DNA of 64,000 nt from an uncultured Microbacterium sp. (GTDB taxonomy: Bacteria > Actinomycetota > Actinomycetes > Actinomycetales > Microbacteriaceae), in the NCBI GenBank assembly GCA_913774665.1, contig CAJYHN010000012.1:274299-338298 (forward strand). The letters run 5' to 3'. Each line of letters starts with the position of its first letter. Positions within the stretch are counted from its first letter, which is position 1. A program made the translations under genes and the position numbers. Under the pieces are notes generated by a model. The model worked only from the letters and a program-made list of their open reading frames with translations. It had not been told where the DNA came from and did not search any database. This document shows positions 1-64,000 of the stretch, in pieces.

Positions 1-502
1 GGGCGAGGGTCGCGACGACGAGCGTGGGGAGCCACGAGCGGACGGCGAAGGTGAGCACGGTCAGCACGGCACCGGCGATCGTGGTGATCAGCCACGCCTG
101 CCCGATCGAGCTCTCGACGAGGAAGCGGCCGAGCTGCTGCCCGAACACCGCGTCGAGCGTCGGCTTCGCGTTGAGGACGTTGAGGAAGGTCAGATACCCC
201 GTGGTGGCGGCCGAGACGGTGAACACGGCGGCGCCGATGGATGCCGTGTCCAGGGCGATCTCGAAGGGTCGCTCCCCCGCCGTCAGGGCGAACAGCGCCA
301 GGACCAGGGAGCCGACCATCGTGGCGGCGGCGAGGTTGACGACGACGGTGGCGATCGGCAGGCCCCAACGGACGACCGGACCGGGGTCGGCGAGCTGCGT
401 GGGAGCCGCGCCCCCTCCGTACGCAAGCCCCACCGCGACGGCGATCAGCGAAACCACGACCAGGATGACGGGTCCCGCGACGCGGAGCAGACGGGGATTC
501 AC
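1..502 (-). CDS. CopD/CtaG-type copper resistance / cytochrome c oxidase assembly membrane protein (N-terminal part)
   Basis: Partial gene: it starts with GTG at 502 and runs off the left edge, leaving about 167 N-terminal residues. Hydrophobic segments are visible near residues 5-27, 42-66, 78-98 and 125-160, including VVVSLIAVAVGLAYGGG and the loop GERPFEIALDTASIG. This matches the start of the long actinobacterial fusion of a CopD-like copper domain with a CtaG/Caa3 assembly domain; the CtaG half would lie outside the window, so the bifunctional reading is inference. A -10 box TAGGCT (514-509) sits 6 nt before the GTG with no Shine-Dalgarno, so the mRNA is probably leaderless. The HU terminator separates it from the upstream gene. 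Confidence 0.7.
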   Translation of the reverse strand, partial: MNPRLLRVAGPVILVVVSLIAVAVGLAYGGGAAPTQLADPGPVVRWGLPIATVVVNLAAATMVGSLVLALFALTAGERPFEIALDTASIGAAVFTVSAATTGYLTFLNVLNAKPTLDAVFGQQLGRFLVESSIGQAWLITTIAGAVLTVLTFAVRSWLPTLVVATLA

Positions 503-524
503 CCCCTCAGCCTACGTCGCGAGA

Positions 525-570
525 GAACGACAGAGGGGGGATGCCGTGTGGCATCCCCCCTCTGTCGTTC
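525..570. terminator. Perfect 21-bp stem terminator after the HU gene
   Basis: The arms 525-545 and 550-570 are exact reverse complements closed by a 4-nt loop (gtgt). The hairpin lies between the HU stop codon (580) and the copD-like start (502), both on the minus strand. The inner part of each arm is the heptamer GGATGCC or its complement, so the hairpin is built around an inverted pair of that word. No long U-tract follows, which is normal in high-GC actinobacteria. Confidence 0.85.
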
Positions 571-579
571 GACGTCGTC

Positions 580-867
580 TTACTTGACGGCGGCCTTCAG
601 CTTGGAGCCCGCGGTCACCTTGACGCGCTTGCCGGCGGGGATCGAGATCTCCTCGCCCGTCTGAGGGTTGCGGCCGGTGCGAGCCGAGGTCGCGACCTGC
701 TCGAAGGCGATCCAGCCCGGGATCGAGACCTTGCTGCCCTTGGCAACAGCCTCGGAGACCGTGGAGAAGAGCGAGTCGAGCACGCCCGAGACGGCGGACT
801 GGCTCTGTCCGGTCGCGCTCGCGATGCTCGCGACGAGCTCGGTCTTGGTGATGGACTTGTCGGCCAT
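580..867 (-). CDS. hup: HU family nucleoid-associated DNA-binding protein
   Basis: A 95-residue protein that bends and compacts DNA as a dimer. It begins MADKSITKTELVASIA and carries the HU beta-arm signature RNPQTGEEI at residues 66-74, whose proline intercalates into DNA in this family, followed by a basic end (GKRVKVTAGSKLKAAVK). The length equals the classical HU core, so it lacks the long lysine/alanine tail of mycobacterial HupB. ATG at 867 is chosen because GGAGG lies 7 nt upstream; longer in-frame starts are not conserved-looking. A GATACT -10-like box at 961-956 could drive it. Monocistronic, with a strong terminator at 525-570. Confidence 0.95.
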   Translation of the reverse strand: MADKSITKTELVASIASATGQSQSAVSGVLDSLFSTVSEAVAKGSKVSIPGWIAFEQVATSARTGRNPQTGEEISIPAGKRVKVTAGSKLKAAVK

Positions 868-1287
868 GTGGTTGTCCTCCAGCGACGACGACGGTCGTCT
901 CTCGTTACGCGGACGAGGGGAAAATCCTCCTCGGTGGTCGGGAGACCGCCTCGACAGTATCAACCGAACCCCGGAATTACGCGGATCCTGGGGGAAATAG
1001 GGGTCATTCGTGCCGGCGTGTCGCGGTGAATCGCGCTCCACCGGCGCAACGGCCGTCGTTCGGGCACCTCTTCTCGCGCGTCCGGAGTGTCTCCCCCGCG
1101 GGGGGACGGGTGAAAAGCGAAACCCACTTAGATGAAGTCCCGACAGGTGTCCAACCCATTACGGTCCGACCGGGGTGAACTATCTATCCCGGTTATCGGC
1201 GTATGTATGATCTCCGAGAATTCGTTAACAGGGTTGTTTAACCGAATTCGCGAGCAATCGGTGATTCGCCGGGTGAAGGGAGAGCAC
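868..1287. promoter_or_regulatory. 420-nt divergent intergenic region between hup and the LuxR-type regulator
   Basis: No credible gene lies here. On the minus side GATACT (961-956) is a plausible hup -10 box. On the plus side TATGAT (1206-1211) is a good -10 for the regulator gene. A long imperfect dyad follows it at 1218-1249. The stretch is visibly less GC-rich near 1140-1250 than the flanking genes. Confidence 0.5.
1218..1249. promoter_or_regulatory. 32-bp imperfect dyad in the 5' region of the LuxR-type gene
   Basis: Left arm GAATTCGTTAAC (1218-1229) mirrors right arm GTTTAACCGAATTC (1236-1249) apart from small bulges. It starts 7 nt downstream of the TATGAT -10 (1206-1211) and ends 38 nt before the start codon at 1288. 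It could be an operator at the transcription start, possibly autoregulatory, or a 5'-UTR hairpin. Confidence 0.5.
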
Positions 1288-2745
1288 ATGCCGGCCACAC
1301 AGACCACGACGGACGCCCGGACTGCCCTCCGCGCGGCCACGGTCATGATCGCCCAGCGCCTCGAACCCGGTCGCGGCGTTCCGGAAGCCCGGCACCTCGC
1401 GTTGCTCGCCGAAGCAGAAGCCTTCCTCGCACCGCCACTGTGGACCGACGGTGCGGCTCTCGCGCTCTCGGCCGTCTATGTCGCGCGAGCCCGGCGCGAC
1501 GTCCTCTCGGGCGACACCGATCTGGTGACCCGGTACTTCGAGGGCATGCGCCTCGTCCGTCCCGCGTCGTTGTCGTCGAGTGCTCGGGCACAGTTGTTCG
1601 CCAGCGTCGGCGAGTACTGCTGCGCCCTCGGGCGGGGTTCGCTCGGCGCCCGATACGCCGCGGAAGCGCTGCTGTTCGCCGACTCCCCCGCCCTGGAGTA
1701 CCGCGCCCACACCGTGATGGCCCTGGGTTTCGCGATCAACGGCGAGATCGTCTCCTGCGAACGATCCGTGCGCGAGGCGCGCCGCCTCTTCGCGGAGAAC
1801 GCTTGGCCCTTGGCCGAGATGCCGCTCTCGCTGCCGCTCTCGGAAGCCATGGTCGCTTCCGCACGCATGGACAAGGAACGGCTCGCCCTCATCGTGCGCG
1901 AGATGACGTCCGCCCAGCCCGACGACCCGTACTGGCAATACGCAGCGCGGGCGATCGATGTCATGCGCCAGTTGCTGCTCCGCGATTGCGCCGGAGGTCT
2001 CGCCACGAGCTGGGAGCTCCTCAACGGCAGCAGCCGGCACAGCAGCAATCACATGGTGCGCGACTACCTGTTCTGCCTTCGTGCAGACATCCTCACCGCC
2101 CAGGGCAACTGCGAGGAGTCCCTCACCATGATGGCGACGCGCGCGAGCCCCACGGGCCACAGCGTCTGCTTCGCCCTGCACCGAGCGGGCAACCTGCTGC
2201 AGCTCGGCCGGGACCGCGAGCTCCTCGCCGAAACCGACGGCTGCGTCACGGCCGTGAGCGAGCACTGCCTGAGAACGCTCACCCCCGTGCTGCTGCGGCG
2301 GGCCATCGCGTATGAGCGGTTGGGCGCGTCGTCGAAGGCTCGCGACAGCATGGTCGCCGCGATGCTGCTGATGGCTCGAACCGGCGACACCGTCAGTCCC
2401 TTTGCCCTGCTGCCCCACGACGAGACCCTCAGCCTCGTCGAAGCAGCCGTACACAAGCGCCAAGAACTCAGCAACACCGCCGCATTCGCTCGGGCCGTCC
2501 TCGCGGAGATGTGCGCGACGCCCCACGAGGACCAGTGCGCCCGCAAGATCGATCCCTTCGGCCTGACCCCCACCGAACGAGCCCTGGCCGAGATCCTGGA
2601 GACACGGGCGAGCTTGCCGCAGATCGCCCGGGACCGAGGGGTGTCCGTCAACACCGTCAAGAGCCAGGTGCGCTCGATCTACCTCAAGCTCGGCGTCGGC
2701 GGGCGCGCGGAAGCAACCGAGACCCTGCGACGCTTCGTCGCGTAA
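1288..2745 (+). CDS. LuxR-family transcriptional regulator with TPR-like sensor region
   Basis: A 485-residue protein. The last 62 residues are a LuxR/GerE helix-turn-helix: GLTPTERALAEIL, then IARDRGVSVNTVKSQVRSIY and LKLGVGGRAEA, the NTVK-QV recognition helix being typical. The first 420 residues are helical and alanine-rich and contain no Walker A motif, so it is not an ATP-dependent MalT/LAL protein despite a similar helical-repeat feel. ATG 1288 is preferred over upstream starts because GGGAG precedes it by 5 nt and the protein then begins MPATQTTTDART. Target and ligand cannot be inferred. It stands alone between hup and rpsN, ending in a terminator shared with rpsN. Confidence 0.85.
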   Translation: MPATQTTTDARTALRAATVMIAQRLEPGRGVPEARHLALLAEAEAFLAPPLWTDGAALALSAVYVARARRDVLSGDTDLVTRYFEGMRLVRPASLSSSARAQLFASVGEYCCALGRGSLGARYAAEALLFADSPALEYRAHTVMALGFAINGEIVSCERSVREARRLFAENAWPLAEMPLSLPLSEAMVASARMDKERLALIVREMTSAQPDDPYWQYAARAIDVMRQLLLRDCAGGLATSWELLNGSSRHSSNHMVRDYLFCLRADILTAQGNCEESLTMMATRASPTGHSVCFALHRAGNLLQLGRDRELLAETDGCVTAVSEHCLRTLTPVLLRRAIAYERLGASSKARDSMVAAMLLMARTGDTVSPFALLPHDETLSLVEAAVHKRQELSNTAAFARAVLAEMCATPHEDQCARKIDPFGLTPTERALAEILETRASLPQIARDRGVSVNTVKSQVRSIYLKLGVGGRAEATETLRRFVA

Positions 2746-2791
2746 CGCACGAGGGGCGGGGGTTCCGTTCGGAACCCCCGCCCCTCGTGCG
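2746..2791. terminator. Bidirectional terminator between the LuxR gene and rpsN
   Basis: Arms 2746-2766 and 2771-2791 form a perfect 21-bp GC-rich stem with a gttc loop. It begins directly after the regulator stop codon and lies 12 nt from the rpsN stop on the opposite strand, so it serves two convergent transcripts. Confidence 0.9.
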
Positions 2792-2802
2792 GTGTCTGGT
2801 GC

Positions 2803-3108
2803 TTACCAGGACGACTTGGTCACACCGGGCAGCTCGCCACGGTGGGCCATGTCACGGAAGCGGACGCGCGAGACGCCGAACTTCGTGAGGACGCCACGGG
2901 GACGGCCGTCGATGACGTCGCGGCTGCGCACGCGCGCGGGCGACGCGTTGCGGGGCAGCTTCTGCAGGCCCACGCGGGCGGCCTCGCGGGCCTCGTCGGT
3001 CGCGTTGGGGTCGACCAGGGTCTTCTTCAGCTCGGCGCGCTTCGCGGCGTAGCGCTCGACGACGACCTTGCGCTGCTCGTTGCGCGCGATCTTGCTCTTC
3101 TTAGCCAT
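2803..3108 (-). CDS. rpsN: 30S ribosomal protein S14, zinc-independent (C-minus) long form
   Basis: A 101-residue S14 beginning [14 protein letters not shown] with the conserved [33 protein letters not shown] end. The short zinc form is about 61 residues with CxxC...CxxC; this one has the long-form length and no cysteine at all, so it needs no zinc. It is the last gene of rpmB-rpmG-rpsN, 4 nt downstream of rpmG. In mycobacteria and Streptomyces the C-minus L28-L33-S14 set is induced by zinc shortage through Zur; the nearby zur and znuABC fit, but I found no clear Zur box before rpmB. Whether a zinc-type paralog exists elsewhere cannot be told here. Confidence 0.95.
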
Positions 3109-3112
3109 GTGC

Positions 3113-3283
3113 TTAGCGCTCCTCTCGGAAGTCGACGTGCTTGCGGACCACGGGGTCGTACTTCTTGAGCACGATGCGGTCGGGGTTGTTGCGGCGGTTC
3201 TTGCGCGTCACGTAGGTGTACCCCGTGCCGGCGGTCGAACGCAGCTTGATGATCGGACGAACGTCCTGAGCCTTCTTCGCCAT
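3113..3283 (-). CDS. rpmG: 50S ribosomal protein L33, cysteine-free form
   Basis: A 56-residue L33 that reads [20 protein letters not shown] and ends [16 protein letters not shown], with the family core [20 protein letters not shown]. Zinc-binding L33 paralogs carry CxxC pairs around the core; here every such position is non-cysteine, so it is the zinc-independent form. Its ATG overlaps the rpmB stop by 1 nt (TAATG), indicating translational coupling, and rpsN follows after 4 nt. Confidence 0.95.
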
Positions 3284-3519
3284 TACAGCTTCACGCCCTT
3301 CGCCTGCAGGTCACGGACGACGGCTTCGATACCGCGCGCGTCGATGACCTTGATGCCCTTCGCCGAGACGTTGAGCTTGATGTTGCGACCCAGCGACGGA
3401 ACGAAGTAGGTCTTCTTCTGCACGTTCGGGTCGAAGCGGCGCTTCGTCCGGCGGTGCGAGTGCGAGATGTTGTGACCGAAGCCGGGAACCGCTCCAGTCA
3501 CCTGGCACACTGCTGCCAT
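3283..3519 (-). CDS. rpmB: 50S ribosomal protein L28, zinc-independent form
   Basis: A 78-residue L28: [20 protein letters not shown] followed by [18 protein letters not shown]. Zinc-type L28 has two CxxC pairs; here only Cys5 remains, so this is the C-minus form, in line with its L33 and S14 partners. The start at 3519 follows GAAGGAGA at good spacing. It heads a three-gene operon behind an unusual structured leader (3541-3659). A longer reading frame upstream passes through the leader hairpin and is rejected. Confidence 0.95.
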
Positions 3520-3540
3520 GGTGTTGTCTCCTTCTGTACC

Positions 3541-3665
3541 GTGACACCGGACGGTGTCACCCAAGATCCCTTGTCTGCACCCCGTTCGAGCACGGCGGAA
3601 GGCCGGGATCGAGAAGTGGGGTGCGAACTGCGTGCTGGAGTGCGCGCAGACAAGGGATCAGTCTA
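3541..3665 (-). promoter_or_regulatory. Structured leader / promoter region of rpmB-rpmG-rpsN
   Basis: On the minus strand TAGACT (3665-3660) is a plausible -10. Just below it GATCCCTTGTCTGC (plus 3565-3578) and its exact complement (3646-3659) bracket 67 nt. With a start site near 3653 about 8 bp of this stem would be in the RNA. Inside, GCACCCC (3577-3583) can pair with GGGGTGC (3618-3624), and a second GATCCC (complement of 3605-3610) competes for the closing arm. A perfect 9-bp hairpin with a 2-nt spacer (3541-3560) then lies immediately before the Shine-Dalgarno. The alternative pairings suggest a regulatory 5' UTR; DNA-level operator function is also possible. I know of no Rfam leader class for this operon. 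Confidence 0.5.
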
Positions 3666-3752
3666 GCACGGCGTGTCGCCTTGACCTGATCGTGTCGTCG
3701 AAGGCGAGGCCGGAGCCTTTCGAGGGCCGGGGCTTCGACGCGCTCGGCCACC

Positions 3753-4424
3753 TCACGCCCCACCCGCCTCCGCCGCGCCCCGGCCCCAGCGGAACGCCGA
3801 GACCGTGGCATCCCCCTCGATCCAGAAGCGCCACGGGAACGCGTCGGTGCCGGCGATGCCGGCGACCCCCACGCGCGGCCCCGTCGCCACGACCGGCGGC
3901 GGCCCCGCGGGCAGGAGCAGTCGCGCTCGAGCCCCGGCCCGCTCCGCGCCGGTGACCGCATCGATGCCGTCATGGACCGGATGCCGAAGACCCACCGCGT
4001 CGCCGAATCGTCCGGGTCCGCGAGCGAGATCCCGCGACGCCCGAACCGCCCCGCGACGCTCGAGCCGGCGCCGCTCGGCGACGGCGGCCCCCTCGACGAT
4101 CTCTCCGCCGCGCAGCAGCACTCCGCCCGCGACGCCCTCTGGACCGCACACGACGTTCACACACGAATGGATGCCGTGGCTCAGGTAGACGTAGAGGTGC
4201 CCCGGCTCACCCCACATCGTGGCGTTTCGGGCGGTCGGCCCCATACGGGCGTGCGAACCCGGATCGGGCTGCTCTCCGGTGCCGAGGCCGTGGTACGCCT
4301 CGACCTCGGTGAGGCGCGCGACGACCCGTTCTCCGGCGACCTCGGTCTCGAGCAGGGCGCCCAGCAGCCGGGGAGCGACCTCGACCGGAAGATCGACGAG
4401 GTCGGCGCGGGTCGCGGGGCGCAT
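3753..4424 (-). CDS. 3-methyladenine DNA glycosylase (AAG/MPG family)
   Basis: A 223-residue base-excision repair enzyme that removes alkylated purines. It carries the AAG signature EAYHG with the expected catalytic Glu42, then GPTARNATMWGEPGHLYVYL and YLSHGIHSCVNVVC. ATG 4424 overlaps the upstream gene's TGA (TGATG), which fixes the start and implies coupling. It is the last gene of a run that begins with the zinc permease genes, but its role there is probably unrelated to zinc. A possible terminator hairpin with arms near 3696 and 3735 follows. Confidence 0.9.
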   Translation of the reverse strand: MRPATRADLVDLPVEVAPRLLGALLETEVAGERVVARLTEVEAYHGLGTGEQPDPGSHARMGPTARNATMWGEPGHLYVYLSHGIHSCVNVVCGPEGVAGGVLLRGGEIVEGAAVAERRRLERRGAVRASRDLARGPGRFGDAVGLRHPVHDGIDAVTGAERAGARARLLLPAGPPPVVATGPRVGVAGIAGTDAFPWRFWIEGDATVSAFRWGRGAAEAGGA

Positions 4425-5848
4425 CACTGCGGGGGCACCTGGCACCACGACAGGTCGAAGCCCTGCAGCGCGACGATCTCCTGGCCGGTGTCGACCTCGA
4501 CGAGGTGCGTGAGAAGGCGCCGCGGAAGGGGCAGCTGGTAGCGGTCGAAGGGGTTGTCGACCGCGCGCGGCGCGACCAGCACGGCGGCGTAGCGCCCGCT
4601 CGGCGACACGCAGGTCTGCAGAACGGTGTCGGAGCCTGGCACGCTCAGCAGCTGGCGCACGGCGCCGTCGGTGCCGACGTGCGAGACGATCGTCGATCGC
4701 GAGACCCCGTCGGAGCTGATATCGGCGAACGAACGGATCGTCCCCGCACCCGCCCCGGGCATCGGCGTCGCCCGTCCCGCCATCCCCGGTGGATCGACGG
4801 GCGCGACGAGCCCCTGCTCGGAGCCGTCGGTCAGATCGATCTCGCGGATGCCCTCGAGCCTCTCGACGACCGCGACCGAAGAGCCGCGGGCGATGCCGTC
4901 GATCGACACGGCGCTGCCGAGGGGCGCGGCGTTGCCGCCCTGAGCGTCGGTCAGAAGAAGGCGGGAGTCGAAGGTGAGCACCAGCATGCTGTCCGTGTCG
5001 GGCACGAAACGATAGTCGGCGATCCGCACGTCGCCGCCGTTCAGCCCCACCTCGACGGGCGGGGAGTCGTCGGCCGCCGACGCCGTGAACAGGCGGCTCT
5101 CGCGTCCTCCCGCGGCGCTCAGGTCGGCATCCGAGAAGGTGAATCCGATGCGCTCCCCCCGGTCGGCCGACTGCAGGTTTGTCACGTAACCGGGGCCGGG
5201 GAGGGCGATGTCGCGCGGGTTCTTGCCGTCGGGGTCGGTCACGATCACGCGCGGGGTGTCGCCGTCGCGCACCGAGATGACGAGGTGGTTGGCGGTGGCG
5301 CGGAAGTCCTCGATGTGCGGGTTCACGAACACCGGGAGACCCGCCTGACCCTGCAGGTCGGTCCGGAAGATCGTGTCGCCCTCGGGAGTGCCCCGCTGCA
5401 TCAGGTAGGCCTGCAGCGGAGGGGTGCGGAACGTCTCGGTGAGCGTCGAGGCCGGGCCCGCGCCCAGGCCGTTCACGCCGTTGACGGTGATGCGGTAGTC
5501 GGTGTCGTCGCGCAAGGGCAACGTGAAGCGCACGCCGACACTGCGCCCCGAGGTGTCGACCGTGAACGGCGTCGCCGGGTCGACCTCGACCTGCGAGGGG
5601 TCGACCTTCTGCAGCGACTGCGTCGTGGTGAGGATCACGCGCGACCCGGATGCCGCGACGGCCGCGGCGGGATCGACCTGCACGTCCGTGACGCGTGGCC
5701 CCTGCGCCACCGCGACCACGCCGCCGAGACCACCGACCACCACGAGCCCGACGAGGACGGCGGCGAACGCGATCGCGAATCCGCGCCCGCGGCGACGGCG
5801 GGCGCGCGAACGGCGGGAGTCGCCGCCGCGACGGGACTCAGTACTCAT
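4424..5848 (-). CDS. Membrane-anchored extracytoplasmic protein with Ig-like and beta-propeller-like regions
   Basis: A 474-residue protein of unknown function. A basic N-terminus rich in arginine (residues 5-22) precedes one transmembrane segment near 24-49 (FAIAFAAVLVGLVVVGGLGG). Residues about 50-145 look like an Ig/fibronectin-type fold (VTDVQVDPAAAVAASGSRV and DDTDYRITVNGVNGL). The rest has repeated beta segments with D-G-x-x turns, as in WD40/TolB-like propellers (TDPDGKNPRDI, SSDGVSRSTI, SPSGRYAAVLV). ATG 5848 overlaps the TIGR03943 gene by 11 nt, so it is co-transcribed with the zinc-linked permease genes. An envelope sensor or scaffold is possible, but no catalytic motif is visible. 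Confidence 0.6.
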   Translation of the reverse strand: MSTESRRGGDSRRSRARRRRGRGFAIAFAAVLVGLVVVGGLGGVVAVAQGPRVTDVQVDPAAAVAASGSRVILTTTQSLQKVDPSQVEVDPATPFTVDTSGRSVGVRFTLPLRDDTDYRITVNGVNGLGAGPASTLTETFRTPPLQAYLMQRGTPEGDTIFRTDLQGQAGLPVFVNPHIEDFRATANHLVISVRDGDTPRVIVTDPDGKNPRDIALPGPGYVTNLQSADRGERIGFTFSDADLSAAGGRESRLFTASAADDSPPVEVGLNGGDVRIADYRFVPDTDSMLVLTFDSRLLLTDAQGGNAAPLGSAVSIDGIARGSSVAVVERLEGIREIDLTDGSEQGLVAPVDPPGMAGRATPMPGAGAGTIRSFADISSDGVSRSTIVSHVGTDGAVRQLLSVPGSDTVLQTCVSPSGRYAAVLVAPRAVDNPFDRYQLPLPRRLLTHLVEVDTGQEIVALQGFDLSWCQVPPQ

Positions 5849-6695
5849 ACGGGTCCGAGGGCTCGTCGATCGCGGCGACCTGGTCGGCGTGCACCGCGAG
5901 CTTGCCGTCTCCGCTGGAGCGCACCGTCCCGGTGACGGTCACCCACTGGCCGGTCGAGGGGGTGCCGGTGGTCGCGGCGATGGGGAGACGCGCGGTCTGC
6001 GCATCGATCACGCAGTGCGTGATCACGAGCCGGGTGAGGTCGAAGGTCGAGCCGTCGTTCGCCGGGGTGATGAACCCGGTCAGGGTGACGGGCTTGCCGT
6101 CGAAGGTCTCGGGGTTGGTGGCGTGCGCGAACACCGCCGACCAGTCGCCGATGCCGAATGTCGACGTGTCGCCCGAGGCGGCCAGAGTCACCACGTCGGA
6201 GCCGGCGAACAACGGAGGCGCACCCACGTCGCGCGACACGGCCAGCTCGGTCGACAGCGAGGCCGCGGGGGTGAGCAGCACGGCGATCACCGCACCCGAG
6301 GCCAACACGCCTCCCGTGAAGGCGGCGATCCCGCCGGGTGTCAGCCGCGGGCGGGCCGCCAGGTGGTCGTGCGCGGCGTGATCGTGCTCGTCGAGCGGGT
6401 CGGCGTGCGCATGGTCGGCGTGTGCGAACGCCTCGCGGCGGGCGGAGGCCGCGGCGGGCGAATGCCCGTGCTCGTGGTCGTGGCCGTGATCGGCCTCGGC
6501 TCCGAGCGGCAGCGCGAACGACGCGATCGCGCCGATCAGCGCGACGAAGGCCATGCCGACGGCGAACCACGCCGAGTCGGGGTTGATGTACAACGCCATC
6601 CGCCCGGTCGCCCACAGCGCGATCGTCGTGATCGACAGGCACGCGGTCAGCCCCACCCCGAGCCACCGCGTGGCGAGAGCACCCGTTCTAGACAA
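5838..6695 (-). CDS. TIGR03943/DUF1980 family putative permease partner
   Basis: About 285 residues. N-terminal transmembrane segments are followed by a histidine-rich loop at about 70-110 (HGHDHEHGHS, HADHAHADPLDEHDHAAHDH), a third membrane segment, and a C-terminal soluble domain with FGIGDWSAVF, VTLTGFI and WVTVTGTV typical of DUF1980. The family almost always sits beside a YraQ/DUF318 permease, and here overlaps that gene by 8 nt. The His-rich loop and the neighbouring zur and znuABC point to zinc or a similar divalent metal; this is inference. The longest frame uses TTG at 6695 without a good Shine-Dalgarno, so a start a few codons downstream is possible. Confidence 0.8.
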   Translation of the reverse strand: MSRTGALATRWLGVGLTACLSITTIALWATGRMALYINPDSAWFAVGMAFVALIGAIASFALPLGAEADHGHDHEHGHSPAAASARREAFAHADHAHADPLDEHDHAAHDHLAARPRLTPGGIAAFTGGVLASGAVIAVLLTPAASLSTELAVSRDVGAPPLFAGSDVVTLAASGDTSTFGIGDWSAVFAHATNPETFDGKPVTLTGFITPANDGSTFDLTRLVITHCVIDAQTARLPIAATTGTPSTGQWVTVTGTVRSSGDGKLAVHADQVAAIDEPSDPYEY

Positions 6696-7722
6696 GGAGG
6701 TTCACCACCGTTCCGAGCGTGAAGGCGAAGAGCACGACGACCACCGTCATGCCCACGAGGACCCGTGACGAGAATGTCGTGCGCAGCAGCGCCATCATCT
6801 TGAGGTCGATGATCGGCCCCACGACGAGGAAGGCCACGATCGAGCCGGGCGTGAAGGTCGAGGCGAACGACAGCGCGAAGAACGCGTCGACATTCGAACA
6901 CAGCGACACCACGATCGCGAGCGCCATCATCGCGGCGATCGACAGCGCGGGGTCGGATCCGATCGCCAGCAGGGCGCTGCGCGGCACGAGCACCTGCACG
7001 GCCCCCGCGAGGAGCGAACCGATGATGAGCGCCGGCATGACCGAGCGCAGCTCGACGACGAACTGGGCGAGGGTGCGCCGGCCGCGATCGCCGCGCTCCT
7101 GGACCACGATCTCGCACGTCTCGAGGAAGCGCTCGGTGAGCAGCTTGTCGGGATCGGGATGCCGGCTGTACAGCCAGCCGATGAGGTTGGCGACGAGGTA
7201 GCCGCCGATCAGACGTGCCACCAGGATGCCGTCGCTGAAGCCGAACGCGGCGTGCGTGCTGATGATGACGATCGGATTGACGATGGGAGCGGCCACCAGG
7301 AAGGTCAGCGTGTCGCTCACCCCGAAACCGCGCATCAGCAGGCCGCGGGCGAACGGCACGTTGCCGCACTCGCAGACCGGGATGAACATGCCCAGCAGCG
7401 ACAGGACGGCCCGGCGCGCCCACGGCGCGCGTGGCATCCACCTCTCGATCGCCCCCGGGGGCACCCAGACCTGCACGATGATCGACAGCACGACGCCGAG
7501 GACCACGAACGGCAGCGACTCGATCAGCACGCTGAGCGCGAGCGTCAGTCCGTCCTGCGCGCGGGTGGGCAGCGGTTGCGCGAAGAAGGTGGGGGCGAAG
7601 GCGTCGACGAGGAACAGCGCCGTGACCACGACGACACCCAGGCCGAGCGCGACGAGGGTGCGGGAGGCGCCCGAGCGTTGCGGCGAGGGTGCCGTGGTGC
7701 GACTACTCGTCGCCACGCTCAC
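6688..7722 (-). CDS. YraQ/DUF318-type permease
   Basis: A 344-residue membrane protein with about eight hydrophobic segments. The DUF318 hallmark PVCECGNVPFARGLLMRG is present near residue 115, followed by FLVAAPIVNPIVI and, in the second half, LCSNVDAFFALSFA and FLVVGPIIDLKMM. Members occur with TIGR03943 proteins and are often under Zur or other metal regulators; the transported species is not established. GTG 7722 overlaps the 3' end of the Fur-family gene by 20 nt, so the two are one transcription unit, and TIGR03943 follows with an 8-nt overlap. Confidence 0.85.
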   Translation of the reverse strand: MSVATSSRTTAPSPQRSGASRTLVALGLGVVVVTALFLVDAFAPTFFAQPLPTRAQDGLTLALSVLIESLPFVVLGVVLSIIVQVWVPPGAIERWMPRAPWARRAVLSLLGMFIPVCECGNVPFARGLLMRGFGVSDTLTFLVAAPIVNPIVIISTHAAFGFSDGILVARLIGGYLVANLIGWLYSRHPDPDKLLTERFLETCEIVVQERGDRGRRTLAQFVVELRSVMPALIIGSLLAGAVQVLVPRSALLAIGSDPALSIAAMMALAIVVSLCSNVDAFFALSFASTFTPGSIVAFLVVGPIIDLKMMALLRTTFSSRVLVGMTVVVVLFAFTLGTVVNLLV

Positions 7723-8116
7723 GAGCCCGGGCGTGGGCGCAGTCGGTGCAGATGCCGAAGATGTCGACCACGTGCTCGGCCTCGCTGAAGCCGTGCTGCG
7801 CGGCGGTGCGCTGCGCCCACTCCTCGACGTCGGTCGCCGCGATCTCGACCGCCTTGCCGCACGAACGGCAGATCAGGTGGTGGTGGTGACCGCGCGTCTC
7901 ACAGGCGCGGAAGAGGTTCTCGCCATCGGGGCTCTGCAGGGAGTCGGCGTCGCCGCGCGCCGCGAGACCCGCGAGGGTGCGGTAGACGGTCGCGAGGCCG
8001 ATGCCGGTGTTCTCGTCGCGCAGGGTCGCGTGCAGCGACTGCGCGCTGACGAAGCCGGCGGCTCCGGACAGAGCCTCCCGCACGCGTTCGCGCTGCCACG
8101 TGTTGCGCTGGACCAT
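7703..8116 (-). CDS. zur: Fur-family metalloregulator, probably the zinc uptake regulator Zur
   Basis: A 137-residue Fur-type repressor: winged helix in residues 1-75 (GIGLATVYRTLAGLAARG), then a metal-binding and dimer domain. Cys83-x2-Cys86 and Cys123-x2-Cys126 form the structural zinc site; Cys72 and the HHHH run 77-80 resemble the sensory site of actinobacterial Zur. Zinc rather than iron is inferred from the znuABC genes upstream and a Zur-box-like dyad before znuA. A -10 box TAGACT (8129-8124) lies 7 nt before the ATG with no Shine-Dalgarno, so this gene probably has its own leaderless promoter in addition to read-through from znuB. Confidence 0.85.
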   Translation of the reverse strand: MVQRNTWQRERVREALSGAAGFVSAQSLHATLRDENTGIGLATVYRTLAGLAARGDADSLQSPDGENLFRACETRGHHHHLICRSCGKAVEIAATDVEEWAQRTAAQHGFSEAEHVVDIFGICTDCAHARARERGDE

Positions 8117-8204
8117 GGCGGCGAGTCTAGCGAGGGGATCGGTGAATCGGCTGGGCGCGGGCGATCTCCCCTGGTCACACGCGACCCGGGGACCATCGTC
8201 GCCC

Positions 8205-9065
8205 TCAGACCGCCCGGGTCGTGCGATCGCGGCGGGCGCCGACCAGGCGGCACACGAGGTAGATCACGAACGAGATGGTCGTGATGTACGGGCTCACCGG
8301 CAGCGTTCCGGCCACCGCGAGCAGCACTCCGCCCACGGCCGAGACGAAGCCGAACAGCGCGGCCAGCAGCGGCACCGAGAGCGGACCGGATGCCACGCGC
8401 ATCGCCGCCGCGGCGGGCGTGACCAACAGCGCCATCACCAGCAGCGCGCCGATGATGTGCACGGCGACCGCGACGATGAGCCCGAGCAGCAGCATGAACG
8501 CGAGCGACACGGCGGTGGTGGGGACCCCGCGTGCGGCCGCCGACTGCGGGTCGAGGGAGTCGAAGCGCAGCGGGCGCCAGATCAGCAGCAGGGCGAGGAG
8601 CACCGCGACGCCGATCACCACGAGCCACCCGAGCTGCCCGCTCTGCACCGAGACGATCTGCCCCGTCAACAGGCTGAAGCGCGTCGCACTGCGCCCGTTG
8701 TAGAGCGAGAGGCACAGGATGCCGACACCCAGGCCGAACGGCATGAGCACGCCGATGATCGAGTTGCGATCGCGCGCGCGGGCGCCCAGCACGCCGATCA
8801 GCGCGGCGGCGATGAGGGAGCCCACGATCGAGCCCGACACGACGTCGACGCCGATGAGCAGGGCGACCGCGGCGCCGGCGAACGACAGCTCGCTGATTCC
8901 GTGCACGGCGAAGGCCATGTCGCGCTGCATGACGAAGACGCCGATAAGGCCGCCCACCAGGCCCAGGACCGCACCCGCGTAGACGGAGTTCTGCACCAGC
9001 TCGAGGATCGCGCCGTACTGGCTCACCCCGCCGAAGAGGGCGGTGCCGACGTCGGACCAGTTCAT
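8205..9065 (-). CDS. znuB: Zinc ABC transporter permease ZnuB
   Basis: A 286-residue inner-membrane subunit of the ABC-3 family with about eight hydrophobic segments: VYAGAVLGLVGGLIGVFVMQ near the N-terminus, FAVHGISELSFAGAAVALL, and VHIIGALLVMALLVTPAAAA toward the C-terminus, all family landmarks. It forms the channel for metal delivered by ZnuA, powered by ZnuC. Its ATG overlaps the znuC stop (ATGA), so translation is coupled. An 88-nt gap with a separate promoter precedes zur. Confidence 0.92.
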   Translation of the reverse strand: MNWSDVGTALFGGVSQYGAILELVQNSVYAGAVLGLVGGLIGVFVMQRDMAFAVHGISELSFAGAAVALLIGVDVVSGSIVGSLIAAALIGVLGARARDRNSIIGVLMPFGLGVGILCLSLYNGRSATRFSLLTGQIVSVQSGQLGWLVVIGVAVLLALLLIWRPLRFDSLDPQSAAARGVPTTAVSLAFMLLLGLIVAVAVHIIGALLVMALLVTPAAAAMRVASGPLSVPLLAALFGFVSAVGGVLLAVAGTLPVSPYITTISFVIYLVCRLVGARRDRTTRAV

Positions 9066-9877
9066 GCGTCGTCCTCGTCGTGGTGATGGTGGTGGGCGTC
9101 CTCGGCATCCGGGGCTCCGACGACGATGAGCTGGTCGCCGGCGCGGACGACGAAGACGGGGGCGCCGTACAGCGCCGAGAGAGTCTCGGTCGTGAGCACC
9201 TCGTCGGGGGTGCCGAGGGTGAAACGGCCGTTGGCGATGTAGAGGATGCGGTCGACGCGCGACAGCACGGGATTGACGTCGTGGGTGACCAGCAGCACGG
9301 CGGCGTTGCGCTCGCGACGGTGACGGTCGATGAGCCGCACGACGGCCTGCTGATTGGCGAGGTCGAGGCTCGTCAGCGGCTCGTCGCAGAGCAGGAGGGC
9401 GGGGTCGTCGGCGAGGGCTTGACCCACGCGCAGGCGCTGCTGCTCCCCACCGGAGAGGAGCCCCACGGGGCGGTCGCCGAACGCGGTGGCCCCCACGGCC
9501 TCGAGCAGGTCGTCGATGCGCGCGCGATCCTTCTTGCGCGACAGGGGCAGGCCGAGGCGGTGCCCGTCGACCCCGAGACCGATGATGTCGCGGCCGCGCA
9601 GGGGCGTCTCGCGCGGCAGGGGGCGCTGCTGGGGGATGTAGCCGATGTGCCGGTTGCCGGCGCGGCGCACCGGGGCGCCGAGCGCCTCGATCGAGCCGGC
9701 GCTGAGGCGCTCGAGCCCGAGGATCGCCCGCAGCAGCGTGGTCTTGCCCGAGCCGCTGGGCCCGAGCACGGCGACGAGCTCGCCGGGCTCGACCTCGAGG
9801 TCGAGCCCGGCCCAGAGCTCCCGACCCCCTCTTTCGAGGGCGGCTCCGCGGATGCGCAGCGGTGCGGTCGCGCTCAC
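9062..9877 (-). CDS. znuC: Zinc ABC transporter ATP-binding protein ZnuC
   Basis: A 271-residue ATPase with Walker A GPSGSGKTT (39-47), signature LSGGEQQRLRVGQAL, Walker B LLLCDEPLTSLD and switch histidine in LLVTHDVNP. The C-terminus ends in an unusual run of histidines and acids (DAEDAHHHHHDEDDA), which could bind zinc and feed back on transport; that is inference. GTG 9877 is chosen because it forms a GTGA overlap with the znuA stop, and the protein then begins MSATAPLRIRGAAL. Longer frames run into the znuA gene in another phase. Confidence 0.92.
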   Translation of the reverse strand: MSATAPLRIRGAALERGGRELWAGLDLEVEPGELVAVLGPSGSGKTTLLRAILGLERLSAGSIEALGAPVRRAGNRHIGYIPQQRPLPRETPLRGRDIIGLGVDGHRLGLPLSRKKDRARIDDLLEAVGATAFGDRPVGLLSGGEQQRLRVGQALADDPALLLCDEPLTSLDLANQQAVVRLIDRHRRERNAAVLLVTHDVNPVLSRVDRILYIANGRFTLGTPDEVLTTETLSALYGAPVFVVRAGDQLIVVGAPDAEDAHHHHHDEDDA

Positions 9878-10875
9878 GCCGCCAGCGCGTCGGCCAGCGC
9901 CGTGATGTTGCTCTGCATCCACGAGATGTAAGTCTGTCCCTCGGGGAGCGTTTCCGTGAACTCGATCACGGGGATGTTCTTGGACTTCGCTTCGTTCTGC
10001 ACCTGAGTGACCTCGGCGCCGCCGGTCTGCGGGTTGACGATCATGACGGAGATCTGCCCCGAATCCAACAGCTGGAGCGACTCGAGCAGGGTCGCGGGCG
10101 GGACATCCTGGCCCTCTTCGATCGCCTCGCTGAACTCGTTCGGGGTCGCGTTGTCGAGGCCCGCGGTGGTGGTCAGGTACACCGGCACCGGCTCGGTCAC
10201 GAAGATCTTCTTGCCGGCATCCTTCGCCTTGATCGCGTCGAGGGAGTCCTCGAGCCCGGCGATCTGCTGGGTGAAGGCCTCGGCGTTGGCGTTGAAGTCG
10301 GCGACGTGGTCGGGCGCGATCCTGCCGAGTTCGTCGGCGATGGCCTCGGTGAGGTCCTCGATGGTGTGGGGGTCGTACCAGACGTGCTCGTTGAAGCCCT
10401 CGATGTGCTCGTGGCCGTCGCCCTCGGCGTGCGCGTGGTCGTCGGCGCTCTCGCTCGGGGCGGGGCTCGCGTCGTCGTCGGAGTGGTCCTTCGACCCGGG
10501 GTAGTCGTGGTTGTACTCGACGGCGGTGAGCACGGGAGCCGCCGTGCCGCTGGCCTGGATGAGGGATTCCATGAATGCGTCGTAACCGGCACCGTTCTCG
10601 ATCACGAGACCGGCGTTCTTGAGCGTCAGCTGGTCTTGCGCACTCGCCTCGTACTCGTGCGGGTCCTGGCTGGGCGAGGTGATGATCGAGGCCACGTCGA
10701 CGAAGTCGCCACCGACCGCCTGGGCGATCGAGCCGTAGACATCGGTGGATGCCACGACCTTGACCTTTCCGGACGAGTCCGACGAAGCGGACGAGGCGGT
10801 GCCCCCGGCGCAGCCGGCGAGCGCGAGAACGGACACGGCTCCGAGGACGACGGGGGCGAGAATGCGACGGGTCAT
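9874..10875 (-). CDS. znuA: Zinc ABC transporter substrate-binding lipoprotein ZnuA
   Basis: A 333-residue cluster A-I (ZinT/TroA-like) binding protein. The signal peptide MTRRILAPVVLGAVSVLALAGC ends in the lipobox LAGC. A His/Asp-rich loop at about 125-165 (DHSDDDA, DDHAHAEGDGHEH) is typical of zinc rather than manganese binders, followed by EHVWYDPHTI with a metal-ligand histidine and later FVTEPVPVYLT. ATG 10875 matches the signal peptide; the longer frame would place 18 extra residues before it and cross the Zur box. It heads znuA-znuC-znuB, all overlapping by 4 nt. Confidence 0.93.
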   Translation of the reverse strand: MTRRILAPVVLGAVSVLALAGCAGGTASSASSDSSGKVKVVASTDVYGSIAQAVGGDFVDVASIITSPSQDPHEYEASAQDQLTLKNAGLVIENGAGYDAFMESLIQASGTAAPVLTAVEYNHDYPGSKDHSDDDASPAPSESADDHAHAEGDGHEHIEGFNEHVWYDPHTIEDLTEAIADELGRIAPDHVADFNANAEAFTQQIAGLEDSLDAIKAKDAGKKIFVTEPVPVYLTTTAGLDNATPNEFSEAIEEGQDVPPATLLESLQLLDSGQISVMIVNPQTGGAEVTQVQNEAKSKNIPVIEFTETLPEGQTYISWMQSNITALADALAA

Positions 10876-10895
10876 GAAAGAAACCGTATCGTCGG

Positions 10896-10910
10896 TGATA
10901 ATCGTTCTCA
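10896..10910. promoter_or_regulatory. Zur-box-like operator upstream of znuA
   Basis: TGATAATCGTTCTCA is a 15-bp dyad of the form TGAnAAnnnTTnTCA, matching the known actinobacterial Zur operator pattern. It lies 20 nt upstream of the znuA ATG, where Zn-bound Zur would block the promoter. The same dyad was not found before rpmB or before the zur gene itself. Confidence 0.8.
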
Positions 10911-11035
10911 AAATCAGTGGGCACCGCACACGAGGTTCTCAGGATTCGGCATCCTGCCGTTTTGTCCTTTCCCCGCGTGTGCGGTCGCCCGATTGTCGAC
11001 AGCGGACCCGGGGCGGGATCTCTTTACTGGGATCC

Positions 11036-12550
11036 ATGACCGACCACGACCTCCCCGTCATCGCGCACTGGATCAACGGCGCCGAGAGCGCCCCGAGGGG
11101 CGGACGCACCGCCCCCGTGTACAACCCCGCCACCGGCGCGGTGCAGGCGCACGTCGCCCTCGCAGACGAGGCCGACATCCAGGCTGCCCTCGCCTCGGCC
11201 GCGCGTGGCTTCGCCGAGTGGAGCGCTTTCTCGATCGCCAAGCGCCAGAGCGTGCTGTTCGCATTCCGCGAGCTGTTGAACGCCCGCAAGCGCGACCTGG
11301 CCGAGATCCTCACCGCCGAGCACGGCAAGGTGCTCTCCGACGCGTTGGGCGAGATCGCCCGCGGCCAGGAGGTCGTCGAGCTCGCGACCGGCTTCCCGCA
11401 CCTCATTAAGGGCGCCTACAGCGAGAACGCCTCGAGCGGCGTCGACGTGTACTCGCTCAAGCAGCCGCTCGGCGTGGTCGGCATCATCAGCCCCTTCAAC
11501 TTCCCCGCCATGGTGCCGATGTGGTTCTTCCCCATCGCCCTGGCCGCCGGCAACGCCGTCGTGCTGAAGCCGAGCGAGAAGGACCCCTCCGCCTCGCTCT
11601 GGCTCGCACGCCTGTGGAAGGAGGCGGGCCTCCCCGCCGGCGCCTTCACGGTGCTGCAGGGCGACAAGGTCGCCGTCGACGGACTGCTCGAAGCCCCCGA
11701 GGTGCAGTCGATCTCGTTCGTCGGCTCCACCCCCATCGCGCAGTACATCTACGAGACGGCGTCGAAGAACGGCAAGCGCGTGCAGGCCCTGGGCGGCGCG
11801 AAGAACCACATGCTGGTGCTCCCCGACGCCGACCTCGACCTCGTGGCCGACTCCGCCGTCAACGCCGGCTTCGGCGCCGCAGGCGAGCGCTGCATGGCCG
11901 TCTCCGTCGTGCTGGCGGTCGACCCCGTCGCCGACGAGCTGATCGCCAAGATCACCGAGCGCATCGCGACGCTGCGCATCGGAAACGGCGCGGACGCCGA
12001 CGAGCCCGACATGGGCCCGCTCATCTCGAGCGCCCACCGCGACAAGGTGTCGTCGTACGTCGACATCGCCGAGGCCGACGGCGCGACCGTCGTCGTCGAC
12101 GGCCGAGGCTTCTCGGTCGAGGGGCACGAGGAGGGCTTCTTCTTCGGCCCCACCCTGCTCGACGACGTGCCGACCTCCTCGCGGGCCTACACCGAGGAGA
12201 TCTTCGGCCCCGTGCTCTCGGTCGTGCGCGTGAAGACGTACGAAGAGGGTCTCGCTCTCATCAACAGCGGCGAGTTCGGCAACGGCACCGCGATCTTCAC
12301 CAAGGACGGCGGAGCCGCCCGCCGCTTCCAGCACGAAGTGCAGGTGGGCATGATCGGCATCAACGTGCCGATTCCCGTGCCCGTGGCCTACCACTCGTTC
12401 GGCGGGTGGAAGAAGAGCCTCTTCGGCGACGCGAAGGCCTACGGCGTGCACGGCTTCGACTTCTTCACCCGCGAGAAGGCCGTCACCAGCCGCTGGCTCG
12501 ACCCCGCCACCCACGGCGGCCTCAACCTGGGCTTCCCCCAGAACACCTGA
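11036..12550 (+). CDS. mmsA: CoA-acylating methylmalonate-semialdehyde / malonate-semialdehyde dehydrogenase
   Basis: A 504-residue aldehyde dehydrogenase of the MmsA class, which converts (methyl)malonate semialdehyde with CoA and NAD+ into propionyl- or acetyl-CoA. Landmarks are SPFNFPAMVPMWFFPIALA, KPSEKDPSASLWLARLWKEAG, and the catalytic cysteine in GAAGERCMAVSVVL; the end IPVPVAYHSFGGWKKSLFGD is typical of MmsA. ATG 11036 is preceded by TTTACT (11023-11028) 7 nt upstream and no Shine-Dalgarno, consistent with a leaderless mRNA. Downstream come PucR and an omega-aminotransferase, so a beta-alanine or related amine pathway ending in acetyl-CoA is plausible. A terminator hairpin follows. 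Confidence 0.93.
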   Translation: MTDHDLPVIAHWINGAESAPRGGRTAPVYNPATGAVQAHVALADEADIQAALASAARGFAEWSAFSIAKRQSVLFAFRELLNARKRDLAEILTAEHGKVLSDALGEIARGQEVVELATGFPHLIKGAYSENASSGVDVYSLKQPLGVVGIISPFNFPAMVPMWFFPIALAAGNAVVLKPSEKDPSASLWLARLWKEAGLPAGAFTVLQGDKVAVDGLLEAPEVQSISFVGSTPIAQYIYETASKNGKRVQALGGAKNHMLVLPDADLDLVADSAVNAGFGAAGERCMAVSVVLAVDPVADELIAKITERIATLRIGNGADADEPDMGPLISSAHRDKVSSYVDIAEADGATVVVDGRGFSVEGHEEGFFFGPTLLDDVPTSSRAYTEEIFGPVLSVVRVKTYEEGLALINSGEFGNGTAIFTKDGGAARRFQHEVQVGMIGINVPIPVPVAYHSFGGWKKSLFGDAKAYGVHGFDFFTREKAVTSRWLDPATHGGLNLGFPQNT

Positions 12551-12561
12551 GTCGTCGGCCC

Positions 12562-12609
12562 CGGATGCCGTGGCCCCGGGCTCTGTGCAGCCTCGGGTCG
12601 CGGCATCCG
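12562..12609. terminator. Terminator-like hairpin after mmsA built on an inverted GGATGCC pair
   Basis: CGGATGCCG (12562-12570) pairs perfectly with CGGCATCCG (12601-12609), and the interior continues pairing with a few wobbles toward a loop near 12585. It starts 12 nt after the mmsA stop and is followed by a T-rich-for-this-genome stretch (tcgttctcttg). Together with 525-570 it is the second hairpin that uses this heptamer. Confidence 0.65.
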
Positions 12610-12753
12610 TCGTTCTCTTGCCCGTGCTCCGGTCGCGCGTGCCGTCGCGCGGACCCGAACCCCGGCGCCCGCCTCGCGACCGCCCGACACCGACGTGCCG
12701 GACCCGCCATCCGTGGGACCGCGCCGCGGCGCCGGAGCCGATCGACGCAGCGG

Positions 12754-14259
12754 TCAGCCGGCGAGTTCCAGCGCCGCCCACAGCTCGGCCCGCGCGGCGA
12801 AGCTCGACAGGTCGATCTCGAGCACCTGCTCCAGCTGCGCGATGCGCGCCCTCAGGGTGTGGCGGTGGATGCCGAGACTCCGCGCCGCGGGATCCCAGGC
12901 ACCGTTGGCGTCGAGCCACGCCCGCGCCGACGCGAGCAGTCGGTTCCGCTCGACGGCGGGGAGCACCTCGAGGGGCTGCAGCAGGGAGCGGGCGAGCACG
13001 GCGCCGCCGCGTTCGCGGAGCGCCCCCACCAGGCCGCGTCCCGCGAGCTCGTCGTAGGCGCGAAGGGCGCCGGCCTCGGCATCGCGCGCCGCGTGCGCCG
13101 CTCGTCGCAGATCCTCGGCGAGGTCGTCGTCGTCCGCGTGACGGACGGTTCCGACGCGGAGCGACCGGCGCTCGACGAGCGTCGCGAGCGCGGGGGCCGC
13201 GTCGTCGGCCACGAGCACGACGATGTCGTCGCCGCGCTCGGCCGAGAACATGCGGGCGGGGTCGCCCGAGACGAGATCGAGCTCGTCGAGCAGTCCCGGA
13301 AGCGCTCCCGCCCCGCGCACGACCCCGACCAGGTACGGCGCGGCGGGAAGACCCCCGAGCGCCGACTCGGCCACCCGCCGCGCCGTGTCGCCGTGTCCGT
13401 CCACGAGCAGGTCGATGACCCCCGCGCGCAGGCCGCGGAGGGCGGACTGCAGCCCGTGCTGCTGCTCGAGCGCGATGCTCGCGAGCGCGACGACCGAGGC
13501 CACGAGATCCCGTCCCGCGAGGTCGAGCGGCTCGGGCCCACCGACCGCGAGCACGCCGCGCAGCCGCCCGCTCTGCCCGATCGTCTGCACCAGCGCATGA
13601 CCGGCAGAGGGCACGATGAGGCTCGCGGCGGTCCGCCGTTCGAGCAGGCGCCGCACGTCGCGACCGACCTCGGCCTCGACCTCGGCCGGCGCCGCGCGCA
13701 GGCCCGGAGACGACAGGCGACCGCCGACCGCGTCGTACAGCTCGACCCACGCGTCGAGCAGGCGCGAGAGCGTGGAGAGGATCTCGCGCAGTCCGTCGTC
13801 GCGCACCGCGGCACGCGCCACCGCGCGCTGGGCGTCGAGCAGCCACGACAGGCGCGCAGCGCCGTCCGCGGCGATGATGTCGGCGACGAAGCGGATGATC
13901 CGGATGAAGGGCGCGCGATCGGCGATCTCGACGATCGGCAGGCCCGCGGCCTCGCCGGCGCGCACCACGACCCCGGGCACGCGGTCGTGGATGATGTCGG
14001 TCGCGAACCCGAGACCCGCCACCCCGAGCGCGCGCAGGCGTCCGCAATAGGCCCGCGCCTCGGCGGCATCCGGATCCGCAGAGAACTGCGCCCCGTTAGT
14101 GAGAAGCAGGTTGCCCGCCTCGAGGTACGGGGTCGGATCGAGCAGGTCGGAGCTGTGCACCCACGACAGCGGGCGATCGAGCGCCTCGTCGTCGGGTCGG
14201 GTCAGCACGCGCAGCGGAAAGGACCGGTCGTCGAGGAGGGTGCGGAGGGTCGCGGGCAT
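12754..14259 (-). CDS. PucR-family transcriptional regulator
   Basis: A 501-residue regulator. The N-terminal PucR domain is recognisable (LSWVHSSDLLDPTPYLEAGN, then LLTNGAQFS) and the C-terminus is the PucR helix-turn-helix (SLGIHRHTLRARIAQLEQVL) in the last 45 residues; the middle resembles the GGDEF-like region of CdaR/PucR proteins. The family activates purine, amino acid or gamma-glutamyl-amine catabolism. It is divergent from the aminotransferase gene (84-nt gap), its likely target. ATG 14259 gives a conserved-looking start MPATLRTLLDD; CAGTTT (14273-14268) may be its -10. Confidence 0.88.
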   Translation of the reverse strand: MPATLRTLLDDRSFPLRVLTRPDDEALDRPLSWVHSSDLLDPTPYLEAGNLLLTNGAQFSADPDAAEARAYCGRLRALGVAGLGFATDIIHDRVPGVVVRAGEAAGLPIVEIADRAPFIRIIRFVADIIAADGAARLSWLLDAQRAVARAAVRDDGLREILSTLSRLLDAWVELYDAVGGRLSSPGLRAAPAEVEAEVGRDVRRLLERRTAASLIVPSAGHALVQTIGQSGRLRGVLAVGGPEPLDLAGRDLVASVVALASIALEQQHGLQSALRGLRAGVIDLLVDGHGDTARRVAESALGGLPAAPYLVGVVRGAGALPGLLDELDLVSGDPARMFSAERGDDIVVLVADDAAPALATLVERRSLRVGTVRHADDDDLAEDLRRAAHAARDAEAGALRAYDELAGRGLVGALRERGGAVLARSLLQPLEVLPAVERNRLLASARAWLDANGAWDPAARSLGIHRHTLRARIAQLEQVLEIDLSSFAARAELWAALELAG

Positions 14260-14270
14260 GGCGGGCCAAA

Positions 14271-14301
14271 CTGTCGATCTTCCGTCGAGATTACCGACAG
14301 A
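14271..14301. promoter_or_regulatory. Divergent promoter region with a CTGTCG/CGACAG dyad
   Basis: CTGTCG (14271-14276) and CGACAG (14296-14301) are inverted with 19 nt between them, in the gap between pucR and the aminotransferase. CACACT (14332-14337) lies 6 nt before the aminotransferase ATG and would serve as a -10 for a leaderless transcript. The dyad is a candidate PucR operator, but the arms are short. Confidence 0.35.
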
Positions 14302-14343
14302 TCGGCGCTCCCGGGTGTCGCGCGGCGCGCCCACACTGGTGGC

Positions 14344-15672
14344 ATGTCGACTCCCCTCACCACGACCCTCAACGCCGAGATCAGCGACCGCGACCGCGCG
14401 AGCGTCTTCCACTCGTGGTCGGCCCAGCGCACCTTGGCCCCGCTCCCTCTCGCGGGCGGCTCGGGCGTCGAGGTGTGGGACGCCGACGGCCGGCGCTACC
14501 TCGACTTCTCGAGCATGCTCGTGAACGTCAACATCGGGCATCAGCATCCGCGGGTCGTCGCCGCGATCCAGGAACAGGCGGCGCAGCTGACCACCGTCGC
14601 CCCCGCGCACGCCAACGAGATGCGCGCGCACGCGGCCGAGCTCATCCTCGAGCGAGCCCCCGAGGGGTTCTCGAAGGTCTTCTTCACCAACGGCGGGGCG
14701 GATGCCAACGAGAACGCCATCCGCCTGGCCCGCCTGACCACGGGCCGCGACAAGATCGTGTCGCACTACCGCTCGTACCACGGCAACACCGGGGCGGCGA
14801 TCGTGGCGACGGGCGACTGGCGCCGCATGCCGAACGAGTACTCGCGCGGACACGTGCACGTGTTCGGCCCCTACCTCTACCGGTCGGAGTTCTGGGCCGG
14901 GACGCCCGAGCAGGAGAGCGAGCGCGCCCTGCGCCACCTCGAGCGCACCGTGCAGGCCGAGGGCCCCGACACGATCGCGGCGTTCCTGTTCGAGACGATC
15001 CCCGGCACCGCGGGCGTGCTCGTTCCGCCTCCCGGATACCTCGAGGGCGTCCGCGCGATCGCCGACCGCTACGGCATCCTGCTGATCCTCGACGAGGTCA
15101 TGGCCGGCTTCGCCCGCACGGGTGAGTGGTTCGCGTTCGACGCGTTCGACGTGCGGCCCGACCTCATCACCTTCGCGAAGGGCGTGAACTCCGGGTACGT
15201 CCCCGTGGGCGGAGTGGTGATCTCGGATGCCGTGGCCTCGGTGTTCGACGATCGCGTCTTCCCCGGTGGCTTGACGTACTCGGGTCATCCGCTCGCTGCG
15301 GCATCCATCGTCGCCGCCCAGCAGGCGATGGCCGACGAGGGCGTGATCGAGAACGCCCGCCGCGTCGGCGCGGAGGTCATCGGCCCGCGCCTGCGTCAGC
15401 TGGCCGAAGACTCGCCGCTGGTCGGCGAGGTGCGCGGCCGCGGCGTGTTCTGGGCCGTCGAACTGGTCGCCGACCAGGCCACGCGCGAGCCGCTGCCCCC
15501 CGCCCGCATCGGCGCGATCAAGGCCGCGATGCTCGAGAAGGGCGTGCTCGGCTTCACCGCCGACAACCGCGTGCACGTGGTGCCGCCGGCCGTGATCGGC
15601 GACGCCGACGCCCACCGCGGCCTCGACGTGCTGGTCGAGGTGCTGCGGAGCGAGGCCGATCGGAGTGCGTGA
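14344..15672 (+). CDS. Class III (omega) PLP-dependent aminotransferase
   Basis: A 442-residue aminotransferase of the fold-type I class III group. Visible landmarks: FTNGGADANENAIRLAR (phosphate cup), YRSYHGNTGAAIVATGDWRR, LILDEVMAGFARTGEWFAFD (cofactor Asp) and the Schiff-base Lys279 in FAKGVNSGYVPVGG. The YRSYHG...GDWRR pattern resembles taurine- or beta-alanine-pyruvate aminotransferases, so the donor is probably a small omega-amine; the exact substrate is not fixed by sequence. Translation of the cupin gene is coupled through an 8-nt overlap. Neighbouring oxidase, amidohydrolase, permease and MmsA fit an amine-degradation block. Confidence 0.87.
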   Translation: MSTPLTTTLNAEISDRDRASVFHSWSAQRTLAPLPLAGGSGVEVWDADGRRYLDFSSMLVNVNIGHQHPRVVAAIQEQAAQLTTVAPAHANEMRAHAAELILERAPEGFSKVFFTNGGADANENAIRLARLTTGRDKIVSHYRSYHGNTGAAIVATGDWRRMPNEYSRGHVHVFGPYLYRSEFWAGTPEQESERALRHLERTVQAEGPDTIAAFLFETIPGTAGVLVPPPGYLEGVRAIADRYGILLILDEVMAGFARTGEWFAFDAFDVRPDLITFAKGVNSGYVPVGGVVISDAVASVFDDRVFPGGLTYSGHPLAAASIVAAQQAMADEGVIENARRVGAEVIGPRLRQLAEDSPLVGEVRGRGVFWAVELVADQATREPLPPARIGAIKAAMLEKGVLGFTADNRVHVVPPAVIGDADAHRGLDVLVEVLRSEADRSA

Positions 15673-16036
15673 CGACGCCCCCATCACCGTGACGCAGGCG
15701 CGTGACCGCTCGCTCGATCTCGCTCCCGTTGCGGACGAGCAGATCGTGCGGGGGCAGCCGCGAACCGGCTTCACTCCCGTCACGACGGCCCTCGGCGTCG
15801 AGATCGGCGTGTGGGAGATGACCTCCGGAGCCATGACCGACGTCGAGACGGACGAGGTCTTCGTGGTCGTCGAGGGCGAGGGAACGGTGAGCGTGCTCGT
15901 CGACGGCCGCCCGACGGAGTCGTTCCCCCTCGCTCCCGGTGTCGTCTGCCGTCTCACGGCGGGCACCACCGCGCTGTGGGAGATCCCTCACCGATTGCGC
16001 AAGGTGTACGTCACCGCTGCACCGCCCTCCCCCTGA
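15665..16036 (+). CDS. Cupin-domain protein (DUF861-like)
   Basis: A 123-residue single-domain cupin. The core TDVETDEVFVVVEGEGTVSVLVDGRPTESF keeps the cupin strand pattern and one acidic ligand position, followed by LAPGVVCRLTAGTTALWEIP, the DUF861 hallmark (W-E-I/V). Family members of this type are found beside amine and amino-acid catabolic genes, where the role is unclear. GTG 15665 overlaps the aminotransferase stop by 8 nt. The next gene begins 24 nt downstream. Confidence 0.75.
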   Translation: MRDDAPITVTQARDRSLDLAPVADEQIVRGQPRTGFTPVTTALGVEIGVWEMTSGAMTDVETDEVFVVVEGEGTVSVLVDGRPTESFPLAPGVVCRLTAGTTALWEIPHRLRKVYVTAAPPSP

Positions 16037-16060
16037 CCCCCGGACCACAGGAGCACGACG

Positions 16061-17491
16061 ATGAGCACCCCGACCGCCTATGGCCACGAAGTCCGCACCG
16101 ACCTCTCCGCCGTCCGCGCGTCCCTGGCGGGAGCTTCGCCGCGACCGTTCTGGCTCGACGACGCCCCGGCACCGACACCTCGACTCCCGCTGCACGGGGA
16201 TGTCGACACCGACCTGCTGGTCGTCGGCGGCGGGTTCTGCGGTTTGTGGACCGCCGTCCTCGCGAAGGAGCGCGACCCGCGGCGGCGCGTCATCCTCATC
16301 GAGGCCGTGCGCGTCGGCTGGGCCGCGAGCGGACGAAACGGCGGCTTCGTCGAGGCGAGCCTCACGCACGGCGAAGACAACGGGGCCCTTCACTTCGCCG
16401 ACGAGCTCGAGACGATCGACCGGCTCGCCACCGAGAACTTCACCGCCATGCGCGAGACGATCACGCGATACGGCATCGACGCGGAGTGGGAGGAGACCGG
16501 AATGCTCACGGTCGCCACCGAGCCCCACCAGGTCGACGCCCTGCGTGAGGCGGCCGAGCCCGACGGCGACCCCGTCTTCCTCGAGGGCGAGGCGTTGCGC
16601 GCGTACGGCACCTCGCCGCTCTATCGCGCCGGATTGTTCACCGAGCGGGAGCACGCCTACGTCCACCCGGCGAAGCTGGCGTTCGGTCTCGCCGCGGTCG
16701 CGGAGCGCCTCGGAGTCGAGATCTTCGAGAAGACCCGGGCCACGGGGCTGCGCGCACCGCGCGCCGGCCGGGTCGAGGTCACGACGACCGCGGGGGCGAT
16801 CCGCGCCGATCGCGTGGCGCTGGCGACGAACGTCTTCCCCTCGCTCCTGCCCGCCCTGCGGCTGTTCACCGTGCCGGTGTACGACTACGTCCTGATGACG
16901 GAGCCGCTCACCGACGATCAGTTGGCCGACATCGGCTGGACGGGTCGTCACGGCGTCGCCGACTCCTCGAGGGAGTTCCACTACTACCGCAAGACCGCCG
17001 ACAACCGGATCCTGTGGGGCGGCTACGACGCGATCTATCACCGCGGCCGCACGGTGCGCCCGCGCCACGACCAGCGGCGCGAGAGCTTCGAGCGCCTCGC
17101 CGACCACTTCTTCCTCGCGTTCCCTCAACTCGCCGGCATCCGCTTCACCCACACCTGGGGAGGGGCGATCGACATGTCGACCCAGCTCGTCGCGTTCCAC
17201 GGGGCGGCGAAGGGCGGGCGCGTCGCCTACAGCGCCGGCTACACCGGCCTGGGCCTCGGGGCCACGCGCTTCGGCGCCGACACCATGCTCGACCTGCTCG
17301 AGGGACGCGACACGTCCCGCACCCGCCTGAAGATGTCGCGCCGGCTCCCGGTCCCCATCCCGCCGGAACCGATCGCCTACCCCCTCATCCAGACCATGCG
17401 GCGGGCCGTCGCGCGCTCCGACCGCAACGGCGGCAAGGACGGCCCCCTACTGAAGCTCGCGGGCCTGTTCGGCGTGGGCTTCGACTCCTGA
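16061..17491 (+). CDS. FAD-dependent amine/amino-acid oxidoreductase (PuuB/DadA-like)
   Basis: A 476-residue FAD enzyme of the DAO superfamily. The nucleotide-binding motif VVGGGFCGLWTA lies at residues 54-65, SGRNGGF near 91 is typical of gamma-glutamylputrescine oxidase relatives, and the C-terminal FTHTWGGAIDMSTQL and YTGLGLGATRFG contact FAD. The likely reaction is oxidative deamination of an amine. ATG 16061 has GGAG 9 nt upstream. It is the third gene of the aminotransferase-cupin-oxidase run; context suggests polyamine or amino-alcohol degradation, but the substrate is not determined. Confidence 0.85.
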   Translation: MSTPTAYGHEVRTDLSAVRASLAGASPRPFWLDDAPAPTPRLPLHGDVDTDLLVVGGGFCGLWTAVLAKERDPRRRVILIEAVRVGWAASGRNGGFVEASLTHGEDNGALHFADELETIDRLATENFTAMRETITRYGIDAEWEETGMLTVATEPHQVDALREAAEPDGDPVFLEGEALRAYGTSPLYRAGLFTEREHAYVHPAKLAFGLAAVAERLGVEIFEKTRATGLRAPRAGRVEVTTTAGAIRADRVALATNVFPSLLPALRLFTVPVYDYVLMTEPLTDDQLADIGWTGRHGVADSSREFHYYRKTADNRILWGGYDAIYHRGRTVRPRHDQRRESFERLADHFFLAFPQLAGIRFTHTWGGAIDMSTQLVAFHGAAKGGRVAYSAGYTGLGLGATRFGADTMLDLLEGRDTSRTRLKMSRRLPVPIPPEPIAYPLIQTMRRAVARSDRNGGKDGPLLKLAGLFGVGFDS

Positions 17492-17523
17492 CCGACGGCC
17501 TCTCGACGGGGCATCCGCATTGT

Positions 17524-17539
17524 TTTACACTGTTGTAAA
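17524..17539. promoter_or_regulatory. TetR-type operator upstream of the amidohydrolase
   Basis: TTTACACTGTTGTAAA has the form TTTACA-N4-TGTAAA. The same pattern occurs at 19887-19902 before the TetR gene. Its AT-richness stands out in this GC-rich window. The position, 21 nt before the preferred start codon, suits repression. Confidence 0.8.
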
Positions 17540-17560
17540 TCAATGCGGATGGAGGACGCC

Positions 17561-19234
17561 GTGGAGGCCTTCTTGACCAACGCCCGGATCATCACGGCCG
17601 ACGCGGAGGAGACGATCGCCGATGCCCTCGCGGTGCGCGACGGACGCATCTGCTTCGTCGGCCGCGCCGAGGACTACTCCCCCGACCCTTCGATGCTCCG
17701 GATCGACCTCGCCGGCCGGACCGTGCTCCCCGGACTCATCGACGCGCACACCCACCCCACGATGGTCGCTCGGAGCGCATGGCACGTCGCCCTCCCCGAC
17801 ACCGACGACCTCGACGAGATCCTCGGTTTCGTCCGCGACTACGCGCGGACGCACTCGCCCCACGACGCCCCGTTCCTCTATTTCGAGTATTACCCGAGCA
17901 CCCTCTTCGACGAGCACGGACCGACCAGGCAGATGCTCGACGCGGTCGTCTCCGACCGCCCCGTCCTCCTGCAGGACTTCAGCGATCACGCGCACTGGGT
18001 CAACTCCCGCATGATCGAGCTCCTTGGCGTCACCCGGGACACCCCCGACCCCGTGCCCGGCCTCGAGATGTTCGTCCGCGACGACGACGGAGAGCCGACC
18101 GGCTACATCCTCGAGATGGCGTACGAGCACTTCATCGACCGCATGTACGACGCGATCGGATGGCGCCCCCCGGCGGTCTCGGCCGACGCCATGGCGAGCG
18201 TGCTCGACCGGATGAGCGCGAACGGCGTCACCTCGCTCTTCGAGGCGCTGATCGAAGACGAGCAGGCGCTCGCGGCCGTGTCGACCCTGGACCGCGACGG
18301 GCGCTTGACGATGAGCTACGAGGGAGCACCGCGCTTCCGCACCCGGGCCGACCTCGACGCGGCCATCGCCACCGCCCGGCGCCTCGACTCCACGTACGGC
18401 AGCGATCGCATCCGCATCCGCACCCTCAAGCTCTTCCTCGACGGAACCAACGAGAGCGGCAACAGCGCCGTCCTGGCCCCCTTCGACAACGATCCGGGCG
18501 GCGCGGACCTCGGAGAGATCCAGATGGATGCCGAGGAGCTCACGCAGTGCCTCCTGACCATGAATCGCGAGGTCATCGACCTGCACATCCACATGGTGGG
18601 TGACCGTGCGTTCCGGGTGGCCTGCGACGCCGTCGAGCACGCGCAGGCCCTGTGCCGCGAGCAGGGCGAGGCGTGGAACATGCGCGTCACCTTCGCGCAC
18701 TGCGAGCTCATCGACCCCGCCGACATGTCGCGGCCCGCCACGCTCGGGGTCATCGTCAACTGGACCACGCACTGGTCGGGCGGCTACTTCGGCGAGGAGG
18801 GACGCAGCTACCTCGGCGAGCGATGGAACCGCATGTACGACTTCACCGAGATCGCCGACAGCGGTGCGACGCTGGCGTTCTCGAGCGACGTCGTATCGGT
18901 GAACGAGCTGCACCGCGCCAACCCGTTCTTCGGCATGCAGGTGGCGGCCACCCGCGCCGACCCCGACGTGCCGCTCGATCCCGCGCGCTACCCCGGTAGC
19001 GTCCGGCCGAGCGAGAGGGCGCGCTTGTCGGTGGCGCGACTCATCCGCGGCCACACGCGTGACGCGGCGGTGCAGCTGCGCCGCGAGGAAAGGTCGGGGT
19101 CGCTCGAGGTCGGCAAGGACGCCTCGCTCGTCGTGCTCAGTGACGACCCGTTCGCGGTCCCACCCGAGCAGCTGTCCCGGGTGCACCCGGTCGCCGTGAT
19201 GTTCGAGGGCCGGGTGGTCGCCGGCGCTCTCTGA
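17561..19234 (+). CDS. Amidohydrolase family protein (YtcJ-like)
   Basis: A 557-residue metal-dependent hydrolase. The metal motif DAHTHPT is at residues 61-67, a second HIHMVGD-type segment (DLHIHMVGDRAF) lies near residue 345, and HCELIDP follows; the C-terminal small beta domain reads GSLEVGKDASLVVLSDDPF. This layout matches the YtcJ group, which act on amide or imine bonds of unknown substrates. GTG 17561 is preferred because GGAGG is 5 nt upstream; ATG 17543 would abut the operator. It ends 6 nt from the convergent TetR gene and shares an operator type with it. Confidence 0.85.
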   Translation: MEAFLTNARIITADAEETIADALAVRDGRICFVGRAEDYSPDPSMLRIDLAGRTVLPGLIDAHTHPTMVARSAWHVALPDTDDLDEILGFVRDYARTHSPHDAPFLYFEYYPSTLFDEHGPTRQMLDAVVSDRPVLLQDFSDHAHWVNSRMIELLGVTRDTPDPVPGLEMFVRDDDGEPTGYILEMAYEHFIDRMYDAIGWRPPAVSADAMASVLDRMSANGVTSLFEALIEDEQALAAVSTLDRDGRLTMSYEGAPRFRTRADLDAAIATARRLDSTYGSDRIRIRTLKLFLDGTNESGNSAVLAPFDNDPGGADLGEIQMDAEELTQCLLTMNREVIDLHIHMVGDRAFRVACDAVEHAQALCREQGEAWNMRVTFAHCELIDPADMSRPATLGVIVNWTTHWSGGYFGEEGRSYLGERWNRMYDFTEIADSGATLAFSSDVVSVNELHRANPFFGMQVAATRADPDVPLDPARYPGSVRPSERARLSVARLIRGHTRDAAVQLRREERSGSLEVGKDASLVVLSDDPFAVPPEQLSRVHPVAVMFEGRVVAGAL

Positions 19235-19240
19235 GGAGTC

Positions 19241-19837
19241 TTATCGCCCGGCGGAAGCGACCTCGTCGGCGGGCAGGAGCGCGGCGGCGGTCGCGATCAG
19301 TCGATCGGCGCGCGGCTCCGACGGGTTGAGCAGGTCCAGCATGATCGCGCCCATCGACAGGGCCATCAGAGCGTGCGCCCGCGAGGCGATCTGCTCGATG
19401 GTCGCCTCCGGCGACGCCGCGCGGAGGAGGCGGGCGATGCACTGCTCGACGTAGGCGTAGGTCTCGTGAGTGCGGGATCGCACGCGCTCGTCCTCGCGGG
19501 CCTTGTGGAGGTAGGCGAGGATGACCGCATCGTCTTCTTCGTAGACGAACGACAGCTCCAGTAGACGATCGAACGATTGAGCGATCTCGGCGTGCGAGCC
19601 CGAGACCGCGGTGACCTCCTCGACCGAGCGCACGTACTCGCCGACGGTCGCCGCCCACACCGCGTCGAGCAGCTCCTCGCGATTGCCCAGGTAGTGCCGG
19701 ATGTGGGGACGGGTCATGCCCGCCTCCTCGGCGATCCGCTCCTGCGTCGCCCCGTCGATGCCGTGGCGGGAGATCACGCGCTTGGCCGCGGCGATGATCT
19801 GCGGCCGACGCTGGTCGCCGATGTCGATGCGTCCCAC
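19241..19837 (-). CDS. TetR-family transcriptional repressor
   Basis: A 198-residue regulator: N-terminal helix-turn-helix (GATQERIAEEAGMTRPHIRHYLGNREELLDAVW, residues 29-61 approximately) and an all-helical ligand domain. GTG 19837 follows GAGGAG by 6 nt. Two near-identical palindromes, one between this gene and the APC permease (19887-19902) and one before the amidohydrolase (17524-17539), are the natural targets, so it probably represses itself, the permease and the amidohydrolase. The ligand is likely the transported compound or its first product; this is inference. Confidence 0.88.
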   Translation of the reverse strand: MGRIDIGDQRRPQIIAAAKRVISRHGIDGATQERIAEEAGMTRPHIRHYLGNREELLDAVWAATVGEYVRSVEEVTAVSGSHAEIAQSFDRLLELSFVYEEDDAVILAYLHKAREDERVRSRTHETYAYVEQCIARLLRAASPEATIEQIASRAHALMALSMGAIMLDLLNPSEPRADRLIATAAALLPADEVASAGR

Positions 19838-19886
19838 GAGATGCTCCTCACTGAATTCCTTGACACCATCATGCGCGGCCTTTAGC

Positions 19887-19902
19887 TTTACAGCACTGTA
19901 AA
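19887..19902. promoter_or_regulatory. TetR-type operator between tetR and the APC permease
   Basis: TTTACAGCACTGTAAA is an inverted repeat with 7-bp arms and a 2-nt centre. It sits in the 119-nt divergent gap between the TetR gene and the permease, and matches the operator at 17524-17539 in both half-sites. Confidence 0.85.
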
Positions 19903-19956
19903 TCTATTTTGTCGTCACGATTCCGTCGTCAGTGGTGAGGCGGGGATGGGCCTGCC

Positions 19957-21390
19957 ATGAACGCGACAGCACCGGAGTCCCCCGCCACCGGCGGCTCGTT
20001 CCGCCGCAATCTCAAGCTGCGGCACCTCGTCGCCTTCGGCCTGGCGTACCTGGCGCCCACGGTGGTCTTCAACTACTACGGCATCGCGACCTCCGCGACC
20101 GGCGGCATGATGGCGCTGGCGTATCTGGTGACGATGACGGCGATGTTCTTCACCGCGTTCTCGTACGCGCAGATGGTGAAGGCCTACCCGATCGCCGGCT
20201 CGGCGTACACCTATGTGCAGCGCTCGGTGAACCGGTGGCTCGGCTTCGGCACCGGGTGGGTGTTGCTGCTCGACTACCTGCTGCTGCCGATGATCTGCTA
20301 CCTGCTGTTCGCGGTGTACATGAACGAATACGTGCCGGATGTGCCCGTGTGGGTCTGGGTCGTGGCGGCGGCGGCGTTCGGGGCGACGATCAACATCGTC
20401 GGGGCACGGGTCTCAGGCCGGCTCAACGTGGTCGTGGTGAGCCTGCAGATTCTGTTCTGCCTCTTCCTCGTGGGCCTCATCGTCGTCTTCGTCGTCAACC
20501 GTGACGGCGCGGGCGGGTTGTTCGTGCCCCAGGCCATCATCGACGTCACCCGCTTCGACGGCGGCGGTGTGCTCTGGGCCGCGTCGATCCTGGCGGTGTC
20601 GTTTCTGGGCTTCGACGCGGTGTCCACCCTCGCCGAAGAGGCGGAGCAGCCACGCACGAACGTGCCTCGCGCCGTCCTCATCGTGTGCCTCGGCGCCGGC
20701 GTCGCCTTCGCGATCATCTCGTATTTCCTGCAGCTCGCGTGGCCGACGGCGTACATCGACCTCGCCGACCCCGACACCGGCATCTTCGAGCTCCTCCAGC
20801 GCCTCGGGGGCGACGCCCTCGGCCTGGTCTTCTTCGCCACGGATCAGTCGGCGACGATCCTCGCGGCGATGGCGGCCATCGCCGCCGTCTCCCGCCTGCT
20901 GTACACGATGGGCCGGGACCGCCTCCTGCCGCAGCCCGTGTTCGGCCGACTCTCGCGTCGTTTCGGGACGCCGGTCACCAACATCCTCATCACGTCGGCC
21001 ATCGCGCTCACGGCGATCTTCTACGCCGATGACCTGTTCGGCGCCGCCTCCCTCACGAGTTTCGGCGCGATCACCGGATTCATCATGGTCAATGTCGCCG
21101 TCATCAGCCACTACTTCATCCGCGAGCGCCGGCGCGCGGGATGGGACGTCGCCCGTTACCTCCTGCTCCCCGCCATCGGAGTCGTCATCAACGTGGTGCT
21201 CTGGGCGGGCATCGACACCCCGGCGAAGCTGCTCGGCCTCGGCTGGCTCGTGATCGGCGTGATCTACCTGGCCGTCATCTCGCGCGGGTTCCGCGTGTTT
21301 CCGACGCCCATCCGCGAAGACGGCGCGGCCCCGAACGAGGCCGACGCCTCCCCCCGCGCAGCCGCCGCGACCTCTGAACCCCCGCGCTAG
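19957..21390 (+). CDS. APC-family amino acid/amine permease
   Basis: A 477-residue transporter with about 12 transmembrane segments. The first (LVAFGLAYLAPTVVFNYYGI) carries the APC unwound-helix motif, and SFLGFDAVSTLAEEAEQPRTNVPRA is the conserved TM6-loop consensus of the family; the C-terminus is a soluble tail rich in alanine. It is divergent from the TetR gene with the operator in between, so import is probably derepressed by the substrate. By context it imports the amine or amino acid degraded by the adjoining oxidase, aminotransferase and amidohydrolase. Confidence 0.88.
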   Translation: MNATAPESPATGGSFRRNLKLRHLVAFGLAYLAPTVVFNYYGIATSATGGMMALAYLVTMTAMFFTAFSYAQMVKAYPIAGSAYTYVQRSVNRWLGFGTGWVLLLDYLLLPMICYLLFAVYMNEYVPDVPVWVWVVAAAAFGATINIVGARVSGRLNVVVVSLQILFCLFLVGLIVVFVVNRDGAGGLFVPQAIIDVTRFDGGGVLWAASILAVSFLGFDAVSTLAEEAEQPRTNVPRAVLIVCLGAGVAFAIISYFLQLAWPTAYIDLADPDTGIFELLQRLGGDALGLVFFATDQSATILAAMAAIAAVSRLLYTMGRDRLLPQPVFGRLSRRFGTPVTNILITSAIALTAIFYADDLFGAASLTSFGAITGFIMVNVAVISHYFIRERRRAGWDVARYLLLPAIGVVINVVLWAGIDTPAKLLGLGWLVIGVIYLAVISRGFRVFPTPIREDGAAPNEADASPRAAAATSEPPR

Positions 21391-21480
21391 CCCGCAGAAC
21401 CCGACGCGGCCTGCCGGTCTTGCCCGGCCCGGACGAACGCGCAGGCCCGGGGCTCTGGCATCCGGCCCTCCGCCAGCTAT

Positions 21481-21522
21481 CCGAGACGCGCCGCCCCCCG
21501 ATGAGGGAGCGGCGCGTCTCGG
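21481..21522. terminator. Convergent terminator between the APC permease and the HNH nuclease gene
   Basis: Arms 21481-21494 and 21509-21522 are exact 14-bp complements (CCGAGACGCGCCGC) with a 14-nt loop. The hairpin lies in the 159-nt gap between two convergent genes and probably serves both. Confidence 0.75.
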
Positions 21523-21549
21523 ACGCTCAGCGGCTGAGGGGCGCGCTCA

Positions 21550-22941
21550 TCACTCGCAGGCCACGCCGTCGCCATCGCGGTCCAGCTTCGACCGGTAACC
21601 CGGCTGATCCCGATAGAGCGGTGCCTTGCCGGCCGCGCGAACGGCGTCGCAGTTGGCATAGTAGGCGTCCTCCGCGGGCGGCGCCGGCGCCGGAGCGGGC
21701 TCGGCGGGGGCGGGCTCAGGCTGCGCCGGCGCCGGCTCGGGCTCGACGACAGGCGCGACGACCGGCTCGGGCGCCACGTCCGGGGCGGGCGCCGGGGCGG
21801 CGAAGGCCGAGGTGGGCACCGGCTGATCGGGGCATGCCTCGAGCACGCGCTTCATCGCATCGCGCTCAGCCTCGGTCACCCACAGTCCGTAGGTGGCTTT
21901 CACGGCGATCTGCGCTGCGACGTAGGTGCAGCGGTACGACTTCTGCGCCGGGAGCCACGTGGCGGCATCACCGTCTCCCTTCTGCGCGTTGGCCGCGCCG
22001 TCGACGGCGAGCAGGTTGAGGGGGTCGTTCGCGAAGCTCGCGCGCTGGTCGGCGGTGAGCTGCTGGGCGCCCTTCTGCCACGCGTCGGACAGCGCGACCA
22101 CGTGGTCGATCTGGACGAGTTCCGAGGTGCCCTGGCCGCGGACGAAGGCGATGCTGCGTCCCGTGTACGGATCGGCGAGCGTCCCGCTGGTCACCCGGCA
22201 GGTTCCCGAGCGCACGGCGCCCTGCAGGTCGCGACCGAGGATGTCGTTGCGGGTGTCGCATCCGTTGCGGTCGACGTCGAGCCAGCGCTGGCCGAACTGG
22301 GCGCGGTCGTAGCCGGTCTTCGGCGCGCGCCCCTTCACAGCGAGGGTGTCGAGCACCGAGAGCGCTGTCTTGTCGGTGGTCGCCGAGGCATCGACGACGG
22401 TTCCCGCCTGCCCCGCGAACGCGGCGAGCGCGGCCTGGTCGTCGGCGAAGGGGGTGGCGGATGCCGTAGGGCGAGGCGACGGCACCGGAGAAGCCGTGGC
22501 GGCCGGCACCGCCTGGGCCACGGGAGTCGCGTTCTTCGGCGAGGTGGCCCCCGTGATGCCCCCCGCGACCGCGAAGGCGACGACGGCGGCGACCGTCCAG
22601 ATCGCGGCGTTGGAGCGCGAGCGGAATCGCAGCCAGGTCGGGGTGTTGCGCGCGAGCGAGACGATCCCGGTGACGAGCACCACGAGGGCGACCATGGCGA
22701 CGAACGGGGCGAGCAGCCACAGCACCACGAGCAGGACGAGGCCGGCCACGACCCGGGCCCACATCGGAACGCGCGAGAACCAGGGGCGCGCCTCGCCCGG
22801 TGCCGCGGGCGGAGGGGCGGTGGTCACGGTCGGCGCGGGCGGCAGAGGGGTGAAGTCGTTCGTCCACTGGCGGCCATCCCACCAGCGCAGGCGACCGGGG
22901 GTCTCGGTGTCGGGGTACCACCCCGGTGTCGCATTCGTCAC
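21550..22941 (-). CDS. DUF2510 + DUF1524 HNH nuclease + excalibur domain protein
   Basis: A 463-residue membrane-anchored or secreted protein with three modules. Residues 6-30 are a DUF2510 motif (GWYPDTETPGRLRWWDGRQW). Two hydrophobic segments follow (about 57-100 and 115-135). Residues 205-350 are the DUF1524/GmrSD-type HNH domain: VDRNGCDTRNDIL and the catalytic-type VQIDHVVALSDAW, then NDPLNLLAVDGAANAQKGD. A Pro/Ala/Glu linker leads to a C-terminal excalibur calcium motif, DRDGDGVACE. It is probably an extracellular nuclease displayed outside the membrane. GTG 22941 gives MTNATPGWYPD. Role in DNA scavenging or competition is inference. Confidence 0.82.
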   Translation of the reverse strand: MTNATPGWYPDTETPGRLRWWDGRQWTNDFTPLPPAPTVTTAPPPAAPGEARPWFSRVPMWARVVAGLVLLVVLWLLAPFVAMVALVVLVTGIVSLARNTPTWLRFRSRSNAAIWTVAAVVAFAVAGGITGATSPKNATPVAQAVPAATASPVPSPRPTASATPFADDQAALAAFAGQAGTVVDASATTDKTALSVLDTLAVKGRAPKTGYDRAQFGQRWLDVDRNGCDTRNDILGRDLQGAVRSGTCRVTSGTLADPYTGRSIAFVRGQGTSELVQIDHVVALSDAWQKGAQQLTADQRASFANDPLNLLAVDGAANAQKGDGDAATWLPAQKSYRCTYVAAQIAVKATYGLWVTEAERDAMKRVLEACPDQPVPTSAFAAPAPAPDVAPEPVVAPVVEPEPAPAQPEPAPAEPAPAPAPPAEDAYYANCDAVRAAGKAPLYRDQPGYRSKLDRDGDGVACE

Positions 22942-23261
22942 GCGGCCCCCGCCGCCTTCAATCGGACCACCGTTTCTCGGAACCGCATGGATCCCCCTTC
23001 CCCCGTGTGAACAACCTCGCGAGTCTATTCAGGGGAATGCAGGTCGCCCGCCCGCGCCGAATGTACCTGGACGGATTACGAATGCAGGATGCGCCGACGG
23101 GAAATGCCGAGACGAAATCGATACCGAGTGCGCACGCCGGGCGGGGTCGAACATTCCGCGTCACCCCGTCGAGTGTCCACGACACCCGGACGGATCCGAG
23201 ACTCGTCCGGGTGTTTCGGACACTCGACAGGGGGTGCCGGGGCGCGTTTGCGGATCGCGGC
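22942..23261. other. 320-nt gene-free stretch containing a 61-bp repeat copy
   Basis: No convincing gene. It holds the upstream region of the HNH nuclease gene and, near its right end, copy 1 of the dispersed palindrome (23168-23228), 33 nt downstream of the doxX stop. The segment 23060-23160 is less GC-rich than the flanks but has no open frame with coding character. Confidence 0.5.
23168..23228. repeat. 61-bp dispersed palindromic repeat, copy 1
   Basis: Structure: arm GTCGAGTGTCC, 3 nt, ACACCCGGACG, 11-nt centre, CGTCCGGGTGT, 3 nt, GGACACTCGAC. This copy matches all four arm segments perfectly. It lies 3' of doxX on the minus strand. Other copies are at 35506, 39100 and 56983. Confidence 0.9.
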
Positions 23262-23672
23262 TCAGGGGACTCGCCGGCGCGTGCGCCAGGCCAGCCACGC
23301 CCCGGTCGACCACAGCGCCCAGATGACCAGCACGGGCTGGAAGAGCAGACGGATGCCGCGAGCGAGGTCGGTGTCGAGGCCGAAGGCATCGGTGCCGCGC
23401 ACGAACTGCTCGATGTTGCCGGGGAAGATCGCGACGAAGAAGGCCGCGACGATCCAGCCGACGGCGACGCGCCAGCGGCCGAGGAAGAGAAGGGCGAGTC
23501 CGAGCGCGATCTCGACGACGCCGGATGCCACGACCGTGACGTCGACCGGAAGCGGAAGCCACGAGGGCACCTGGGCGACGAACGCGTCGCGGGCGAACGT
23601 CAGATGCGCGGTGCCGGTGAACACGAGTGCGGCACCGAGCAGCCAGCGGGCGAGGGTGCGGGTCAGGCTCAT
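23262..23672 (-). CDS. DoxX-like membrane protein
   Basis: A 136-residue protein with four hydrophobic segments: LARWLLGAALVFTGTAHLTF, VTVVASGVVEIALGLALLF, VAVGWIVAAFFVAIFPGNI and GIRLLFQPVLVIWALW. The GTAHLTF and PGNI...LQPVL pattern is that of DoxX family proteins, integral membrane proteins sometimes linked to redox stress. A TACCCT box 6 nt before the ATG and no spaced Shine-Dalgarno suggest a leaderless mRNA. Monocistronic; the 61-bp palindrome follows its stop. Confidence 0.78.
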   Translation of the reverse strand: MSLTRTLARWLLGAALVFTGTAHLTFARDAFVAQVPSWLPLPVDVTVVASGVVEIALGLALLFLGRWRVAVGWIVAAFFVAIFPGNIEQFVRGTDAFGLDTDLARGIRLLFQPVLVIWALWSTGAWLAWRTRRRVP

Positions 23673-23766
23673 CCTCCGAGGGTAGGCGGGCTGGGCGGCG
23701 CGGCCGCCGCGCGGCGCGTGCCCGCGGCGCAGGGCGCAGCGCGTCAGCGGACCACAGCGCCGCGCG

Positions 23767-24426
23767 TCAGCGGCGCAGGATGCGGTGCGCCAGGGCGTTT
23801 CCGAGCAGCTGACCGGCCTGCACGATCACGACGATGATCGCGACCGTCACCCACGTCGCCTGCTGGTTGAACTGCTGGTAGCCGTAGATGATCGCGAAGT
23901 TACCGAGGCCGCCGCCCCCGATGTACCCCGCCATCGCCGACATGTCGACGACCGCGATGAACATGAACGTGTAGCCGAGGATCAGCGGGGCGAGGGCCTC
24001 GGGGATGACGACCCCGAACAGCACGCCGATGCGGCGCGCACCCACGGCCCGGGCCGCCTCGACGGTTCCCGGGTCGACGGCCACGAGGTTCTGTTCGACG
24101 ACGCGGGCGATCACGACCGTGGCCATGATCGTGATGGGCACGATCGCGGCATCCGTTCCCAGGGTCGTCCCCGTCACCGCCCGCGTGACCGGGGCCACGG
24201 CGGTGAGGAAGATGATGAACGGGATCGGTCGGATCAGGTTGATCACGAGGTTCGCGACCGCGAAGACCGCTCGGTTCGCGAAGAGATTCCCGGGGCGCGT
24301 CGCGTACAGCAGCGCCCCGATGACAAGCCCCGCGACGCCCGAGATGAGCAGCGAGACGGCGACCATGTAGACGGTCTCGCCGATCGACTGCAGCAGCACC
24401 GGCGTGAGCGTGTCCCACTTGTTCAC
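23767..24426 (-). CDS. metI: D-methionine ABC transporter permease MetI
   Basis: A 219-residue permease with five to six transmembrane segments; the opening WDTLTPVLLQSIGETVYMVAVSLL and the EAA loop EAARAVGARRIGVLFGVVIPEALAPLI are typical of MetI. It forms the channel of the MetNIQ importer for methionine or its derivatives. ATG 24426 overlaps the metN stop by 4 nt; it is the last gene of metQ-metN-metI. Confidence 0.92.
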   Translation of the reverse strand: MNKWDTLTPVLLQSIGETVYMVAVSLLISGVAGLVIGALLYATRPGNLFANRAVFAVANLVINLIRPIPFIIFLTAVAPVTRAVTGTTLGTDAAIVPITIMATVVIARVVEQNLVAVDPGTVEAARAVGARRIGVLFGVVIPEALAPLILGYTFMFIAVVDMSAMAGYIGGGGLGNFAIIYGYQQFNQQATWVTVAIIVVIVQAGQLLGNALAHRILRR

Positions 24427-25448
24427 GAGCGCACCTCCGCGGCAGGCACGGCGACCTCGGTGTGCGCGCGCAGCTCCGCGACGACCGCGTCGAGGTCGTC
24501 GGCGTGAACGCGGTAGGTGAGGGTGCCGAGCTGTCGGCCCAGCACGTCGGTCACCCCGCCGTACACGACCGAGTGGCGCGCATCGTGGCGGTGGAAGACC
24601 GCCGAGACGTCTTCGCTCGAGAACTCGTTGATCTCGACGCTCACCAGATCGCCGCCGCCCGCGGCGAGCGCCGACAGCGCCTCACCCGACGGCACGCCCT
24701 GGGTCACCGCCGCGACGAACCGCTTCGTCAGCTCGGCGCGCGGATGCGCGAACACGCGGTACGTGTCGCCGCTGTCGACGACGCGGCCGCCGTCCATCAC
24801 GATCACCTGATCGCACAGCTCGTGCACGATCGAGATCTGGTGCGTGATGACGACGATCGTGATGCCCAGGCGCCGGTTGATCTCGCGCAGCAGGTCGAGC
24901 ACCTCGGCCGTGGTCTGCGGGTCGAGGGCGCTCGTCGCCTCATCGGCGAGCAGGATGCGCGGGTCGGTCGCGATCGCGCGGGCGATGCCGACGCGCTGCT
25001 TCTGCCCGCCCGAGAGGCGTCGGGGGTACTGCTTCGCCTTGTCGCCGATGCCGACGAAGTCGAGCAGTTCAGCGACGCGCTTGTCGCGGTCGGCCTTCTT
25101 CCAGCCCGCCACCTTGAGCGGATAGGCGACGTTCGCCGCGACCGTGCGCGAGGTGAAGAGGTTGAACTGCTGGAAGATCATGCCCACGCGGCGTCGGAGG
25201 TCACGGAGCTTCGCCTCCGTGGCATCCCCGACGTCCACGCCCAGCACCTTCACGGTGCCCGACGTGGGCTGCTCGAGGCCGTTCAGCAGCCGGACGAGCG
25301 TGGACTTACCCGCGCCCGAGTAGCCGATCACGCCCACGATCGACCCCTCCTGTACCGTCAGCGACACGTCGTCGACGGCGGTGGTGGAGGTGCGGCGATC
25401 GGTGCGGAAGCTCTTGGTGACGCCCCGCAGCTCGATGACCGCGGTCAT
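24423..25448 (-). CDS. metN: Methionine ABC transporter ATP-binding protein MetN
   Basis: A 341-residue ATPase: Walker A GYSGAGKST near residue 41, signature LSGGQKQRVGIARAI, Walker B ILLADEATSALD and THQISIVHELCD. The C-terminal 90 residues form the NIL/ACT-like domain (EINEFSSEDVSAVFHRHDA) that in E. coli binds methionine and inhibits the transporter. ATG 25448 overlaps the metQ stop by 4 nt, fixing the start. Confidence 0.94.
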   Translation of the reverse strand: MTAVIELRGVTKSFRTDRRTSTTAVDDVSLTVQEGSIVGVIGYSGAGKSTLVRLLNGLEQPTSGTVKVLGVDVGDATEAKLRDLRRRVGMIFQQFNLFTSRTVAANVAYPLKVAGWKKADRDKRVAELLDFVGIGDKAKQYPRRLSGGQKQRVGIARAIATDPRILLADEATSALDPQTTAEVLDLLREINRRLGITIVVITHQISIVHELCDQVIVMDGGRVVDSGDTYRVFAHPRAELTKRFVAAVTQGVPSGEALSALAAGGGDLVSVEINEFSSEDVSAVFHRHDARHSVVYGGVTDVLGRQLGTLTYRVHADDLDAVVAELRAHTEVAVPAAEVRS

Positions 25449-26347
25449 CCCTTCTGAGCCTTGAGGGCGTCTTCGAGGCTCGTCAGCTCGTCCTGCAGCT
25501 GCGCGCCCGTCCAGTCGGCCTTGAACTGCAGGTTGCCCTGGTTGAGCTCGGTGACCGCGGCCTCGACCTCGGTCGAGTGGTACGCCTCGACGAGCTTCGC
25601 CCAGCGCGGGTCGTCCTTCTTGTCGTCGCGGGTGACGAAGGCGTTGATGTAGGGCGCGAGCTGCGGGTTGTTCAGGTCTTCCTTGAAGATGATGAGCTCG
25701 TCGCCGAGCCCGCCCTTCTGCGCCTGCGTGTTGTTGACGATCGCGGCCTGGGCGCTGCCGTCCTTGAGCGCGGTGACGGTCTGGTTCGTGTCGACGGGCA
25801 GCAGCTCGACCTTCGAGGTCTCGATGTCGGCCGGGGTCGACAGCGCCGTTCCGCCGTCCTTCAGGGTGAGCAGCCCGGCCTTCTGCAGGTTGAGCAGACC
25901 GCGGGCGAGGTTGGTGGGGTTGTTGGGGATGGCGATCTTCGCGCCCTCGGGCAGGTCCTTCACGTCCTGGTACTTCTCGGAGTACAGCGCGAGCGGGTAC
26001 ACCGCCGTCGCGCCGACCGGCACGAGCGAGCCGTTGTTCTCGACGTTGAACTGCGACAGGTAGATGAGGTGCTGGAAGAGGTTCACGTCGAGCTCGCCGT
26101 CCTGCACGCCCTGGTTGAGCTGCACGCCGTCGTTGATGGTGCGCACCTCGAGGTCGATGCCTTCGCCCGCGAGCTTCTGCTTCAGCACCGTCCAGTGCGT
26201 CTCGTTGCCGTCGTCGGCGCCGAGGACGATGCGCGAGGAGTCGCCTGCGGATGCCGCACCCCCGGCGCAACCGGTGAGGGTCAGCATCAGAGCGGCGGCG
26301 GAAGCACTGAGGATCGTGGCCAGGCGTGCGGTGCGGCGAGAAGTCAT
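25445..26347 (-). CDS. metQ: MetQ/NlpA methionine-binding lipoprotein
   Basis: A 300-residue lipoprotein: signal peptide with lipobox LTGC at residues 24-27, then the NlpA-type core (VLKQKLAGEGIDLEVRTIND, DVNLFQHLIYLSQFN, AIPNNPTNLARGLLNLQKAG). It captures methionine for MetNI. No SAM riboswitch or S-box was recognised upstream. A small dyad CGTTACGGCCGGTAACG (26390-26406) in the divergent gap is a candidate operator. Confidence 0.93.
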   Translation of the reverse strand: MTSRRTARLATILSASAAALMLTLTGCAGGAASAGDSSRIVLGADDGNETHWTVLKQKLAGEGIDLEVRTINDGVQLNQGVQDGELDVNLFQHLIYLSQFNVENNGSLVPVGATAVYPLALYSEKYQDVKDLPEGAKIAIPNNPTNLARGLLNLQKAGLLTLKDGGTALSTPADIETSKVELLPVDTNQTVTALKDGSAQAAIVNNTQAQKGGLGDELIIFKEDLNNPQLAPYINAFVTRDDKKDDPRWAKLVEAYHSTEVEAAVTELNQGNLQFKADWTGAQLQDELTSLEDALKAQKG

Positions 26348-26389
26348 GAGACCACGTCAGCACGCGGCATCCGGGATCGGAATTCGAGG

Positions 26390-26406
26390 CGTTACGGCCG
26401 GTAACG
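26390..26406. promoter_or_regulatory. Candidate operator dyad between metQ and the MFS gene
   Basis: CGTTACGGCCGGTAACG has 6-bp arms CGTTAC/GTAACG around a 5-nt centre, 43 nt upstream of metQ in a 163-nt divergent gap. An inverted GGCATCC/GGATGCC pair flanks it at about 26367 and 26435. Regulator unknown. Confidence 0.4.
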
Positions 26407-26510
26407 GGCTGTCACGCGGAGTAATCGATTGGGTGGATGCCGAGGCATCGGCGATGATCGCAGGCCTCACCGACCCGCGGGCTCACAGCGGAGGCGTAAC
26501 CTGGACAGCG

Positions 26511-27950
26511 ATGTCACGGGATGAAAACGCGCGTAAGAGATTGTCCCGGAACAGCCCCCAAGGTCTGGTCGTCGCGATCCTGGCCCTCGCCGGTCTGTGC
26601 TCGTCGTTCATGTTCACCCTCGTGGTGCCCATCCAGTCGCAGCTTCCGCAGCTGCTGAACGCGTCGCGCGACGACACCGCGTGGGTCGTGACCTCGACGC
26701 TGCTCGCCGCGGCCGTGATCACCCCGATCGCTGGCCGCCTCGGCGACATGTACGGCAAACGGCGCATCGTGCTCGTGCTGCTGGTCGTGATGATCCTCGG
26801 CTCGGTCATCGCCGCGCTGTCGACCGGCATCGTCGGCATGATCATCGGGCGCGCTCTGCAGGGCGCCATCGTGGGCGTCGTCCCGCTGGGCATCTCGATC
26901 ATGCGCGACGTGCTGCACGAGAACCGCGTCGACAGCGCCATCGCGCTCATGAGCGCGACGCTCGGCGTCGGCGGGGCGCTGGGCCTTCCGATCAGCGCGC
27001 TCGTGGCCGAGAACACCGACTGGCACTGGCTGTTCTGGATCGCCGGGGCCCTCGGTGCGGTCGTGTTCGCGCTGATCCTCTGGATCGTGCCGGTGAGCGT
27101 GCTGCGCACCGCCGGCCGCTTCGACTACGTCGGCACCGTCGGCCTCGCGGTCGGTCTGATCGGCATCCTGCTCGCCGTGTCGCGCGGCAACACCTGGGGA
27201 TGGTCGTCTCCGCTGACGCTGTCTCTCGCCATCGGCGGCGTTGTCGTCCTGCTGCTGTGGGGATGGTTCGAGCTCCGCGTCGACAATCCCCTCCTCGACC
27301 TGCGGGTCGCCGCCCGGCGCCCCGTGCTGCTGACCAACCTGGCTTCCGTCGCGATGGGTTTCGCCCTGTTCACCTCGAACGTCGCGTACCCGCAGATGCT
27401 CGAGCTGCCGCTCGCGACGGGTGTGGGCCTCGGGCTGTCGCTGCTGGCCGCGAGCCTCGTGGTCATGCCCTCCGGGCTCGTGATGATGGTGCTCTCCCCC
27501 ATCTCGGGCACGCTCGCGCGAACGATCGGGCCCCGAGTGCTGCTTGTCGCCGGGTCGATCTCGCTGATCCTCGCGTACGGCTTCAGCCTGTTCTTCTCCA
27601 CCGAGGTGTGGCACTTCGTCGTCGCCAACATCCTCATCGGCTTCGGTATCGGCTTCGGCTACGCCGCCATGCCGATGCTGATCATGCGCGCGGTCCCGCC
27701 GAGCGAGACGGGCGCATCGAACGGGCTCAACGCCCTCGCCCGGTCTCTCGGCACGAGCACGGCCGCAGCGATCGTGGGTGTCGTCCTCGCGACGCTGTCG
27801 ACGGTCGATGGCGAGACGCGCGTGCCGACCTCGCAGGCGTTCCAGGTGTCGTTCCTGCTGGGCATCGGGGCGGCGGCGGTCGCGCTCGTGCTGGCGCTTC
27901 TCATCCCGACGCGTTCGACGCCGGTCGAAAAGCACCCGTCGCTGCCCTAA
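26511..27950 (+). CDS. MFS transporter, DHA2-like 14-TM drug efflux type
   Basis: A 479-residue major facilitator with about 14 hydrophobic segments. Motif A appears as GRLGDMYGKRRIVL after TM2, motif C-like GGALGLPISALVAEN in TM5, and the second half has LARTIGPRVLLVAG. The 14-TM count and TM1 SSFMFTLVVPIQSQLPQLL with D-T-A-W-V-V-T match the DHA2 drug:H+ antiporters. ATG 26511 is preferred; a TAACCT box lies 8 nt upstream. Substrate unknown. Convergent with the E2 gene. Confidence 0.85.
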   Translation: MSRDENARKRLSRNSPQGLVVAILALAGLCSSFMFTLVVPIQSQLPQLLNASRDDTAWVVTSTLLAAAVITPIAGRLGDMYGKRRIVLVLLVVMILGSVIAALSTGIVGMIIGRALQGAIVGVVPLGISIMRDVLHENRVDSAIALMSATLGVGGALGLPISALVAENTDWHWLFWIAGALGAVVFALILWIVPVSVLRTAGRFDYVGTVGLAVGLIGILLAVSRGNTWGWSSPLTLSLAIGGVVVLLLWGWFELRVDNPLLDLRVAARRPVLLTNLASVAMGFALFTSNVAYPQMLELPLATGVGLGLSLLAASLVVMPSGLVMMVLSPISGTLARTIGPRVLLVAGSISLILAYGFSLFFSTEVWHFVVANILIGFGIGFGYAAMPMLIMRAVPPSETGASNGLNALARSLGTSTAAAIVGVVLATLSTVDGETRVPTSQAFQVSFLLGIGAAAVALVLALLIPTRSTPVEKHPSLP

Positions 27951-28114
27951 TGACCCCTACGCCCCGCGCTCCTCGTTGACGGAGTCGGCCCCGTCGACGA
28001 CCACTTCACTGCAGGAAGGGACCGGCTTCCCGTCCCGCCCCAGCGTGAGGCGACCGGGCCGCGCCGTGCTCGTCGCGCAGGAGTGCGGGGCCTTCGGGTC
28101 CTCCGCCGGACGCG

Positions 28115-29443
28115 TCAGTCCAGCAGCAGCGCCGGCTCTTCCAGAACGGATGCCACGTCCGCGATGAACCGCGAGATCCCGTCGCCGTCGACCACGCGGT
28201 GATCGAACGAGCCCGACACCGTGGTCACCCAGCGGGGGCGTACCTCGCCGTCGACGACCCACGGCTTCTGGCGGATCGCGCCGAGGGCGATGATGCCGGC
28301 CTCGCCGGGGTTGATGATCGGGGTCCCGGCATCCACTCCGAAGACGCCGATGTTCGTGATCGTGAACGTGCCGCCGGTCTGATCGGCGGGGCTCGTCTTG
28401 CCCTCGCGCGCGGTGAGGGTGAGGTGCTCGAGGGCCTTGGCGAGCTCGCGCGTCTTCATCGCCTGCGCATCCTTGATGTTGGGCACGAGCAGGCCGCGCG
28501 GGGTCGCCGCGGCGATGCCGAGGTTGACGTAGTGACGCACCGAGATCTGCGCGCCGTCCTCGGTGTCGACCCACGCCGCGTTGATCATCGGCGTGCGGCG
28601 CAGGGCCCAGATGACCGCGCGCGCCATGATCAGCAGCGGCGAGATCTTCACGTCGGCGAAGTCGGGCGAGGCCTTGAGCCGCTTGACGAGCTCCATCGTG
28701 CGCGAGGCGTCGACGTCGACCCACACCGACACGTGCGGCGCCGAATACGCGCTCGAGGTCATCGCGTTGGCGGTCGCCTTGCGCACGCCCCGGACGGGGA
28801 TCGACTCCTCGCGGGCGTCGGAGACGGGCGCGGATGCCGTGGCGGCGGGCGCCGCGGGAGAGGTCACGGGAATCGTCTCCTCGCGCACCGCACCCCACGC
28901 GGGCGTCTCGATGTTGCGGAAGACGCTGGCCTGCTCGGCGTGCTTCACGACGTCGTCGCGCGTCACCTCGCCGGCGGGTCCGCTCGGCGTGACGGCCGCG
29001 AGATCGACACCCAGGTCGCGCGCGAGCTTGCGGATCGGGGGCTTGGCGACGACGCCGACGGATGCCTTCACCGGGCGCTCGGCGGGCTTCCGACGCCGAG
29101 ACGACACCGCACCGCCCGTGCCGTAGCCGACGAGCACGGCCCCGCCGGGGTCGCTGGGCTCGGGGACGCTCACCGCTTCTGCGGGGGCCGGGGTGCCGAC
29201 ATCCGCCGATCCGATCGTGATGATCGGGGAGCCGACCTCGACCGTGGAACCCTCGGATGCCAGCAGCTCGCCGACCGTGCCCGCGTACGGCGACGGCAGC
29301 TCGACGAGTGACTTGGCGGTCTCGATCTCGACGATCACGTCGTTGACGGCGACAGTGTCGCCCGGCGCGACGCGCCACTGCACGATCTCGGCCTCGGTGA
29401 GGCCCTCCCCGACGTCGGGGAGAACGAAGGTCTGCTCGGTCAC
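28115..29443 (-). CDS. 2-oxoacid dehydrogenase dihydrolipoyl acyltransferase (E2), branched-chain or pyruvate type
   Basis: A 442-residue E2. One N-terminal lipoyl domain with the lipoylated lysine in [15 protein letters not shown] (about residue 43), a peripheral subunit-binding domain near 130-165 ([22 protein letters not shown]), and the catalytic domain ending with the active-site motif DHRVVDGDG. It transfers acyl groups from E1 to CoA. GTG 29443 follows AAAGGA. It is third in E1alpha-E1beta-E2, separated from E1beta by a 114-nt gap holding a large hairpin. No E3 gene is in the window. The single lipoyl domain favours the branched-chain complex, but this is not decisive. Confidence 0.92.
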
Positions 29444-29459
29444 GATGGTGTCCTTTGCT

Positions 29460-29530
29460 CGCGAGACTTCACTTCGCTGACGAAAGGGCGACAGCCTGTC
29501 GCGGATTCGTCAGCGAGTTGCAGTCTCGCG
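29460..29530 (-). repeat. 71-bp intercistronic hairpin between E1beta and E2
   Basis: Nested perfect arms: CGCGAGACT (29460-29468) with AGTCTCGCG (29522-29530); TCGCTGACGAA (29474-29484) with TTCGTCAGCGA (29506-29516); GACA (29490-29493) with TGTC (29497-29500). It fills most of the 114-nt gap inside one operon, so it may be an attenuator, an mRNA-stability element or a processed site that sets E1:E2 stoichiometry. It is unrelated in sequence to the 61-bp palindrome. Confidence 0.8.
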
Positions 29531-29557
29531 GTTCATGGCGGGGAGAGGAAGAGCGGG

Positions 29558-30535
29558 TCAGTACGCGAGAGAACGGTCGACGGCCTCGAGGATGCGGTCG
29601 GCATCGGGCAGGTAGGTGCCCTCGAGCTTCGCGGGAGGGAAGGGCGCGTCGAACCCCGACACCCGCAGCACGGGCGCCTCGAGGGCGAAGAAGGCCTTCT
29701 CCATGACGGTGGCGGCGATCTCGGAGCCGAGCGAGGTGAAGCCCGGCGCCTCCTGCGCGTAGACCATGCGGCCGGTGCGGCGCACCGAGTCCAGCAGCGG
29801 GCCGTAGTCCACCGGCGAGAGGGAGCGCAGGTCGATGACCTCGCAGCTCGTGCCCTCGCTCTCGGCGAGGGCTGCGGCCTGCAGCAGGGTCGTGACCATC
29901 GCGCCGTGGCCGACGAGGGTCACGTCGGTACCGCGACGCACGATGCGGCTCGCGTGCAGCGGCAGGGCGGGGGTCTCGAGGTCGACCTCGCCCTTCTGCC
30001 AGTACTTGGCCTTGGGCTCGAGGAAGACCACCGGGTCGGGCGAATCGATAGCCTGCTGGATCATCCAGTAGGCGTCGTTCGCGTTCGAGGGGCTCACCAC
30101 GCGGAGCCCCGCGGTGTGCGTGAAGTACGCCTCGGGGCTCTCCTGGTGGTGCTCGACCGCGCCGATGTGTCCGCCGTAGGGGATGCGGATGACGACGGGC
30201 ATGCGCACCGCGCCCTCGTGGCGGTTCGTGATCTTCGCCAGCTGCGAGGTGATCTGGTCGAAGGCCGGGAAGACGAAGCCGTCGAACTGGATCTCGAGCA
30301 CGGGGCGGAACCCGCCCATCGCGAGGCCGATCGCCGTGCCGACGATTCCGGACTCGGCCAGGGGCGAGTCGATGACGCGGCGCGGGCCGAAGTCCTTCTG
30401 CAGGCCCTCGGTCACGCGGAAGACGCCGCCGAGCGGGCCGATGTCCTCGCCCATGAGCAGGACGCGGTCGTTCGTCTCGAGCGCGCGACGCAGGCCCGCG
30501 TTCAGCGCGCGGCTGATCGGGAGGTTCTCGGTCAC
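29558..30535 (-). CDS. 2-oxoacid dehydrogenase E1 component, beta subunit
   Basis: A 325-residue transketolase-like subunit. Landmarks: LMGEDIGPLGGVFRVTEGLQ near the N-terminus, DSPLAESGIVGTAIGLAMGG, QMR-like region ending MPVVIRIPYGG, and the C-terminal FDAPFPPAKLEGTYLPD. With E1alpha it binds thiamine diphosphate and decarboxylates pyruvate or branched-chain 2-oxoacids. GTG 30535 overlaps the E1alpha stop (GTGA). Confidence 0.93.
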   Translation of the reverse strand: MTENLPISRALNAGLRRALETNDRVLLMGEDIGPLGGVFRVTEGLQKDFGPRRVIDSPLAESGIVGTAIGLAMGGFRPVLEIQFDGFVFPAFDQITSQLAKITNRHEGAVRMPVVIRIPYGGHIGAVEHHQESPEAYFTHTAGLRVVSPSNANDAYWMIQQAIDSPDPVVFLEPKAKYWQKGEVDLETPALPLHASRIVRRGTDVTLVGHGAMVTTLLQAAALAESEGTSCEVIDLRSLSPVDYGPLLDSVRRTGRMVYAQEAPGFTSLGSEIAATVMEKAFFALEAPVLRVSGFDAPFPPAKLEGTYLPDADRILEAVDRSLAY

Positions 30536-31662
30536 TGCGCGCCCCCTTCCATCGACGCCTCGTAGTCGTCGAGCCAGCGCTGCTCCTCGGTGATCAGCGC
30601 GTGCGCCTCGGAATAGACGCTCTCGAACATGTGCGCCCGCGGGATCGAGCCGAGCTCGTTCGTGCGCACGCGTATGTCATCGGCGAGCGCGCGACCCTCG
30701 GCATCCGCGTCGTCGAAGAACTGCTGCGACGCCCCGCGGGCCTCGAGGAACGCGCGCATGCGGGCGATCGGGTCGCGCCGGCCCCACGACTGCTCCTCGT
30801 CGGAGGTGCGGTACTTCGTGGGGTCGTCGCTCGTGGTGTGCGCACCCATGCGGTACGTCATCGCCTCGATCGCGCGCGGGCCACCGCCGGCGCGAGCCTC
30901 GTCGAGCGCCGTCTTCGACACGGCGTAGCTGGCGAGGACGTCGTTGCCGTCGACCTGGAGGCTCGGGATGCCGTAGCCCTCCCCGCGCTTGTACAGCGGC
31001 GAGCGCGACTGCGTCGCGACGGGCACCGAGATGGCCCACTGGTTGTTCTGGAGGAAGAACACCTCGGGGGTCTGGAAGCTCGCGGCGAAGACCATCGCCT
31101 CGTGCACGTCGCCCTGGCTCGAGGCGCCGTCGCCGTAGTAGACGATCACGGCCTCGTCGCGCTCGGGGTCGCCGCTGCCGCTCTTGCCGTCGAACACCAG
31201 GCCCATCGCCAGGCCCGTGGCGTGCAGCGTCTGCGCGCCGAGTACGAGCGTGTAGATGTGCGTGTTGCCGTTCTTCGGGTCGGTCGGGTCCCACCCGCCG
31301 TGCGTGAGTCCGCGCATGAGACGGATGATGTCGAGCGGGTCGACGCCGCGGATGCGGGTGACCACGTGCTCCCGGTACGAGGGGAAGATGTGGTCCTGCG
31401 CGCGCGCCGCCCGGGCCGAGCCGACCTGCGCGGCCTCCTGCCCGAAGGACGGCGGCCACAGGGCCAGTTGGCCCTGGCGCTGAAGGTTGGTGGCCTGCAC
31501 GTCGAACGCGCGGATCGAGACCATGTCGCGGTAGAAGGTCTCGAGCTCGGCGTCGGTGAGGGCGTCGATGAGCGGCAGGTAGCGCTCGGCGGCGGGCGTG
31601 GGGGCCAGCGTGCCGTCGGCTGCCAGAACGCGCACGAGAGCGGGGTCGTCGAGCGGGGTCAT
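30532..31662 (-). CDS. 2-oxoacid dehydrogenase E1 component, alpha subunit
   Basis: A 376-residue thiamine-diphosphate enzyme subunit. The ThDP motif is YYGDGASSQGDVHEAMVFAASFQTPEVFFLQNNQWAIS in part (GDG near residue 176, NNQ near 204), and the regulatory loop YRMGAHTTSDDPTKYR is the usual E1alpha segment. The complete set resembles the branched-chain/pyruvate complex of actinobacteria. A TAGCGT -10 (31674-31669) lies 6 nt before ATG 31662, indicating a leaderless promoter for the operon. hisC lies 98 nt upstream on the same strand but is probably separately expressed. Confidence 0.93.
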   Translation of the reverse strand: MTPLDDPALVRVLAADGTLAPTPAAERYLPLIDALTDAELETFYRDMVSIRAFDVQATNLQRQGQLALWPPSFGQEAAQVGSARAARAQDHIFPSYREHVVTRIRGVDPLDIIRLMRGLTHGGWDPTDPKNGNTHIYTLVLGAQTLHATGLAMGLVFDGKSGSGDPERDEAVIVYYGDGASSQGDVHEAMVFAASFQTPEVFFLQNNQWAISVPVATQSRSPLYKRGEGYGIPSLQVDGNDVLASYAVSKTALDEARAGGGPRAIEAMTYRMGAHTTSDDPTKYRTSDEEQSWGRRDPIARMRAFLEARGASQQFFDDADAEGRALADDIRVRTNELGSIPRAHMFESVYSEAHALITEEQRWLDDYEASMEGGAQ

Positions 31663-31760
31663 GAACCCACGCTAACGCGCGACCCATGCGCGAGACCGCA
31701 TGAGGTGCACAACGGATGCCAGGATTCGGCGTTCGTTGTCGACAAAGGCGCGGTCGTGGA

Positions 31761-32837
31761 TCAGTGCGGGGCGGTGGCCGCGGCGACCTCGACCACGCGG
31801 TCGAGCGACTCCTCTTCGCCGATCGAGATGCGGATGCCGTCGCCCGGGAACGGACGCACGATGAGCCCGGCCTCTTCGAAAGCGGTGGCGACCTCGACCG
31901 TGCGATCGCCCGCGGCGAGCCACACGAAGTTGCCCTGGGCGTCGGGGACGTCCCATCCGGCCTCACGGATGCGGTCGACGAGGCGGTCGCGGCGCTCGGC
32001 GATGACCTTCACGCGGTGCAGCAGCTCGCTCTCGGCATCGAGGCTCGCGATCGCCGCGGACTCCCCGGCCGCCGTGACCGACAGCGGGATGGCGGTGCTG
32101 CGAGCGGCGTCGAGCACCCCGGTGTGACCGATCGCGTAGCCGATGCGCAGACCCGCGAGCCCGTAGGCCTTCGAGAAGGTGCGCAGGACGACGACGTTCG
32201 GGCGGCCGAGCACGGCGCGCACCCGGCTTCCCTCGACCGACGCGGGGTCGGTGACGAACTCGGCGTACGCCTCGTCGAGGACGATGAGCACGTCGCGCGG
32301 CACGGCGTCGACGAACGCGGCGAACTCGTCGTACCCGACGGTCGGCCCGGTGGGGTTGTTGGGGCTGCACACGATCACCAGGCGCGTGCGCTCGGTCGCG
32401 GCGGCGGCCATCGCGGGGAGGTCGTGACGTGAGTCGGTGGTCAACGGCACCTGCACGCTCTTCGCGCCCGCGACCGCGACGAGCGAGGGGTAGGCCTCGA
32501 ACGAGCGCCACGCGTAGACGACCTCGTCGCCGGGGCCCGAGGTCGCCAGCAGGAGCTGCGCCAGCACCGAGACGCTGCCCGCGCCGACGTGCACCTCGTC
32601 GGGCGAGACGCCGTACCGCGCGGCCAGGCGCTCGCGCAGGCGGGCGGCCGTGGCATCCGGGTATCTGTTGAAGGCTCCCGCGGCGACGACCGCATCGAGG
32701 ACGCCGGGGAGCGGCTCGAAGGGGTTCTCGTTGCTCGAGAGCTTGAAGGCGTCGGGGCTGGCCTGGCGTCCCTGCCGGTACGCGGGCAGAGCGGCGATCT
32801 CGGGGCGGATACGGGGCAGGACCGGCTCTTCACTCAC
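31761..32837 (-). CDS. hisC: Histidinol-phosphate / aromatic aminotransferase
   Basis: A 358-residue class II PLP aminotransferase: [13 protein letters not shown] at the N-terminus, [12 protein letters not shown] at about 109-120, [12 protein letters not shown], the cofactor Asp in [10 protein letters not shown], and Schiff-base Lys223 in [16 protein letters not shown]. The S/NENPFEP and FEAYP motifs are those of HisC2/PatA proteins that act on histidinol phosphate and aromatic amino acids. GTG 32837 is 6 nt from TAGGCT (32849-32844), so probably leaderless. No other his genes are nearby, which slightly favours the aromatic role. Confidence 0.85.
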
Positions 32838-33080
32838 CCCGCGAGCCTAACCGGGGGCCGCCGCGCGCGTCAGTCCCCCTTCGGGACGGCCTTTCTCGCT
32901 CGCCCGGTCCCGACCCGCACCCGCCCCCGCCCCCGGCACAGAATCGGGCCGGCGCAGCGGATGCGGACCGGCGCAACGCGTTCGGATCGGGGAGTCCTCG
33001 GCATCCCGAATCCGGTGCGCGGATCCGATTCCGCTCACCGAGCCCCTCATCCGGCGGAACATGCGTGCCACGATGGGGGC

Positions 33081-33485
33081 ATGCGTTTCGTCGTCCGCGT
33101 CGCCGTCAACGCCTTCGCCATCTGGATCGTCACTCTGCTGCCCGCCCTGCAGGTGCGGCTCATCCCCTTCGCTCCTGGCGAGTGGTTTCAGGTCCTGCTC
33201 ACGCTGCTCGTGGTCGGGCTCGTCTTCGCGCTGGTCAACACGATCATCGGGACCGTGGTCAAGATCGTCGCGATCCCGCTCTACATCCTCACGCTCGGGC
33301 TCATCTCGCTGATCATCAACGGTTTCCTGCTGTGGTTCACGGGGGTCATCACCGAGAACGGGGACTGGGGCCTGCGCACCGGCGAGTTCTGGTTGACGGT
33401 CGTGGCCGCGCTGCTCATCGGCATCATCAACGCCGTCCTGGGCGGCATCCTGCGTCCGCGGCGCGAGGAGCGCGAACACCGCTGA
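33081..33485 (+). CDS. Holin-like phage holin family IV membrane protein
   Basis: A 134-residue integral membrane protein with four transmembrane segments: VVRVAVNAFAIWIVTLLPAL, VLLTLLVVGLVFALVNTII, YILTLGLISLIINGFLLWF and WLTVVAALLIGIINAVLGGI. The pattern is that of the phage_holin_4_2/YvlD group, chromosomal proteins without a demonstrated holin role; no phage genes are nearby. ATG 33081 follows CACGAT by 6 nt and has no Shine-Dalgarno. Confidence 0.82.
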   Translation: MRFVVRVAVNAFAIWIVTLLPALQVRLIPFAPGEWFQVLLTLLVVGLVFALVNTIIGTVVKIVAIPLYILTLGLISLIINGFLLWFTGVITENGDWGLRTGEFWLTVVAALLIGIINAVLGGILRPRREEREHR

Positions 33486-33519
33486 TGCGCGCAGCGCGCT
33501 TCACCGCCATGATGGGGGG

Positions 33520-34026
33520 ATGACCGCGAACCCCGACGCGCCGTTCCGCGTCGTGTTCGTGTGCAGCGGGAACATCTGCCGCTCTCCGATGGCCGACGTG
33601 GTGTTCCGCCGCATCGCCCAGACCTCCGGCCTCGGCGCGCACATCGCGTCGAGTTCGGCCGGCACCGGCGACTGGCACGTCGGCGAGCGCGCCGACCACC
33701 GCACCCTCGCGGCTCTCGAGCGCCTGGGCTACGACGGCGCCTCGCACCGCGCCCGGCAGTTCCAGTACGCCGACTTCGAGCGCAACGATCTCGTCGTCGC
33801 CCTCGACCGCAGTCACGAGCGCGTGCTGCGCGGGTGGGCGCGCGACGACGACGACGCCGACAAGATCGCCCTGCTGCAGTCTTTTCTTCCGGATGCCGAG
33901 ACCCTCGACGTCCCCGACCCGTACTACGCCGGGGCCCCGATGTTCGACGAGGTGCTCGGTATGATCGAACGCGCCAGCAGGGCCCTGTTCCGACAGCTCG
34001 AGCCCGCCATCCGTTCCGCGGGCTGA
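33520..34026 (+). CDS. Low-molecular-weight protein-tyrosine phosphatase
   Basis: A 168-residue phosphatase. The P-loop VCSGNICRS is at residues 14-22 (C-x5-R with Cys15), SSSAGTGDWHVGE follows, and the general-acid motif DPYY lies near residue 132. It dephosphorylates phosphotyrosine; the Mycobacterium homolog is PtpA. ATG 33520 lies 6 nt after CATGAT, consistent with a leaderless mRNA. purB follows 27 nt later and may be co-transcribed. Confidence 0.92.
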   Translation: MTANPDAPFRVVFVCSGNICRSPMADVVFRRIAQTSGLGAHIASSSAGTGDWHVGERADHRTLAALERLGYDGASHRARQFQYADFERNDLVVALDRSHERVLRGWARDDDDADKIALLQSFLPDAETLDVPDPYYAGAPMFDEVLGMIERASRALFRQLEPAIRSAG

Positions 34027-34053
34027 CCCGTTCGCGCAACCCCCGGGAGACCC

Positions 34054-35433
34054 GTGTCCTCTCTGCCCCCGCAGCCCCTCAGCCCCCTCGACGGCCGGTA
34101 CTTCGCCACCGTCGCAGAACTCGGCGACTACCTGTCGGAGGCCGGTCTCAACCGCGCCCGCGTCGAGGTCGAGGTCGAGTGGCTGCTCGCCCTGACCGAC
34201 CGCTCGCTGTTCGGCACCTCGCCCGTCTCCGACGCCGACCGCGCGAAGCTCCGCGCGCTCTACGAGGAGTTCGGCGCCGACGAGATCGCGTGGCTGAAGG
34301 ACAAGGAGGCGGTCACCCGCCACGACGTCAAGGCCGTCGAGTACCTCGTGCGCGATCGCCTCGACACCCTGGGCCTCACCGCCCTCGCCGAGCTGACCCA
34401 CTTCGCGTGCACCAGCGAAGACATCAACTCCACCGCCTACGCCCTCACCGTGCAGCGCGCGGTCGAGCGCGTGTGGCTGCCGAAGCTGCGCGCGGTCACG
34501 GCCGCCCTCGCCGAGCTCGCCGTGCAGCACCGCGACGCCGCGATGCTCTCGCGCACGCACGGACAGCCCGCCACGCCCACGACGATGGGCAAGGAGATCG
34601 GCGTCTTCGCGTGGCGCCTGGAGCGCGTCATCCGTCAACTGGATGCCGGGGAGTACCTCGCGAAGTTCTCGGGCGCCACCGGCACCTGGTCGGCGCACGT
34701 CGCCGCCGAGCCCGACGTCGACTGGCCCTCGCTGACGCGGGAGTTCATCGAGTCGCTGGGCCTGGGCTTCAACCCGGTCACGACGCAGATCGAGTCGCAC
34801 GACTGGCAGGTCGAGCTCTACGACCGCGCGCGTCACGCCGGCGGCATCCTGCACAACCTCGCCACCGACATCTGGACCTACATCTCGCTGGGCTATTTCA
34901 CCCAGATCCCCGTCGCGGGAGCCACCGGTTCGTCGACGATGCCGCACAAGATCAACCCGATCCGCTTCGAGAACGCCGAGGCGAACCTCGAGATCGCCGG
35001 CGGGTTGTTCGGCACCCTGGCATCCACCCTCGTCACCAGCCGCATGCAGCGCGACCTCACCGACTCCACGACCCAGCGCAACATCGGCGTCGCCTTCGGT
35101 CACTCGCTGCTCGCGCTCGACAACCTGCAGCGGGGCCTGACCGAGATCTCGCTCGCCGAAGACGTGCTGCTGGCCGACCTCGACGCGAACTGGGAGGTGC
35201 TCGCCGAGGCGATCCAGACCGTCGTGCGCGCCGAGATCGCCGCGGGTCGCTCGCAGATCACCGACCCCTACGCCCTGCTGAAGGACCTCACGCGCGGACG
35301 CCGCGTCGGCGCACCCGAGCTCGCGGAGTTCGTGCGCGGACTCGACATCGGCGACGCCGCGAAGGAGCGCCTGCTCGCACTGACCCCCGCCGCCTACGCG
35401 GGCCTCGCGTCGCGGGTGGTCGACGCGCTGTAG
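34054..35433 (+). CDS. purB: Adenylosuccinate lyase
   Basis: A 459-residue lyase of the fumarase/aspartase superfamily that releases fumarate from SAICAR and adenylosuccinate in purine synthesis. Visible: LTHFACTSEDINSTAYAL, the catalytic-histidine stretch LSRTHGQPATPTTMGKE, and the family signature GSSTMPHKINPIRFENAEAN. Length equals the E. coli-type enzyme. GTG 34054 follows GGGAGA by 4 nt. It ends upstream of repeat copy 2. Confidence 0.95.
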   Translation: MSSLPPQPLSPLDGRYFATVAELGDYLSEAGLNRARVEVEVEWLLALTDRSLFGTSPVSDADRAKLRALYEEFGADEIAWLKDKEAVTRHDVKAVEYLVRDRLDTLGLTALAELTHFACTSEDINSTAYALTVQRAVERVWLPKLRAVTAALAELAVQHRDAAMLSRTHGQPATPTTMGKEIGVFAWRLERVIRQLDAGEYLAKFSGATGTWSAHVAAEPDVDWPSLTREFIESLGLGFNPVTTQIESHDWQVELYDRARHAGGILHNLATDIWTYISLGYFTQIPVAGATGSSTMPHKINPIRFENAEANLEIAGGLFGTLASTLVTSRMQRDLTDSTTQRNIGVAFGHSLLALDNLQRGLTEISLAEDVLLADLDANWEVLAEAIQTVVRAEIAAGRSQITDPYALLKDLTRGRRVGAPELAEFVRGLDIGDAAKERLLALTPAAYAGLASRVVDAL

Positions 35434-35505
35434 CGCACTGCGGGGTCGTCCCTCCCTGCCGAGGCGGGGCTCCCGCCAGCCCGCCGGCCGCCCGCCGCCG
35501 GCCCT

Positions 35506-35566
35506 GTCGAGTGTCCAGAACACCCGGACGACGTTCGAAACCGTCCGAGGGTTTTGGACACTCGAC
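35506..35566. repeat. 61-bp dispersed palindromic repeat, copy 2
   Basis: Same layout as copy 1 with two changes in the third arm segment (CGTCCGaGgGT). It lies 72 nt after the purB stop and 149 nt before the GH43-like gene. Confidence 0.9.
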
Positions 35567-35636
35567 GCGGTTTCGCGCCCCGCCGCGCACCCGGGCGCAC
35601 GGACTCACCCTGGACGCCGCCACCGCCACCCCATAG

Positions 35637-35650
35637 TGTTGACGTCAACA
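35637..35650. promoter_or_regulatory. LacI-type operator upstream of the GH43-like gene
   Basis: TGTTGACGTCAACA is a perfect 14-bp palindrome with the central CG and TTGAC/GTCAA half-sites typical of LacI/GalR-family operators for sugar use in actinobacteria. It is 65 nt before the gene start. No LacI gene is present in the window. Confidence 0.75.
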
Positions 35651-35715
35651 TCCCCCACCGCGGCCCCCGGGCCGTCGTGCGCCGCACCGTCGCGGCGCAG
35701 ATCGGAACAGACGCG

Positions 35716-38700
35716 ATGACGCTTCGACGCCCCTCTTCCTCTTTCGCGCGCACGCTCCTCGCGGCCGTGACCGCTGCCGTGGTCGCCGGGGCTCTGGCAT
35801 CCCCCCTCGCGGCGAGCGCCGCGGGCGGCGTACCGACCGATCCGAACGACGGCGTGCCCCGGATCGACCCGCCCACCACCTACGCGAACTTCCAGCCGCT
35901 CGCCGACCCCGGCCTCGGCGCCGCGGACTACTTCCAGCCGAAGTGGTTCGACACCGACGGGCGGCACATCCAGGCGCACGGCGGGCAGGTCGTCACGACC
36001 GAAGAGAACGGTCAGACCGTCTTCTACTGGTACGGCGAAGACCGCACGAACGGCTACTGGAACAGCCCCGGCGTCGCGGTGTACCGGTCGACGGATGCCA
36101 TGAACTGGACGAACATGGGCGATGCGCTGCGCAGCATCTCCACGCGCGACGACCTGCTCACGCCCTACTTCGAGGAGCTGTACGACACGGTCGACGAGAA
36201 CGGTCAGCCGCGCACCGAGAAGATCGACCAGCTGGCGTACCACCTGAACTCCACGCGGGAGTCCGATTACACCGCGATCTTCGAGCGCCCCAAGGTGCTG
36301 CACAACGCCAAGACCGGACAGTGGGTCATGTGGTGGCACGCCGACGGACGCACCGAGCCCGGCGGCAGCACCTACGCTCGGTCGATGGCGGCCGTCGCCG
36401 TGTCGGACTCGCCCGCCGGCCCGTTCCGCATGACGGGTGCCTTCCGCATGCCCAACCGCACCGACTACCAGGCCTGCACGCAGTACGCGGTCCCCGGTCA
36501 GGCGCGCGACATGACGGTGTTCCAGGACGACGACGGCAAGGCCTACATCTCGTACTCGTCGGAGGAGAACTACAGCCTCTACGTCGCCGCCCTCGACGAC
36601 AGCTACACGAACGTCACCCACACCACCGATCGCGACATGCTCGACGTCCACCAGTACTCCGAAGACGGCCGCTACCCCTACGTCTTCGCCGACAAAACCC
36701 CCGCGGCGCCCGAACGGGGGAAGGACTTTCAGATCGTCAAGGAGTGCGGCCACCTCGAGGCGCCCGCGATCTTCGAGCGCGACGGCACGTACAGCGTGAT
36801 CACCTCGGGCGCGACCGGCTGGGCGCCCAACCCGCAGACCTACTACACGACGAAGGACCTGATGGGCACGTGGATCCGTGGGGTTCAGGCGGACGACGAG
36901 CATGAGGACACGAATGACAGCAGCATCCCCGACGGAGGCGACGGTCTGCTCTCCGTCGGCGACGCCCGTCGCTCGACGTTCGGCTCGCAGACGACGAACG
37001 TGTTCGAGCTCGAGCCGGGCAAGTTCGTCTACATGGGTGACCGCTGGAACGAGGGCAAGTCCGACTCGACGTACGTCTGGCTCCCACTCACCGTGGGCGA
37101 GAACGGACGCCTCGAGATGCACAACCCCGCGGCCGAAGACCCCGCACGCTACGGCAAGGGATGGGACGCCTCGTACTGGGACGACAAGGGCTTCGGCCAC
37201 GGGACCTGGTCGCTGACACCCAACGCCGTGCCCCTGACCGTTCTCCGCGGCGCGGCCCCGGCGCTGCCCGCGACCGTGGGCGTCGAGGCGAACGGAACCG
37301 TTTCGCAGGTCGGCGTGACCTGGTCGACGATCGACACCGCGGTGCTCGGGCCGCAGACCCTCGTCGGCACCCTCCGGGCCGACGCCGACTTCACCGAGGG
37401 CCGCACCTTCCGGCGGACGATCGAGGTCGTCGCGCCCGGCATCGTCGACATCGCGCCGGAGGCCGAGGTCACCGTCTCGAGCCGCTCGAACCTCGCGGGA
37501 ACACTCACCGACGGCAACGCCGTCGGCAAGGGCTGGGACGACTGGACCGGCAGCGGCTACCCGCGTGACAGCTGGCTGCAGTTCGACTGGAGCGCCGAGC
37601 GCACCTTCGACTCGATCGTCGTGCACACCTACAAGGACGGCGCGACGGCCACGTGGCCCTCTCGCATCCAGGTGCAGATCCGCAACGCCTCCGGGACGTG
37701 GGTCGACACAGATGCCGTAGCCAGGCTCGAGCAGGACTCCTCGGCGACGGCGCCCGTCGCCGTGATCGACGCACGGACAGTGCCCGCGACGAGCGCCCTG
37801 CGTCTGCGTCTGACGAGCGAGGCGAACACGTGGCAGTCGATCGCCGAGGTCGACGTGTGGGGCAACTCGTCGGGGACCAACGTGTGCCGGGCCATGGGCA
37901 CGACGGTGTCGGCATCCTTCCACCAGACGAAGTGGGCCACGATGCCCGCCTCCAACGCGTGCGACGGCCGCCTCGGCACGGCGTGGTCGACCTGGACCGA
38001 CGCGGGCTACAAGGACTCCGCGACGTTCACGATGGAGACGTTCGAGATCCACCGCCTGAACGAGGTGCGCTTCACGAACCTTGAGGGGTCCATCGCGAAC
38101 GTCTCGCTCGAGTACCGGGATGACCGCGACAATCAGTGGAAGCCGCTGCCCCTCACGGGTGGCGCCCCCGCGGTGACGAACGGCGTCGAGACGACGCTGT
38201 CGTTCCAGAGGGTCCTCGCGACGGGTCTGCGCCTCACCTTCGCGACCCCCGGGTCGTACCTGAAGATCCCCGAGATCTTCGTGCCCGACGCCGGCGGCAT
38301 CGCGCGCATCGACCCGATCGCGAAGACGGCCCCGAACGCGTCGGGCTGGTACACCGCCGCTCCCGTGTCGGTCTCGCTCTCCCACGACGGCAACAGCAGC
38401 GACGTCGTCGTGCAGCATCGCGTGGACGGTGGAGCGTGGAGCGATGCCCTCGACGTCACGGTCAGCACCGACGGCGACCACACCGTCGACTACCGCGCCC
38501 TGTGGAACGGCACCGAGGTGCCCGAGGTCGCCGGATCTCTGCCCATCCGCATCGACACGGCCGCTCCGACCACCGAGGCCTCGACCGCGAAGCCCTCGAT
38601 GCTGCTGCGCCTTCCGCGGCCGGCCGCGGTGTTCCAGGCCCTGGCGCCCGCCGAGGCGACGGTGGTGTTCCAGGCGACGGATGCCACCTCGGGCGTCGCC

Positions 38701-39081
38701 CTGACCCAGTACTCGCTCGACGACGGGACGACGTGGACCGCGGGCTCGAGCGTGACGCTCACCGGCGCCGGCGACCACCTCGTTCAGTTCCGCTCGACCG
38801 ACGTGGCCGGCAACGTCGAGCAGACGCAGTCCGCGACCGTCACGGTCGTGGCGGGGGCCGCGCCGGGGGATGGCGCGGGAGGGGGCGAGGGCTCCGGAAC
38901 GGGCGCCGGCGGTTCTTCCGCAGGAACGGTCGGCGGGACCGGGGGCTCGGGCAGCGGAACGGCCGCCGGCGGTCTGGCCGCCACCGGCTCCGAGATGCCC
39001 AGGGCCATCGGCATCCTGGCTCTGCTCCTCGGGGGTCTCGGCGCGGGCCTGCTCCTTCTGCTCCGCCGCCGGCACGCCTGA
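35716..39081 (+). CDS. Secreted, sortase-anchored GH43-like glycoside hydrolase with F5/8-type and Ig-like domains
   Basis: A 1121-residue surface protein. Signal peptide about 1-36 (AAVTAAVVAGALASPLAASA). Residues 60-460 resemble the GH43 five-blade propeller of exo-galactanases (AHGGQVVTTEENGQTVFYWY, FERPKVLHNAKTGQWVMWWH, YMGDRWNEGKSDSTYVWLP). A Big_4-like domain (about 510-570) is followed by two F5/8C discoidin-like carbohydrate-binding domains (about 580-720 and 725-860), Ig-like domains with a D-x-T-x-P-T-T turn, a Gly-rich linker, and the sort signal LAATGSE at about 1087 with membrane segment and RRRRHA tail (class E sortase). ATG 35716 gives the proper signal peptide. The LacI-type palindrome suggests sugar-induced expression; substrate probably a galactan or arabinogalactan side chain (inference). 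Confidence 0.85.
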   Translation: MTLRRPSSSFARTLLAAVTAAVVAGALASPLAASAAGGVPTDPNDGVPRIDPPTTYANFQPLADPGLGAADYFQPKWFDTDGRHIQAHGGQVVTTEENGQTVFYWYGEDRTNGYWNSPGVAVYRSTDAMNWTNMGDALRSISTRDDLLTPYFEELYDTVDENGQPRTEKIDQLAYHLNSTRESDYTAIFERPKVLHNAKTGQWVMWWHADGRTEPGGSTYARSMAAVAVSDSPAGPFRMTGAFRMPNRTDYQACTQYAVPGQARDMTVFQDDDGKAYISYSSEENYSLYVAALDDSYTNVTHTTDRDMLDVHQYSEDGRYPYVFADKTPAAPERGKDFQIVKECGHLEAPAIFERDGTYSVITSGATGWAPNPQTYYTTKDLMGTWIRGVQADDEHEDTNDSSIPDGGDGLLSVGDARRSTFGSQTTNVFELEPGKFVYMGDRWNEGKSDSTYVWLPLTVGENGRLEMHNPAAEDPARYGKGWDASYWDDKGFGHGTWSLTPNAVPLTVLRGAAPALPATVGVEANGTVSQVGVTWSTIDTAVLGPQTLVGTLRADADFTEGRTFRRTIEVVAPGIVDIAPEAEVTVSSRSNLAGTLTDGNAVGKGWDDWTGSGYPRDSWLQFDWSAERTFDSIVVHTYKDGATATWPSRIQVQIRNASGTWVDTDAVARLEQDSSATAPVAVIDARTVPATSALRLRLTSEANTWQSIAEVDVWGNSSGTNVCRAMGTTVSASFHQTKWATMPASNACDGRLGTAWSTWTDAGYKDSATFTMETFEIHRLNEVRFTNLEGSIANVSLEYRDDRDNQWKPLPLTGGAPAVTNGVETTLSFQRVLATGLRLTFATPGSYLKIPEIFVPDAGGIARIDPIAKTAPNASGWYTAAPVSVSLSHDGNSSDVVVQHRVDGGAWSDALDVTVSTDGDHTVDYRALWNGTEVPEVAGSLPIRIDTAAPTTEASTAKPSMLLRLPRPAAVFQALAPAEATVVFQATDATSGVALTQYSLDDGTTWTAGSSVTLTGAGDHLVQFRSTDVAGNVEQTQSATVTVVAGAAPGDGAGGGEGSGTGAGGSSAGTVGGTGGSGSGTAAGGLAATGSEMPRAIGILALLLGGLGAGLLLLLRRRHA

Positions 39082-39099
39082 GGCCCCCGCTCACGCGAC

Positions 39100-39159
39100 G
39101 TGAGTGTCCAGAACACCCGGACGGAATCTGAGAACGTCCGCGTGTTCTGGACACCCGAC
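39100..39159. repeat. 61-bp dispersed palindromic repeat, copy 3 (60 bp)
   Basis: Matches the family apart from one base lost in the first arm (GTGAGTGTCC) and single changes in the third and fourth arms. It lies 18 nt after the GH43-like stop and before the alcohol dehydrogenase gene. Confidence 0.88.
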
Positions 39160-39207
39160 GGGCGGGCGAGGCGCGGGCCGCGCACGCGGGGCGGGAGAAT
39201 GGATGCC

Positions 39208-40245
39208 ATGCGCGCGATGATCATGGATGCCCTGGCCGAACCCCTCGAGGTGCGCGACGTCGAGGCCCCCAGCGCCCCCACCGGCGGGGTCGTCGTCGAG
39301 GTGCACGCGACGGGACTGTGCAAAAGCGATTGGCACGCCTGGGTCGGGCACGATGACGTCTCGCTCCCGCACGTTCCGGGGCACGAGCTGGCGGGCGTGA
39401 TCGTCGAGGTCGGCGCGGGCGTGCAGCGCTGGAGCGTCGGCGACCGGGTGACGGTGCCCTTCGTCATGGGGTGCGGGGCCTGCGAGTGGTGCCTCGGCGG
39501 CAACGCACAGGTCTGCCCCGACCAGCAGCAGCCGGGCTTCACCCAGTGGGGGAGCTTCGCCGAGCACGTCGTGCTGCGCGCGGCCGACACGAACGTCGTG
39601 CGCATTCCCGACGACGTCTCGTTCGAGGCTGCGGCCGCCCTCGGCTGCCGCTTCGCCACCGCCTACCGCGCACTCACGGGGCGGGCGCGCGTGCAGGCGG
39701 GCGAGTGGATCACCGTCGTCGGCGCGGGCGGGGTGGGCCTCAGCGCCGTGATGATCGGCGCCGCCCTGGGCGCGCGCGTCATCGCGGTCGACCGCACCCC
39801 GGCGGCCCTCGAGGCGGCGAAGCGGCTCGGAGCCGAGAACACGCTGGTCGCCGACGGGTCCGATATCGCCGCGGCCGTGCACGAGATCACCGGGGGTGGC
39901 AGCCATGTCTCGGTCGACGCGGTCGGCAGCGCTCAGACGGCGCGCGACGCCGTGCTGAGCCTGCGTCGACGCGGGCGGCACGTCCAGATCGGGCTGCTCC
40001 CGACCGCCGACGGCATGACCTCGATGCCCATGGCCCGCGTGATCGCGTGGGAGCTCGACCTCCTCGGCAGCCACGGCATGGCCGCGGTGGACTATCCCGA
40101 GATGCTCTCGCTCATCGAGAGCGGCGCCCTGCGCCCGCAGGAGCTGATCGAGCGCGTGGTGGGACTCGCCGAGGCGGCCGACCTGCTCCCGACGATGGAC
40201 TCGGCGTCGCCCGCGGGGATGACGATGATCGACCCGCGCCGGTAG
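39208..40245 (+). CDS. Zinc-dependent alcohol dehydrogenase (MDR family)
   Basis: A 345-residue medium-chain dehydrogenase. Catalytic-zinc residues in GLCKSDWHAW (Cys near 38) and the GHELAG motif (His near 63), structural-zinc cysteines in CGACEWCLGGNAQVC (near 88-102), and the NAD-binding GAGGVGLSAVMIGAA near 173. Two or three ATGs compete; 39208 is chosen as it sits 9-10 nt after GGGAG, while 39199 is only a few nt away. The oxidised alcohol is unknown. Monocistronic; converges on the next membrane gene pair. Confidence 0.88.
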   Translation: MRAMIMDALAEPLEVRDVEAPSAPTGGVVVEVHATGLCKSDWHAWVGHDDVSLPHVPGHELAGVIVEVGAGVQRWSVGDRVTVPFVMGCGACEWCLGGNAQVCPDQQQPGFTQWGSFAEHVVLRAADTNVVRIPDDVSFEAAAALGCRFATAYRALTGRARVQAGEWITVVGAGGVGLSAVMIGAALGARVIAVDRTPAALEAAKRLGAENTLVADGSDIAAAVHEITGGGSHVSVDAVGSAQTARDAVLSLRRRGRHVQIGLLPTADGMTSMPMARVIAWELDLLGSHGMAAVDYPEMLSLIESGALRPQELIERVVGLAEAADLLPTMDSASPAGMTMIDPRR

Positions 40246-40266
40246 CCCCGGGGCTCAGGCGGCGCG

Positions 40267-40632
40267 TCAGGCGCGGGGCTCGGCGGGGCCGTCGTCGGCG
40301 CGCGGAGACTCGGGCGTGGCCGCGGCCTCGGGGGACTCGGCATCCGGAGCGTTCTTCGGAAGAAGCAGCGGACGGTCGACCGTCGCGGTGACCTTGGAGG
40401 GGTCGACGGCCAGCAGCAGCAGCGCCAGCGAGACGAGGGTGATGATGAACGTCGCTCCCGCGGCGACCAGGCCCACGATCAGCGCGCGCTGGATCTGATC
40501 GGCGGGCCGCGTCTGGAAGAAGCCCATCGACATGAGCGTGACGAACCCGGCGAACAGGGCGGCGATGAAAGCCAGACCGAGAAGCTGCACGGGCTTCATG
40601 AGGTCGCGGCGGGTGGTGGGCTTGTCGGTCAT
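40267..40632 (-). CDS. Small membrane protein with two TM segments, function unknown
   Basis: A 121-residue protein: LLGLAFIAALFAGFVTLMSM and ALIVGLVAAGATFIITLVSLALLLLAV are membrane segments, followed by an Ala/Pro/Glu-rich cytoplasmic tail. ATG 40632 overlaps the upstream gene stop (ATGA), so the two membrane proteins are made together. I do not recognise the family. Confidence 0.7.
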   Translation of the reverse strand: MTDKPTTRRDLMKPVQLLGLAFIAALFAGFVTLMSMGFFQTRPADQIQRALIVGLVAAGATFIITLVSLALLLLAVDPSKVTATVDRPLLLPKNAPDAESPEAAATPESPRADDGPAEPRA

Positions 40633-41261
40633 GACGCGGCCTCCTCGGAGGGTACGGCCGGAACGGGCTCGGTGCGGCGCGGAGAGAACCCCGCGATCGC
40701 GAGGAACACGGCGACGACCGCCGCGTACCCGCCGAAGAGTCCCACGGCGATGGTGATGCCGGTCAGCGTGAACGAACCCGCCCCGGCGATGCTGTAGTCG
40801 AGTGCGTACTGCTGGATCGGGAGCAGCAGCACGACCCCGAGGAGGAGACCCAGGATGCCGATGAGCACGCCGTCGCGCGCACCCGCGGACCCGACCGTCG
40901 TGCGCTGGCGCAGGGCGCCGATCAGCTCGATCGCGCCCGAGACGAGCGCCCACGCGATCACGACGCCGAAGAAGACGCCGGTCGTGCGCCAGGCGCCGAC
41001 GCTGGCGACCATGCCCGCGACGATCGAGACGATCGCGAGGAGCGCCGGGATCAGGCGCTGGCCGCGCGGGTGGACGAGCCACACCGACAGGGCGAAGACG
41101 AGCCCGGTCGCGAGCGCGAAGCCGCTGAACACCCCCAGGCCGAGGGGGGCGGAGTGGTCGGACGAGAAGGTGACCATGACGGCGGCCAGCGCGGCGAAAA
41201 GGGCGCGCGCGAGCTGCACGTGGCGAACGTCGAAGGCGCGCTCGGAAGAAGGAGTGGTCAC
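40629..41261 (-). CDS. Multipass membrane protein, HdeD/DUF308-like
   Basis: A 210-residue protein with about six hydrophobic segments in closely spaced pairs (FAALAAVMVTFSSD, FSGFALATGLVFALSVWLV, LLAIVSIVAGMVASVGAW, VFFGVVIAWALVSGAIELIG, GVLIGILGLLLGVVLLLPI, ITIAVGLFGGYAAVVAVFLAI). The paired layout and AIELIGAL resemble DUF308/HdeD acid-resistance membrane proteins, but the match is loose. A TAGACT box near 41300 could be its promoter. Coupled to the following 121-residue membrane protein. Confidence 0.65.
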   Translation of the reverse strand: MTTPSSERAFDVRHVQLARALFAALAAVMVTFSSDHSAPLGLGVFSGFALATGLVFALSVWLVHPRGQRLIPALLAIVSIVAGMVASVGAWRTTGVFFGVVIAWALVSGAIELIGALRQRTTVGSAGARDGVLIGILGLLLGVVLLLPIQQYALDYSIAGAGSFTLTGITIAVGLFGGYAAVVAVFLAIAGFSPRRTEPVPAVPSEEAAS

Positions 41262-41366
41262 GGAGGGTCCCGGAGAGACGGTGTCGATGTCTCTCAGTCT
41301 ATTCCTCGGCGCCTGAGCGGACTTTGTGGACGCTCGACGTCGAGATGCCTGCCCGCGACGCCCTGC

Positions 41367-41999
41367 TCACGCCTCACGGGCGGGCACCGCGTGCCGAGCG
41401 GGTGCGGGCGGTCGGAGCATGGCCATCGGCGAGGCCCCGCGGATTCCCTGGATCGGCGCGATCTCTTCGAAACCGAGGCGGCCGTAGAGGCGTCGGTTGT
41501 CGGGGGTCGACGACTCGAGGTAGGCGGTCGTGCGCGTGACGTCGAGCGTCTCGAGGCGGGAGCGCAGGAGAGCACCGCCCACACCGAGTCCGCGCGCGGC
41601 GGGCGAGACGCCGATCTGGGCGAGGTACCAGTGCGGCGACCGCGGGCGGTGACGCGCCAGCCGCGACGACAGGGCCCCCGCCCGGACGATGCCGGCGACG
41701 CCGAGGGCCGACAGGTAGCCGGGGAGCTGGCGCCAGGGGAGGGATGCCGCGCCGGGCCCCTCCCACGCGGCCACCCCGAGGATCTCGCCCCCGTCGGCGT
41801 GACGAGCGAGGTCGACGCTCCCGGTCTCGAAGGCGGCGCCGCGCAGGAGCGCGGTGAACAGGGTCGTGAGCCGCTCGATGCGGCGACCACCGGGAAGGAT
41901 CGCGGCCATCACGGGATCGTCGCGGAAGGCCTCGGCGAGCACGCTCGCGGCGGCGGGGAGGTCGGCCTCTCGAGCGGGGGTGATGTGCAGGTCGGTCAT
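41367..41999 (-). CDS. GNAT-family N-acetyltransferase
   Basis: A 210-residue acetyltransferase. Acetyl-CoA motif A reads IGVSPAARGLGVGGALLRSRLE (R/Q-x-x-G-x-G/A form ARGLGVGG), preceded by the beta-4 segment PHWYLAQI and followed by YLESSTPDNRRLYGRLGFEEI. Resembles the puromycin-type/antibiotic GNATs, substrate unknown. ATG 41999 is 5 nt after GGAGG. It is divergent from a TetR gene 75 nt away, probably its regulator. Confidence 0.85.
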   Translation of the reverse strand: MTDLHITPAREADLPAAASVLAEAFRDDPVMAAILPGGRRIERLTTLFTALLRGAAFETGSVDLARHADGGEILGVAAWEGPGAASLPWRQLPGYLSALGVAGIVRAGALSSRLARHRPRSPHWYLAQIGVSPAARGLGVGGALLRSRLETLDVTRTTAYLESSTPDNRRLYGRLGFEEIAPIQGIRGASPMAMLRPPAPARHAVPAREA

Positions 42000-42073
42000 C
42001 TCATCCTCCAATTGGTCCGTGTGGATATATTCAGTATGCGAGACTCGACCGCCCCGATCGCTTGGAGAACGCC

Positions 42074-42757
42074 GTGAACGCCGAGGCCCCCACCCGTGAC
42101 TATCTCCCCCTCGAAGAGCGCCGCGAACGCCTGCTCGACGCCGCACTCGCCGTCGTGGCCGATGCGGGCGCGTCGGCACTGAGCCTGCGCCGCGTCGCCG
42201 AGCGCGCCGGCGTCGCGCATCGCGTGGTGACCTACGCCTTCGGGTCCAAGACCGCCCTCGTCGAGGCCGTGCTCCACCGCGCTTCGCGGCGCACCCTCGA
42301 GGCCGTGTGGGCCGACGATCTCGCCCTCGACGACTTCGGCGCGGCCGTGCGCCTCGCGCTGCACGGACTCGCGCGCGACCTGCGCCGGCACGAGAGCGAG
42401 TACCGCGTCGTGAGCGAGCTGACGGCATCCGCCCGCTCTCATCCCGACCTGCGGACCGCCGCGCAGAGCGAGATCGAGGCGAGCATTCGAGCCATCTCGG
42501 ACAGCATCGAGCGCTGGTCGACGGCGACGGGGCGGACGCTCGAGACCCCGATCCCGGTCGTCGCCGCCGCCCTGCGCGCGAGCGTGGACGGACTGGTCGA
42601 GTGGTGGTTGAGCAGTCACGACGCGCGGGCGCTCGACGGGGTCGTCGAGGTGCTGGCATCCGCCTTCAGCGGGCGGGAGGCGGATCGTTCTCGTGTGCGT
42701 TCCGTGAGGAACCCTGGCCCCACCCCCGGGGCGGCGGCAGAATCGCCGGGTGAGTGA
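42074..42757 (+). CDS. TetR-family regulator divergent from the GNAT gene
   Basis: A 227-residue TetR protein: HTH in LSLRRVAERAGVAHRVVTYAFGSKTALVEAV (about 38-70) and a helical ligand domain. GTG 42074 has GGAG 6 nt upstream; a TTG start 12 nt earlier lacks one. The compact divergent gap with the acetyltransferase gene suggests it controls that gene in response to a toxic compound. Its stop codon overlaps a 28-codon reading frame (see next). Confidence 0.82.
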   Translation: MNAEAPTRDYLPLEERRERLLDAALAVVADAGASALSLRRVAERAGVAHRVVTYAFGSKTALVEAVLHRASRRTLEAVWADDLALDDFGAAVRLALHGLARDLRRHESEYRVVSELTASARSHPDLRTAAQSEIEASIRAISDSIERWSTATGRTLETPIPVVAAALRASVDGLVEWWLSSHDARALDGVVEVLASAFSGREADRSRVRSVRNPGPTPGAAAESPGE

Positions 42758-42836
42758 AGCAGACGGTTCCGACCACCCCGCCCTCGCGTCTGTGGACGTC
42801 GATCTCGAATCGGTCGTGATCCTCGGGTACAACTGA
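42750..42836 (+). CDS. Possible 28-residue small protein coupled to the TetR gene
   Basis: A GTG at 42750 overlaps the TetR stop (GTGAGTGA), an arrangement that couples translation, and opens a 28-codon frame to TGA 42834-42836. It begins MSEADGSDHPAL and ends DLESVVILGYN: acidic N-terminal half, hydrophobic C-terminal end. A terminator-like hairpin follows 10 nt later, so the peptide would be the last element of the transcript. I do not recognise it; it may be chance. Confidence 0.35.
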   Translation: MSEADGSDHPALASVDVDLESVVILGYN

Positions 42837-42846
42837 CGCTCCGGCG

Positions 42847-42884
42847 GGTCACCGACGTCGATCCCCCTGACGAGGCCGGTGACC
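42847..42884. terminator. Terminator-like hairpin between tetR and the DUF916 gene
   Basis: GGTCACCG (42847-42854) pairs with CGGTGACC (42877-42884) across a 22-nt loop, 6 nt before the convergent DUF916 stop codon at 42891. Probably used from both sides. Confidence 0.5.
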
Positions 42885-42890
42885 TGCCGG

Positions 42891-43952
42891 TCACTCGACG
42901 AGCTGGCGCTCCTTCTCGGCCAGCGTGCGCTCGACGGCGGCGGCCACGCGCTCGTCCTCGGCCTGCTGGGCCCGGCGACGGCGCTCGCGCAGCAGACGGG
43001 GACCGAAGACCGCCCCCGCGACGATCAGCGCGATCAGGAGCAGCAGCGGCCACGGAACCGCCCACCCGAACGTCGACACCTCGATCGGATCGAGGGTCGA
43101 GATGGAGCCCGCGGCATCCGTCACGACCGGGGTCGCCGACACCGACGCGATCAACACCCCCATCGCGGCCACCGCGGGAACCCGCACGTCGCGCTCCCAG
43201 CTCTCGCCGGGCAGCAGGGTGGGGGCGGCATCCCCCGGCGCGGCGTCGAGACGCGCGAACCCGAACGGACCCGCGACCGCGTCGGTCTCGTCGGCCGCGA
43301 GCGAAACGTTGCCGGTGTTGTGCAGGCGGTAGTGCACGGTGGCATCACCGAAGAGGAAGGGCACGAAACCGCCGTCCCACGCGACGCGCAGGTCGTCGAC
43401 GGTGAGCGCGGGGGCGAGGTCTCCCCCGACGCGAATGCCGGTGCGGATGCCGAGGCGACGATCGACGTTGACGTTCGCGGAGGCGTCGGCGACCGTGAGC
43501 GAGGTGACGACCCCGCCCGCATAGTCGCCCGGGGTGGCGTTCTGGGGCACGTCGACCGCGAACGCCACCTCGACCGTCTGCCCGGCCGGGACAGTCACAT
43601 GAGGCTGCGGCACGGTGACCCACGCCCCCACGCCCACCGACTGCTCGCCGGCGACGCGCAGATCGAGTGCGCCGGTCGAGGTCGTGTAGCCGTCGGCGGC
43701 GTACACGTCGAGCTCGACGGCCTCGGCGCCGCGGTTCGCGACCACGAGGGCGTCGTCGAGGTGGGCGCCGGGGTTCAGCGCGTAGCTGTAGTTCGTGCGA
43801 TCGGCGCCGAGCGCGTTCGAGGCGGTCCGCACGGTCCAGGTCACGTCGTCGGTCGCGGCCAGGGCGGGCGCGGCACTCCATGCGCCCCCGGCGACCAGAG
43901 CGGTGGCGAGGGCGAGAGCGGCGACCCGCGGGAGGGAGGGCAGTCGAGTCAT
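42891..43952 (-). CDS. DUF916 (WxL-interacting, peptidoglycan-binding) domain protein
   Basis: A 353-residue cell-surface protein. Signal peptide to about residue 32 (VAGGAWSAAPALA), then a DUF916 region: TWTVRTASNALGADRTNYSY, YALNPGAHLDDALVVANRG and VPAGQTVEVAFAVDVPQNAT, followed by GDYAGGVVTSL. Near the C-terminus lies a membrane segment (WPLLLLIALIVAGAVFGP) and a basic coiled-coil tail with many Arg and Glu. In Firmicutes DUF916 proteins bind WxL proteins and peptidoglycan. It follows the metallophosphoesterase gene, with a hairpin between them. Confidence 0.82.
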   Translation of the reverse strand: MTRLPSLPRVAALALATALVAGGAWSAAPALAATDDVTWTVRTASNALGADRTNYSYALNPGAHLDDALVVANRGAEAVELDVYAADGYTTSTGALDLRVAGEQSVGVGAWVTVPQPHVTVPAGQTVEVAFAVDVPQNATPGDYAGGVVTSLTVADASANVNVDRRLGIRTGIRVGGDLAPALTVDDLRVAWDGGFVPFLFGDATVHYRLHNTGNVSLAADETDAVAGPFGFARLDAAPGDAAPTLLPGESWERDVRVPAVAAMGVLIASVSATPVVTDAAGSISTLDPIEVSTFGWAVPWPLLLLIALIVAGAVFGPRLLRERRRRAQQAEDERVAAAVERTLAEKERQLVE

Positions 43953-43973
43953 GGGGGGATCCTTCGAGAGGGT

Positions 43974-44004
43974 CACCGGCGGGGAGACGAGCTCCCCGCC
44001 GGTG
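43974..44004 (-). terminator. Intercistronic 13-bp hairpin between the metallophosphoesterase and DUF916 genes
   Basis: CACCGGCGGGGAG (43974-43986) pairs perfectly with its complement at 43992-44004 around a 5-nt loop. It lies in the 65-nt gap inside the operon and would terminate part of the transcription before the DUF916 gene, so both full-length and short mRNAs are likely. Confidence 0.7.
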
Positions 44005-44017
44005 CTGTTCGCCGTGG

Positions 44018-46009
44018 TCAGCCGGCCAGGGCGGTGAGGGTCAGGGTCGCGCGGTAGCTTCCCTTGTCGATGGTGTTGGGGATCTTCAGGTCGAGGTCGG
44101 CGCCGACGACTCCGGCGCTGCGGTCGTGACCGGTGGGGGCCGCGCCGAGCAGACGCGAGACCGACAGACCATCGCCGCCGTCGTACCCGGAGTTCACCGC
44201 GGCGCCCGCGACGGCTCCGGCACCCGGGGTGACGACCTTCGGTGCCCAACCGAGGAACGAGCCCTTGAACGTCTTGCCGTCGTCGACGAAGTCGCCCACC
44301 GACGCCGAGACCGACCACGGCGACTTGCTCGCGCGGGTGTCGGTGACCGTGATCGGGTTGATCTGACCGGTGGCCTCGAAGTACTGCAGGTTCTTCTCCT
44401 GCGCGGTGCCCATGTCGACCAGGCCGTTGTGACCGTTGATCGTCCACCCGAACTCACCGGGGGCGCTGGTGGGCACGTCGACCTGGATGTCCTGTCCGTC
44501 GCCGTGGTTGGGGTGGATGGTGACCTCGTCCTGGATGGAGCCGACGGCCTCGGCCGGCTTCGTGCCGTTCTCCGGCCCGCACCAGAGGACGTTGCCCTTC
44601 TCGACGGCCGCGTTGGGCGCCTGGCAGTTGCCCGATCGGATGTTCTGAACGATCAACTGATCCTTCTTCACCTGCACCTTGACGTACGTGCGCACGTGCT
44701 CCTGGTTCTGCACCGAGTTGTACCAGTAGTTCGCCGGGTTCAGCGGGTCGGCGCCGTTCCCGGCTCCGCTGGTGCCGCTGCTGTCGGGCGTGGTGATGTC
44801 GTAGTACTTAGAGCCGGATGCCGAGTTGGCGGTGACGTACACGACGCCGCCGGGGCCCTCGAAGACCTCGTCCTGACCGGGCTTCTCGTCGGCGTTCGCC
44901 TTGGCGCCGTTCTTGATCTCGTACGAGCGCGAGTAGCTGTGGTCGTGGCCCTGGAGCACCAGATCGACGCCGAGCTTCGAGAAGGCGGTGGGGAAGTCGG
45001 TGCGACGGACCTTGTTGTCGGAGTCCTTCGCGTGATCCGCCGGCGAGTAGATCGCGTGGTGGTACACGAGCACCGTGTACTTGGCATCCGCTCCGTGCTT
45101 GTTGACGACGTCGGTGACGTACGAGATGTGCGCGTCGTCACCGCCGCCGCCCTGCGAGGTGGCGTAGCTGTTGCTGTTCAGGTCGATGTACAGCACGTCC
45201 TTGTAGATGAACCAGTAGTCACCGCCCGACTCGGTGCCGAGGCCGCTCGAGCCCTTGCGGTAGTACGCGGCGGACCGGTCGGTGTTGGGGGTGTACAGGT
45301 GCTGCTCGTAGGCCTTGCCACCCACGTCGTGGTTACCGATCGTCGCGGCCCAGGGGTACTGACGAAGCTGATCCGGCGCGAGGAAGGCGTCCCACTGCGA
45401 TTCGGTGTTCGCGCTCTCGACCTGGTCGCCGCCTGAGACGAGGATCTCCGCGTTCGGGTTGGCGTTGAGGGCGACGTTCATGGTGTCCTGCCACCCCGCC
45501 TGGTCCTTCGCCGTATCCTTCGACGAGCCGATCTGCGGGTCGCCGAAGAAGAGGAAGTCGTAGTCGCCCTCGAACGACTGCGTCTTGAAGGCGTATGTGT
45601 TCGACCAGTTGCCCTCGGAGCCGACGCGGTACGAGTACGCCGTGTTCTCGGCGAGGCCGGTGATCGTCGCGTGACGGTTGAAGCCGCCGCTGGAGGCGAT
45701 GTTCGCCGTTCCGGATGCCGAGAAGGTCGTCGCCGACGCCGGGAACTGGCCGCCCGTCAGCGCCGAGGTGGGGGCGAGCTGCACCGTCTGGGCGGTGTCG
45801 GCCGAGGAGTACCAGGTCACGATGCGCTGCGACTGGTCGGCACCGACGCCGAGGATGACGCCGGTGAGGGTGGCCGTGGTGTCGGCCATCGCCGCGGGGA
45901 CGCTCGCCACGCCCGTGAGGACGAGGGAGGCGCCGACCGCGGCGGTTGCGATCCACGAGACACGGCGACGCGTGCGCGTCCCGTGCGACGTCGATGCGGT
46001 GAGGAACAT
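44018..46009 (-). CDS. Secreted purple-acid-phosphatase-like metallophosphoesterase with C-terminal WxL-like domain
   Basis: A 663-residue secreted protein. Signal peptide about 1-42 (VGASLVLTGVASVPAAMA). A purple acid phosphatase N-terminal domain (IVTWYSSADTAQTVQL) precedes the metallophosphoesterase motifs FFGDPQIG, SGGDQVES, IGNHDVGG, VYHHAIYSP and QGHDHSYSRSY. The last 165 residues (about 499-663) read like a WxL surface domain: PITVTDTRASKSPWSVSASV, then a GWAPKV segment and closing beta strands SYRATLTLTALAG. That would tie it to peptidoglycan together with the DUF916 neighbour. ATG 46009 suits the signal peptide. Substrate and exact metal are unknown. Confidence 0.83.
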   Translation of the reverse strand: MFLTASTSHGTRTRRRVSWIATAAVGASLVLTGVASVPAAMADTTATLTGVILGVGADQSQRIVTWYSSADTAQTVQLAPTSALTGGQFPASATTFSASGTANIASSGGFNRHATITGLAENTAYSYRVGSEGNWSNTYAFKTQSFEGDYDFLFFGDPQIGSSKDTAKDQAGWQDTMNVALNANPNAEILVSGGDQVESANTESQWDAFLAPDQLRQYPWAATIGNHDVGGKAYEQHLYTPNTDRSAAYYRKGSSGLGTESGGDYWFIYKDVLYIDLNSNSYATSQGGGGDDAHISYVTDVVNKHGADAKYTVLVYHHAIYSPADHAKDSDNKVRRTDFPTAFSKLGVDLVLQGHDHSYSRSYEIKNGAKANADEKPGQDEVFEGPGGVVYVTANSASGSKYYDITTPDSSGTSGAGNGADPLNPANYWYNSVQNQEHVRTYVKVQVKKDQLIVQNIRSGNCQAPNAAVEKGNVLWCGPENGTKPAEAVGSIQDEVTIHPNHGDGQDIQVDVPTSAPGEFGWTINGHNGLVDMGTAQEKNLQYFEATGQINPITVTDTRASKSPWSVSASVGDFVDDGKTFKGSFLGWAPKVVTPGAGAVAGAAVNSGYDGGDGLSVSRLLGAAPTGHDRSAGVVGADLDLKIPNTIDKGSYRATLTLTALAG

Positions 46010-46140
46010 GGCTGTCCGTTTCTTTCGAGGGGGTCTCTGGTGCGCACTCACCGATGGCGAGCGCGTCCCACGCTCCGCCCGCCGGGTGTCGTGCGAGTGA
46101 ATTGTCGACTCAGCACACGTATCGGCTGCGCCAACACCCG

Positions 46141-47358
46141 TCACTCGATGCCGAGGATGCGCTGCACGAACCAGACGAGTCCCGCGACGGTGACGACGAC
46201 CGCGATCGCGGCGCTCACCCACATCCCCACGCGCGGAGCGCGACGGCGCAGCAGCACCAGCAAGGGGAAGACGATCACGATGATGCCGATCTGCACGGCC
46301 TCGATGCCCACGTTGAACACCAGCAATGACCACAGCAGCGTCCACGACCACGGCTCGTCGATCCCGAGCGCCGAGGCGAAGCCGAGGCCGTGCACGAGAC
46401 CGAAGACGAACACGACAGCGACGCGCAGCCAGCCCGCGCGGTCGAGCCGCAGGAAGCCGTGGGCCTTCGACAAGTCCTCGTCGGCCTGATCGCGGCGGAT
46501 CAGACGCCAGAGGTACCACGCCGCCACCACCGCGATCGAGAGGGCGATGGTCGGCTCCACCACCTCGGGGGGAGCGGCGATCACCCCGGTCGCGGCGAGG
46601 ATGAACGTCACCGAGTGCGCGATGGTGAACGTCGTCGCGGCGATCACGATCTCGCGAAGGCGCCGGGATCCGACGATCAGCGCGAGGAGGAAGAGGATGT
46701 GGTCGATCCCGGTCAGCAGGTGCTCGGCGCCGAGACGGAAGAACTCCCAGAAGCGCTCGAGCGGCGACTGCGCGGTGGTGAACGAGGGGTGCTCGGTATC
46801 CAGCACGGTGCTGCCCTCGTGCAGGTCGAGGTCGTACGTGAGGATCGTCTTGGTGTCGGTGACATAACCCTCGGCGTCGGGGAAGAGCGAAGCCGTGATC
46901 TCGTGTCCGTTCTCGGATGGCGGGCAGGCGTCTTCGAGGGTGACGACGGCATAGGGCACTCCGTCCTGCCGCGTCATCGAGATGTCATCCTCCATGCGCG
47001 GAGTGCACGACGCTCCCGCGGCGGTGATCCGGAACCGCTCGGTGACGTAGCGGCCGATCGTGTCGCGGTGCGCGGTGAGCACGGCGGCCTGCGCGGTCGC
47101 GTCGCCGTCCTGGAACGCGGCCATCCCCTCCTGGTAGAGCGGGTCGTCCTTCTCGGCATCGGCGGCCGAGACGACGAGCAGGTCGTACTCGAGCTGCAGT
47201 TCCGCACGCACGACGCCGGTGCCGCCGCTCTCGAGGTTCGCGTAGACGACCGACAGGATGCCGTGGGCCGAGGCCGGCACCGCCAGGGACAGCAGCGCCG
47301 CGATCCCCGCGGCCACGAGCAGGACGCGCAAGAGGACGCGCCGAACAGAGTCAGACAT
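46141..47358 (-). CDS. HupE/UreJ-family membrane protein
   Basis: A 405-residue protein: signal-like segment 8-31 ending SAHG, an extracytoplasmic domain of about 170 residues with two cysteines (Cys about 110 and 136), and six or more transmembrane segments starting with LGAEHLLTGIDHILFLLALIVGSRRL, the HupE/UreJ_2 hallmark, and FVFGLVHGLGFASALG. Members are proposed metal (nickel or other divalent) transporters. ATG 47358 gives the best signal peptide. It is upstream of the metallophosphoesterase on the same strand, 131 nt apart. Confidence 0.8.
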   Translation of the reverse strand: MSDSVRRVLLRVLLVAAGIAALLSLAVPASAHGILSVVYANLESGGTGVVRAELQLEYDLLVVSAADAEKDDPLYQEGMAAFQDGDATAQAAVLTAHRDTIGRYVTERFRITAAGASCTPRMEDDISMTRQDGVPYAVVTLEDACPPSENGHEITASLFPDAEGYVTDTKTILTYDLDLHEGSTVLDTEHPSFTTAQSPLERFWEFFRLGAEHLLTGIDHILFLLALIVGSRRLREIVIAATTFTIAHSVTFILAATGVIAAPPEVVEPTIALSIAVVAAWYLWRLIRRDQADEDLSKAHGFLRLDRAGWLRVAVVFVFGLVHGLGFASALGIDEPWSWTLLWSLLVFNVGIEAVQIGIIVIVFPLLVLLRRRAPRVGMWVSAAIAVVVTVAGLVWFVQRILGIE

Positions 47359-47482
47359 GTGCACCTTTCCGTCGGAGATCGTGCGCGCTCGTCGTGAACG
47401 GTTGCCCGCGATGGGGCGAACGGAAACGGAACGTGCGGGCGGTGTTCTCCTGCGCGCCACCTGCACCGTTCAGGGTGAGGGG

Positions 47483-48139
47483 GTGAAGCGACGGGTCCTG
47501 GCCGCGGTGTCGACGGCGGCGGTGGTGGCGGTCCTCGCGGGCTGTGCGAGCGACGAGGGATGGTCGGAGGTGCGCCCCGCCCCCGCGGCCGTCGGCTCTC
47601 CCGCGCCCGGCTTCGCCCCCGCGACCGCTCCGGCTCCCGAGTCGACGCGCACTCCCGCCCCCGGTTCGTGGAACGGGGTGTCCGCCCCCGCGGGATACCG
47701 GGTCGTCCTTCTCACCGTGGGCGACGACGCCCCCACCGCGACCCTCGTCGCCGCTGTCCGCGATTGGGCGGAAGAGATCCACGCCGACCTGCGCGTGGTG
47801 CACGCCGACGACGACATGATCGACGGGGCCGTGCGCGCGATGGACCTCAATCCCGACCTGATCATCAGCGCGGGAGACGCCCTCGTCGACCCGCTCGCGA
47901 CGGTGACCGCGAACCACCTCGACCACCAATTCCTCATCGTCGGCGCCGAGCTCGCCGAGCCGACCGAGAACGTCACCGCGGCGGACTGGACGGGAGCCGC
48001 CTACCGCGGCGAGGGCCTGGGCACCGCGGCCGCCTACGACCCGGGAACGTTCACGCCCGAGCGCGCGGGCGCGGCGGTGCGCGCGGGGGTCGCGGCCGTG
48101 CTCACGGGCCTCCGCGGCATCGTGCTCTGGATCGACTGA
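47483..48139 (+). CDS. Secreted lipoprotein resembling a BMP/periplasmic-binding N-lobe
   Basis: A 218-residue lipoprotein: VKRRVLAAVSTAAVVAVLAGC ends in lipobox LAGC, then a Pro/Ala/Thr-rich linker and a domain with Rossmann-like alternation: GYRVVLLTVGDDAPTATLVA, PDLIISAGDALVDPLATVTA, FLIVGAELAEP and RGIVLWID. The middle resembles the first lobe of BMP-type solute-binding proteins, but a second lobe is absent, so it is short for that family. GTG 47483 directly follows GGGTGAGG. No transporter genes adjoin. Divergent from the HupE gene. Confidence 0.65.
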   Translation: MKRRVLAAVSTAAVVAVLAGCASDEGWSEVRPAPAAVGSPAPGFAPATAPAPESTRTPAPGSWNGVSAPAGYRVVLLTVGDDAPTATLVAAVRDWAEEIHADLRVVHADDDMIDGAVRAMDLNPDLIISAGDALVDPLATVTANHLDHQFLIVGAELAEPTENVTAADWTGAAYRGEGLGTAAAYDPGTFTPERAGAAVRAGVAAVLTGLRGIVLWID

Positions 48140-48170
48140 TCCGGGATGCCGGCGCCCGGCGCGACGGGCA

Positions 48171-48210
48171 CGGGCCCGAGCGCGCGGGAGCGGGTCCGAG
48201 CGCGCGGGAG
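48171..48210. repeat. Two tandem 20-bp units, one mismatch
   Basis: 48171-48190 and 48191-48210 are the same 20-mer (CGGGCCCGAGCGCGCGGGAG) with one C/T difference, in the gap between the lipoprotein and the LAxTG protein, just before the latter stop codon. Confidence 0.8.
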
Positions 48211-48212
48211 TG

Positions 48213-48596
48213 TCAGGCGCGACGACGGCGGCGCAGGGCGACGAGCCCCAGCCCCAGTGCGGCGACTCCGGCGGCCGCCGCGGCGACGAGCACGGTGGGG
48301 TCGACTCCGGTGACGGCGAGGGGGCCGGCGGCGGGGGTCGGTGAAATCGCCGGTGTCGGGGCCACGGGAGGCGACGGGGCGACGGCCGTCGGCGAAGGAC
48401 TCGCGGTGGTGGTCGGCGACGCCGCGCGTCCCGGGACGGTGACGACGATGGTCTGCGCGCCGGATGCGTCGCCGGGGGGAACCGGAGAGGGTGCGAGAGC
48501 GAGCACGACTGCCATGACCACCGCGACGGACACGAGACACCACCTCCGTTGTGCACTGTCGTCGGACCGAGTGGCCGCCCGCCCGACGCCAGACAT
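48213..48596 (-). CDS. Small Pro/Thr/Ser-rich surface protein with LAVTG sortase signal
   Basis: A 127-residue protein: hydrophobic signal-like segment at about 20-38, a Pro/Ser/Thr/Ala-rich stalk (PTTTASPSPTAVAPSPP), and the class E sort signal LAVTG near residue 93, followed by a membrane segment (VLVAAAAAGVAALGLGLVAL) and RRRRRA. It has no other domain, so it may be a stalk or matrix protein on the cell surface. Start at 48596 is the longest; a downstream ATG within the signal is also possible. Confidence 0.7.
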   Translation of the reverse strand: MSGVGRAATRSDDSAQRRWCLVSVAVVMAVVLALAPSPVPPGDASGAQTIVVTVPGRAASPTTTASPSPTAVAPSPPVAPTPAISPTPAAGPLAVTGVDPTVLVAAAAAGVAALGLGLVALRRRRRA

Positions 48597-48736
48597 CCAC
48601 CCGGGTAACGACGGGCGAACGACAGGAGTGGCAAAAGGTCAGACCACTGCACAGGTCTTACCTGAGTGATATTTTCGGCGTTTCTTTCGCGCGAGAACGG
48701 CGCAATCCCCGCCAGCAGGTCGCCTAGCTTCGGGTC

Positions 48737-49614
48737 ATGGCCGGTTCTTCCCCCTCCTTCCCCGCGAGCGCTTCCGCTCCCCCGGGTCCCCGGCGCGCGG
48801 TGTTCTTCGTCTCGGACAGCACGGGCATCACCGCTGAGACCCTCGGCAGCGCCCTGCTCGCCAACTTCCCCGGCACGGCCTTCGAGCGTCGTACGGTGCC
48901 GTTCGTCGGGACGGTGACCCCGGTCGAGGCGGTGATCGAATCGCTGCGGGAGACCGCCCGCACGGGCGAGGGGCCCATCGTCTTCGCCACGATTAAGGAC
49001 GCCGGCATCCGTCGACGCCTCGCCGAGGGCGCCGCAGTGGTCATCGATCTGCTCGCCGGCCACCTCACCGAGCTCGAGACCGCCCTCGACACGGCAGCCG
49101 AGACGCGCGCCGGGCAGTACCACGGCCTGGGCGACCTCGAGCAGTACTTCGCCCGTATGCGCGCGGTCGAGTTCGCGATCGAGCACGACGACGGGCAGAG
49201 CCGCCGCGCGCTCGACAGCGCCGACGTCATCATCGTGGCGCCGTCTCGGTGCGGCAAGACGCCGACCACCATGTACCTCGCCCTGCACTACGGACTGCTG
49301 GTGGCGAACTATCCGCTGACCGACGACGACTTCCCCACCGACGCCCTGCCGCCGACCGTCGCCCCGCACGCCGAGCGGTGCTTCGGGCTCACCACCACCG
49401 CCCTGCGTCTCAGTCAGGTGCGGCACGAGCGCCGTCCGAACTCCACCTACGCCAGCCTCGCGCAGTGCACCCTCGAGATCCGCCGCGCCGAAGACCTCTA
49501 CCGACGCAACCGCATCCCCTTCCTCAGCTCCGCGACCCGGAGCGTCGAGGAGATGTCCGCCGTGATCCTGCAGTCGATGACGCTGCGGGACCGACCGAAC
49601 GAAAGGCCCCTCAC

Positions 49615-49618
<4 letters not shown>
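48737..49618 (+). CDS. PEP synthase regulatory kinase/pyrophosphorylase (PSRP, DUF299)
   Basis: A 293-residue bifunctional enzyme that phosphorylates (ADP-dependent) and dephosphorylates (Pi-dependent) phosphoenolpyruvate synthase or PPDK. Family motifs: [19 protein letters not shown] near residue 25, and the P-loop-like [20 protein letters not shown] near 167 with KTPT. A TAGCTT box 6 nt before ATG 48737 suggests a leaderless transcript. Its stop overlaps the ppsA ATG (ATGA), so regulator and target are translated together. Confidence 0.93.
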
Positions 49619-52032
<2,414 letters not shown>

Positions 52033-52037
52033 CGCCG

Positions 52038-52074
52038 ACGTCGGCCGGGTCGCCCCCACCGGCCCGGCCGACGT
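52038..52074. terminator. Convergent terminator between ppsA and the GntR gene
   Basis: ACGTCGGCCGGG (52038-52049) pairs perfectly with CCCGGCCGACGT (52063-52074) across a 13-nt loop, filling almost the whole 42-nt gap between the two stop codons. Confidence 0.8.
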
Positions 52075-52824
52075 TCAGTCGACGAAGAGAACCGATGACG
52101 CCCGGCGGATGTGGGCCTCGGTCGCGGCGGCGGCCCGATCGCCGTCTCGCGCCACGATGGCGTCGAAGATCGCGCGATGCTCCTTCTGCAGCAGCGCCGA
52201 CTGGTCTCCCCACGCGGCGTTGCGCTCGATCGCGTGCAGCAGGGGCACGCGCACCGCCTCGCGGATGGCGCCGGTCAGGGCGGCGGACAGGCTGCTGCCC
52301 GATGCATCCGCGATCGCGAGGTGGAAGCGGGTGTCCGCCTCGTTGAACGCCTGCCGGTCTCCGATCGCGGCATCGCCCGCGGCGAGCGCCTCGGCGATGC
52401 GCGCACGTCCGGGCTCGTCGAGCTGAGCGGCGGCCGACGCGGCGCTCGCGCGCTCCAGCACGACGCGCGCCTCGGTGACGTCCTGCACGGTGAAGTTCGA
52501 GAGGGCGACGTGCAGACGCAGGAAGCGGGTGAGCGCTTCGCGCGGCAGCGCGGCGACGAAGGTGCCGGCGGCGGCCCCGGCACCCGGCTGCGAGCGCAGG
52601 ACGCCCTGACTCTCGAGGACGCGCACCGCTTCGCGGACGCCGGCGCGACTCACTTCGAGGTTGGCGGCTAGCTCCCGCTCCGGGGGCAGCGCATCGCCCA
52701 CCTTGAGTGCACCCGAGAGGATCCGGTCCTCGATCACCTCGATGACGAGTTCGTGCGCGCGCGCCCTTTTGACGGGGAGCCAGAGGCCGTCCGCGGCCTC
52801 GTCGGAGGGAGAGGGGGATGCCAT
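52075..52824 (-). CDS. FadR/LldR-type GntR transcriptional regulator
   Basis: A 249-residue regulator: winged helix in residues 20-90 ([29 protein letters not shown]) and the FCD ligand domain ([31 protein letters not shown] with Asp/His metal ligands). Divergent from lctP-lldD, so it is the probable L-lactate-responsive repressor. ATG 52824 is the clear start. Together these fit the LldR model of coryne- and enterobacteria; naming it LldR is inference. Confidence 0.87.
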
Positions 52825-52849
52825 GCGCTGCCGCCTTCGGAAGAGAGTG

Positions 52850-52896
52850 TTGACAGCGTACCGGTCGAGCCGTTACCGTGCGTTAGCGGTCTGACC
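52850..52896 (+). promoter_or_regulatory. lctP promoter with a GntR/FadR-type operator
   Basis: TTGACA (52850-52855) and TACCGT (52874-52879) form a -35/-10 pair with an 18-nt spacer. GGTCTGACC (52888-52896), a GGTC-T-GACC dyad like the TGGTnnnACCA-type sites of LldR/FadR regulators, covers the expected start site. GGAAGG lies 5-6 nt before lctP ATG 52946. Confidence 0.7.
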
Positions 52897-52945
52897 TCTA
52901 AATGGTCGGACGCTTCGCAACAACGACGTTCGAAGGAAGGCCCGC

Positions 52946-54634
52946 ATGTACACCCCCGAACTCGCGCCGATCGGCGCCAGCATCGTGACGTCGGCGCTCG
53001 TCGCGAGCCTGCCGTTCCTCACCGTCTTCGTGACGCTCGGAGTGCTGCGCTGGAAGGCCCATTGGGCGGGCCTGTCCGGTCTCGGCGTCGCTCTGCTCGT
53101 GGCCGTCCTCGGGTACCGCATGCCCGTGGACCTCGCCGCCCTCTCGGCCACCCAGGGCTTCGTCTTCGGCCTGTTCCCGATCATGTGGATCGTGCTCAAC
53201 GCCATCTGGCTCTACGAGCTGACCGTGCGCAGCGGCCGCTTCGAAGACCTGCGCCTCGTCATCAACGCCCTGAGCGACGATCCGCGCATCCAGGCGATCA
53301 TCATCGCCTTCGGCTTCGGCGGCCTGCTCGAGGCCCTCGCCGGCTTCGGTGCCCCGGTCGCGATCACCGGCGTCATGCTCATGGCCGTCGGGTTCACCCC
53401 GATGCGCGCCGCCGTCATCGTGCTGCTGGCCAACACGGCCCCCGTCGCCTTCGGGGCGGTCGGCACCCCGATCGTCACCGCCGGCAGCCTGACGGGGATC
53501 GACTACCACGAGATCGGCGCCTACGTCGGGCATCAGACCCCGCTCGTCGCCCTGTTCGTCCCGTTCATCCTCGTGCTCCTCGCCGACGGCTGGCGCGGCC
53601 TGAAAGAGACCTGGCCCGCCGCGCTCACCTTCGGCGTGGTGTTCTCGATCGCCCAGTGGGTCAGCGCGACCTGGATCTCGGTCGAGCTGACCGACATCGT
53701 GGCGTCCCTCGCCGGAATCGCCGCCGCGGTCGTCCTGCTGCGCTTCTGGCAGCCGCGCGGCACCACCGCCGCCCGCGAGCGCCTGCTGAAGGAGCGCTCC
53801 GCGAGCCTGGTGGGCGCGGGCGTGACCACCTCGGGCGGCGGCACCGGATCCGCGGATGCCGACACCTCGACGCAAGGCCCGCGACTGACGCCGCGCACGG
53901 TCTTCTTCGCCCTCTTCCCGTATCTGCTCGTGGTCGTCGTCTTCTCGCTCGCGAAGCTGTGGAGCCCGCTGAAGACCTTTCTCACGGCCACCGACGTCAA
54001 GATCCCGTGGCCCGGCCTGGACGGCAACATCCTCACCGCGAGCGGCAAAGCCGCCACCTCGACGGTCTATACGCTCGGGTGGCTGTCGTCGGCGGGCAGC
54101 CTGCTCGTCATCTGCGGGATCGTCGTGGCGCTGGTGTACCGACTGCCACTGCGCGAAGCCGCACGCACGTGGTGGCAGACGCTGGTCAAGCTCCGCTTCT
54201 CGCTGCTCACCGTCGGCTCGGTCCTCGCCCTCGCCTACGTCATGAACATGTCGGGTATGACCCTCACCATCGGCGCCTGGATCGCCGGCACCGGCGCCCT
54301 GTTCGCCTTCCTCTCGCCGATCCTCGGCTGGTTCGGCACCGCCGTGACCGGCTCCGACACCAGCGCCAACGCCCTGTTCGCCACGCTGCAGCAGAGCGCA
54401 GCGGTGCAGGCGGGCATCGACCCGACCCTCCTCGTCGCCGCCAACACCTCCGGTGGCGTCATCGGCAAGATGATCAGTCCGCAGAACCTCGCGATCGCCG
54501 CGACCGCCGTCGGTCTCGTCGGCCAAGAGGCCACCATCCTTCGGAAGGTCATCTGGTGGAGCCTCGGCATGCTCGCGGTCATGTGCCTGCTGGTGGGCCT
54601 GCAGTCCTCCGTTCTGTCGTGGATGCTCCCGTAA
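52946..54634 (+). CDS. lctP: L-lactate permease
   Basis: A 562-residue transporter of the LctP family with about 13 hydrophobic segments. The opening [21 protein letters not shown], the segment [21 protein letters not shown] and the C-terminal [21 protein letters not shown] match the LctP signatures. It imports lactate (and probably glycolate). lldD follows 29 nt downstream; expression is likely relieved by lactate through the divergent GntR regulator. Confidence 0.92.
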
Positions 54635-54663
54635 CCCGTCCCCCCTCATCCGAAAGGCACGCC

Positions 54664-55929
54664 ATGTCCGCAGTGACACGTCAGTTCCCCAACCCGATCG
54701 AGCTGCTCGAACTCATGCAGTTCAAGCGCCCCGACTTCAACGGCCGTCGACGCCGGTTGAACGCCGCCCTCACCATCGGCGACCTGCGCGACATCGCCAA
54801 GCGCCGGACCCCGGCCGCGGCGTTCGACTACACCGACGGCGCGGCCGACAGCGAGGAGGGTCTCGCCCGCGCCCGCCAGGCGTTCGCCGACGTCGAGTTC
54901 CACCCGTCGATCCTGCGCGACGTCTCCCGGGTCGACACGACGTGCCAGATCTTCGGCGGCTCGTCCGCCCTGCCGTTCGGCATCGCCCCGACCGGCTTCA
55001 CCCGACTGATGCAGACCGAGGGCGAGATCGCGGGTGCGGGTGCGGCCGGGGCCGCCGGCATCCCCTTCACCCTGTCGACGCTGGGAACCAGCTCGATCGA
55101 GTCGGTCAGGGAGGCGAATCCCCACGGGCGCAATTGGTTCCAGCTGTACGTGATGAAGCAGCGCGAGATCTCGTACGGCCTGGTCGAGCGCGCCGCCGAA
55201 GCGGGTTTCGACACCCTGTTCTTCACCGTCGACACTCCCGTGGCGGGGGCCCGCCTGCGCGACAAGCGCAACGGGTTCTCGATCCCGCCGCAGCTGAGCG
55301 TGTCGACGATCATCGATGCGCTGCCCCGCCCCTGGTGGTGGTGGGACTTCCTCACCACCCCCAAGCTCGAGTTCGCCTCGCTGAGCGCCACCGGCGGCAC
55401 CGTCGGCGAACTCCTGAACGCCGCCATGGACCCCTCGATCTCCTTCGACGACCTCGCCGAGATCCGCGCCCTGTGGCCGGGCAAGCTCGTTATCAAGGGG
55501 GTGCAGAACGTCGAGGACTCGCGCCGTCTCGCCGACCTCGGGGTCGACGGCATCGTGCTCAGCAACCACGGCGGACGCCAGCTCGACCGCGCGCCCGTCC
55601 CCTTCCACCTGCTGCCCGAGGTGGTGCGCGAGGTGGGCGCCGACACCGAGATCGCGATCGACACGGGCATCATGAACGGCGCCGACATCGTGGCATCCCT
55701 CGCCCTGGGGGCGAAGTTCACGCTGATCGGCCGTGCGTATCTGTACGGCCTCATGGCGGGTGGACGCCAGGGCGTCGATCGGGCGATCCAGATCCTCGCT
55801 GACCAGGTCGTGCGCACCATGCAGCTGCTGCAGGTGACCTCGCTCGCCGAGCTCACCCCGGCGCACATCACCCAGTTGGAGCGCCTGGTGCCTCGCGCCG
55901 CGACCTCGGCGGTCTCGCCGCGGCGGTGA
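54664..55929 (+). CDS. lldD: FMN-dependent L-lactate dehydrogenase / alpha-hydroxy-acid oxidase
   Basis: A 421-residue alpha-hydroxy-acid enzyme. [18 protein letters not shown] is the N-terminal barrel start, [12 protein letters not shown] lies on the FMN pocket, and the active-site motif [15 protein letters not shown] carries the catalytic histidine and arginine. It oxidises L-lactate to pyruvate, feeding ppsA upstream. ATG 54664 follows CGAAAGG. A PWWWWDF stretch near residue 223 is the substrate-loop region and is unusually tryptophan-rich. Confidence 0.9.
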
Positions 55930-56042
55930 CACGAGGGGCGGCCGGGCCCCTGCTCGGCGGCCGCGCACGTGCGGCTCGTCGATCGGCCCACCCCCGAGCG
56001 GCAGGGTCGGCGGGGTGCCCGGCAGTCGCGCGGGGCGGCATC

Positions 56043-56450
56043 ATGGATGTCATGGCATCAACGAAGGCCGTCGCCGACACCCTCGTACGTCGTCTGCGGC
56101 GATGGGGCACGGCATCCGTCGTCGTGGGAGGCGCCCTGGCGCTGTTCCCGCGCACCCGCGCCTTCGGCGTGCAGACGGCGATGTGGGGGGCCGTCGACCT
56201 CGGGTTGGCGATGTTCGCCGTCCGCCGCGGGGCCGCGCCGAAGCGTCGCCCCCTGCGGCGTCTGCTGCTGATCAACACCGCGCTCGACGTCGGGTACGTC
56301 GCCGCGGGCGCACATCTCGCGGTTCGCAGGCCGACGTTCGGGGGGCGTCTGGGCGCCGCCGCCGCGCGCGGTCACGGCGTGGCCGTCGTCATCCAGGGCG
56401 CCGCACTGTTCCTGCTCGATCTGACCGCCGCGCGACGCCTGCGCCGCTGA
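56043..56450 (+). CDS. Small membrane protein, DUF6992-like
   Basis: A 135-residue protein with four hydrophobic stretches: ASVVVGGALALFP, AMWGAVDLGLAMFAVRR, LLLINTALDVGYVAAGAHLA and GHGVAVVIQGAALFLLDLTA. The QTAMWGAVDLGLA and NTALDVGYV elements resemble a DUF6992-type family; the match is by memory only. ATG 56043 is chosen; another ATG nine bases on is possible. Function unknown. Confidence 0.6.
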   Translation: MDVMASTKAVADTLVRRLRRWGTASVVVGGALALFPRTRAFGVQTAMWGAVDLGLAMFAVRRGAAPKRRPLRRLLLINTALDVGYVAAGAHLAVRRPTFGGRLGAAAARGHGVAVVIQGAALFLLDLTAARRLRR

Positions 56451-56551
56451 GACCCGGGCCGGTCGCGGTCCGATCGCCTCCCCCGACGCGGACGGAGGGC
56501 CCGGACGCGTGCACGACACCGCGCGGGCCCCGCTCCTGCTAGCGTGCGGGG

Positions 56552-56959
56552 GTGATTCCGGATGCCACCACCCCACGCCGAATCCACGTCTCGGCCGCGG
56601 TGATCATCGACGCGGACGGGCGCCTGCTGGTCGTGCGCAAGGCCGGAACGACGGCGTTCATGCAGCCCGGCGGCAAGCCCGAGGCCGGCGAGTCGCCCGC
56701 GGAGACCCTCGCGCGCGAGCTGGCCGAAGAGGTGGGCCTGCGCGTCCGCGCCGATGAGCTCGAGCCGCTCGGCTCGTTCACCGCGAGCGCCGCGAACGAG
56801 CCGGGGTTCGAGGTCGTCGCCGAGGTCTTCCGCGTCGACATCGGCGACCAGCAGCCGATCCCGGATGCCGAGATCGCCGAGCTCCGCTGGGTCACCGCGG
56901 CCACGGCATCCGGCCTCGACATCGCGCCCCTCGCTCGCGAGTACTTCCTGCCCGCCTGA
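56552..56959 (+). CDS. NUDIX hydrolase
   Basis: A 135-residue pyrophosphohydrolase. The Nudix box reads GGKPEAGESPAETLARELAEEVGL (residues about 41-64 in part), complete with the catalytic E-x-x-x-R-E-x-x-E-E pattern. Substrate unknown (nucleoside diphosphate derivative). GTG 56552 lies 6 nt after TAGCGT (56540-56545) with no Shine-Dalgarno: a clear leaderless start. Confidence 0.9.
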   Translation: MIPDATTPRRIHVSAAVIIDADGRLLVVRKAGTTAFMQPGGKPEAGESPAETLARELAEEVGLRVRADELEPLGSFTASAANEPGFEVVAEVFRVDIGDQQPIPDAEIAELRWVTAATASGLDIAPLAREYFLPA

Positions 56960-56982
56960 GCCCGCGCGAGCCCCCGACGCAC

Positions 56983-57043
56983 GTCGAGTGTCCACAACAC
57001 CCGGACGGAATCGAAAATCGTCCGGGTGTTCTGGACACTCAAC
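56983..57043. repeat. 61-bp dispersed palindromic repeat, copy 4
   Basis: Matches the family with one change in the last arm (GGACACTCaAC). It lies 24 nt after the NUDIX stop and 134 nt from the convergent SDR stop, and abuts a GC-rich tandem repeat. Confidence 0.9.
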
Positions 57044-57044
57044 C

Positions 57045-57150
57045 GGGCCGGGCGCGGGCCGGGCCGGGCGCGGGCCGGGCCGGGCGCGGGCGGGGCCGGG
57101 ACGGGCGCGGGCCGAGCCGGGGCGGGCGCGGCCCGGGCGGGCGCGGGACG
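57045..57150. repeat. GC-only tandem repeat (16-bp unit)
   Basis: The unit GGGCCGGGCGCGGGCC repeats at 57045, 57061 and 57077 (the last with one change), then degenerates through about 60 nt of almost pure G+C. It sits between the 61-bp palindrome and the SDR stop. It reads as slippage-derived sequence; apparent open frames across it are artefacts of the lack of A/T. Confidence 0.85.
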
Positions 57151-57176
57151 CGACCCGCAGACCACCCCGCGTCGGC

Positions 57177-58664
57177 CTACCAGCTGCCCTTGGCGTAGTC
57201 CTTCAGGAAGATGCCGAACAGGTCCTCGCCGGCCTCGCCGCGCACGATCGGGTCGTACACGCGGGCCGCACCGTCGACGAGGTCGAGCGGGGCGTGGAAA
57301 CCCTCTTCGGCGAGGCGCACCTTGGTGAAGTGCGGGCGCTCGTCGGTGATCCAGCCGGTGTCCACGGCGGTCATGAGGATGCCGTCGGTCTCGAACATCT
57401 CGCGGGCGCTCGTGCGCGTCAGCATGTTCAGTGCGGCCTTGGCCATGTTCGTGTGCGGGTGGCCGGGGCCCTTGTACCCGCGGCCGAACACGCCCTCCAT
57501 CGCCGAGACGTTCACGACGTACTTGCGCCGCGCCGAAGACGCGGCCATCGCCGGACGCAGCCGGCTCACGAGCAGGAACGGCGCGGTCATGTTCGCCAGC
57601 TGCACCTCGAGCATCTCGAGGGGTTCGACCTGATCGACGTGCTGCGTCCAGCTGTTGATCCGGTCCTCGTCGGGCACGAGACCGCCCGCGTCGATCGCGG
57701 TACCCGCGGCCAGCCGCTCGAGCGACGACGACCCGGCGGCCATCGCCTCGGCGGTCAACTCCTCTGCGGTGCGTGCGGCGGAGGCGAGGATCGGGTGCGC
57801 CGACACCGACTGGGCGAGCGCCAGCGGGTGCGCGTCGTTCGTGTGGCCGAAGGTGACCAGCTCGGGCAGCGGCCCGTCGGGGAGCGGTGCGAGTTCGGCA
57901 TCCACCAGGGGTTTGTACGCCCCCGGCGAGCGTCGAACCGTCTGCGCGGCGTTGTTGATGAGGATGTCGAGAGGACCATCGGATGCCACGGACTCGGCCA
58001 ACCCGATCACCTGGGCGGGGTCGCGCAGGTCGATGCCGACGACCTTGAGCCGGTGGATCCAGTCGGCGCTGTCGGGGAGCGACGAGAAGCGGCGGACCGC
58101 GTCGCGCGGGAAGCGCGTGGTGATGGTGGTGTGCGCGCCGTCGCGCAGCAGTCGCAGCGCGATGTACATGCCGATCTTGGCGCGGCCGCCGGTGAGCAGG
58201 GCGCGCTTGCCGGTGAGGTCGGTGCGGGCGTCTCGCTTGGCGTGGCTCATGGCCGCGCAGTCGGGGCAGAGCTGGTGGTAGAACGCGTCGACGAGCGTGT
58301 AGTCCCGCTTGCAGATGTAGCAGGCGCGCGCCCTGATGAGCTCTCCGGCGAACGGCGTGGTCGTGCGCGTGGCGAGCGGGATGCCGCGCGTCTCGTCGTC
58401 GATGCGGTCGGCGGCTCCGGTCGCGGTGGCGGCGACGACGGCGCGATCCGCGTCGGCGATGCGCTGGCGCTTCTCTTTGCGCGACTGGCGCTTGACGTCT
58501 TTGTAGAGCTTGCCGGTCCGGCGGCGCAGGGCGATGTACGCGGGGTCTTCGGGGTCGAGCGAGGAGGCGGCGTCGATGACGCGCAGCGCGATCTCGAGCT
58601 CGGTCGGATCGATGGATGCCGCCGACGCGGCGTCTCGATCGGGGCTCAGGGGTGTTTCGGGCAC
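57177..58664 (-). CDS. SDR-family oxidoreductase with N-terminal zinc ribbon
   Basis: A 495-residue protein. The first 100 residues are helical and charged (LRRRTGKLYKDVKRQSRKEK). Residues about 110-135 carry a zinc-ribbon pair CYICKRDYTLVDAFYHQLCPDC (in two parts: CYIC and CPDC). The SDR domain follows: ALLTGGRAKIGMYIALRLLR as the NADP motif, ILINNAAQTVRR, and the catalytic NVSAMEG plus the YKGPGHPHTNMAKAALN region. The same zinc-ribbon SDR arrangement occurs in fungi and plants, so it is a real family of unknown substrate. GTG 58664 is 5 nt after TACACT: leaderless. Confidence 0.85.
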   Translation of the reverse strand: MPETPLSPDRDAASAASIDPTELEIALRVIDAASSLDPEDPAYIALRRRTGKLYKDVKRQSRKEKRQRIADADRAVVAATATGAADRIDDETRGIPLATRTTTPFAGELIRARACYICKRDYTLVDAFYHQLCPDCAAMSHAKRDARTDLTGKRALLTGGRAKIGMYIALRLLRDGAHTTITTRFPRDAVRRFSSLPDSADWIHRLKVVGIDLRDPAQVIGLAESVASDGPLDILINNAAQTVRRSPGAYKPLVDAELAPLPDGPLPELVTFGHTNDAHPLALAQSVSAHPILASAARTAEELTAEAMAAGSSSLERLAAGTAIDAGGLVPDEDRINSWTQHVDQVEPLEMLEVQLANMTAPFLLVSRLRPAMAASSARRKYVVNVSAMEGVFGRGYKGPGHPHTNMAKAALNMLTRTSAREMFETDGILMTAVDTGWITDERPHFTKVRLAEEGFHAPLDLVDGAARVYDPIVRGEAGEDLFGIFLKDYAKGSW

Positions 58665-58906
58665 AGGGAAGTGTACCGAGGCGACTCTGAACGATCGGTG
58701 GGCCGAGCGCCACTGCTCATGACCTCAGGATCCCCTCAGCTGCTCATCCGAATGCTGACGGCAGCGGTGACCCGACCGACGAGACTCTCGAGAGGTTCCG
58801 TGAGGTTCATGTCTCACTTTCGACTCATTCGAGTCCACGTCGAAACACGTCGCTCGCGGGCGAGCAATCGTGCGCACCCCTGCCATCGGGGCGGGCGGGG
58901 TCCGCG

Positions 58907-59053
58907 TCAGCGCCGGTCGGACTCGACCCAGCGCGTGTGCGACTTCAGCGCGTGCAGCACGGCGAGGCGGACGGTGACGTACAGCACGGCCCCGACGGCG
59001 ACCAAGGCGACGCCCCACACGAGCAACAGGTAGAGGAAGTGGACTCCGAACAC
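58907..59053 (-). CDS. Small 48-residue single-TM membrane protein
   Basis: A short frame from GTG 59053 to TGA 58907-58909. It reads VFGVHFLYLLLVWGVALVAV then AVLYVTVRLAVLHALKSHTR and ends WVESDRR: one long membrane helix and a basic cytoplasmic end. It begins 9 nt after the acyltransferase stop, on the same strand, and uses GC-ending codons like real genes. No Shine-Dalgarno is obvious. Probably a small membrane partner or an independent small protein. Confidence 0.55.
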   Translation of the reverse strand: MFGVHFLYLLLVWGVALVAVGAVLYVTVRLAVLHALKSHTRWVESDRR

Positions 59054-59062
59054 TCCGCGAGC

Positions 59063-60256
59063 CTAGCGAGAGGCGGCGCGAGCGGGTGTCGGCGCGCCCG
59101 GCGTTGCTCCGCCGACGGCAGCCCCCGTGCCTTCGGACACCCGCCGCGAGCGGTCGTAGCGCAGCAGCCACTTCTGCGCGGGGATCTCGACGGCCCGGTG
59201 CAGCACCCACGCGATCGCGAGGGCGAGGGCGAAGGCGGCGAGCGCGAGCAGCAGCGCGTGACGCCACGGCAGCTGCGGGTGCCCCTCGGGCCACGACGAC
59301 GACACCGACGCGATCACGAGCAGGTGAACGAGGTAGAAGGCGAACGACACGCGTCCGAGCTCCTGCCAGAGCGGGCGGGCGAGAAAGGTCGAGCGACCGC
59401 GCGCGTCGGCCGCCGCGAGCGAGGTGACCAGAAGCGCGAACGACCCGACGGTGGCGGCGAGACCCGGGTGGATGTCGGTTCCGGGGATCGGGGGCGCCTC
59501 CGACAGGGCGTAGCCCGCGACCGCGAGGGGGAGCGTGTAGCGCAGCTTCCACGGCATCCACCCTCCGCTCTTCATGAGCAGCGCGAGGGTGACGCCCAGC
59601 ACGAACTCGGGCAGGCGCAGAAGCGGAGTGGATGCCGCTGACATCGGCACAGGTGAGATGGCGGCGATCTGGGGGGCCAGGGCGACGAGCACGAGCGATG
59701 CCACGACCACACCTGCGCGCGCGCGGTTCGACAGACGCACGAGGGGGCGGATGAGGAACGGGAAGCTCAGGTAGAAGAACGCCTCGCACACGAGCGACCA
59801 GCTGGCGGGGTTTCCCGCCTGCCACCAGTCGGGCACCCAGCCGTTGACGAGGAAGACGTTCGCGACCAGGGGCGCTCGTCCCGCGGTCTGGATCTCGGGC
59901 ACGAGGGTCGCCGCCGCAACGAGGGCGAGTCCCACCCCGACCAGGTGCAGGGGGTAGATGCGGGCGAAGCGGTGCCAGTAGAACGACCCGGCGCTCTGGT
60001 GCGGCTTGTGGCCCCAGGCGAGCACGAAGCCCGAGAGGATGAAGAAAAGGGTGACGCCGGTCTTGCCGGCCTCGAAGACGAAGGCCCATACCGTCCCGGC
60101 GGTGCCGCCGAAGTACTCCACGGCCATGAGGTGGTGACCGAAGATGAGCATCGCCGTCGCCCAGCGGAGCCCCGTCAGAGAGGGCAGGTGACGGGCGGCG
60201 TTCGCGGGACGGGATGCCGTCGGCGCGACGGCCGCGCGGGCCACGGGTGCCGTCAT
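59063..60256 (-). CDS. Acyltransferase 3 family membrane protein
   Basis: A 397-residue multipass acyltransferase. LTGLRWATAMLIFGHHLMAVEYF contains the family R-x10-H catalytic-type motif in TM1, GVTLFFILSGFVLAW and WHRFARIYPLHL follow, and the remaining about nine helices are clear. Members O-acylate cell-surface sugars or antibiotics. ATG 60256 is chosen because residues before it in the longer frame are unlike a membrane protein start. Probably surface glycan modification. Confidence 0.85.
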   Translation of the reverse strand: MTAPVARAAVAPTASRPANAARHLPSLTGLRWATAMLIFGHHLMAVEYFGGTAGTVWAFVFEAGKTGVTLFFILSGFVLAWGHKPHQSAGSFYWHRFARIYPLHLVGVGLALVAAATLVPEIQTAGRAPLVANVFLVNGWVPDWWQAGNPASWSLVCEAFFYLSFPFLIRPLVRLSNRARAGVVVASLVLVALAPQIAAISPVPMSAASTPLLRLPEFVLGVTLALLMKSGGWMPWKLRYTLPLAVAGYALSEAPPIPGTDIHPGLAATVGSFALLVTSLAAADARGRSTFLARPLWQELGRVSFAFYLVHLLVIASVSSSWPEGHPQLPWRHALLLALAAFALALAIAWVLHRAVEIPAQKWLLRYDRSRRVSEGTGAAVGGATPGAPTPARAASR

Positions 60257-60486
60257 GGTGCTGATGGTCGTCGCCTCCGTGTCGTCTCTCGCGCCGGCGA
60301 TGAGTGACCCGTGCGCGGCGCACGAGTCCACACCGACCCGGGAGAAGCTACCGGTCGAGTGTCAAGAAACGCCTGAAAGGGCCGGGGCTTGACGTCGTCG
60401 GCATCCCTTCTCGTGGATAAGGACCGGGCCCCGTGGGTAGCCTGGCGGTTCCGCGCCGATCCCCTGGCGCCGGGGGGAGATGGCAG

Positions 60487-60876
60487 ATGGCCACACGTTC
60501 GATGTACCCGGTTCCGCCGGAGAAGCTCGCTCGTCGCGCGCGGCTCTTCGCGTTCGTGCTGGCGCCGGTCTTCGCCGTCGTCGCGGTCATGTACCTGTGG
60601 ATCGGTCGGGACCAGCCCACCCTTCTCGCGGGTGGGGTGACGGTCGCTCTGCTGAGCGTTCTGTGGATCGTCGCCGCGCTGCGTCCATCTGCCAGGGTCC
60701 ATCTCGCGGCCCTCGCGGTCGCGGGGGGCGGGGCTGTCATCGCGGCCGTGGCGGCGTTTGCGTCCGTCGGGGCGACGAACGGTCTGTCCGTCACGTATCT
60801 GATCGGCGTGGTCGTCAACATCGCCATCGGGTACTTCTTCGTGCGCCTCACCGTGCGGGCCGTGATGGCGCGCTGA
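60487..60876 (+). CDS. Four-TM membrane protein of unknown function
   Basis: A 129-residue protein: ARLFAFVLAPVFAVVAVMYLW, LLAGGVTVALLSVLWIVAAL, LAALAVAGGGAVIAAVAAF and VTYLIGVVVNIAIGYFFV are membrane helices. ATG 60487 follows GGGGGAGA. I do not recognise a family. Confidence 0.7.
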   Translation: MATRSMYPVPPEKLARRARLFAFVLAPVFAVVAVMYLWIGRDQPTLLAGGVTVALLSVLWIVAALRPSARVHLAALAVAGGGAVIAAVAAFASVGATNGLSVTYLIGVVVNIAIGYFFVRLTVRAVMAR

Positions 60877-60978
60877 TCCCGCGCGCGTCGACACGCGGCG
60901 GCAATCCGAATCGCGTGCTTCTCCGAAAAATGCGTGTCGGTCCCCCACCCGGGGTCCGTGCACTCGCCCGGAGGAATG

Positions 60979-62814
60979 ATGATCGAGACGCACACGCCCG
61001 CTTTGGCGCGCCTGGACGCGTTCACCAACGTGACCGATCTGCTCGTTCGCCGAGCGGAAGAGGCCCCCGATCACATCGCCTTCGAGGTGCCGGTCGACGG
61101 CGGGTGGGAGCCGGTCACCACCGTCGCATTCCTCGACGCGGTCCGCGCCCTCGCGAAGGGGATGGTGGGCGCGGGGCTCCAGCCCGGCGACACCGTGGCC
61201 ATCATGGCGCCGACGCGCTACGAGTGGGCCGTCGCCGACCTGGCCACCTGGTTCGCCGGGGGTGTGGTCGTTCCCGTGTACGACTCGTCGTCGGCCTCGC
61301 AGGTCGAGGCGATCGTGCGCGATGCCCGTGTGCGCCTCGCCGTCGCCGGAACGCGTGCCCACGCCGACCTGCTCACCGACGCGCTCGCGCGGGGCGAGGG
61401 CGAGACACTCGGTGTCTGGGCGATGGCGGGCGCCGACGGCGTCCCCTCGCTCGACGAGCTCAGCGCTCGGGGGGCGGACGTCTCGGATGCCGCGCTCGAG
61501 GACCGACGCACCCTCGCCGGCCACGACGACCCGGCCACGATCGTCTACACCTCGGGCACCACGGGTGAGCCCAAGGGGGCCGTGCTGACGCACGCGAACT
61601 TCCTCGGCCAGGTGCTGAACATCGCCGCCGCCTACCGCGAGGTCGTCCATCCACGGGGTAACACGATCATCTTCCTGCCGCTCGCGCACGTGCTCGCCCG
61701 TGGCCTGCAACTCATCTGCATCGCGAGCGGCATGCGCATCGCGCACCTCTCCGAGCCGGCGCAGGTCGTCCCCGCTCTCGCGGTGCTGCGTCCCACCTTC
61801 CTCGTGGCGGTTCCGCGGGTGCTGCAGAAGATCCAGTCCGCCGCCGCCGACAAGGCCGCTGAGAAGAACCTCGGCCCGGTCTGGGCCCGCGCGGTCTCGA
61901 CCGCGATCCGCGGGGGTCGCTTCGCCGAATTCCAGGATGCCGGCCATCCGCGTCCCGTTCCGTTCGGCTTCCGCGTGCGAAAGGCCGTCTTCGATGCCCT
62001 GTTCTACTCGCGCCTGCGCGCGGTGATGGGCGGTCGCGTGGGGTACATCCTGTCGGGTGGGGCGACCCTCGATCGCGATCTGTCGTTGTTCTTCCGGGGG
62101 ATCGGCGTTCCGGTCATCGAGGGCTACGGCCTGACCGAGACGACCGCGCCGCTCACCGGCAACCTCCCGGGGCGCATCGCGTCGGGCACCGTGGGGCTGC
62201 CGCTTCCCGGCTCGACCGTGCGCATCAGCCCGCAGGGCGAGGTGCTCGCGCGGGGCGTGGGCGTGTTCTCGGGGTACCGCGATCCGCGGCACGACGCCGA
62301 GGCGTTCGTGGACGGGTTCTTCCGCACGGGTGACCTCGGGCGCATCGACGACTCCGGGCGCCTGGTCCTCGAGGGGCGTCTGAAAGACGTCATCGTCACC
62401 TCGAACGGCAAGACGGTAGTGCCCGCCCGCTGGGAGGGCGCGGTCGAGGCGAGCCCGCTCGTGCAGCACGCCGTCATGGTCGGCGAGGGCAAGCCCTATC
62501 TCTCGGCCCTGCTGATCCTCGACCCCGAGCAGTCCGCCGCGTGGCTGGCCGCCAACGGTTCCGCGCTCGAGCCCGGCACCCCCGGGGCCGTGCGCGCGGT
62601 CGACGATCCCCGCCTGACCGCCCACCTGCAGACCACCGTCGACGCGGCGAACGCCCTCGTGGCGCGCAGCGAGCAGGTGCGTCGCTTCACCCTCGTGCTC
62701 GCCGATCTCGACGACCACGAGCTGGTGACCCCTACTCTCAAGATCAAGCGCCGCGAGGTCCTGCACCGCGCCGCCGACACGATCGACACCCTGTACCGAG
62801 GAGCCGCCTCATGA
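60979..62814 (+). CDS. Long-chain fatty-acid-CoA ligase (AMP-forming, FadD15-like)
   Basis: A 611-residue ANL-superfamily enzyme. AMP motif YTSGTTGEPKGAVLTH near residue 193, the acyl-binding GYGLTETTAPLTGN near 385, and the hinge/C-terminal TGDLGRIDDSGRLVLEGRLKDVIVTSNGKTV near 455. The size and N-terminal order match the FadD15-like long-chain synthetases of actinobacteria. ATG 60979 is 4 nt after GGAGG; ATG 60976 would be too close. Its TGA overlaps the next ATG (ATGA). Confidence 0.9.
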   Translation: MIETHTPALARLDAFTNVTDLLVRRAEEAPDHIAFEVPVDGGWEPVTTVAFLDAVRALAKGMVGAGLQPGDTVAIMAPTRYEWAVADLATWFAGGVVVPVYDSSSASQVEAIVRDARVRLAVAGTRAHADLLTDALARGEGETLGVWAMAGADGVPSLDELSARGADVSDAALEDRRTLAGHDDPATIVYTSGTTGEPKGAVLTHANFLGQVLNIAAAYREVVHPRGNTIIFLPLAHVLARGLQLICIASGMRIAHLSEPAQVVPALAVLRPTFLVAVPRVLQKIQSAAADKAAEKNLGPVWARAVSTAIRGGRFAEFQDAGHPRPVPFGFRVRKAVFDALFYSRLRAVMGGRVGYILSGGATLDRDLSLFFRGIGVPVIEGYGLTETTAPLTGNLPGRIASGTVGLPLPGSTVRISPQGEVLARGVGVFSGYRDPRHDAEAFVDGFFRTGDLGRIDDSGRLVLEGRLKDVIVTSNGKTVVPARWEGAVEASPLVQHAVMVGEGKPYLSALLILDPEQSAAWLAANGSALEPGTPGAVRAVDDPRLTAHLQTTVDAANALVARSEQVRRFTLVLADLDDHELVTPTLKIKRREVLHRAADTIDTLYRGAAS

Positions 62815-63737
62815 CCGCACCTGTTCCCCCCACCTCGGAACGGTCCCCCGCGACCCAGAACCGCACGGCTGTCATCGCGATCGTGGTGGCCCTCGTCATC
62901 GGCGCGGGCCTCGCGGTCGCCGGAAGCTTCAGCGGGGCGCGGGTCGCCGGCATCCCGGTGTTCGCGATCGCCGTGACGGCGGCTTTCGTCATCCAGTTCC
63001 TCGTCTTCATCCCCTCGGCGCTGCGCCGCACCGAGCGGTTCTTCGACCTCACCGGCAGTGCGACGTTCATCGCCGTCTCGGTGGCGGTGGCCCTGCTCGC
63101 GCCCCAGCAGGACGCCCGCGGGTGGATCCTCGCCGCGATGGTCGTCGTGTGGGCGGCGCGCCTGGGATCGTTCCTCTTCGCGCGCGTGCACCGCGCCGGC
63201 TCCGACGGTCGTTTCGACGAGATCAAGACGAAGCCGCTGCGCTTCCTGCAGGTGTGGGCGATCCAGGGGCTCTGGGTGTCGCTGACCGCGTCGGCCGCGT
63301 GGATCGCGATGAGCGCGGATGCCACCGCGCGTTCGTCCCTCGACGGTTTCGCGATCGCCGGCATCGTGGTGTGGATCGCCGGCATGGTGTTCGAGGTCGT
63401 CGCCGACCTGCAGAAGCAGGCGTTCCGCGCCGACCCCGCGAACAAAGGCGAGTTCATCCGCACGGGCCTGTGGTCCAGGTCGCGCCACCCCAACTACTTC
63501 GGAGAGATCCTCGTCTGGGTCGGCGTCTTCCTCGTCGCCGCTCCCGTGCTGCAGGGCTGGCAGTGGGTCGCCGTCCTGTCGCCGCTGTTCGTCATCCTGC
63601 TGCTCACGCGGGTCAGCGGCATCCCGCTGCTCGAGAAGCGCGCCGACGAGAAGTGGGGCGATCGCGCCGACTACCGCGCCTACCGCGACGCGACGCCGGT
63701 GCTGATTCCGGCGCTGACCGCTCGATCGGGATCGTGA
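62811..63737 (+). CDS. DUF1295 / steroid 5-alpha-reductase-like membrane protein
   Basis: A 308-residue membrane protein with about eight hydrophobic segments. The C-terminal part carries the DUF1295/ICMT-like motif RTGLWSRSRHPNYFGEILVWVGVFL and later YRAYRDATPVLIP. FFDLTGSATFIAVSVAVALL and KPLRFLQVWAIQGLWVSLTASA are further landmarks. Such proteins may reduce or methylate lipids. Translationally coupled to the acyl-CoA ligase by ATGA, which supports a lipid role. Confidence 0.85.
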   Translation: MTAPVPPTSERSPATQNRTAVIAIVVALVIGAGLAVAGSFSGARVAGIPVFAIAVTAAFVIQFLVFIPSALRRTERFFDLTGSATFIAVSVAVALLAPQQDARGWILAAMVVVWAARLGSFLFARVHRAGSDGRFDEIKTKPLRFLQVWAIQGLWVSLTASAAWIAMSADATARSSLDGFAIAGIVVWIAGMVFEVVADLQKQAFRADPANKGEFIRTGLWSRSRHPNYFGEILVWVGVFLVAAPVLQGWQWVAVLSPLFVILLLTRVSGIPLLEKRADEKWGDRADYRAYRDATPVLIPALTARSGS

Positions 63738-63752
63738 GGAGCGCCCCCGTCG

Positions 63753-64000
63753 TCAGCTGATGGTGATGGGGGTGCCGAGCGGCAGCAGGTTCGCCAGCTC
63801 GGTGATGTCGGCGTTCGACAGACGGATGCACCCGTGGCTGGCCGACTGGCCGATGCTGTCGACGTCGTCGGTACCGTGCAGGCCGATCTGGCCGGGCCCC
63901 CCGCCGAAGCTCGAGAGCACGTCCGAGAACGCCGAGAGCCCGAAGGCGAACGGGCCGTAGCCCTCGTTGGTCGGCTCGAGCAGCTCGGTGATGAAGAACT
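63753..64000 (-). CDS. L,D-transpeptidase (YkuD) C-terminal part
   Basis: Partial: the stop is at 63753-63755 and the gene enters from the right edge. The visible 82 residues contain the YkuD catalytic core: QIGLHGTDDVDSIGQ and SHGCIRLSNADITELANLLP, with the active-site His and Cys. It forms 3-3 peptidoglycan cross-links or anchors proteins in the wall. Confidence 0.9.
   Translation of the reverse strand, partial: FFITELLEPTNEGYGPFAFGLSAFSDVLSSFGGGPGQIGLHGTDDVDSIGQSASHGCIRLSNADITELANLLPLGTPITIS

What the first reader, a model, noticed from the sequence alone, without database searches (positions are those of the whole stretch)
239..63630. Heptamer GGATGCC is about six-fold over-represented and behaves like an uptake word
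Reading by eye I counted about 54 GGATGCC and 48 GGCATCC on the plus strand, versus roughly 15 in total expected from a 70% GC composition. They occur in genes of both directions and in intergenic DNA at about 1.6 per kb. In genes many fall on Asp-Ala (GAT GCC) or Ala-Ser (GCA TCC) pairs and so use GAT and GCA, which are otherwise rare here, suggesting selection on the word rather than on protein. Inverted pairs build the stems of two terminator-like hairpins (525-570, 12562-12609), and a third pair flanks the metQ-MFS gap. Neisserial and Pasteurellacean DNA-uptake sequences show the same density, lack of strand bias and use in terminators. No such word is known to me for Microbacteriaceae.
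Basis: partly seen in the sequence, partly recalled or inferred. Interest (0 to 1): 0.75.

Follow-up and report, generated by a model that had tools for sequence, protein, structure and literature searches.

The report
DNA uptake-like word with dialects
Soil bacteria of the genus Microbacterium and many of their relatives carry thousands of copies of a short DNA word, whose spelling differs between species, much like the words by which some other bacteria recognise and take up DNA of their own kind; we found no report of such a word in this group.

Summary
The window is Microbacterium (near M. testaceum). GGATGCC occurs 107 times in the window and 5487 times in the genome (1.53 per kb, strands equal). 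It is about 7-fold above an order-2 Markov model and 3.5-fold above synonymous-codon shuffles in genes. The word is really GGATGCC+purine with weak preferences over about 35 bp. It is conserved between species, randomly spaced, without replication-strand bias, enriched in hairpin-forming pairs between genes, and scarce in low-GC stretches.

73 of 99 Microbacterium genomes carry at least 1 per kb. Several species poor in it carry another enriched word of similar shape: CGGATCC, CGGATGCY, CCGGATG, CGGATGGC, CAGGATC, GYGGATCG. That is the 'dialect' pattern of Neisseriaceae DNA-uptake sequences.

ComEC and a small Flp/Tad-type pilus locus, resembling the one needed for transformation of Micrococcus luteus, occur in nearly every family genome searched, also where no word was found. 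Best reading: a DNA-uptake (self-recognition) word with dialects. Uptake preference is not shown, no receptor is identified, and a HIP1-like word of unknown function remains the main rival.

The parts
239..63630 (.). Run of 107 GGATGCC/GGCATCC sites (57 forward, 50 reverse), 1.67 per kb; 103 of 107 have a purine as eighth base
   Evidence: exact count and positions
525..570 (.). Terminator-like hairpin whose stem holds the inverted pair 539-545 (+) and 550-556 (-), between two predicted genes on the minus strand (2-502 and 580-867)
   Evidence: folded at -51.4 (plus) and -49.1 (minus) kcal/mol, z -8.6; sequence; pair and genes
539..545 (+). GGATGCCG, intergenic
550..556 (-). GGATGCCA, intergenic
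12562..12609 (.). Terminator-like hairpin after the predicted plus-strand gene 11036-12550, stem holds the inverted pair 12563-12569 (+) and 12602-12608 (-)
   Evidence: folded at -40.8 kcal/mol on the plus strand, z -4.3; sequence; pair and gene
12563..12569 (+). GGATGCCG, intergenic
12602..12608 (-). GGATGCCG, intergenic
10948..10954 (-). GGATGCCG, intergenic
17510..17516 (-). GGATGCCC, intergenic (one of four window sites without purine at base 8)
21457..21463 (-). GGATGCCA, intergenic
26366..26372 (-). GGATGCCG, first of the inverted pair in the gap between the predicted genes 25445-26287 and 26541-27950
26435..26441 (+). GGATGCCG, second of that pair
31714..31720 (+). GGATGCCA, intergenic
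33000..33006 (-). GGATGCCG, intergenic
48144..48150 (+). GGATGCCG, intergenic
60400..60406 (-). GGATGCCG, intergenic
549..3806 (.). Stretch of 3.3 kb without the word except at its ends; it holds three small genes at 2803-3501 that I take from their N-termini for ribosomal protein genes (recognised by eye, no family search)
   Evidence: gap list with N-terminal sequences

Best explanation
GGATGCCR is a self-recognition word for DNA uptake in natural transformation, present across much of the Microbacteriaceae, with species-specific dialects. A surface or membrane DNA receptor of the competence apparatus prefers double-stranded DNA carrying the word. The candidates are the small pilins of the Flp/Tad-like pilus encoded between acs and topA, or ComEA. 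Preferred fragments are imported through ComEC and recombined into the genome, so word-bearing alleles spread by uptake bias (molecular drive) on both strands and in all tolerant places. When receptor specificity shifts in a lineage, the genome-wide word shifts with it. Shown here: the word, its maintenance by something that acts on the DNA, its dialects, and the presence of genes for the apparatus. Inferred: the function, the receptor and the drive.
For: Density 1.53 per kb, strand-equal. No leading/lagging bias in a closed genome: 417 vs 380 of 797 sampled sites (26 sites of the origin stretch left out, terminus assumed opposite dnaA), p 0.20 (counts, dnaA, test). Selection acts on DNA, not protein: 651 observed vs 185 +/- 11 under synonymous shuffling; rare codons GCA and GAT used where they spell the word. 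Maintained between species: against M. testaceum DE0422 (260,587 aligned nt, 89.2% identity) the 7-mer is intact in 80% of 456 sites vs 50% for all 7-mers (rank 11 of 1238 common 7-mers); GAT kept 144 of 164 inside the word vs 179 of 599 elsewhere; GCA 98 of 117 vs 54 of 263; intergenic word bases 327 of 345 identical vs 15,711 of 18,530. Extended asymmetric preference over about 35 bp in G000, repeated in G070 and in 481 intergenic sites pooled from related Microbacterium. Random spacing (CV 0.95-1.15) and excess of hairpin-type intergenic pairs, 30 of 54 within 40 bp vs 13.5 expected, p 6e-7 (species related, so not fully independent). Scarce in low-GC 5-kb bins (0.25-0.38 vs 1.8 per kb). 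Dialects: CGGATCC 6303, 7188 and 9980 counts per genome in G043, G057, G064 (a CGGATCCG site counts on both strands), whose GGATGCC counts are 812, 828, 1313; other GGAT-type words in other species; CGGATCC needs 2 changes on a purB tree. Apparatus: ComEC in 47 of 48 genomes, a DUF4244 (Flp-like pilin) match in 158 of 160, some split or partial, ComEA in all 12 genomes whose comEC locus was compared. Flp-type pili are needed for transformation of Micrococcus luteus (PMC6370729, passages). A non-conjugative plasmid added to activated sludge was found linked to Microbacterium DNA by Hi-C and taken as transformation (PMC10257627, abstract and passages). Neisserial dialects show the same pattern (PMC3630211, abstract and passages).
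Against: No uptake experiment with and without the word. ComEC and DUF4244 are just as present in genomes without a detected word (G110, G112, G139, G107), so apparatus and word do not co-vary. Type IV pilus PilC-type matches are scattered without relation to density. The DUF4244 gene is interrupted or partial in 4 of 26 genus genomes below 1 word per kb and in 8 of 73 above, no association (p 0.51). The CGGATCC dialect shows no long flanking motif and CGGATCCG is a palindrome, closer to HIP1. Single-substitution neighbours of GGATGCC are hardly enriched (0.50-2.11-fold), whereas a gradual drive (Bakkali 2007, abstract) might enrich them. Three related Microbacterium phages are not free of the word (36, 34, 28 copies vs 14, 14, 11 expected). 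Intergenic density only equals coding density. DNA unaligned to M. testaceum still has 1.42 per kb vs 1.78. The Hi-C paper's plasmid was foreign, and whether it holds the word was not looked at.
Confidence: 0.62

Rival explanations
1. A HIP1-like highly iterated word with an intracellular role (chromosome organisation, replication or repair), kept by selection on each site and read by a DNA-binding protein whose specificity drifts between species.
For: Same density class as HIP1 of cyanobacteria (recalled, not looked up); CGGATCCG is an 8-bp palindrome without longer flanks; the word is strongly conserved between species; competence genes do not co-vary with it.
Against: GGATGCCR is not palindromic and has a long asymmetric flank; spacing is random rather than even; scarce in low-GC stretches; changes of spelling within one genus would require thousands of sites to be rewritten for an essential function.
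Confidence: 0.22
2. A Chi-like recombination word that stops or switches a repair helicase-nuclease (AdnAB, RecBCD or a relative), marking self DNA.
For: Over-represented; less dense in the three phages seen than in dense hosts (0.6-0.8 per kb); different spelling in different lineages, as Chi has (recalled).
Against: Chi words are oriented with replication (recalled); here 417 vs 380 of 797 sites, p 0.20. Hairpin pairs and a 35-bp flank are not known to me as Chi features.
Confidence: 0.08
3. Recognition word of a methyltransferase or restriction system.
For: GGATCC is a known restriction site (BamHI, recalled); short defined words.
Against: Restriction sites are usually avoided, not enriched (general knowledge); the words are palindromic in some species and not in others; no single-substitution neighbour is strongly depleted (lowest 0.50), which also speaks against a repair-bias mechanism of the Vsr type.
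Confidence: 0.04
4. Codon usage or composition artefact.
For: Order-5 Markov models predict most of the copies (549 of 754), and Gly-Ile (GGC ATC) is common.
Against: Order 5 contains the word's own hexamers; 3.5-fold excess over synonymous shuffles and equal density between genes are not explained by codon usage.
Confidence: 0.01
5. Relic: the word was an uptake word in the ancestor but uptake is now lost in most species.
For: Density varies continuously in the genus; the pilin gene is broken by mobile elements in some genomes.
Against: Strong present-day conservation against an 89%-identical relative, dialects that differ inside the genus, and a report of Microbacterium transformed in sludge (PMC10257627, passages).
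Confidence: 0.03

Closest known systems
DNA uptake sequence (DUS) dialects of Neisseriaceae (Frye et al. 2013, PMC3630211; abstract and passages read)
   Same: Thousands of copies per genome, several related dialects sharing a short core, dialects distributed by phylogeny, inverted pairs at terminators, occurrence in genes and between genes.
   Different: Other phylum and cell envelope, core GGA(T) instead of CTG, 7-8 bp core with weaker flanks, no ComP-type receptor identified, uptake preference not measured.
Uptake signal sequence (USS) of Pasteurellaceae (PMC1939737 abstract; PMC1626085 search listing; details recalled)
   Same: Core word plus longer flanking preference spaced by about one helix turn (recalled for Haemophilus), over-representation, lineage-specific variants (recalled).
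   Different: Flanks here are not A/T tracts as in Haemophilus (recalled); no uptake data; neighbours with one substitution hardly enriched here.
HIP1 palindrome of cyanobacteria (recalled)
   Same: About one copy per kb, function unknown; CGGATCCG is likewise palindromic.
   Different: GGATGCCR, CAGGATC and GYGGATCG are not palindromes; dialects change within one genus.
Flp/Tad competence pilus of Micrococcus luteus (PMC6370729, passages)
   Same: Pilin motif TAEYxIxTxAAVxFAG, TadE-like pilins, comEA and comEC without a comG cluster; the acs-topA locus here has TadA ATPase, T2SSF protein, DUF4244 pilin and small TadE-like proteins.
   Different: Minimal locus of about five genes; role in uptake not tested in Microbacterium; absence of comG in Microbacterium not searched; no uptake word for M. 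luteus in the passages read.

Membership tests
DNA uptake word (DUS/USS type) | Strong genome-wide over-representation on both strands | tested here: met
   5487 copies, 2725/2762; 7.2-fold over order-2 Markov in 461 kb
DNA uptake word (DUS/USS type) | Selection on the DNA word rather than on the protein | tested here: met
   651 vs 185 +/- 11 by synonymous shuffling; codon context tests
DNA uptake word (DUS/USS type) | No replication-strand bias | tested here: met
   417 vs 380 in G070, p 0.20; one genome tested
DNA uptake word (DUS/USS type) | Inverted pairs forming terminator hairpins between genes | tested here: met
   30 hairpin-type of 54 intergenic pairs within 40 bp, 13.5 expected; two folded in the window
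DNA uptake word (DUS/USS type) | Scarcity in foreign DNA | tested here: inconclusive
   Low-GC bins 0.25-0.38 vs 1.8 per kb, but accessory DNA 1.42 vs 1.78 per kb and three phages 2.5-fold above expectation
DNA uptake word (DUS/USS type) | Lineage-specific dialects around a common core | tested here: met
DNA uptake word (DUS/USS type) | Host encodes DNA-uptake apparatus, lost where the word is absent | tested here: inconclusive
   Apparatus present but also in species without a detected word
DNA uptake word (DUS/USS type) | DNA with the word is taken up preferentially | not testable with these tools
   needs an uptake experiment
DNA uptake word (DUS/USS type) | Receptor that binds the word (ComP in Neisseria) | not tested
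   candidate proteins were listed and roughly compared; no binding or co-variation test
Chi-type recombination word | Orientation with replication | tested here: not met
   52.3% leading strand, p 0.20
KOPS-type FtsK orienting word | Strong strand polarity towards the terminus | tested here: not met
   same data
HIP1-type iterated palindrome | Palindromic word | tested here: not met
   GGATGCCR is not a palindrome; the CGGATCCG dialect is
Restriction-modification site | Site modified by a host methyltransferase | not testable with these tools
   needs methylation data
Vsr-type repair-bias word | A one-substitution neighbour strongly depleted | tested here: not met
   neighbours 0.50-2.11-fold of order-2 expectation

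The most novel reading that the evidence does not exclude
A third, independently evolved DNA-uptake-word system, the first in Gram-positive bacteria, working through a minimal Flp/Tad pilus instead of a ComP-type minor pilin. Its receptor specificity switches often enough within one genus to give sister species different genome-wide 'dialects', which act as species barriers to gene exchange, while serine-recombinase elements repeatedly insert into the pilin gene and would switch the exchange off.
Probability: 0.45. Interest if true: 0.93.

Novelty: new variant of a known kind. Interest (0 to 1): 0.85.

Why it matters
To my knowledge uptake words are established only in two families of Proteobacteria, so how they arise, which receptor reads them and whether they create species barriers has been studied on two examples. 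A dialected word in an easily grown actinobacterial genus with many sequenced species gives a third, independent test, would point to a natural transformation system for Microbacterium, and offers a direct way to find the receptor by matching protein changes to dialect changes. If it turns out not to be an uptake word, a genome-wide word that is spelled differently in sister species is itself unexplained.

Tried and rejected
Correlating the word with a type IV pilus (PF00482, 48 hand-picked dense and poor genomes): strong PilC-type matches occur in dense and in wordless genomes, and dense G000, G070, G009, G055 and G058 have only the one weak match of the Flp/Tad locus; rejected.

Correlating it with ComEC: 47 of the same 48 genomes have it, no discrimination.

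Correlating low density with interruption of the DUF4244 pilin gene (160 genomes, all 99 genus genomes among them): by my reading of the genus rows, interrupted or partial in G043, G054, G085, G096 (4 of 26 genomes below 1 word per kb) and in G007, G042, G046, G063, G069, G071, G089, G091 (8 of 73 above); Fisher p 0.51. G043 even has the dense CGGATCC dialect. An early impression that the pilus locus had decayed in G145 was wrong: its five genes are open; my simple gene finder had missed them.

Vsr-like repair bias: no strongly depleted neighbour. Chi or KOPS: no strand bias. Even spacing: not seen.

Word at the ends of accessory segments: 6 of 38 boundaries within 10 bp against 6% of random intergenic places. 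I take it for a side effect of conserved words on local alignment and do not use it.

Enrichment of GGATGCC outside the family: at most about 0.68 per kb in the draws of 198 order and 197 phylum genomes, family members set aside (my division), and in that densest one (G306) a sample gave 56 observed vs 37 expected. AGCAGCA/CGAGCAG-type words appear in many samples and were set aside as probably codon-related without a test; so were other 8-mers of G139.

Rows dropped: the purB tree used 79 of 80 loci (L127, a 3.7-kb fragment, left out; labels were chosen from eight words already found, in loci of about 5-21 kb). The pools were hand-picked by density. L076 was not searched as a whole genome (not held).

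Its passages report Microbacterium transformed by an added plasmid. I moved the best explanation from 0.60 to 0.62 and the relic rival from 0.05 to 0.03 for that.


Full report
What was checked. The exact count is 57 + 50. The window lies in a 3.58-Mb genome in 14 contigs whose nearest named relatives by the purB product are Microbacterium testaceum and Microbacterium sp. T32 and Leaf151 (96-98% identity). The genome holds 2725 + 2762 copies; the word read backwards 212 + 163.

More than chance. In 461 kb (754 sites) GGATGCC is the top 7-mer by z-score at Markov order 2 and 3 (7.2- and 5.5-fold); no single-substitution neighbour exceeds 2.11-fold or falls below 0.50-fold. In 413 predicted genes (simple gene finder of my own) 651 copies stand against 185 +/- 11 after shuffling synonymous codons within genes; the rare codons GCA and GAT are strongly preferred where they spell the word (Fisher p below 1e-35). 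Density between genes (100 sites, 1.73 per kb) equals that in genes (1.61 per kb).

The word is larger than seven bases. The eighth base is G or A in 95% of the 754 sites and in 103 of 107 window sites. Against a background matched for codon position, weak preferences run from about -12 to +22: A or purine at -12 to -5, A/T at -3, C at -1, C at +8, G at +9, A at +10, C at +12 to +14 and again near +21. They recur in G070 (823 sites) and largely in 481 intergenic sites pooled from G000, G070, G627 and other Microbacterium loci. In the genus of G151 the eighth base is nearly free. A hand-picked pool of 21 low-density loci (135 sites) shows no flanking preference.

It is maintained. Aligned to M. 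testaceum DE0422 (260,587 nt, 89.2% identity), the 7-mer is intact in 80% of 456 gap-free sites, the mean 7-mer in 50%; GAT inside the word is kept in 144 of 164 cases against 179 of 599 elsewhere, GCA in 98 of 117 against 54 of 263; intergenic word bases are 94.8% identical against 84.8%. Of 464 aligned copies 367 are shared, so there is also turnover.

Distribution. In the closed genome G070 (dnaA at 1.60 Mb; terminus assumed opposite) 797 sampled sites outside the origin stretch split 417 leading and 380 lagging (counts, p 0.20). Spacing is close to random in four sets (CV 0.95-1.15). Among 54 intergenic pairs within 40 bp, 30 have the hairpin orientation, 12 the other inverted one, 12 are direct (expected 13.5, 13.5, 27; p 6e-7). 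Five-kb bins of GC below 66% (16 bins of G000, G070 and G627) have 0.25-0.38 copies per kb, bins of GC 70-72% (118 bins) have 1.8. Long word-free stretches include, recognised by eye from N-termini only, phage-like genes in G000, ribosomal-protein genes in the window and cytochrome-oxidase genes in G070. Against a simple 'own DNA only' picture, DNA of G000 without a counterpart in M. testaceum still has 1.42 per kb (1.78 where aligned), and three related Microbacterium phages have 36, 34 and 28 copies against 14, 14 and 11 expected.

Phylogenetic range. 73 of 99 genus genomes have at least 1 copy per kb, the highest about 1.9 (counts, division with rounded genome sizes). In 149 family genomes of 78 genera the count runs from background (G145, G207: 229 and 223, control 245 and 248) to 7364 (G151). 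In the draws of 198 order and 197 phylum genomes nothing outside the family exceeds about 0.68 per kb by my division.

Dialects. Several species poor in GGATGCC are not wordless. In G057 the top 7-mer is CGGATCC (234 vs 35.5 expected in 80 kb), in G043 the same (65 vs 14.2 in 38 kb); in G032 GGATGGC ranks third (70 vs 21.3) and CGGATGGC first in a larger sample (81 vs 22 by synonymous shuffling). Counting CGGATCC in 80 whole genomes gives 6303, 7188 and 9980 in G043, G057 and G064 and 5752 in G129 of another genus (each CGGATCCG counts on both strands); the next highest of the 80 is 2222 (G102). The three Microbacterium genomes have 812, 828 and 1313 GGATGCC. By synonymous shuffling CGGATCC is 215 vs 32.0 in G057 while GGATGCC there is 26 vs 27.0; 182 vs 22.6 in M. 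excoecariae, M. sorbitolivorans and bin90 together; 114 vs 19.9 in M. azadirachtae and bin15; 117 vs 19.1 in G129; in a G000 control 15 vs 9.8. Further words: CAGGATC 58 vs 15.9 in G141, GCAGGATC 26 vs 5.6 and GCAGGAGC 36 vs 8.0 in G178, GCGGATCG 39 vs 11.9 and GTGGATCG 25 vs 9.8 in G145, CCGGATG 48 vs 13.3 in M. halophytorum and M. halotolerans, CGGATGCT 13 vs 0.8 in M. sp. MPKO10 and 10 vs 0.4 and 15 vs 1.6 in two M. esteraromaticum strains that also carry GGATGCC, CGGAACC 16 vs 2.4 in one uncultured strain (the last three rest on 12-21 kb each). No clear GGAT-type word was found in the samples of G110, G112, G139 and G107, G096, or the loci of Curtobacterium, Labedella, Mycetocola lacteus and M. 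sp. Root53. On a purB tree of 79 of the 80 loci the label CGGATCC needs 2 changes, both forced by well-supported branches, and all labels together 13 against 20.6 in shuffles. The CGGATCC dialect is the palindrome CGGATCCG without a longer flank; in G129 no flank position was significant.

The apparatus. ComEC occurs in 47 of 48 genomes. G070 has a ComEA gene (SLBB and HHH_3 domains) next to comEC and a holA-like gene; ComEA was found beside comEC in all 12 genomes compared. Between acs and topA (named by eye) lies a small Flp/Tad-like locus: TadA ATPase (PF00437), T2SSF protein (PF00482), a 76-aa DUF4244 protein (PF14029) and two small proteins without a Pfam match that look like TadE/TadG. 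The DUF4244 protein carries the motif TAEYAIATMAAVAFAG; the review PMC6370729 prints TAEYGILTLAAVGFAG for the Flp pilin of Micrococcus luteus and says that these pili are required for its natural transformation, with comEA and comEC but no comG cluster (passages). A DUF4244 match was found in 158 of 160 genomes (79 of 80 in each; 157 over the curated cut-off; some split or partial), the two misses being incomplete genomes. Apparatus and word therefore do not co-vary, and the receptor is open. That Microbacterium can be transformed is reported for activated sludge, where an added non-conjugative plasmid was linked by Hi-C to M. oxydans (PMC10257627, abstract and passages); no pure-culture test was seen.

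Interpretation. The testable sequence signatures of an uptake word are met except a clean absence from foreign DNA and co-variation with the apparatus. Frye et al. 2013 (PMC3630211; abstract and passages) describe eight Neisseriaceae dialects around a CTG core, distributed with phylogeny and paired at terminators; here at least six spellings share GGA, mostly GGAT. The most economical reading is one uptake-word system with a drifting receptor. The main rival is a HIP1-like intracellular word, favoured by the palindromic dialect and by the lack of co-variation.

Novelty. Ten searches of an open-access library were made. No paper joined GGATGCC with Microbacteri-, an uptake signal sequence with Microbacteriaceae or an uptake sequence with Microbacterium; one search gave none. 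The broader ones gave reviews, Gram-negative cases and unrelated papers as far as listed; one search listed 12 of 62 and ten of 55. Subscription papers and preprints are not in that library, so this is no proof of absence.

Noticed in passing
L184 2403-13172, L185 2645-11315, L186 2535-11234, L187 2303-10726; also G007, G063, G071, G089, G134 by search rows: The DUF4244 (Flp-like pilin) gene between acs and topA is split at about the same spot (profile positions 21-27) by 8-17 kb of DNA, 66 kb in one genome. L186 encodes a serine recombinase (Pfam), L184, L185 and L187 look alike by N-terminus; in L185 its frame runs on from the pilin start; L185 and L186 encode a primase-polymerase. A recurrent integration site in a pilus gene like that of M. 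luteus competence.
   Followed up: partly
G113 C1 1649627-1654993 (L188): A full DUF4244 match plus a second C-terminal piece 5 kb away, perhaps the trace of an old insertion.
   Followed up: no
L178 5337-6535: In G043 an IS3-type transposase pair (recognised by eye) follows the T2SSF gene where the pilin genes lie in relatives; TadE- and TadG-like genes and a DUF4244 fragment sit on another contig (L190).
   Followed up: partly
L093, L078, L102: Contigs filed under Bradyrhizobium sp. dw_411, a Pseudomonadota MAG and an Acetobacteraceae MAG hold Microbacterium-like purB (79-84% identity) and fall inside Microbacterium in the tree: probably contamination or mis-binning.
   Followed up: no
window 10950, 48140, 56551, 60395 and L005 15342, L011 6945: Six of 38 ends of segments without counterpart in M. 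testaceum fall within 10 bp of a word; perhaps only an alignment effect.
   Followed up: partly
L207-L209 (G178): Two related words, GCAGGATC and GCAGGAGC, are enriched side by side in one genome.
   Followed up: no
L204, L205, L206: Three Microbacterium phages with an annotated serine integrase or recombinase carry GGATGCC about 2.5-fold above an order-2 expectation.
   Followed up: no
L024 4941-9971 and 11251-16002: Two word-free stretches of about 5 kb in the dense genome G070 contain genes that look like cytochrome oxidase and bc1 genes by N-terminal sequence.
   Followed up: no
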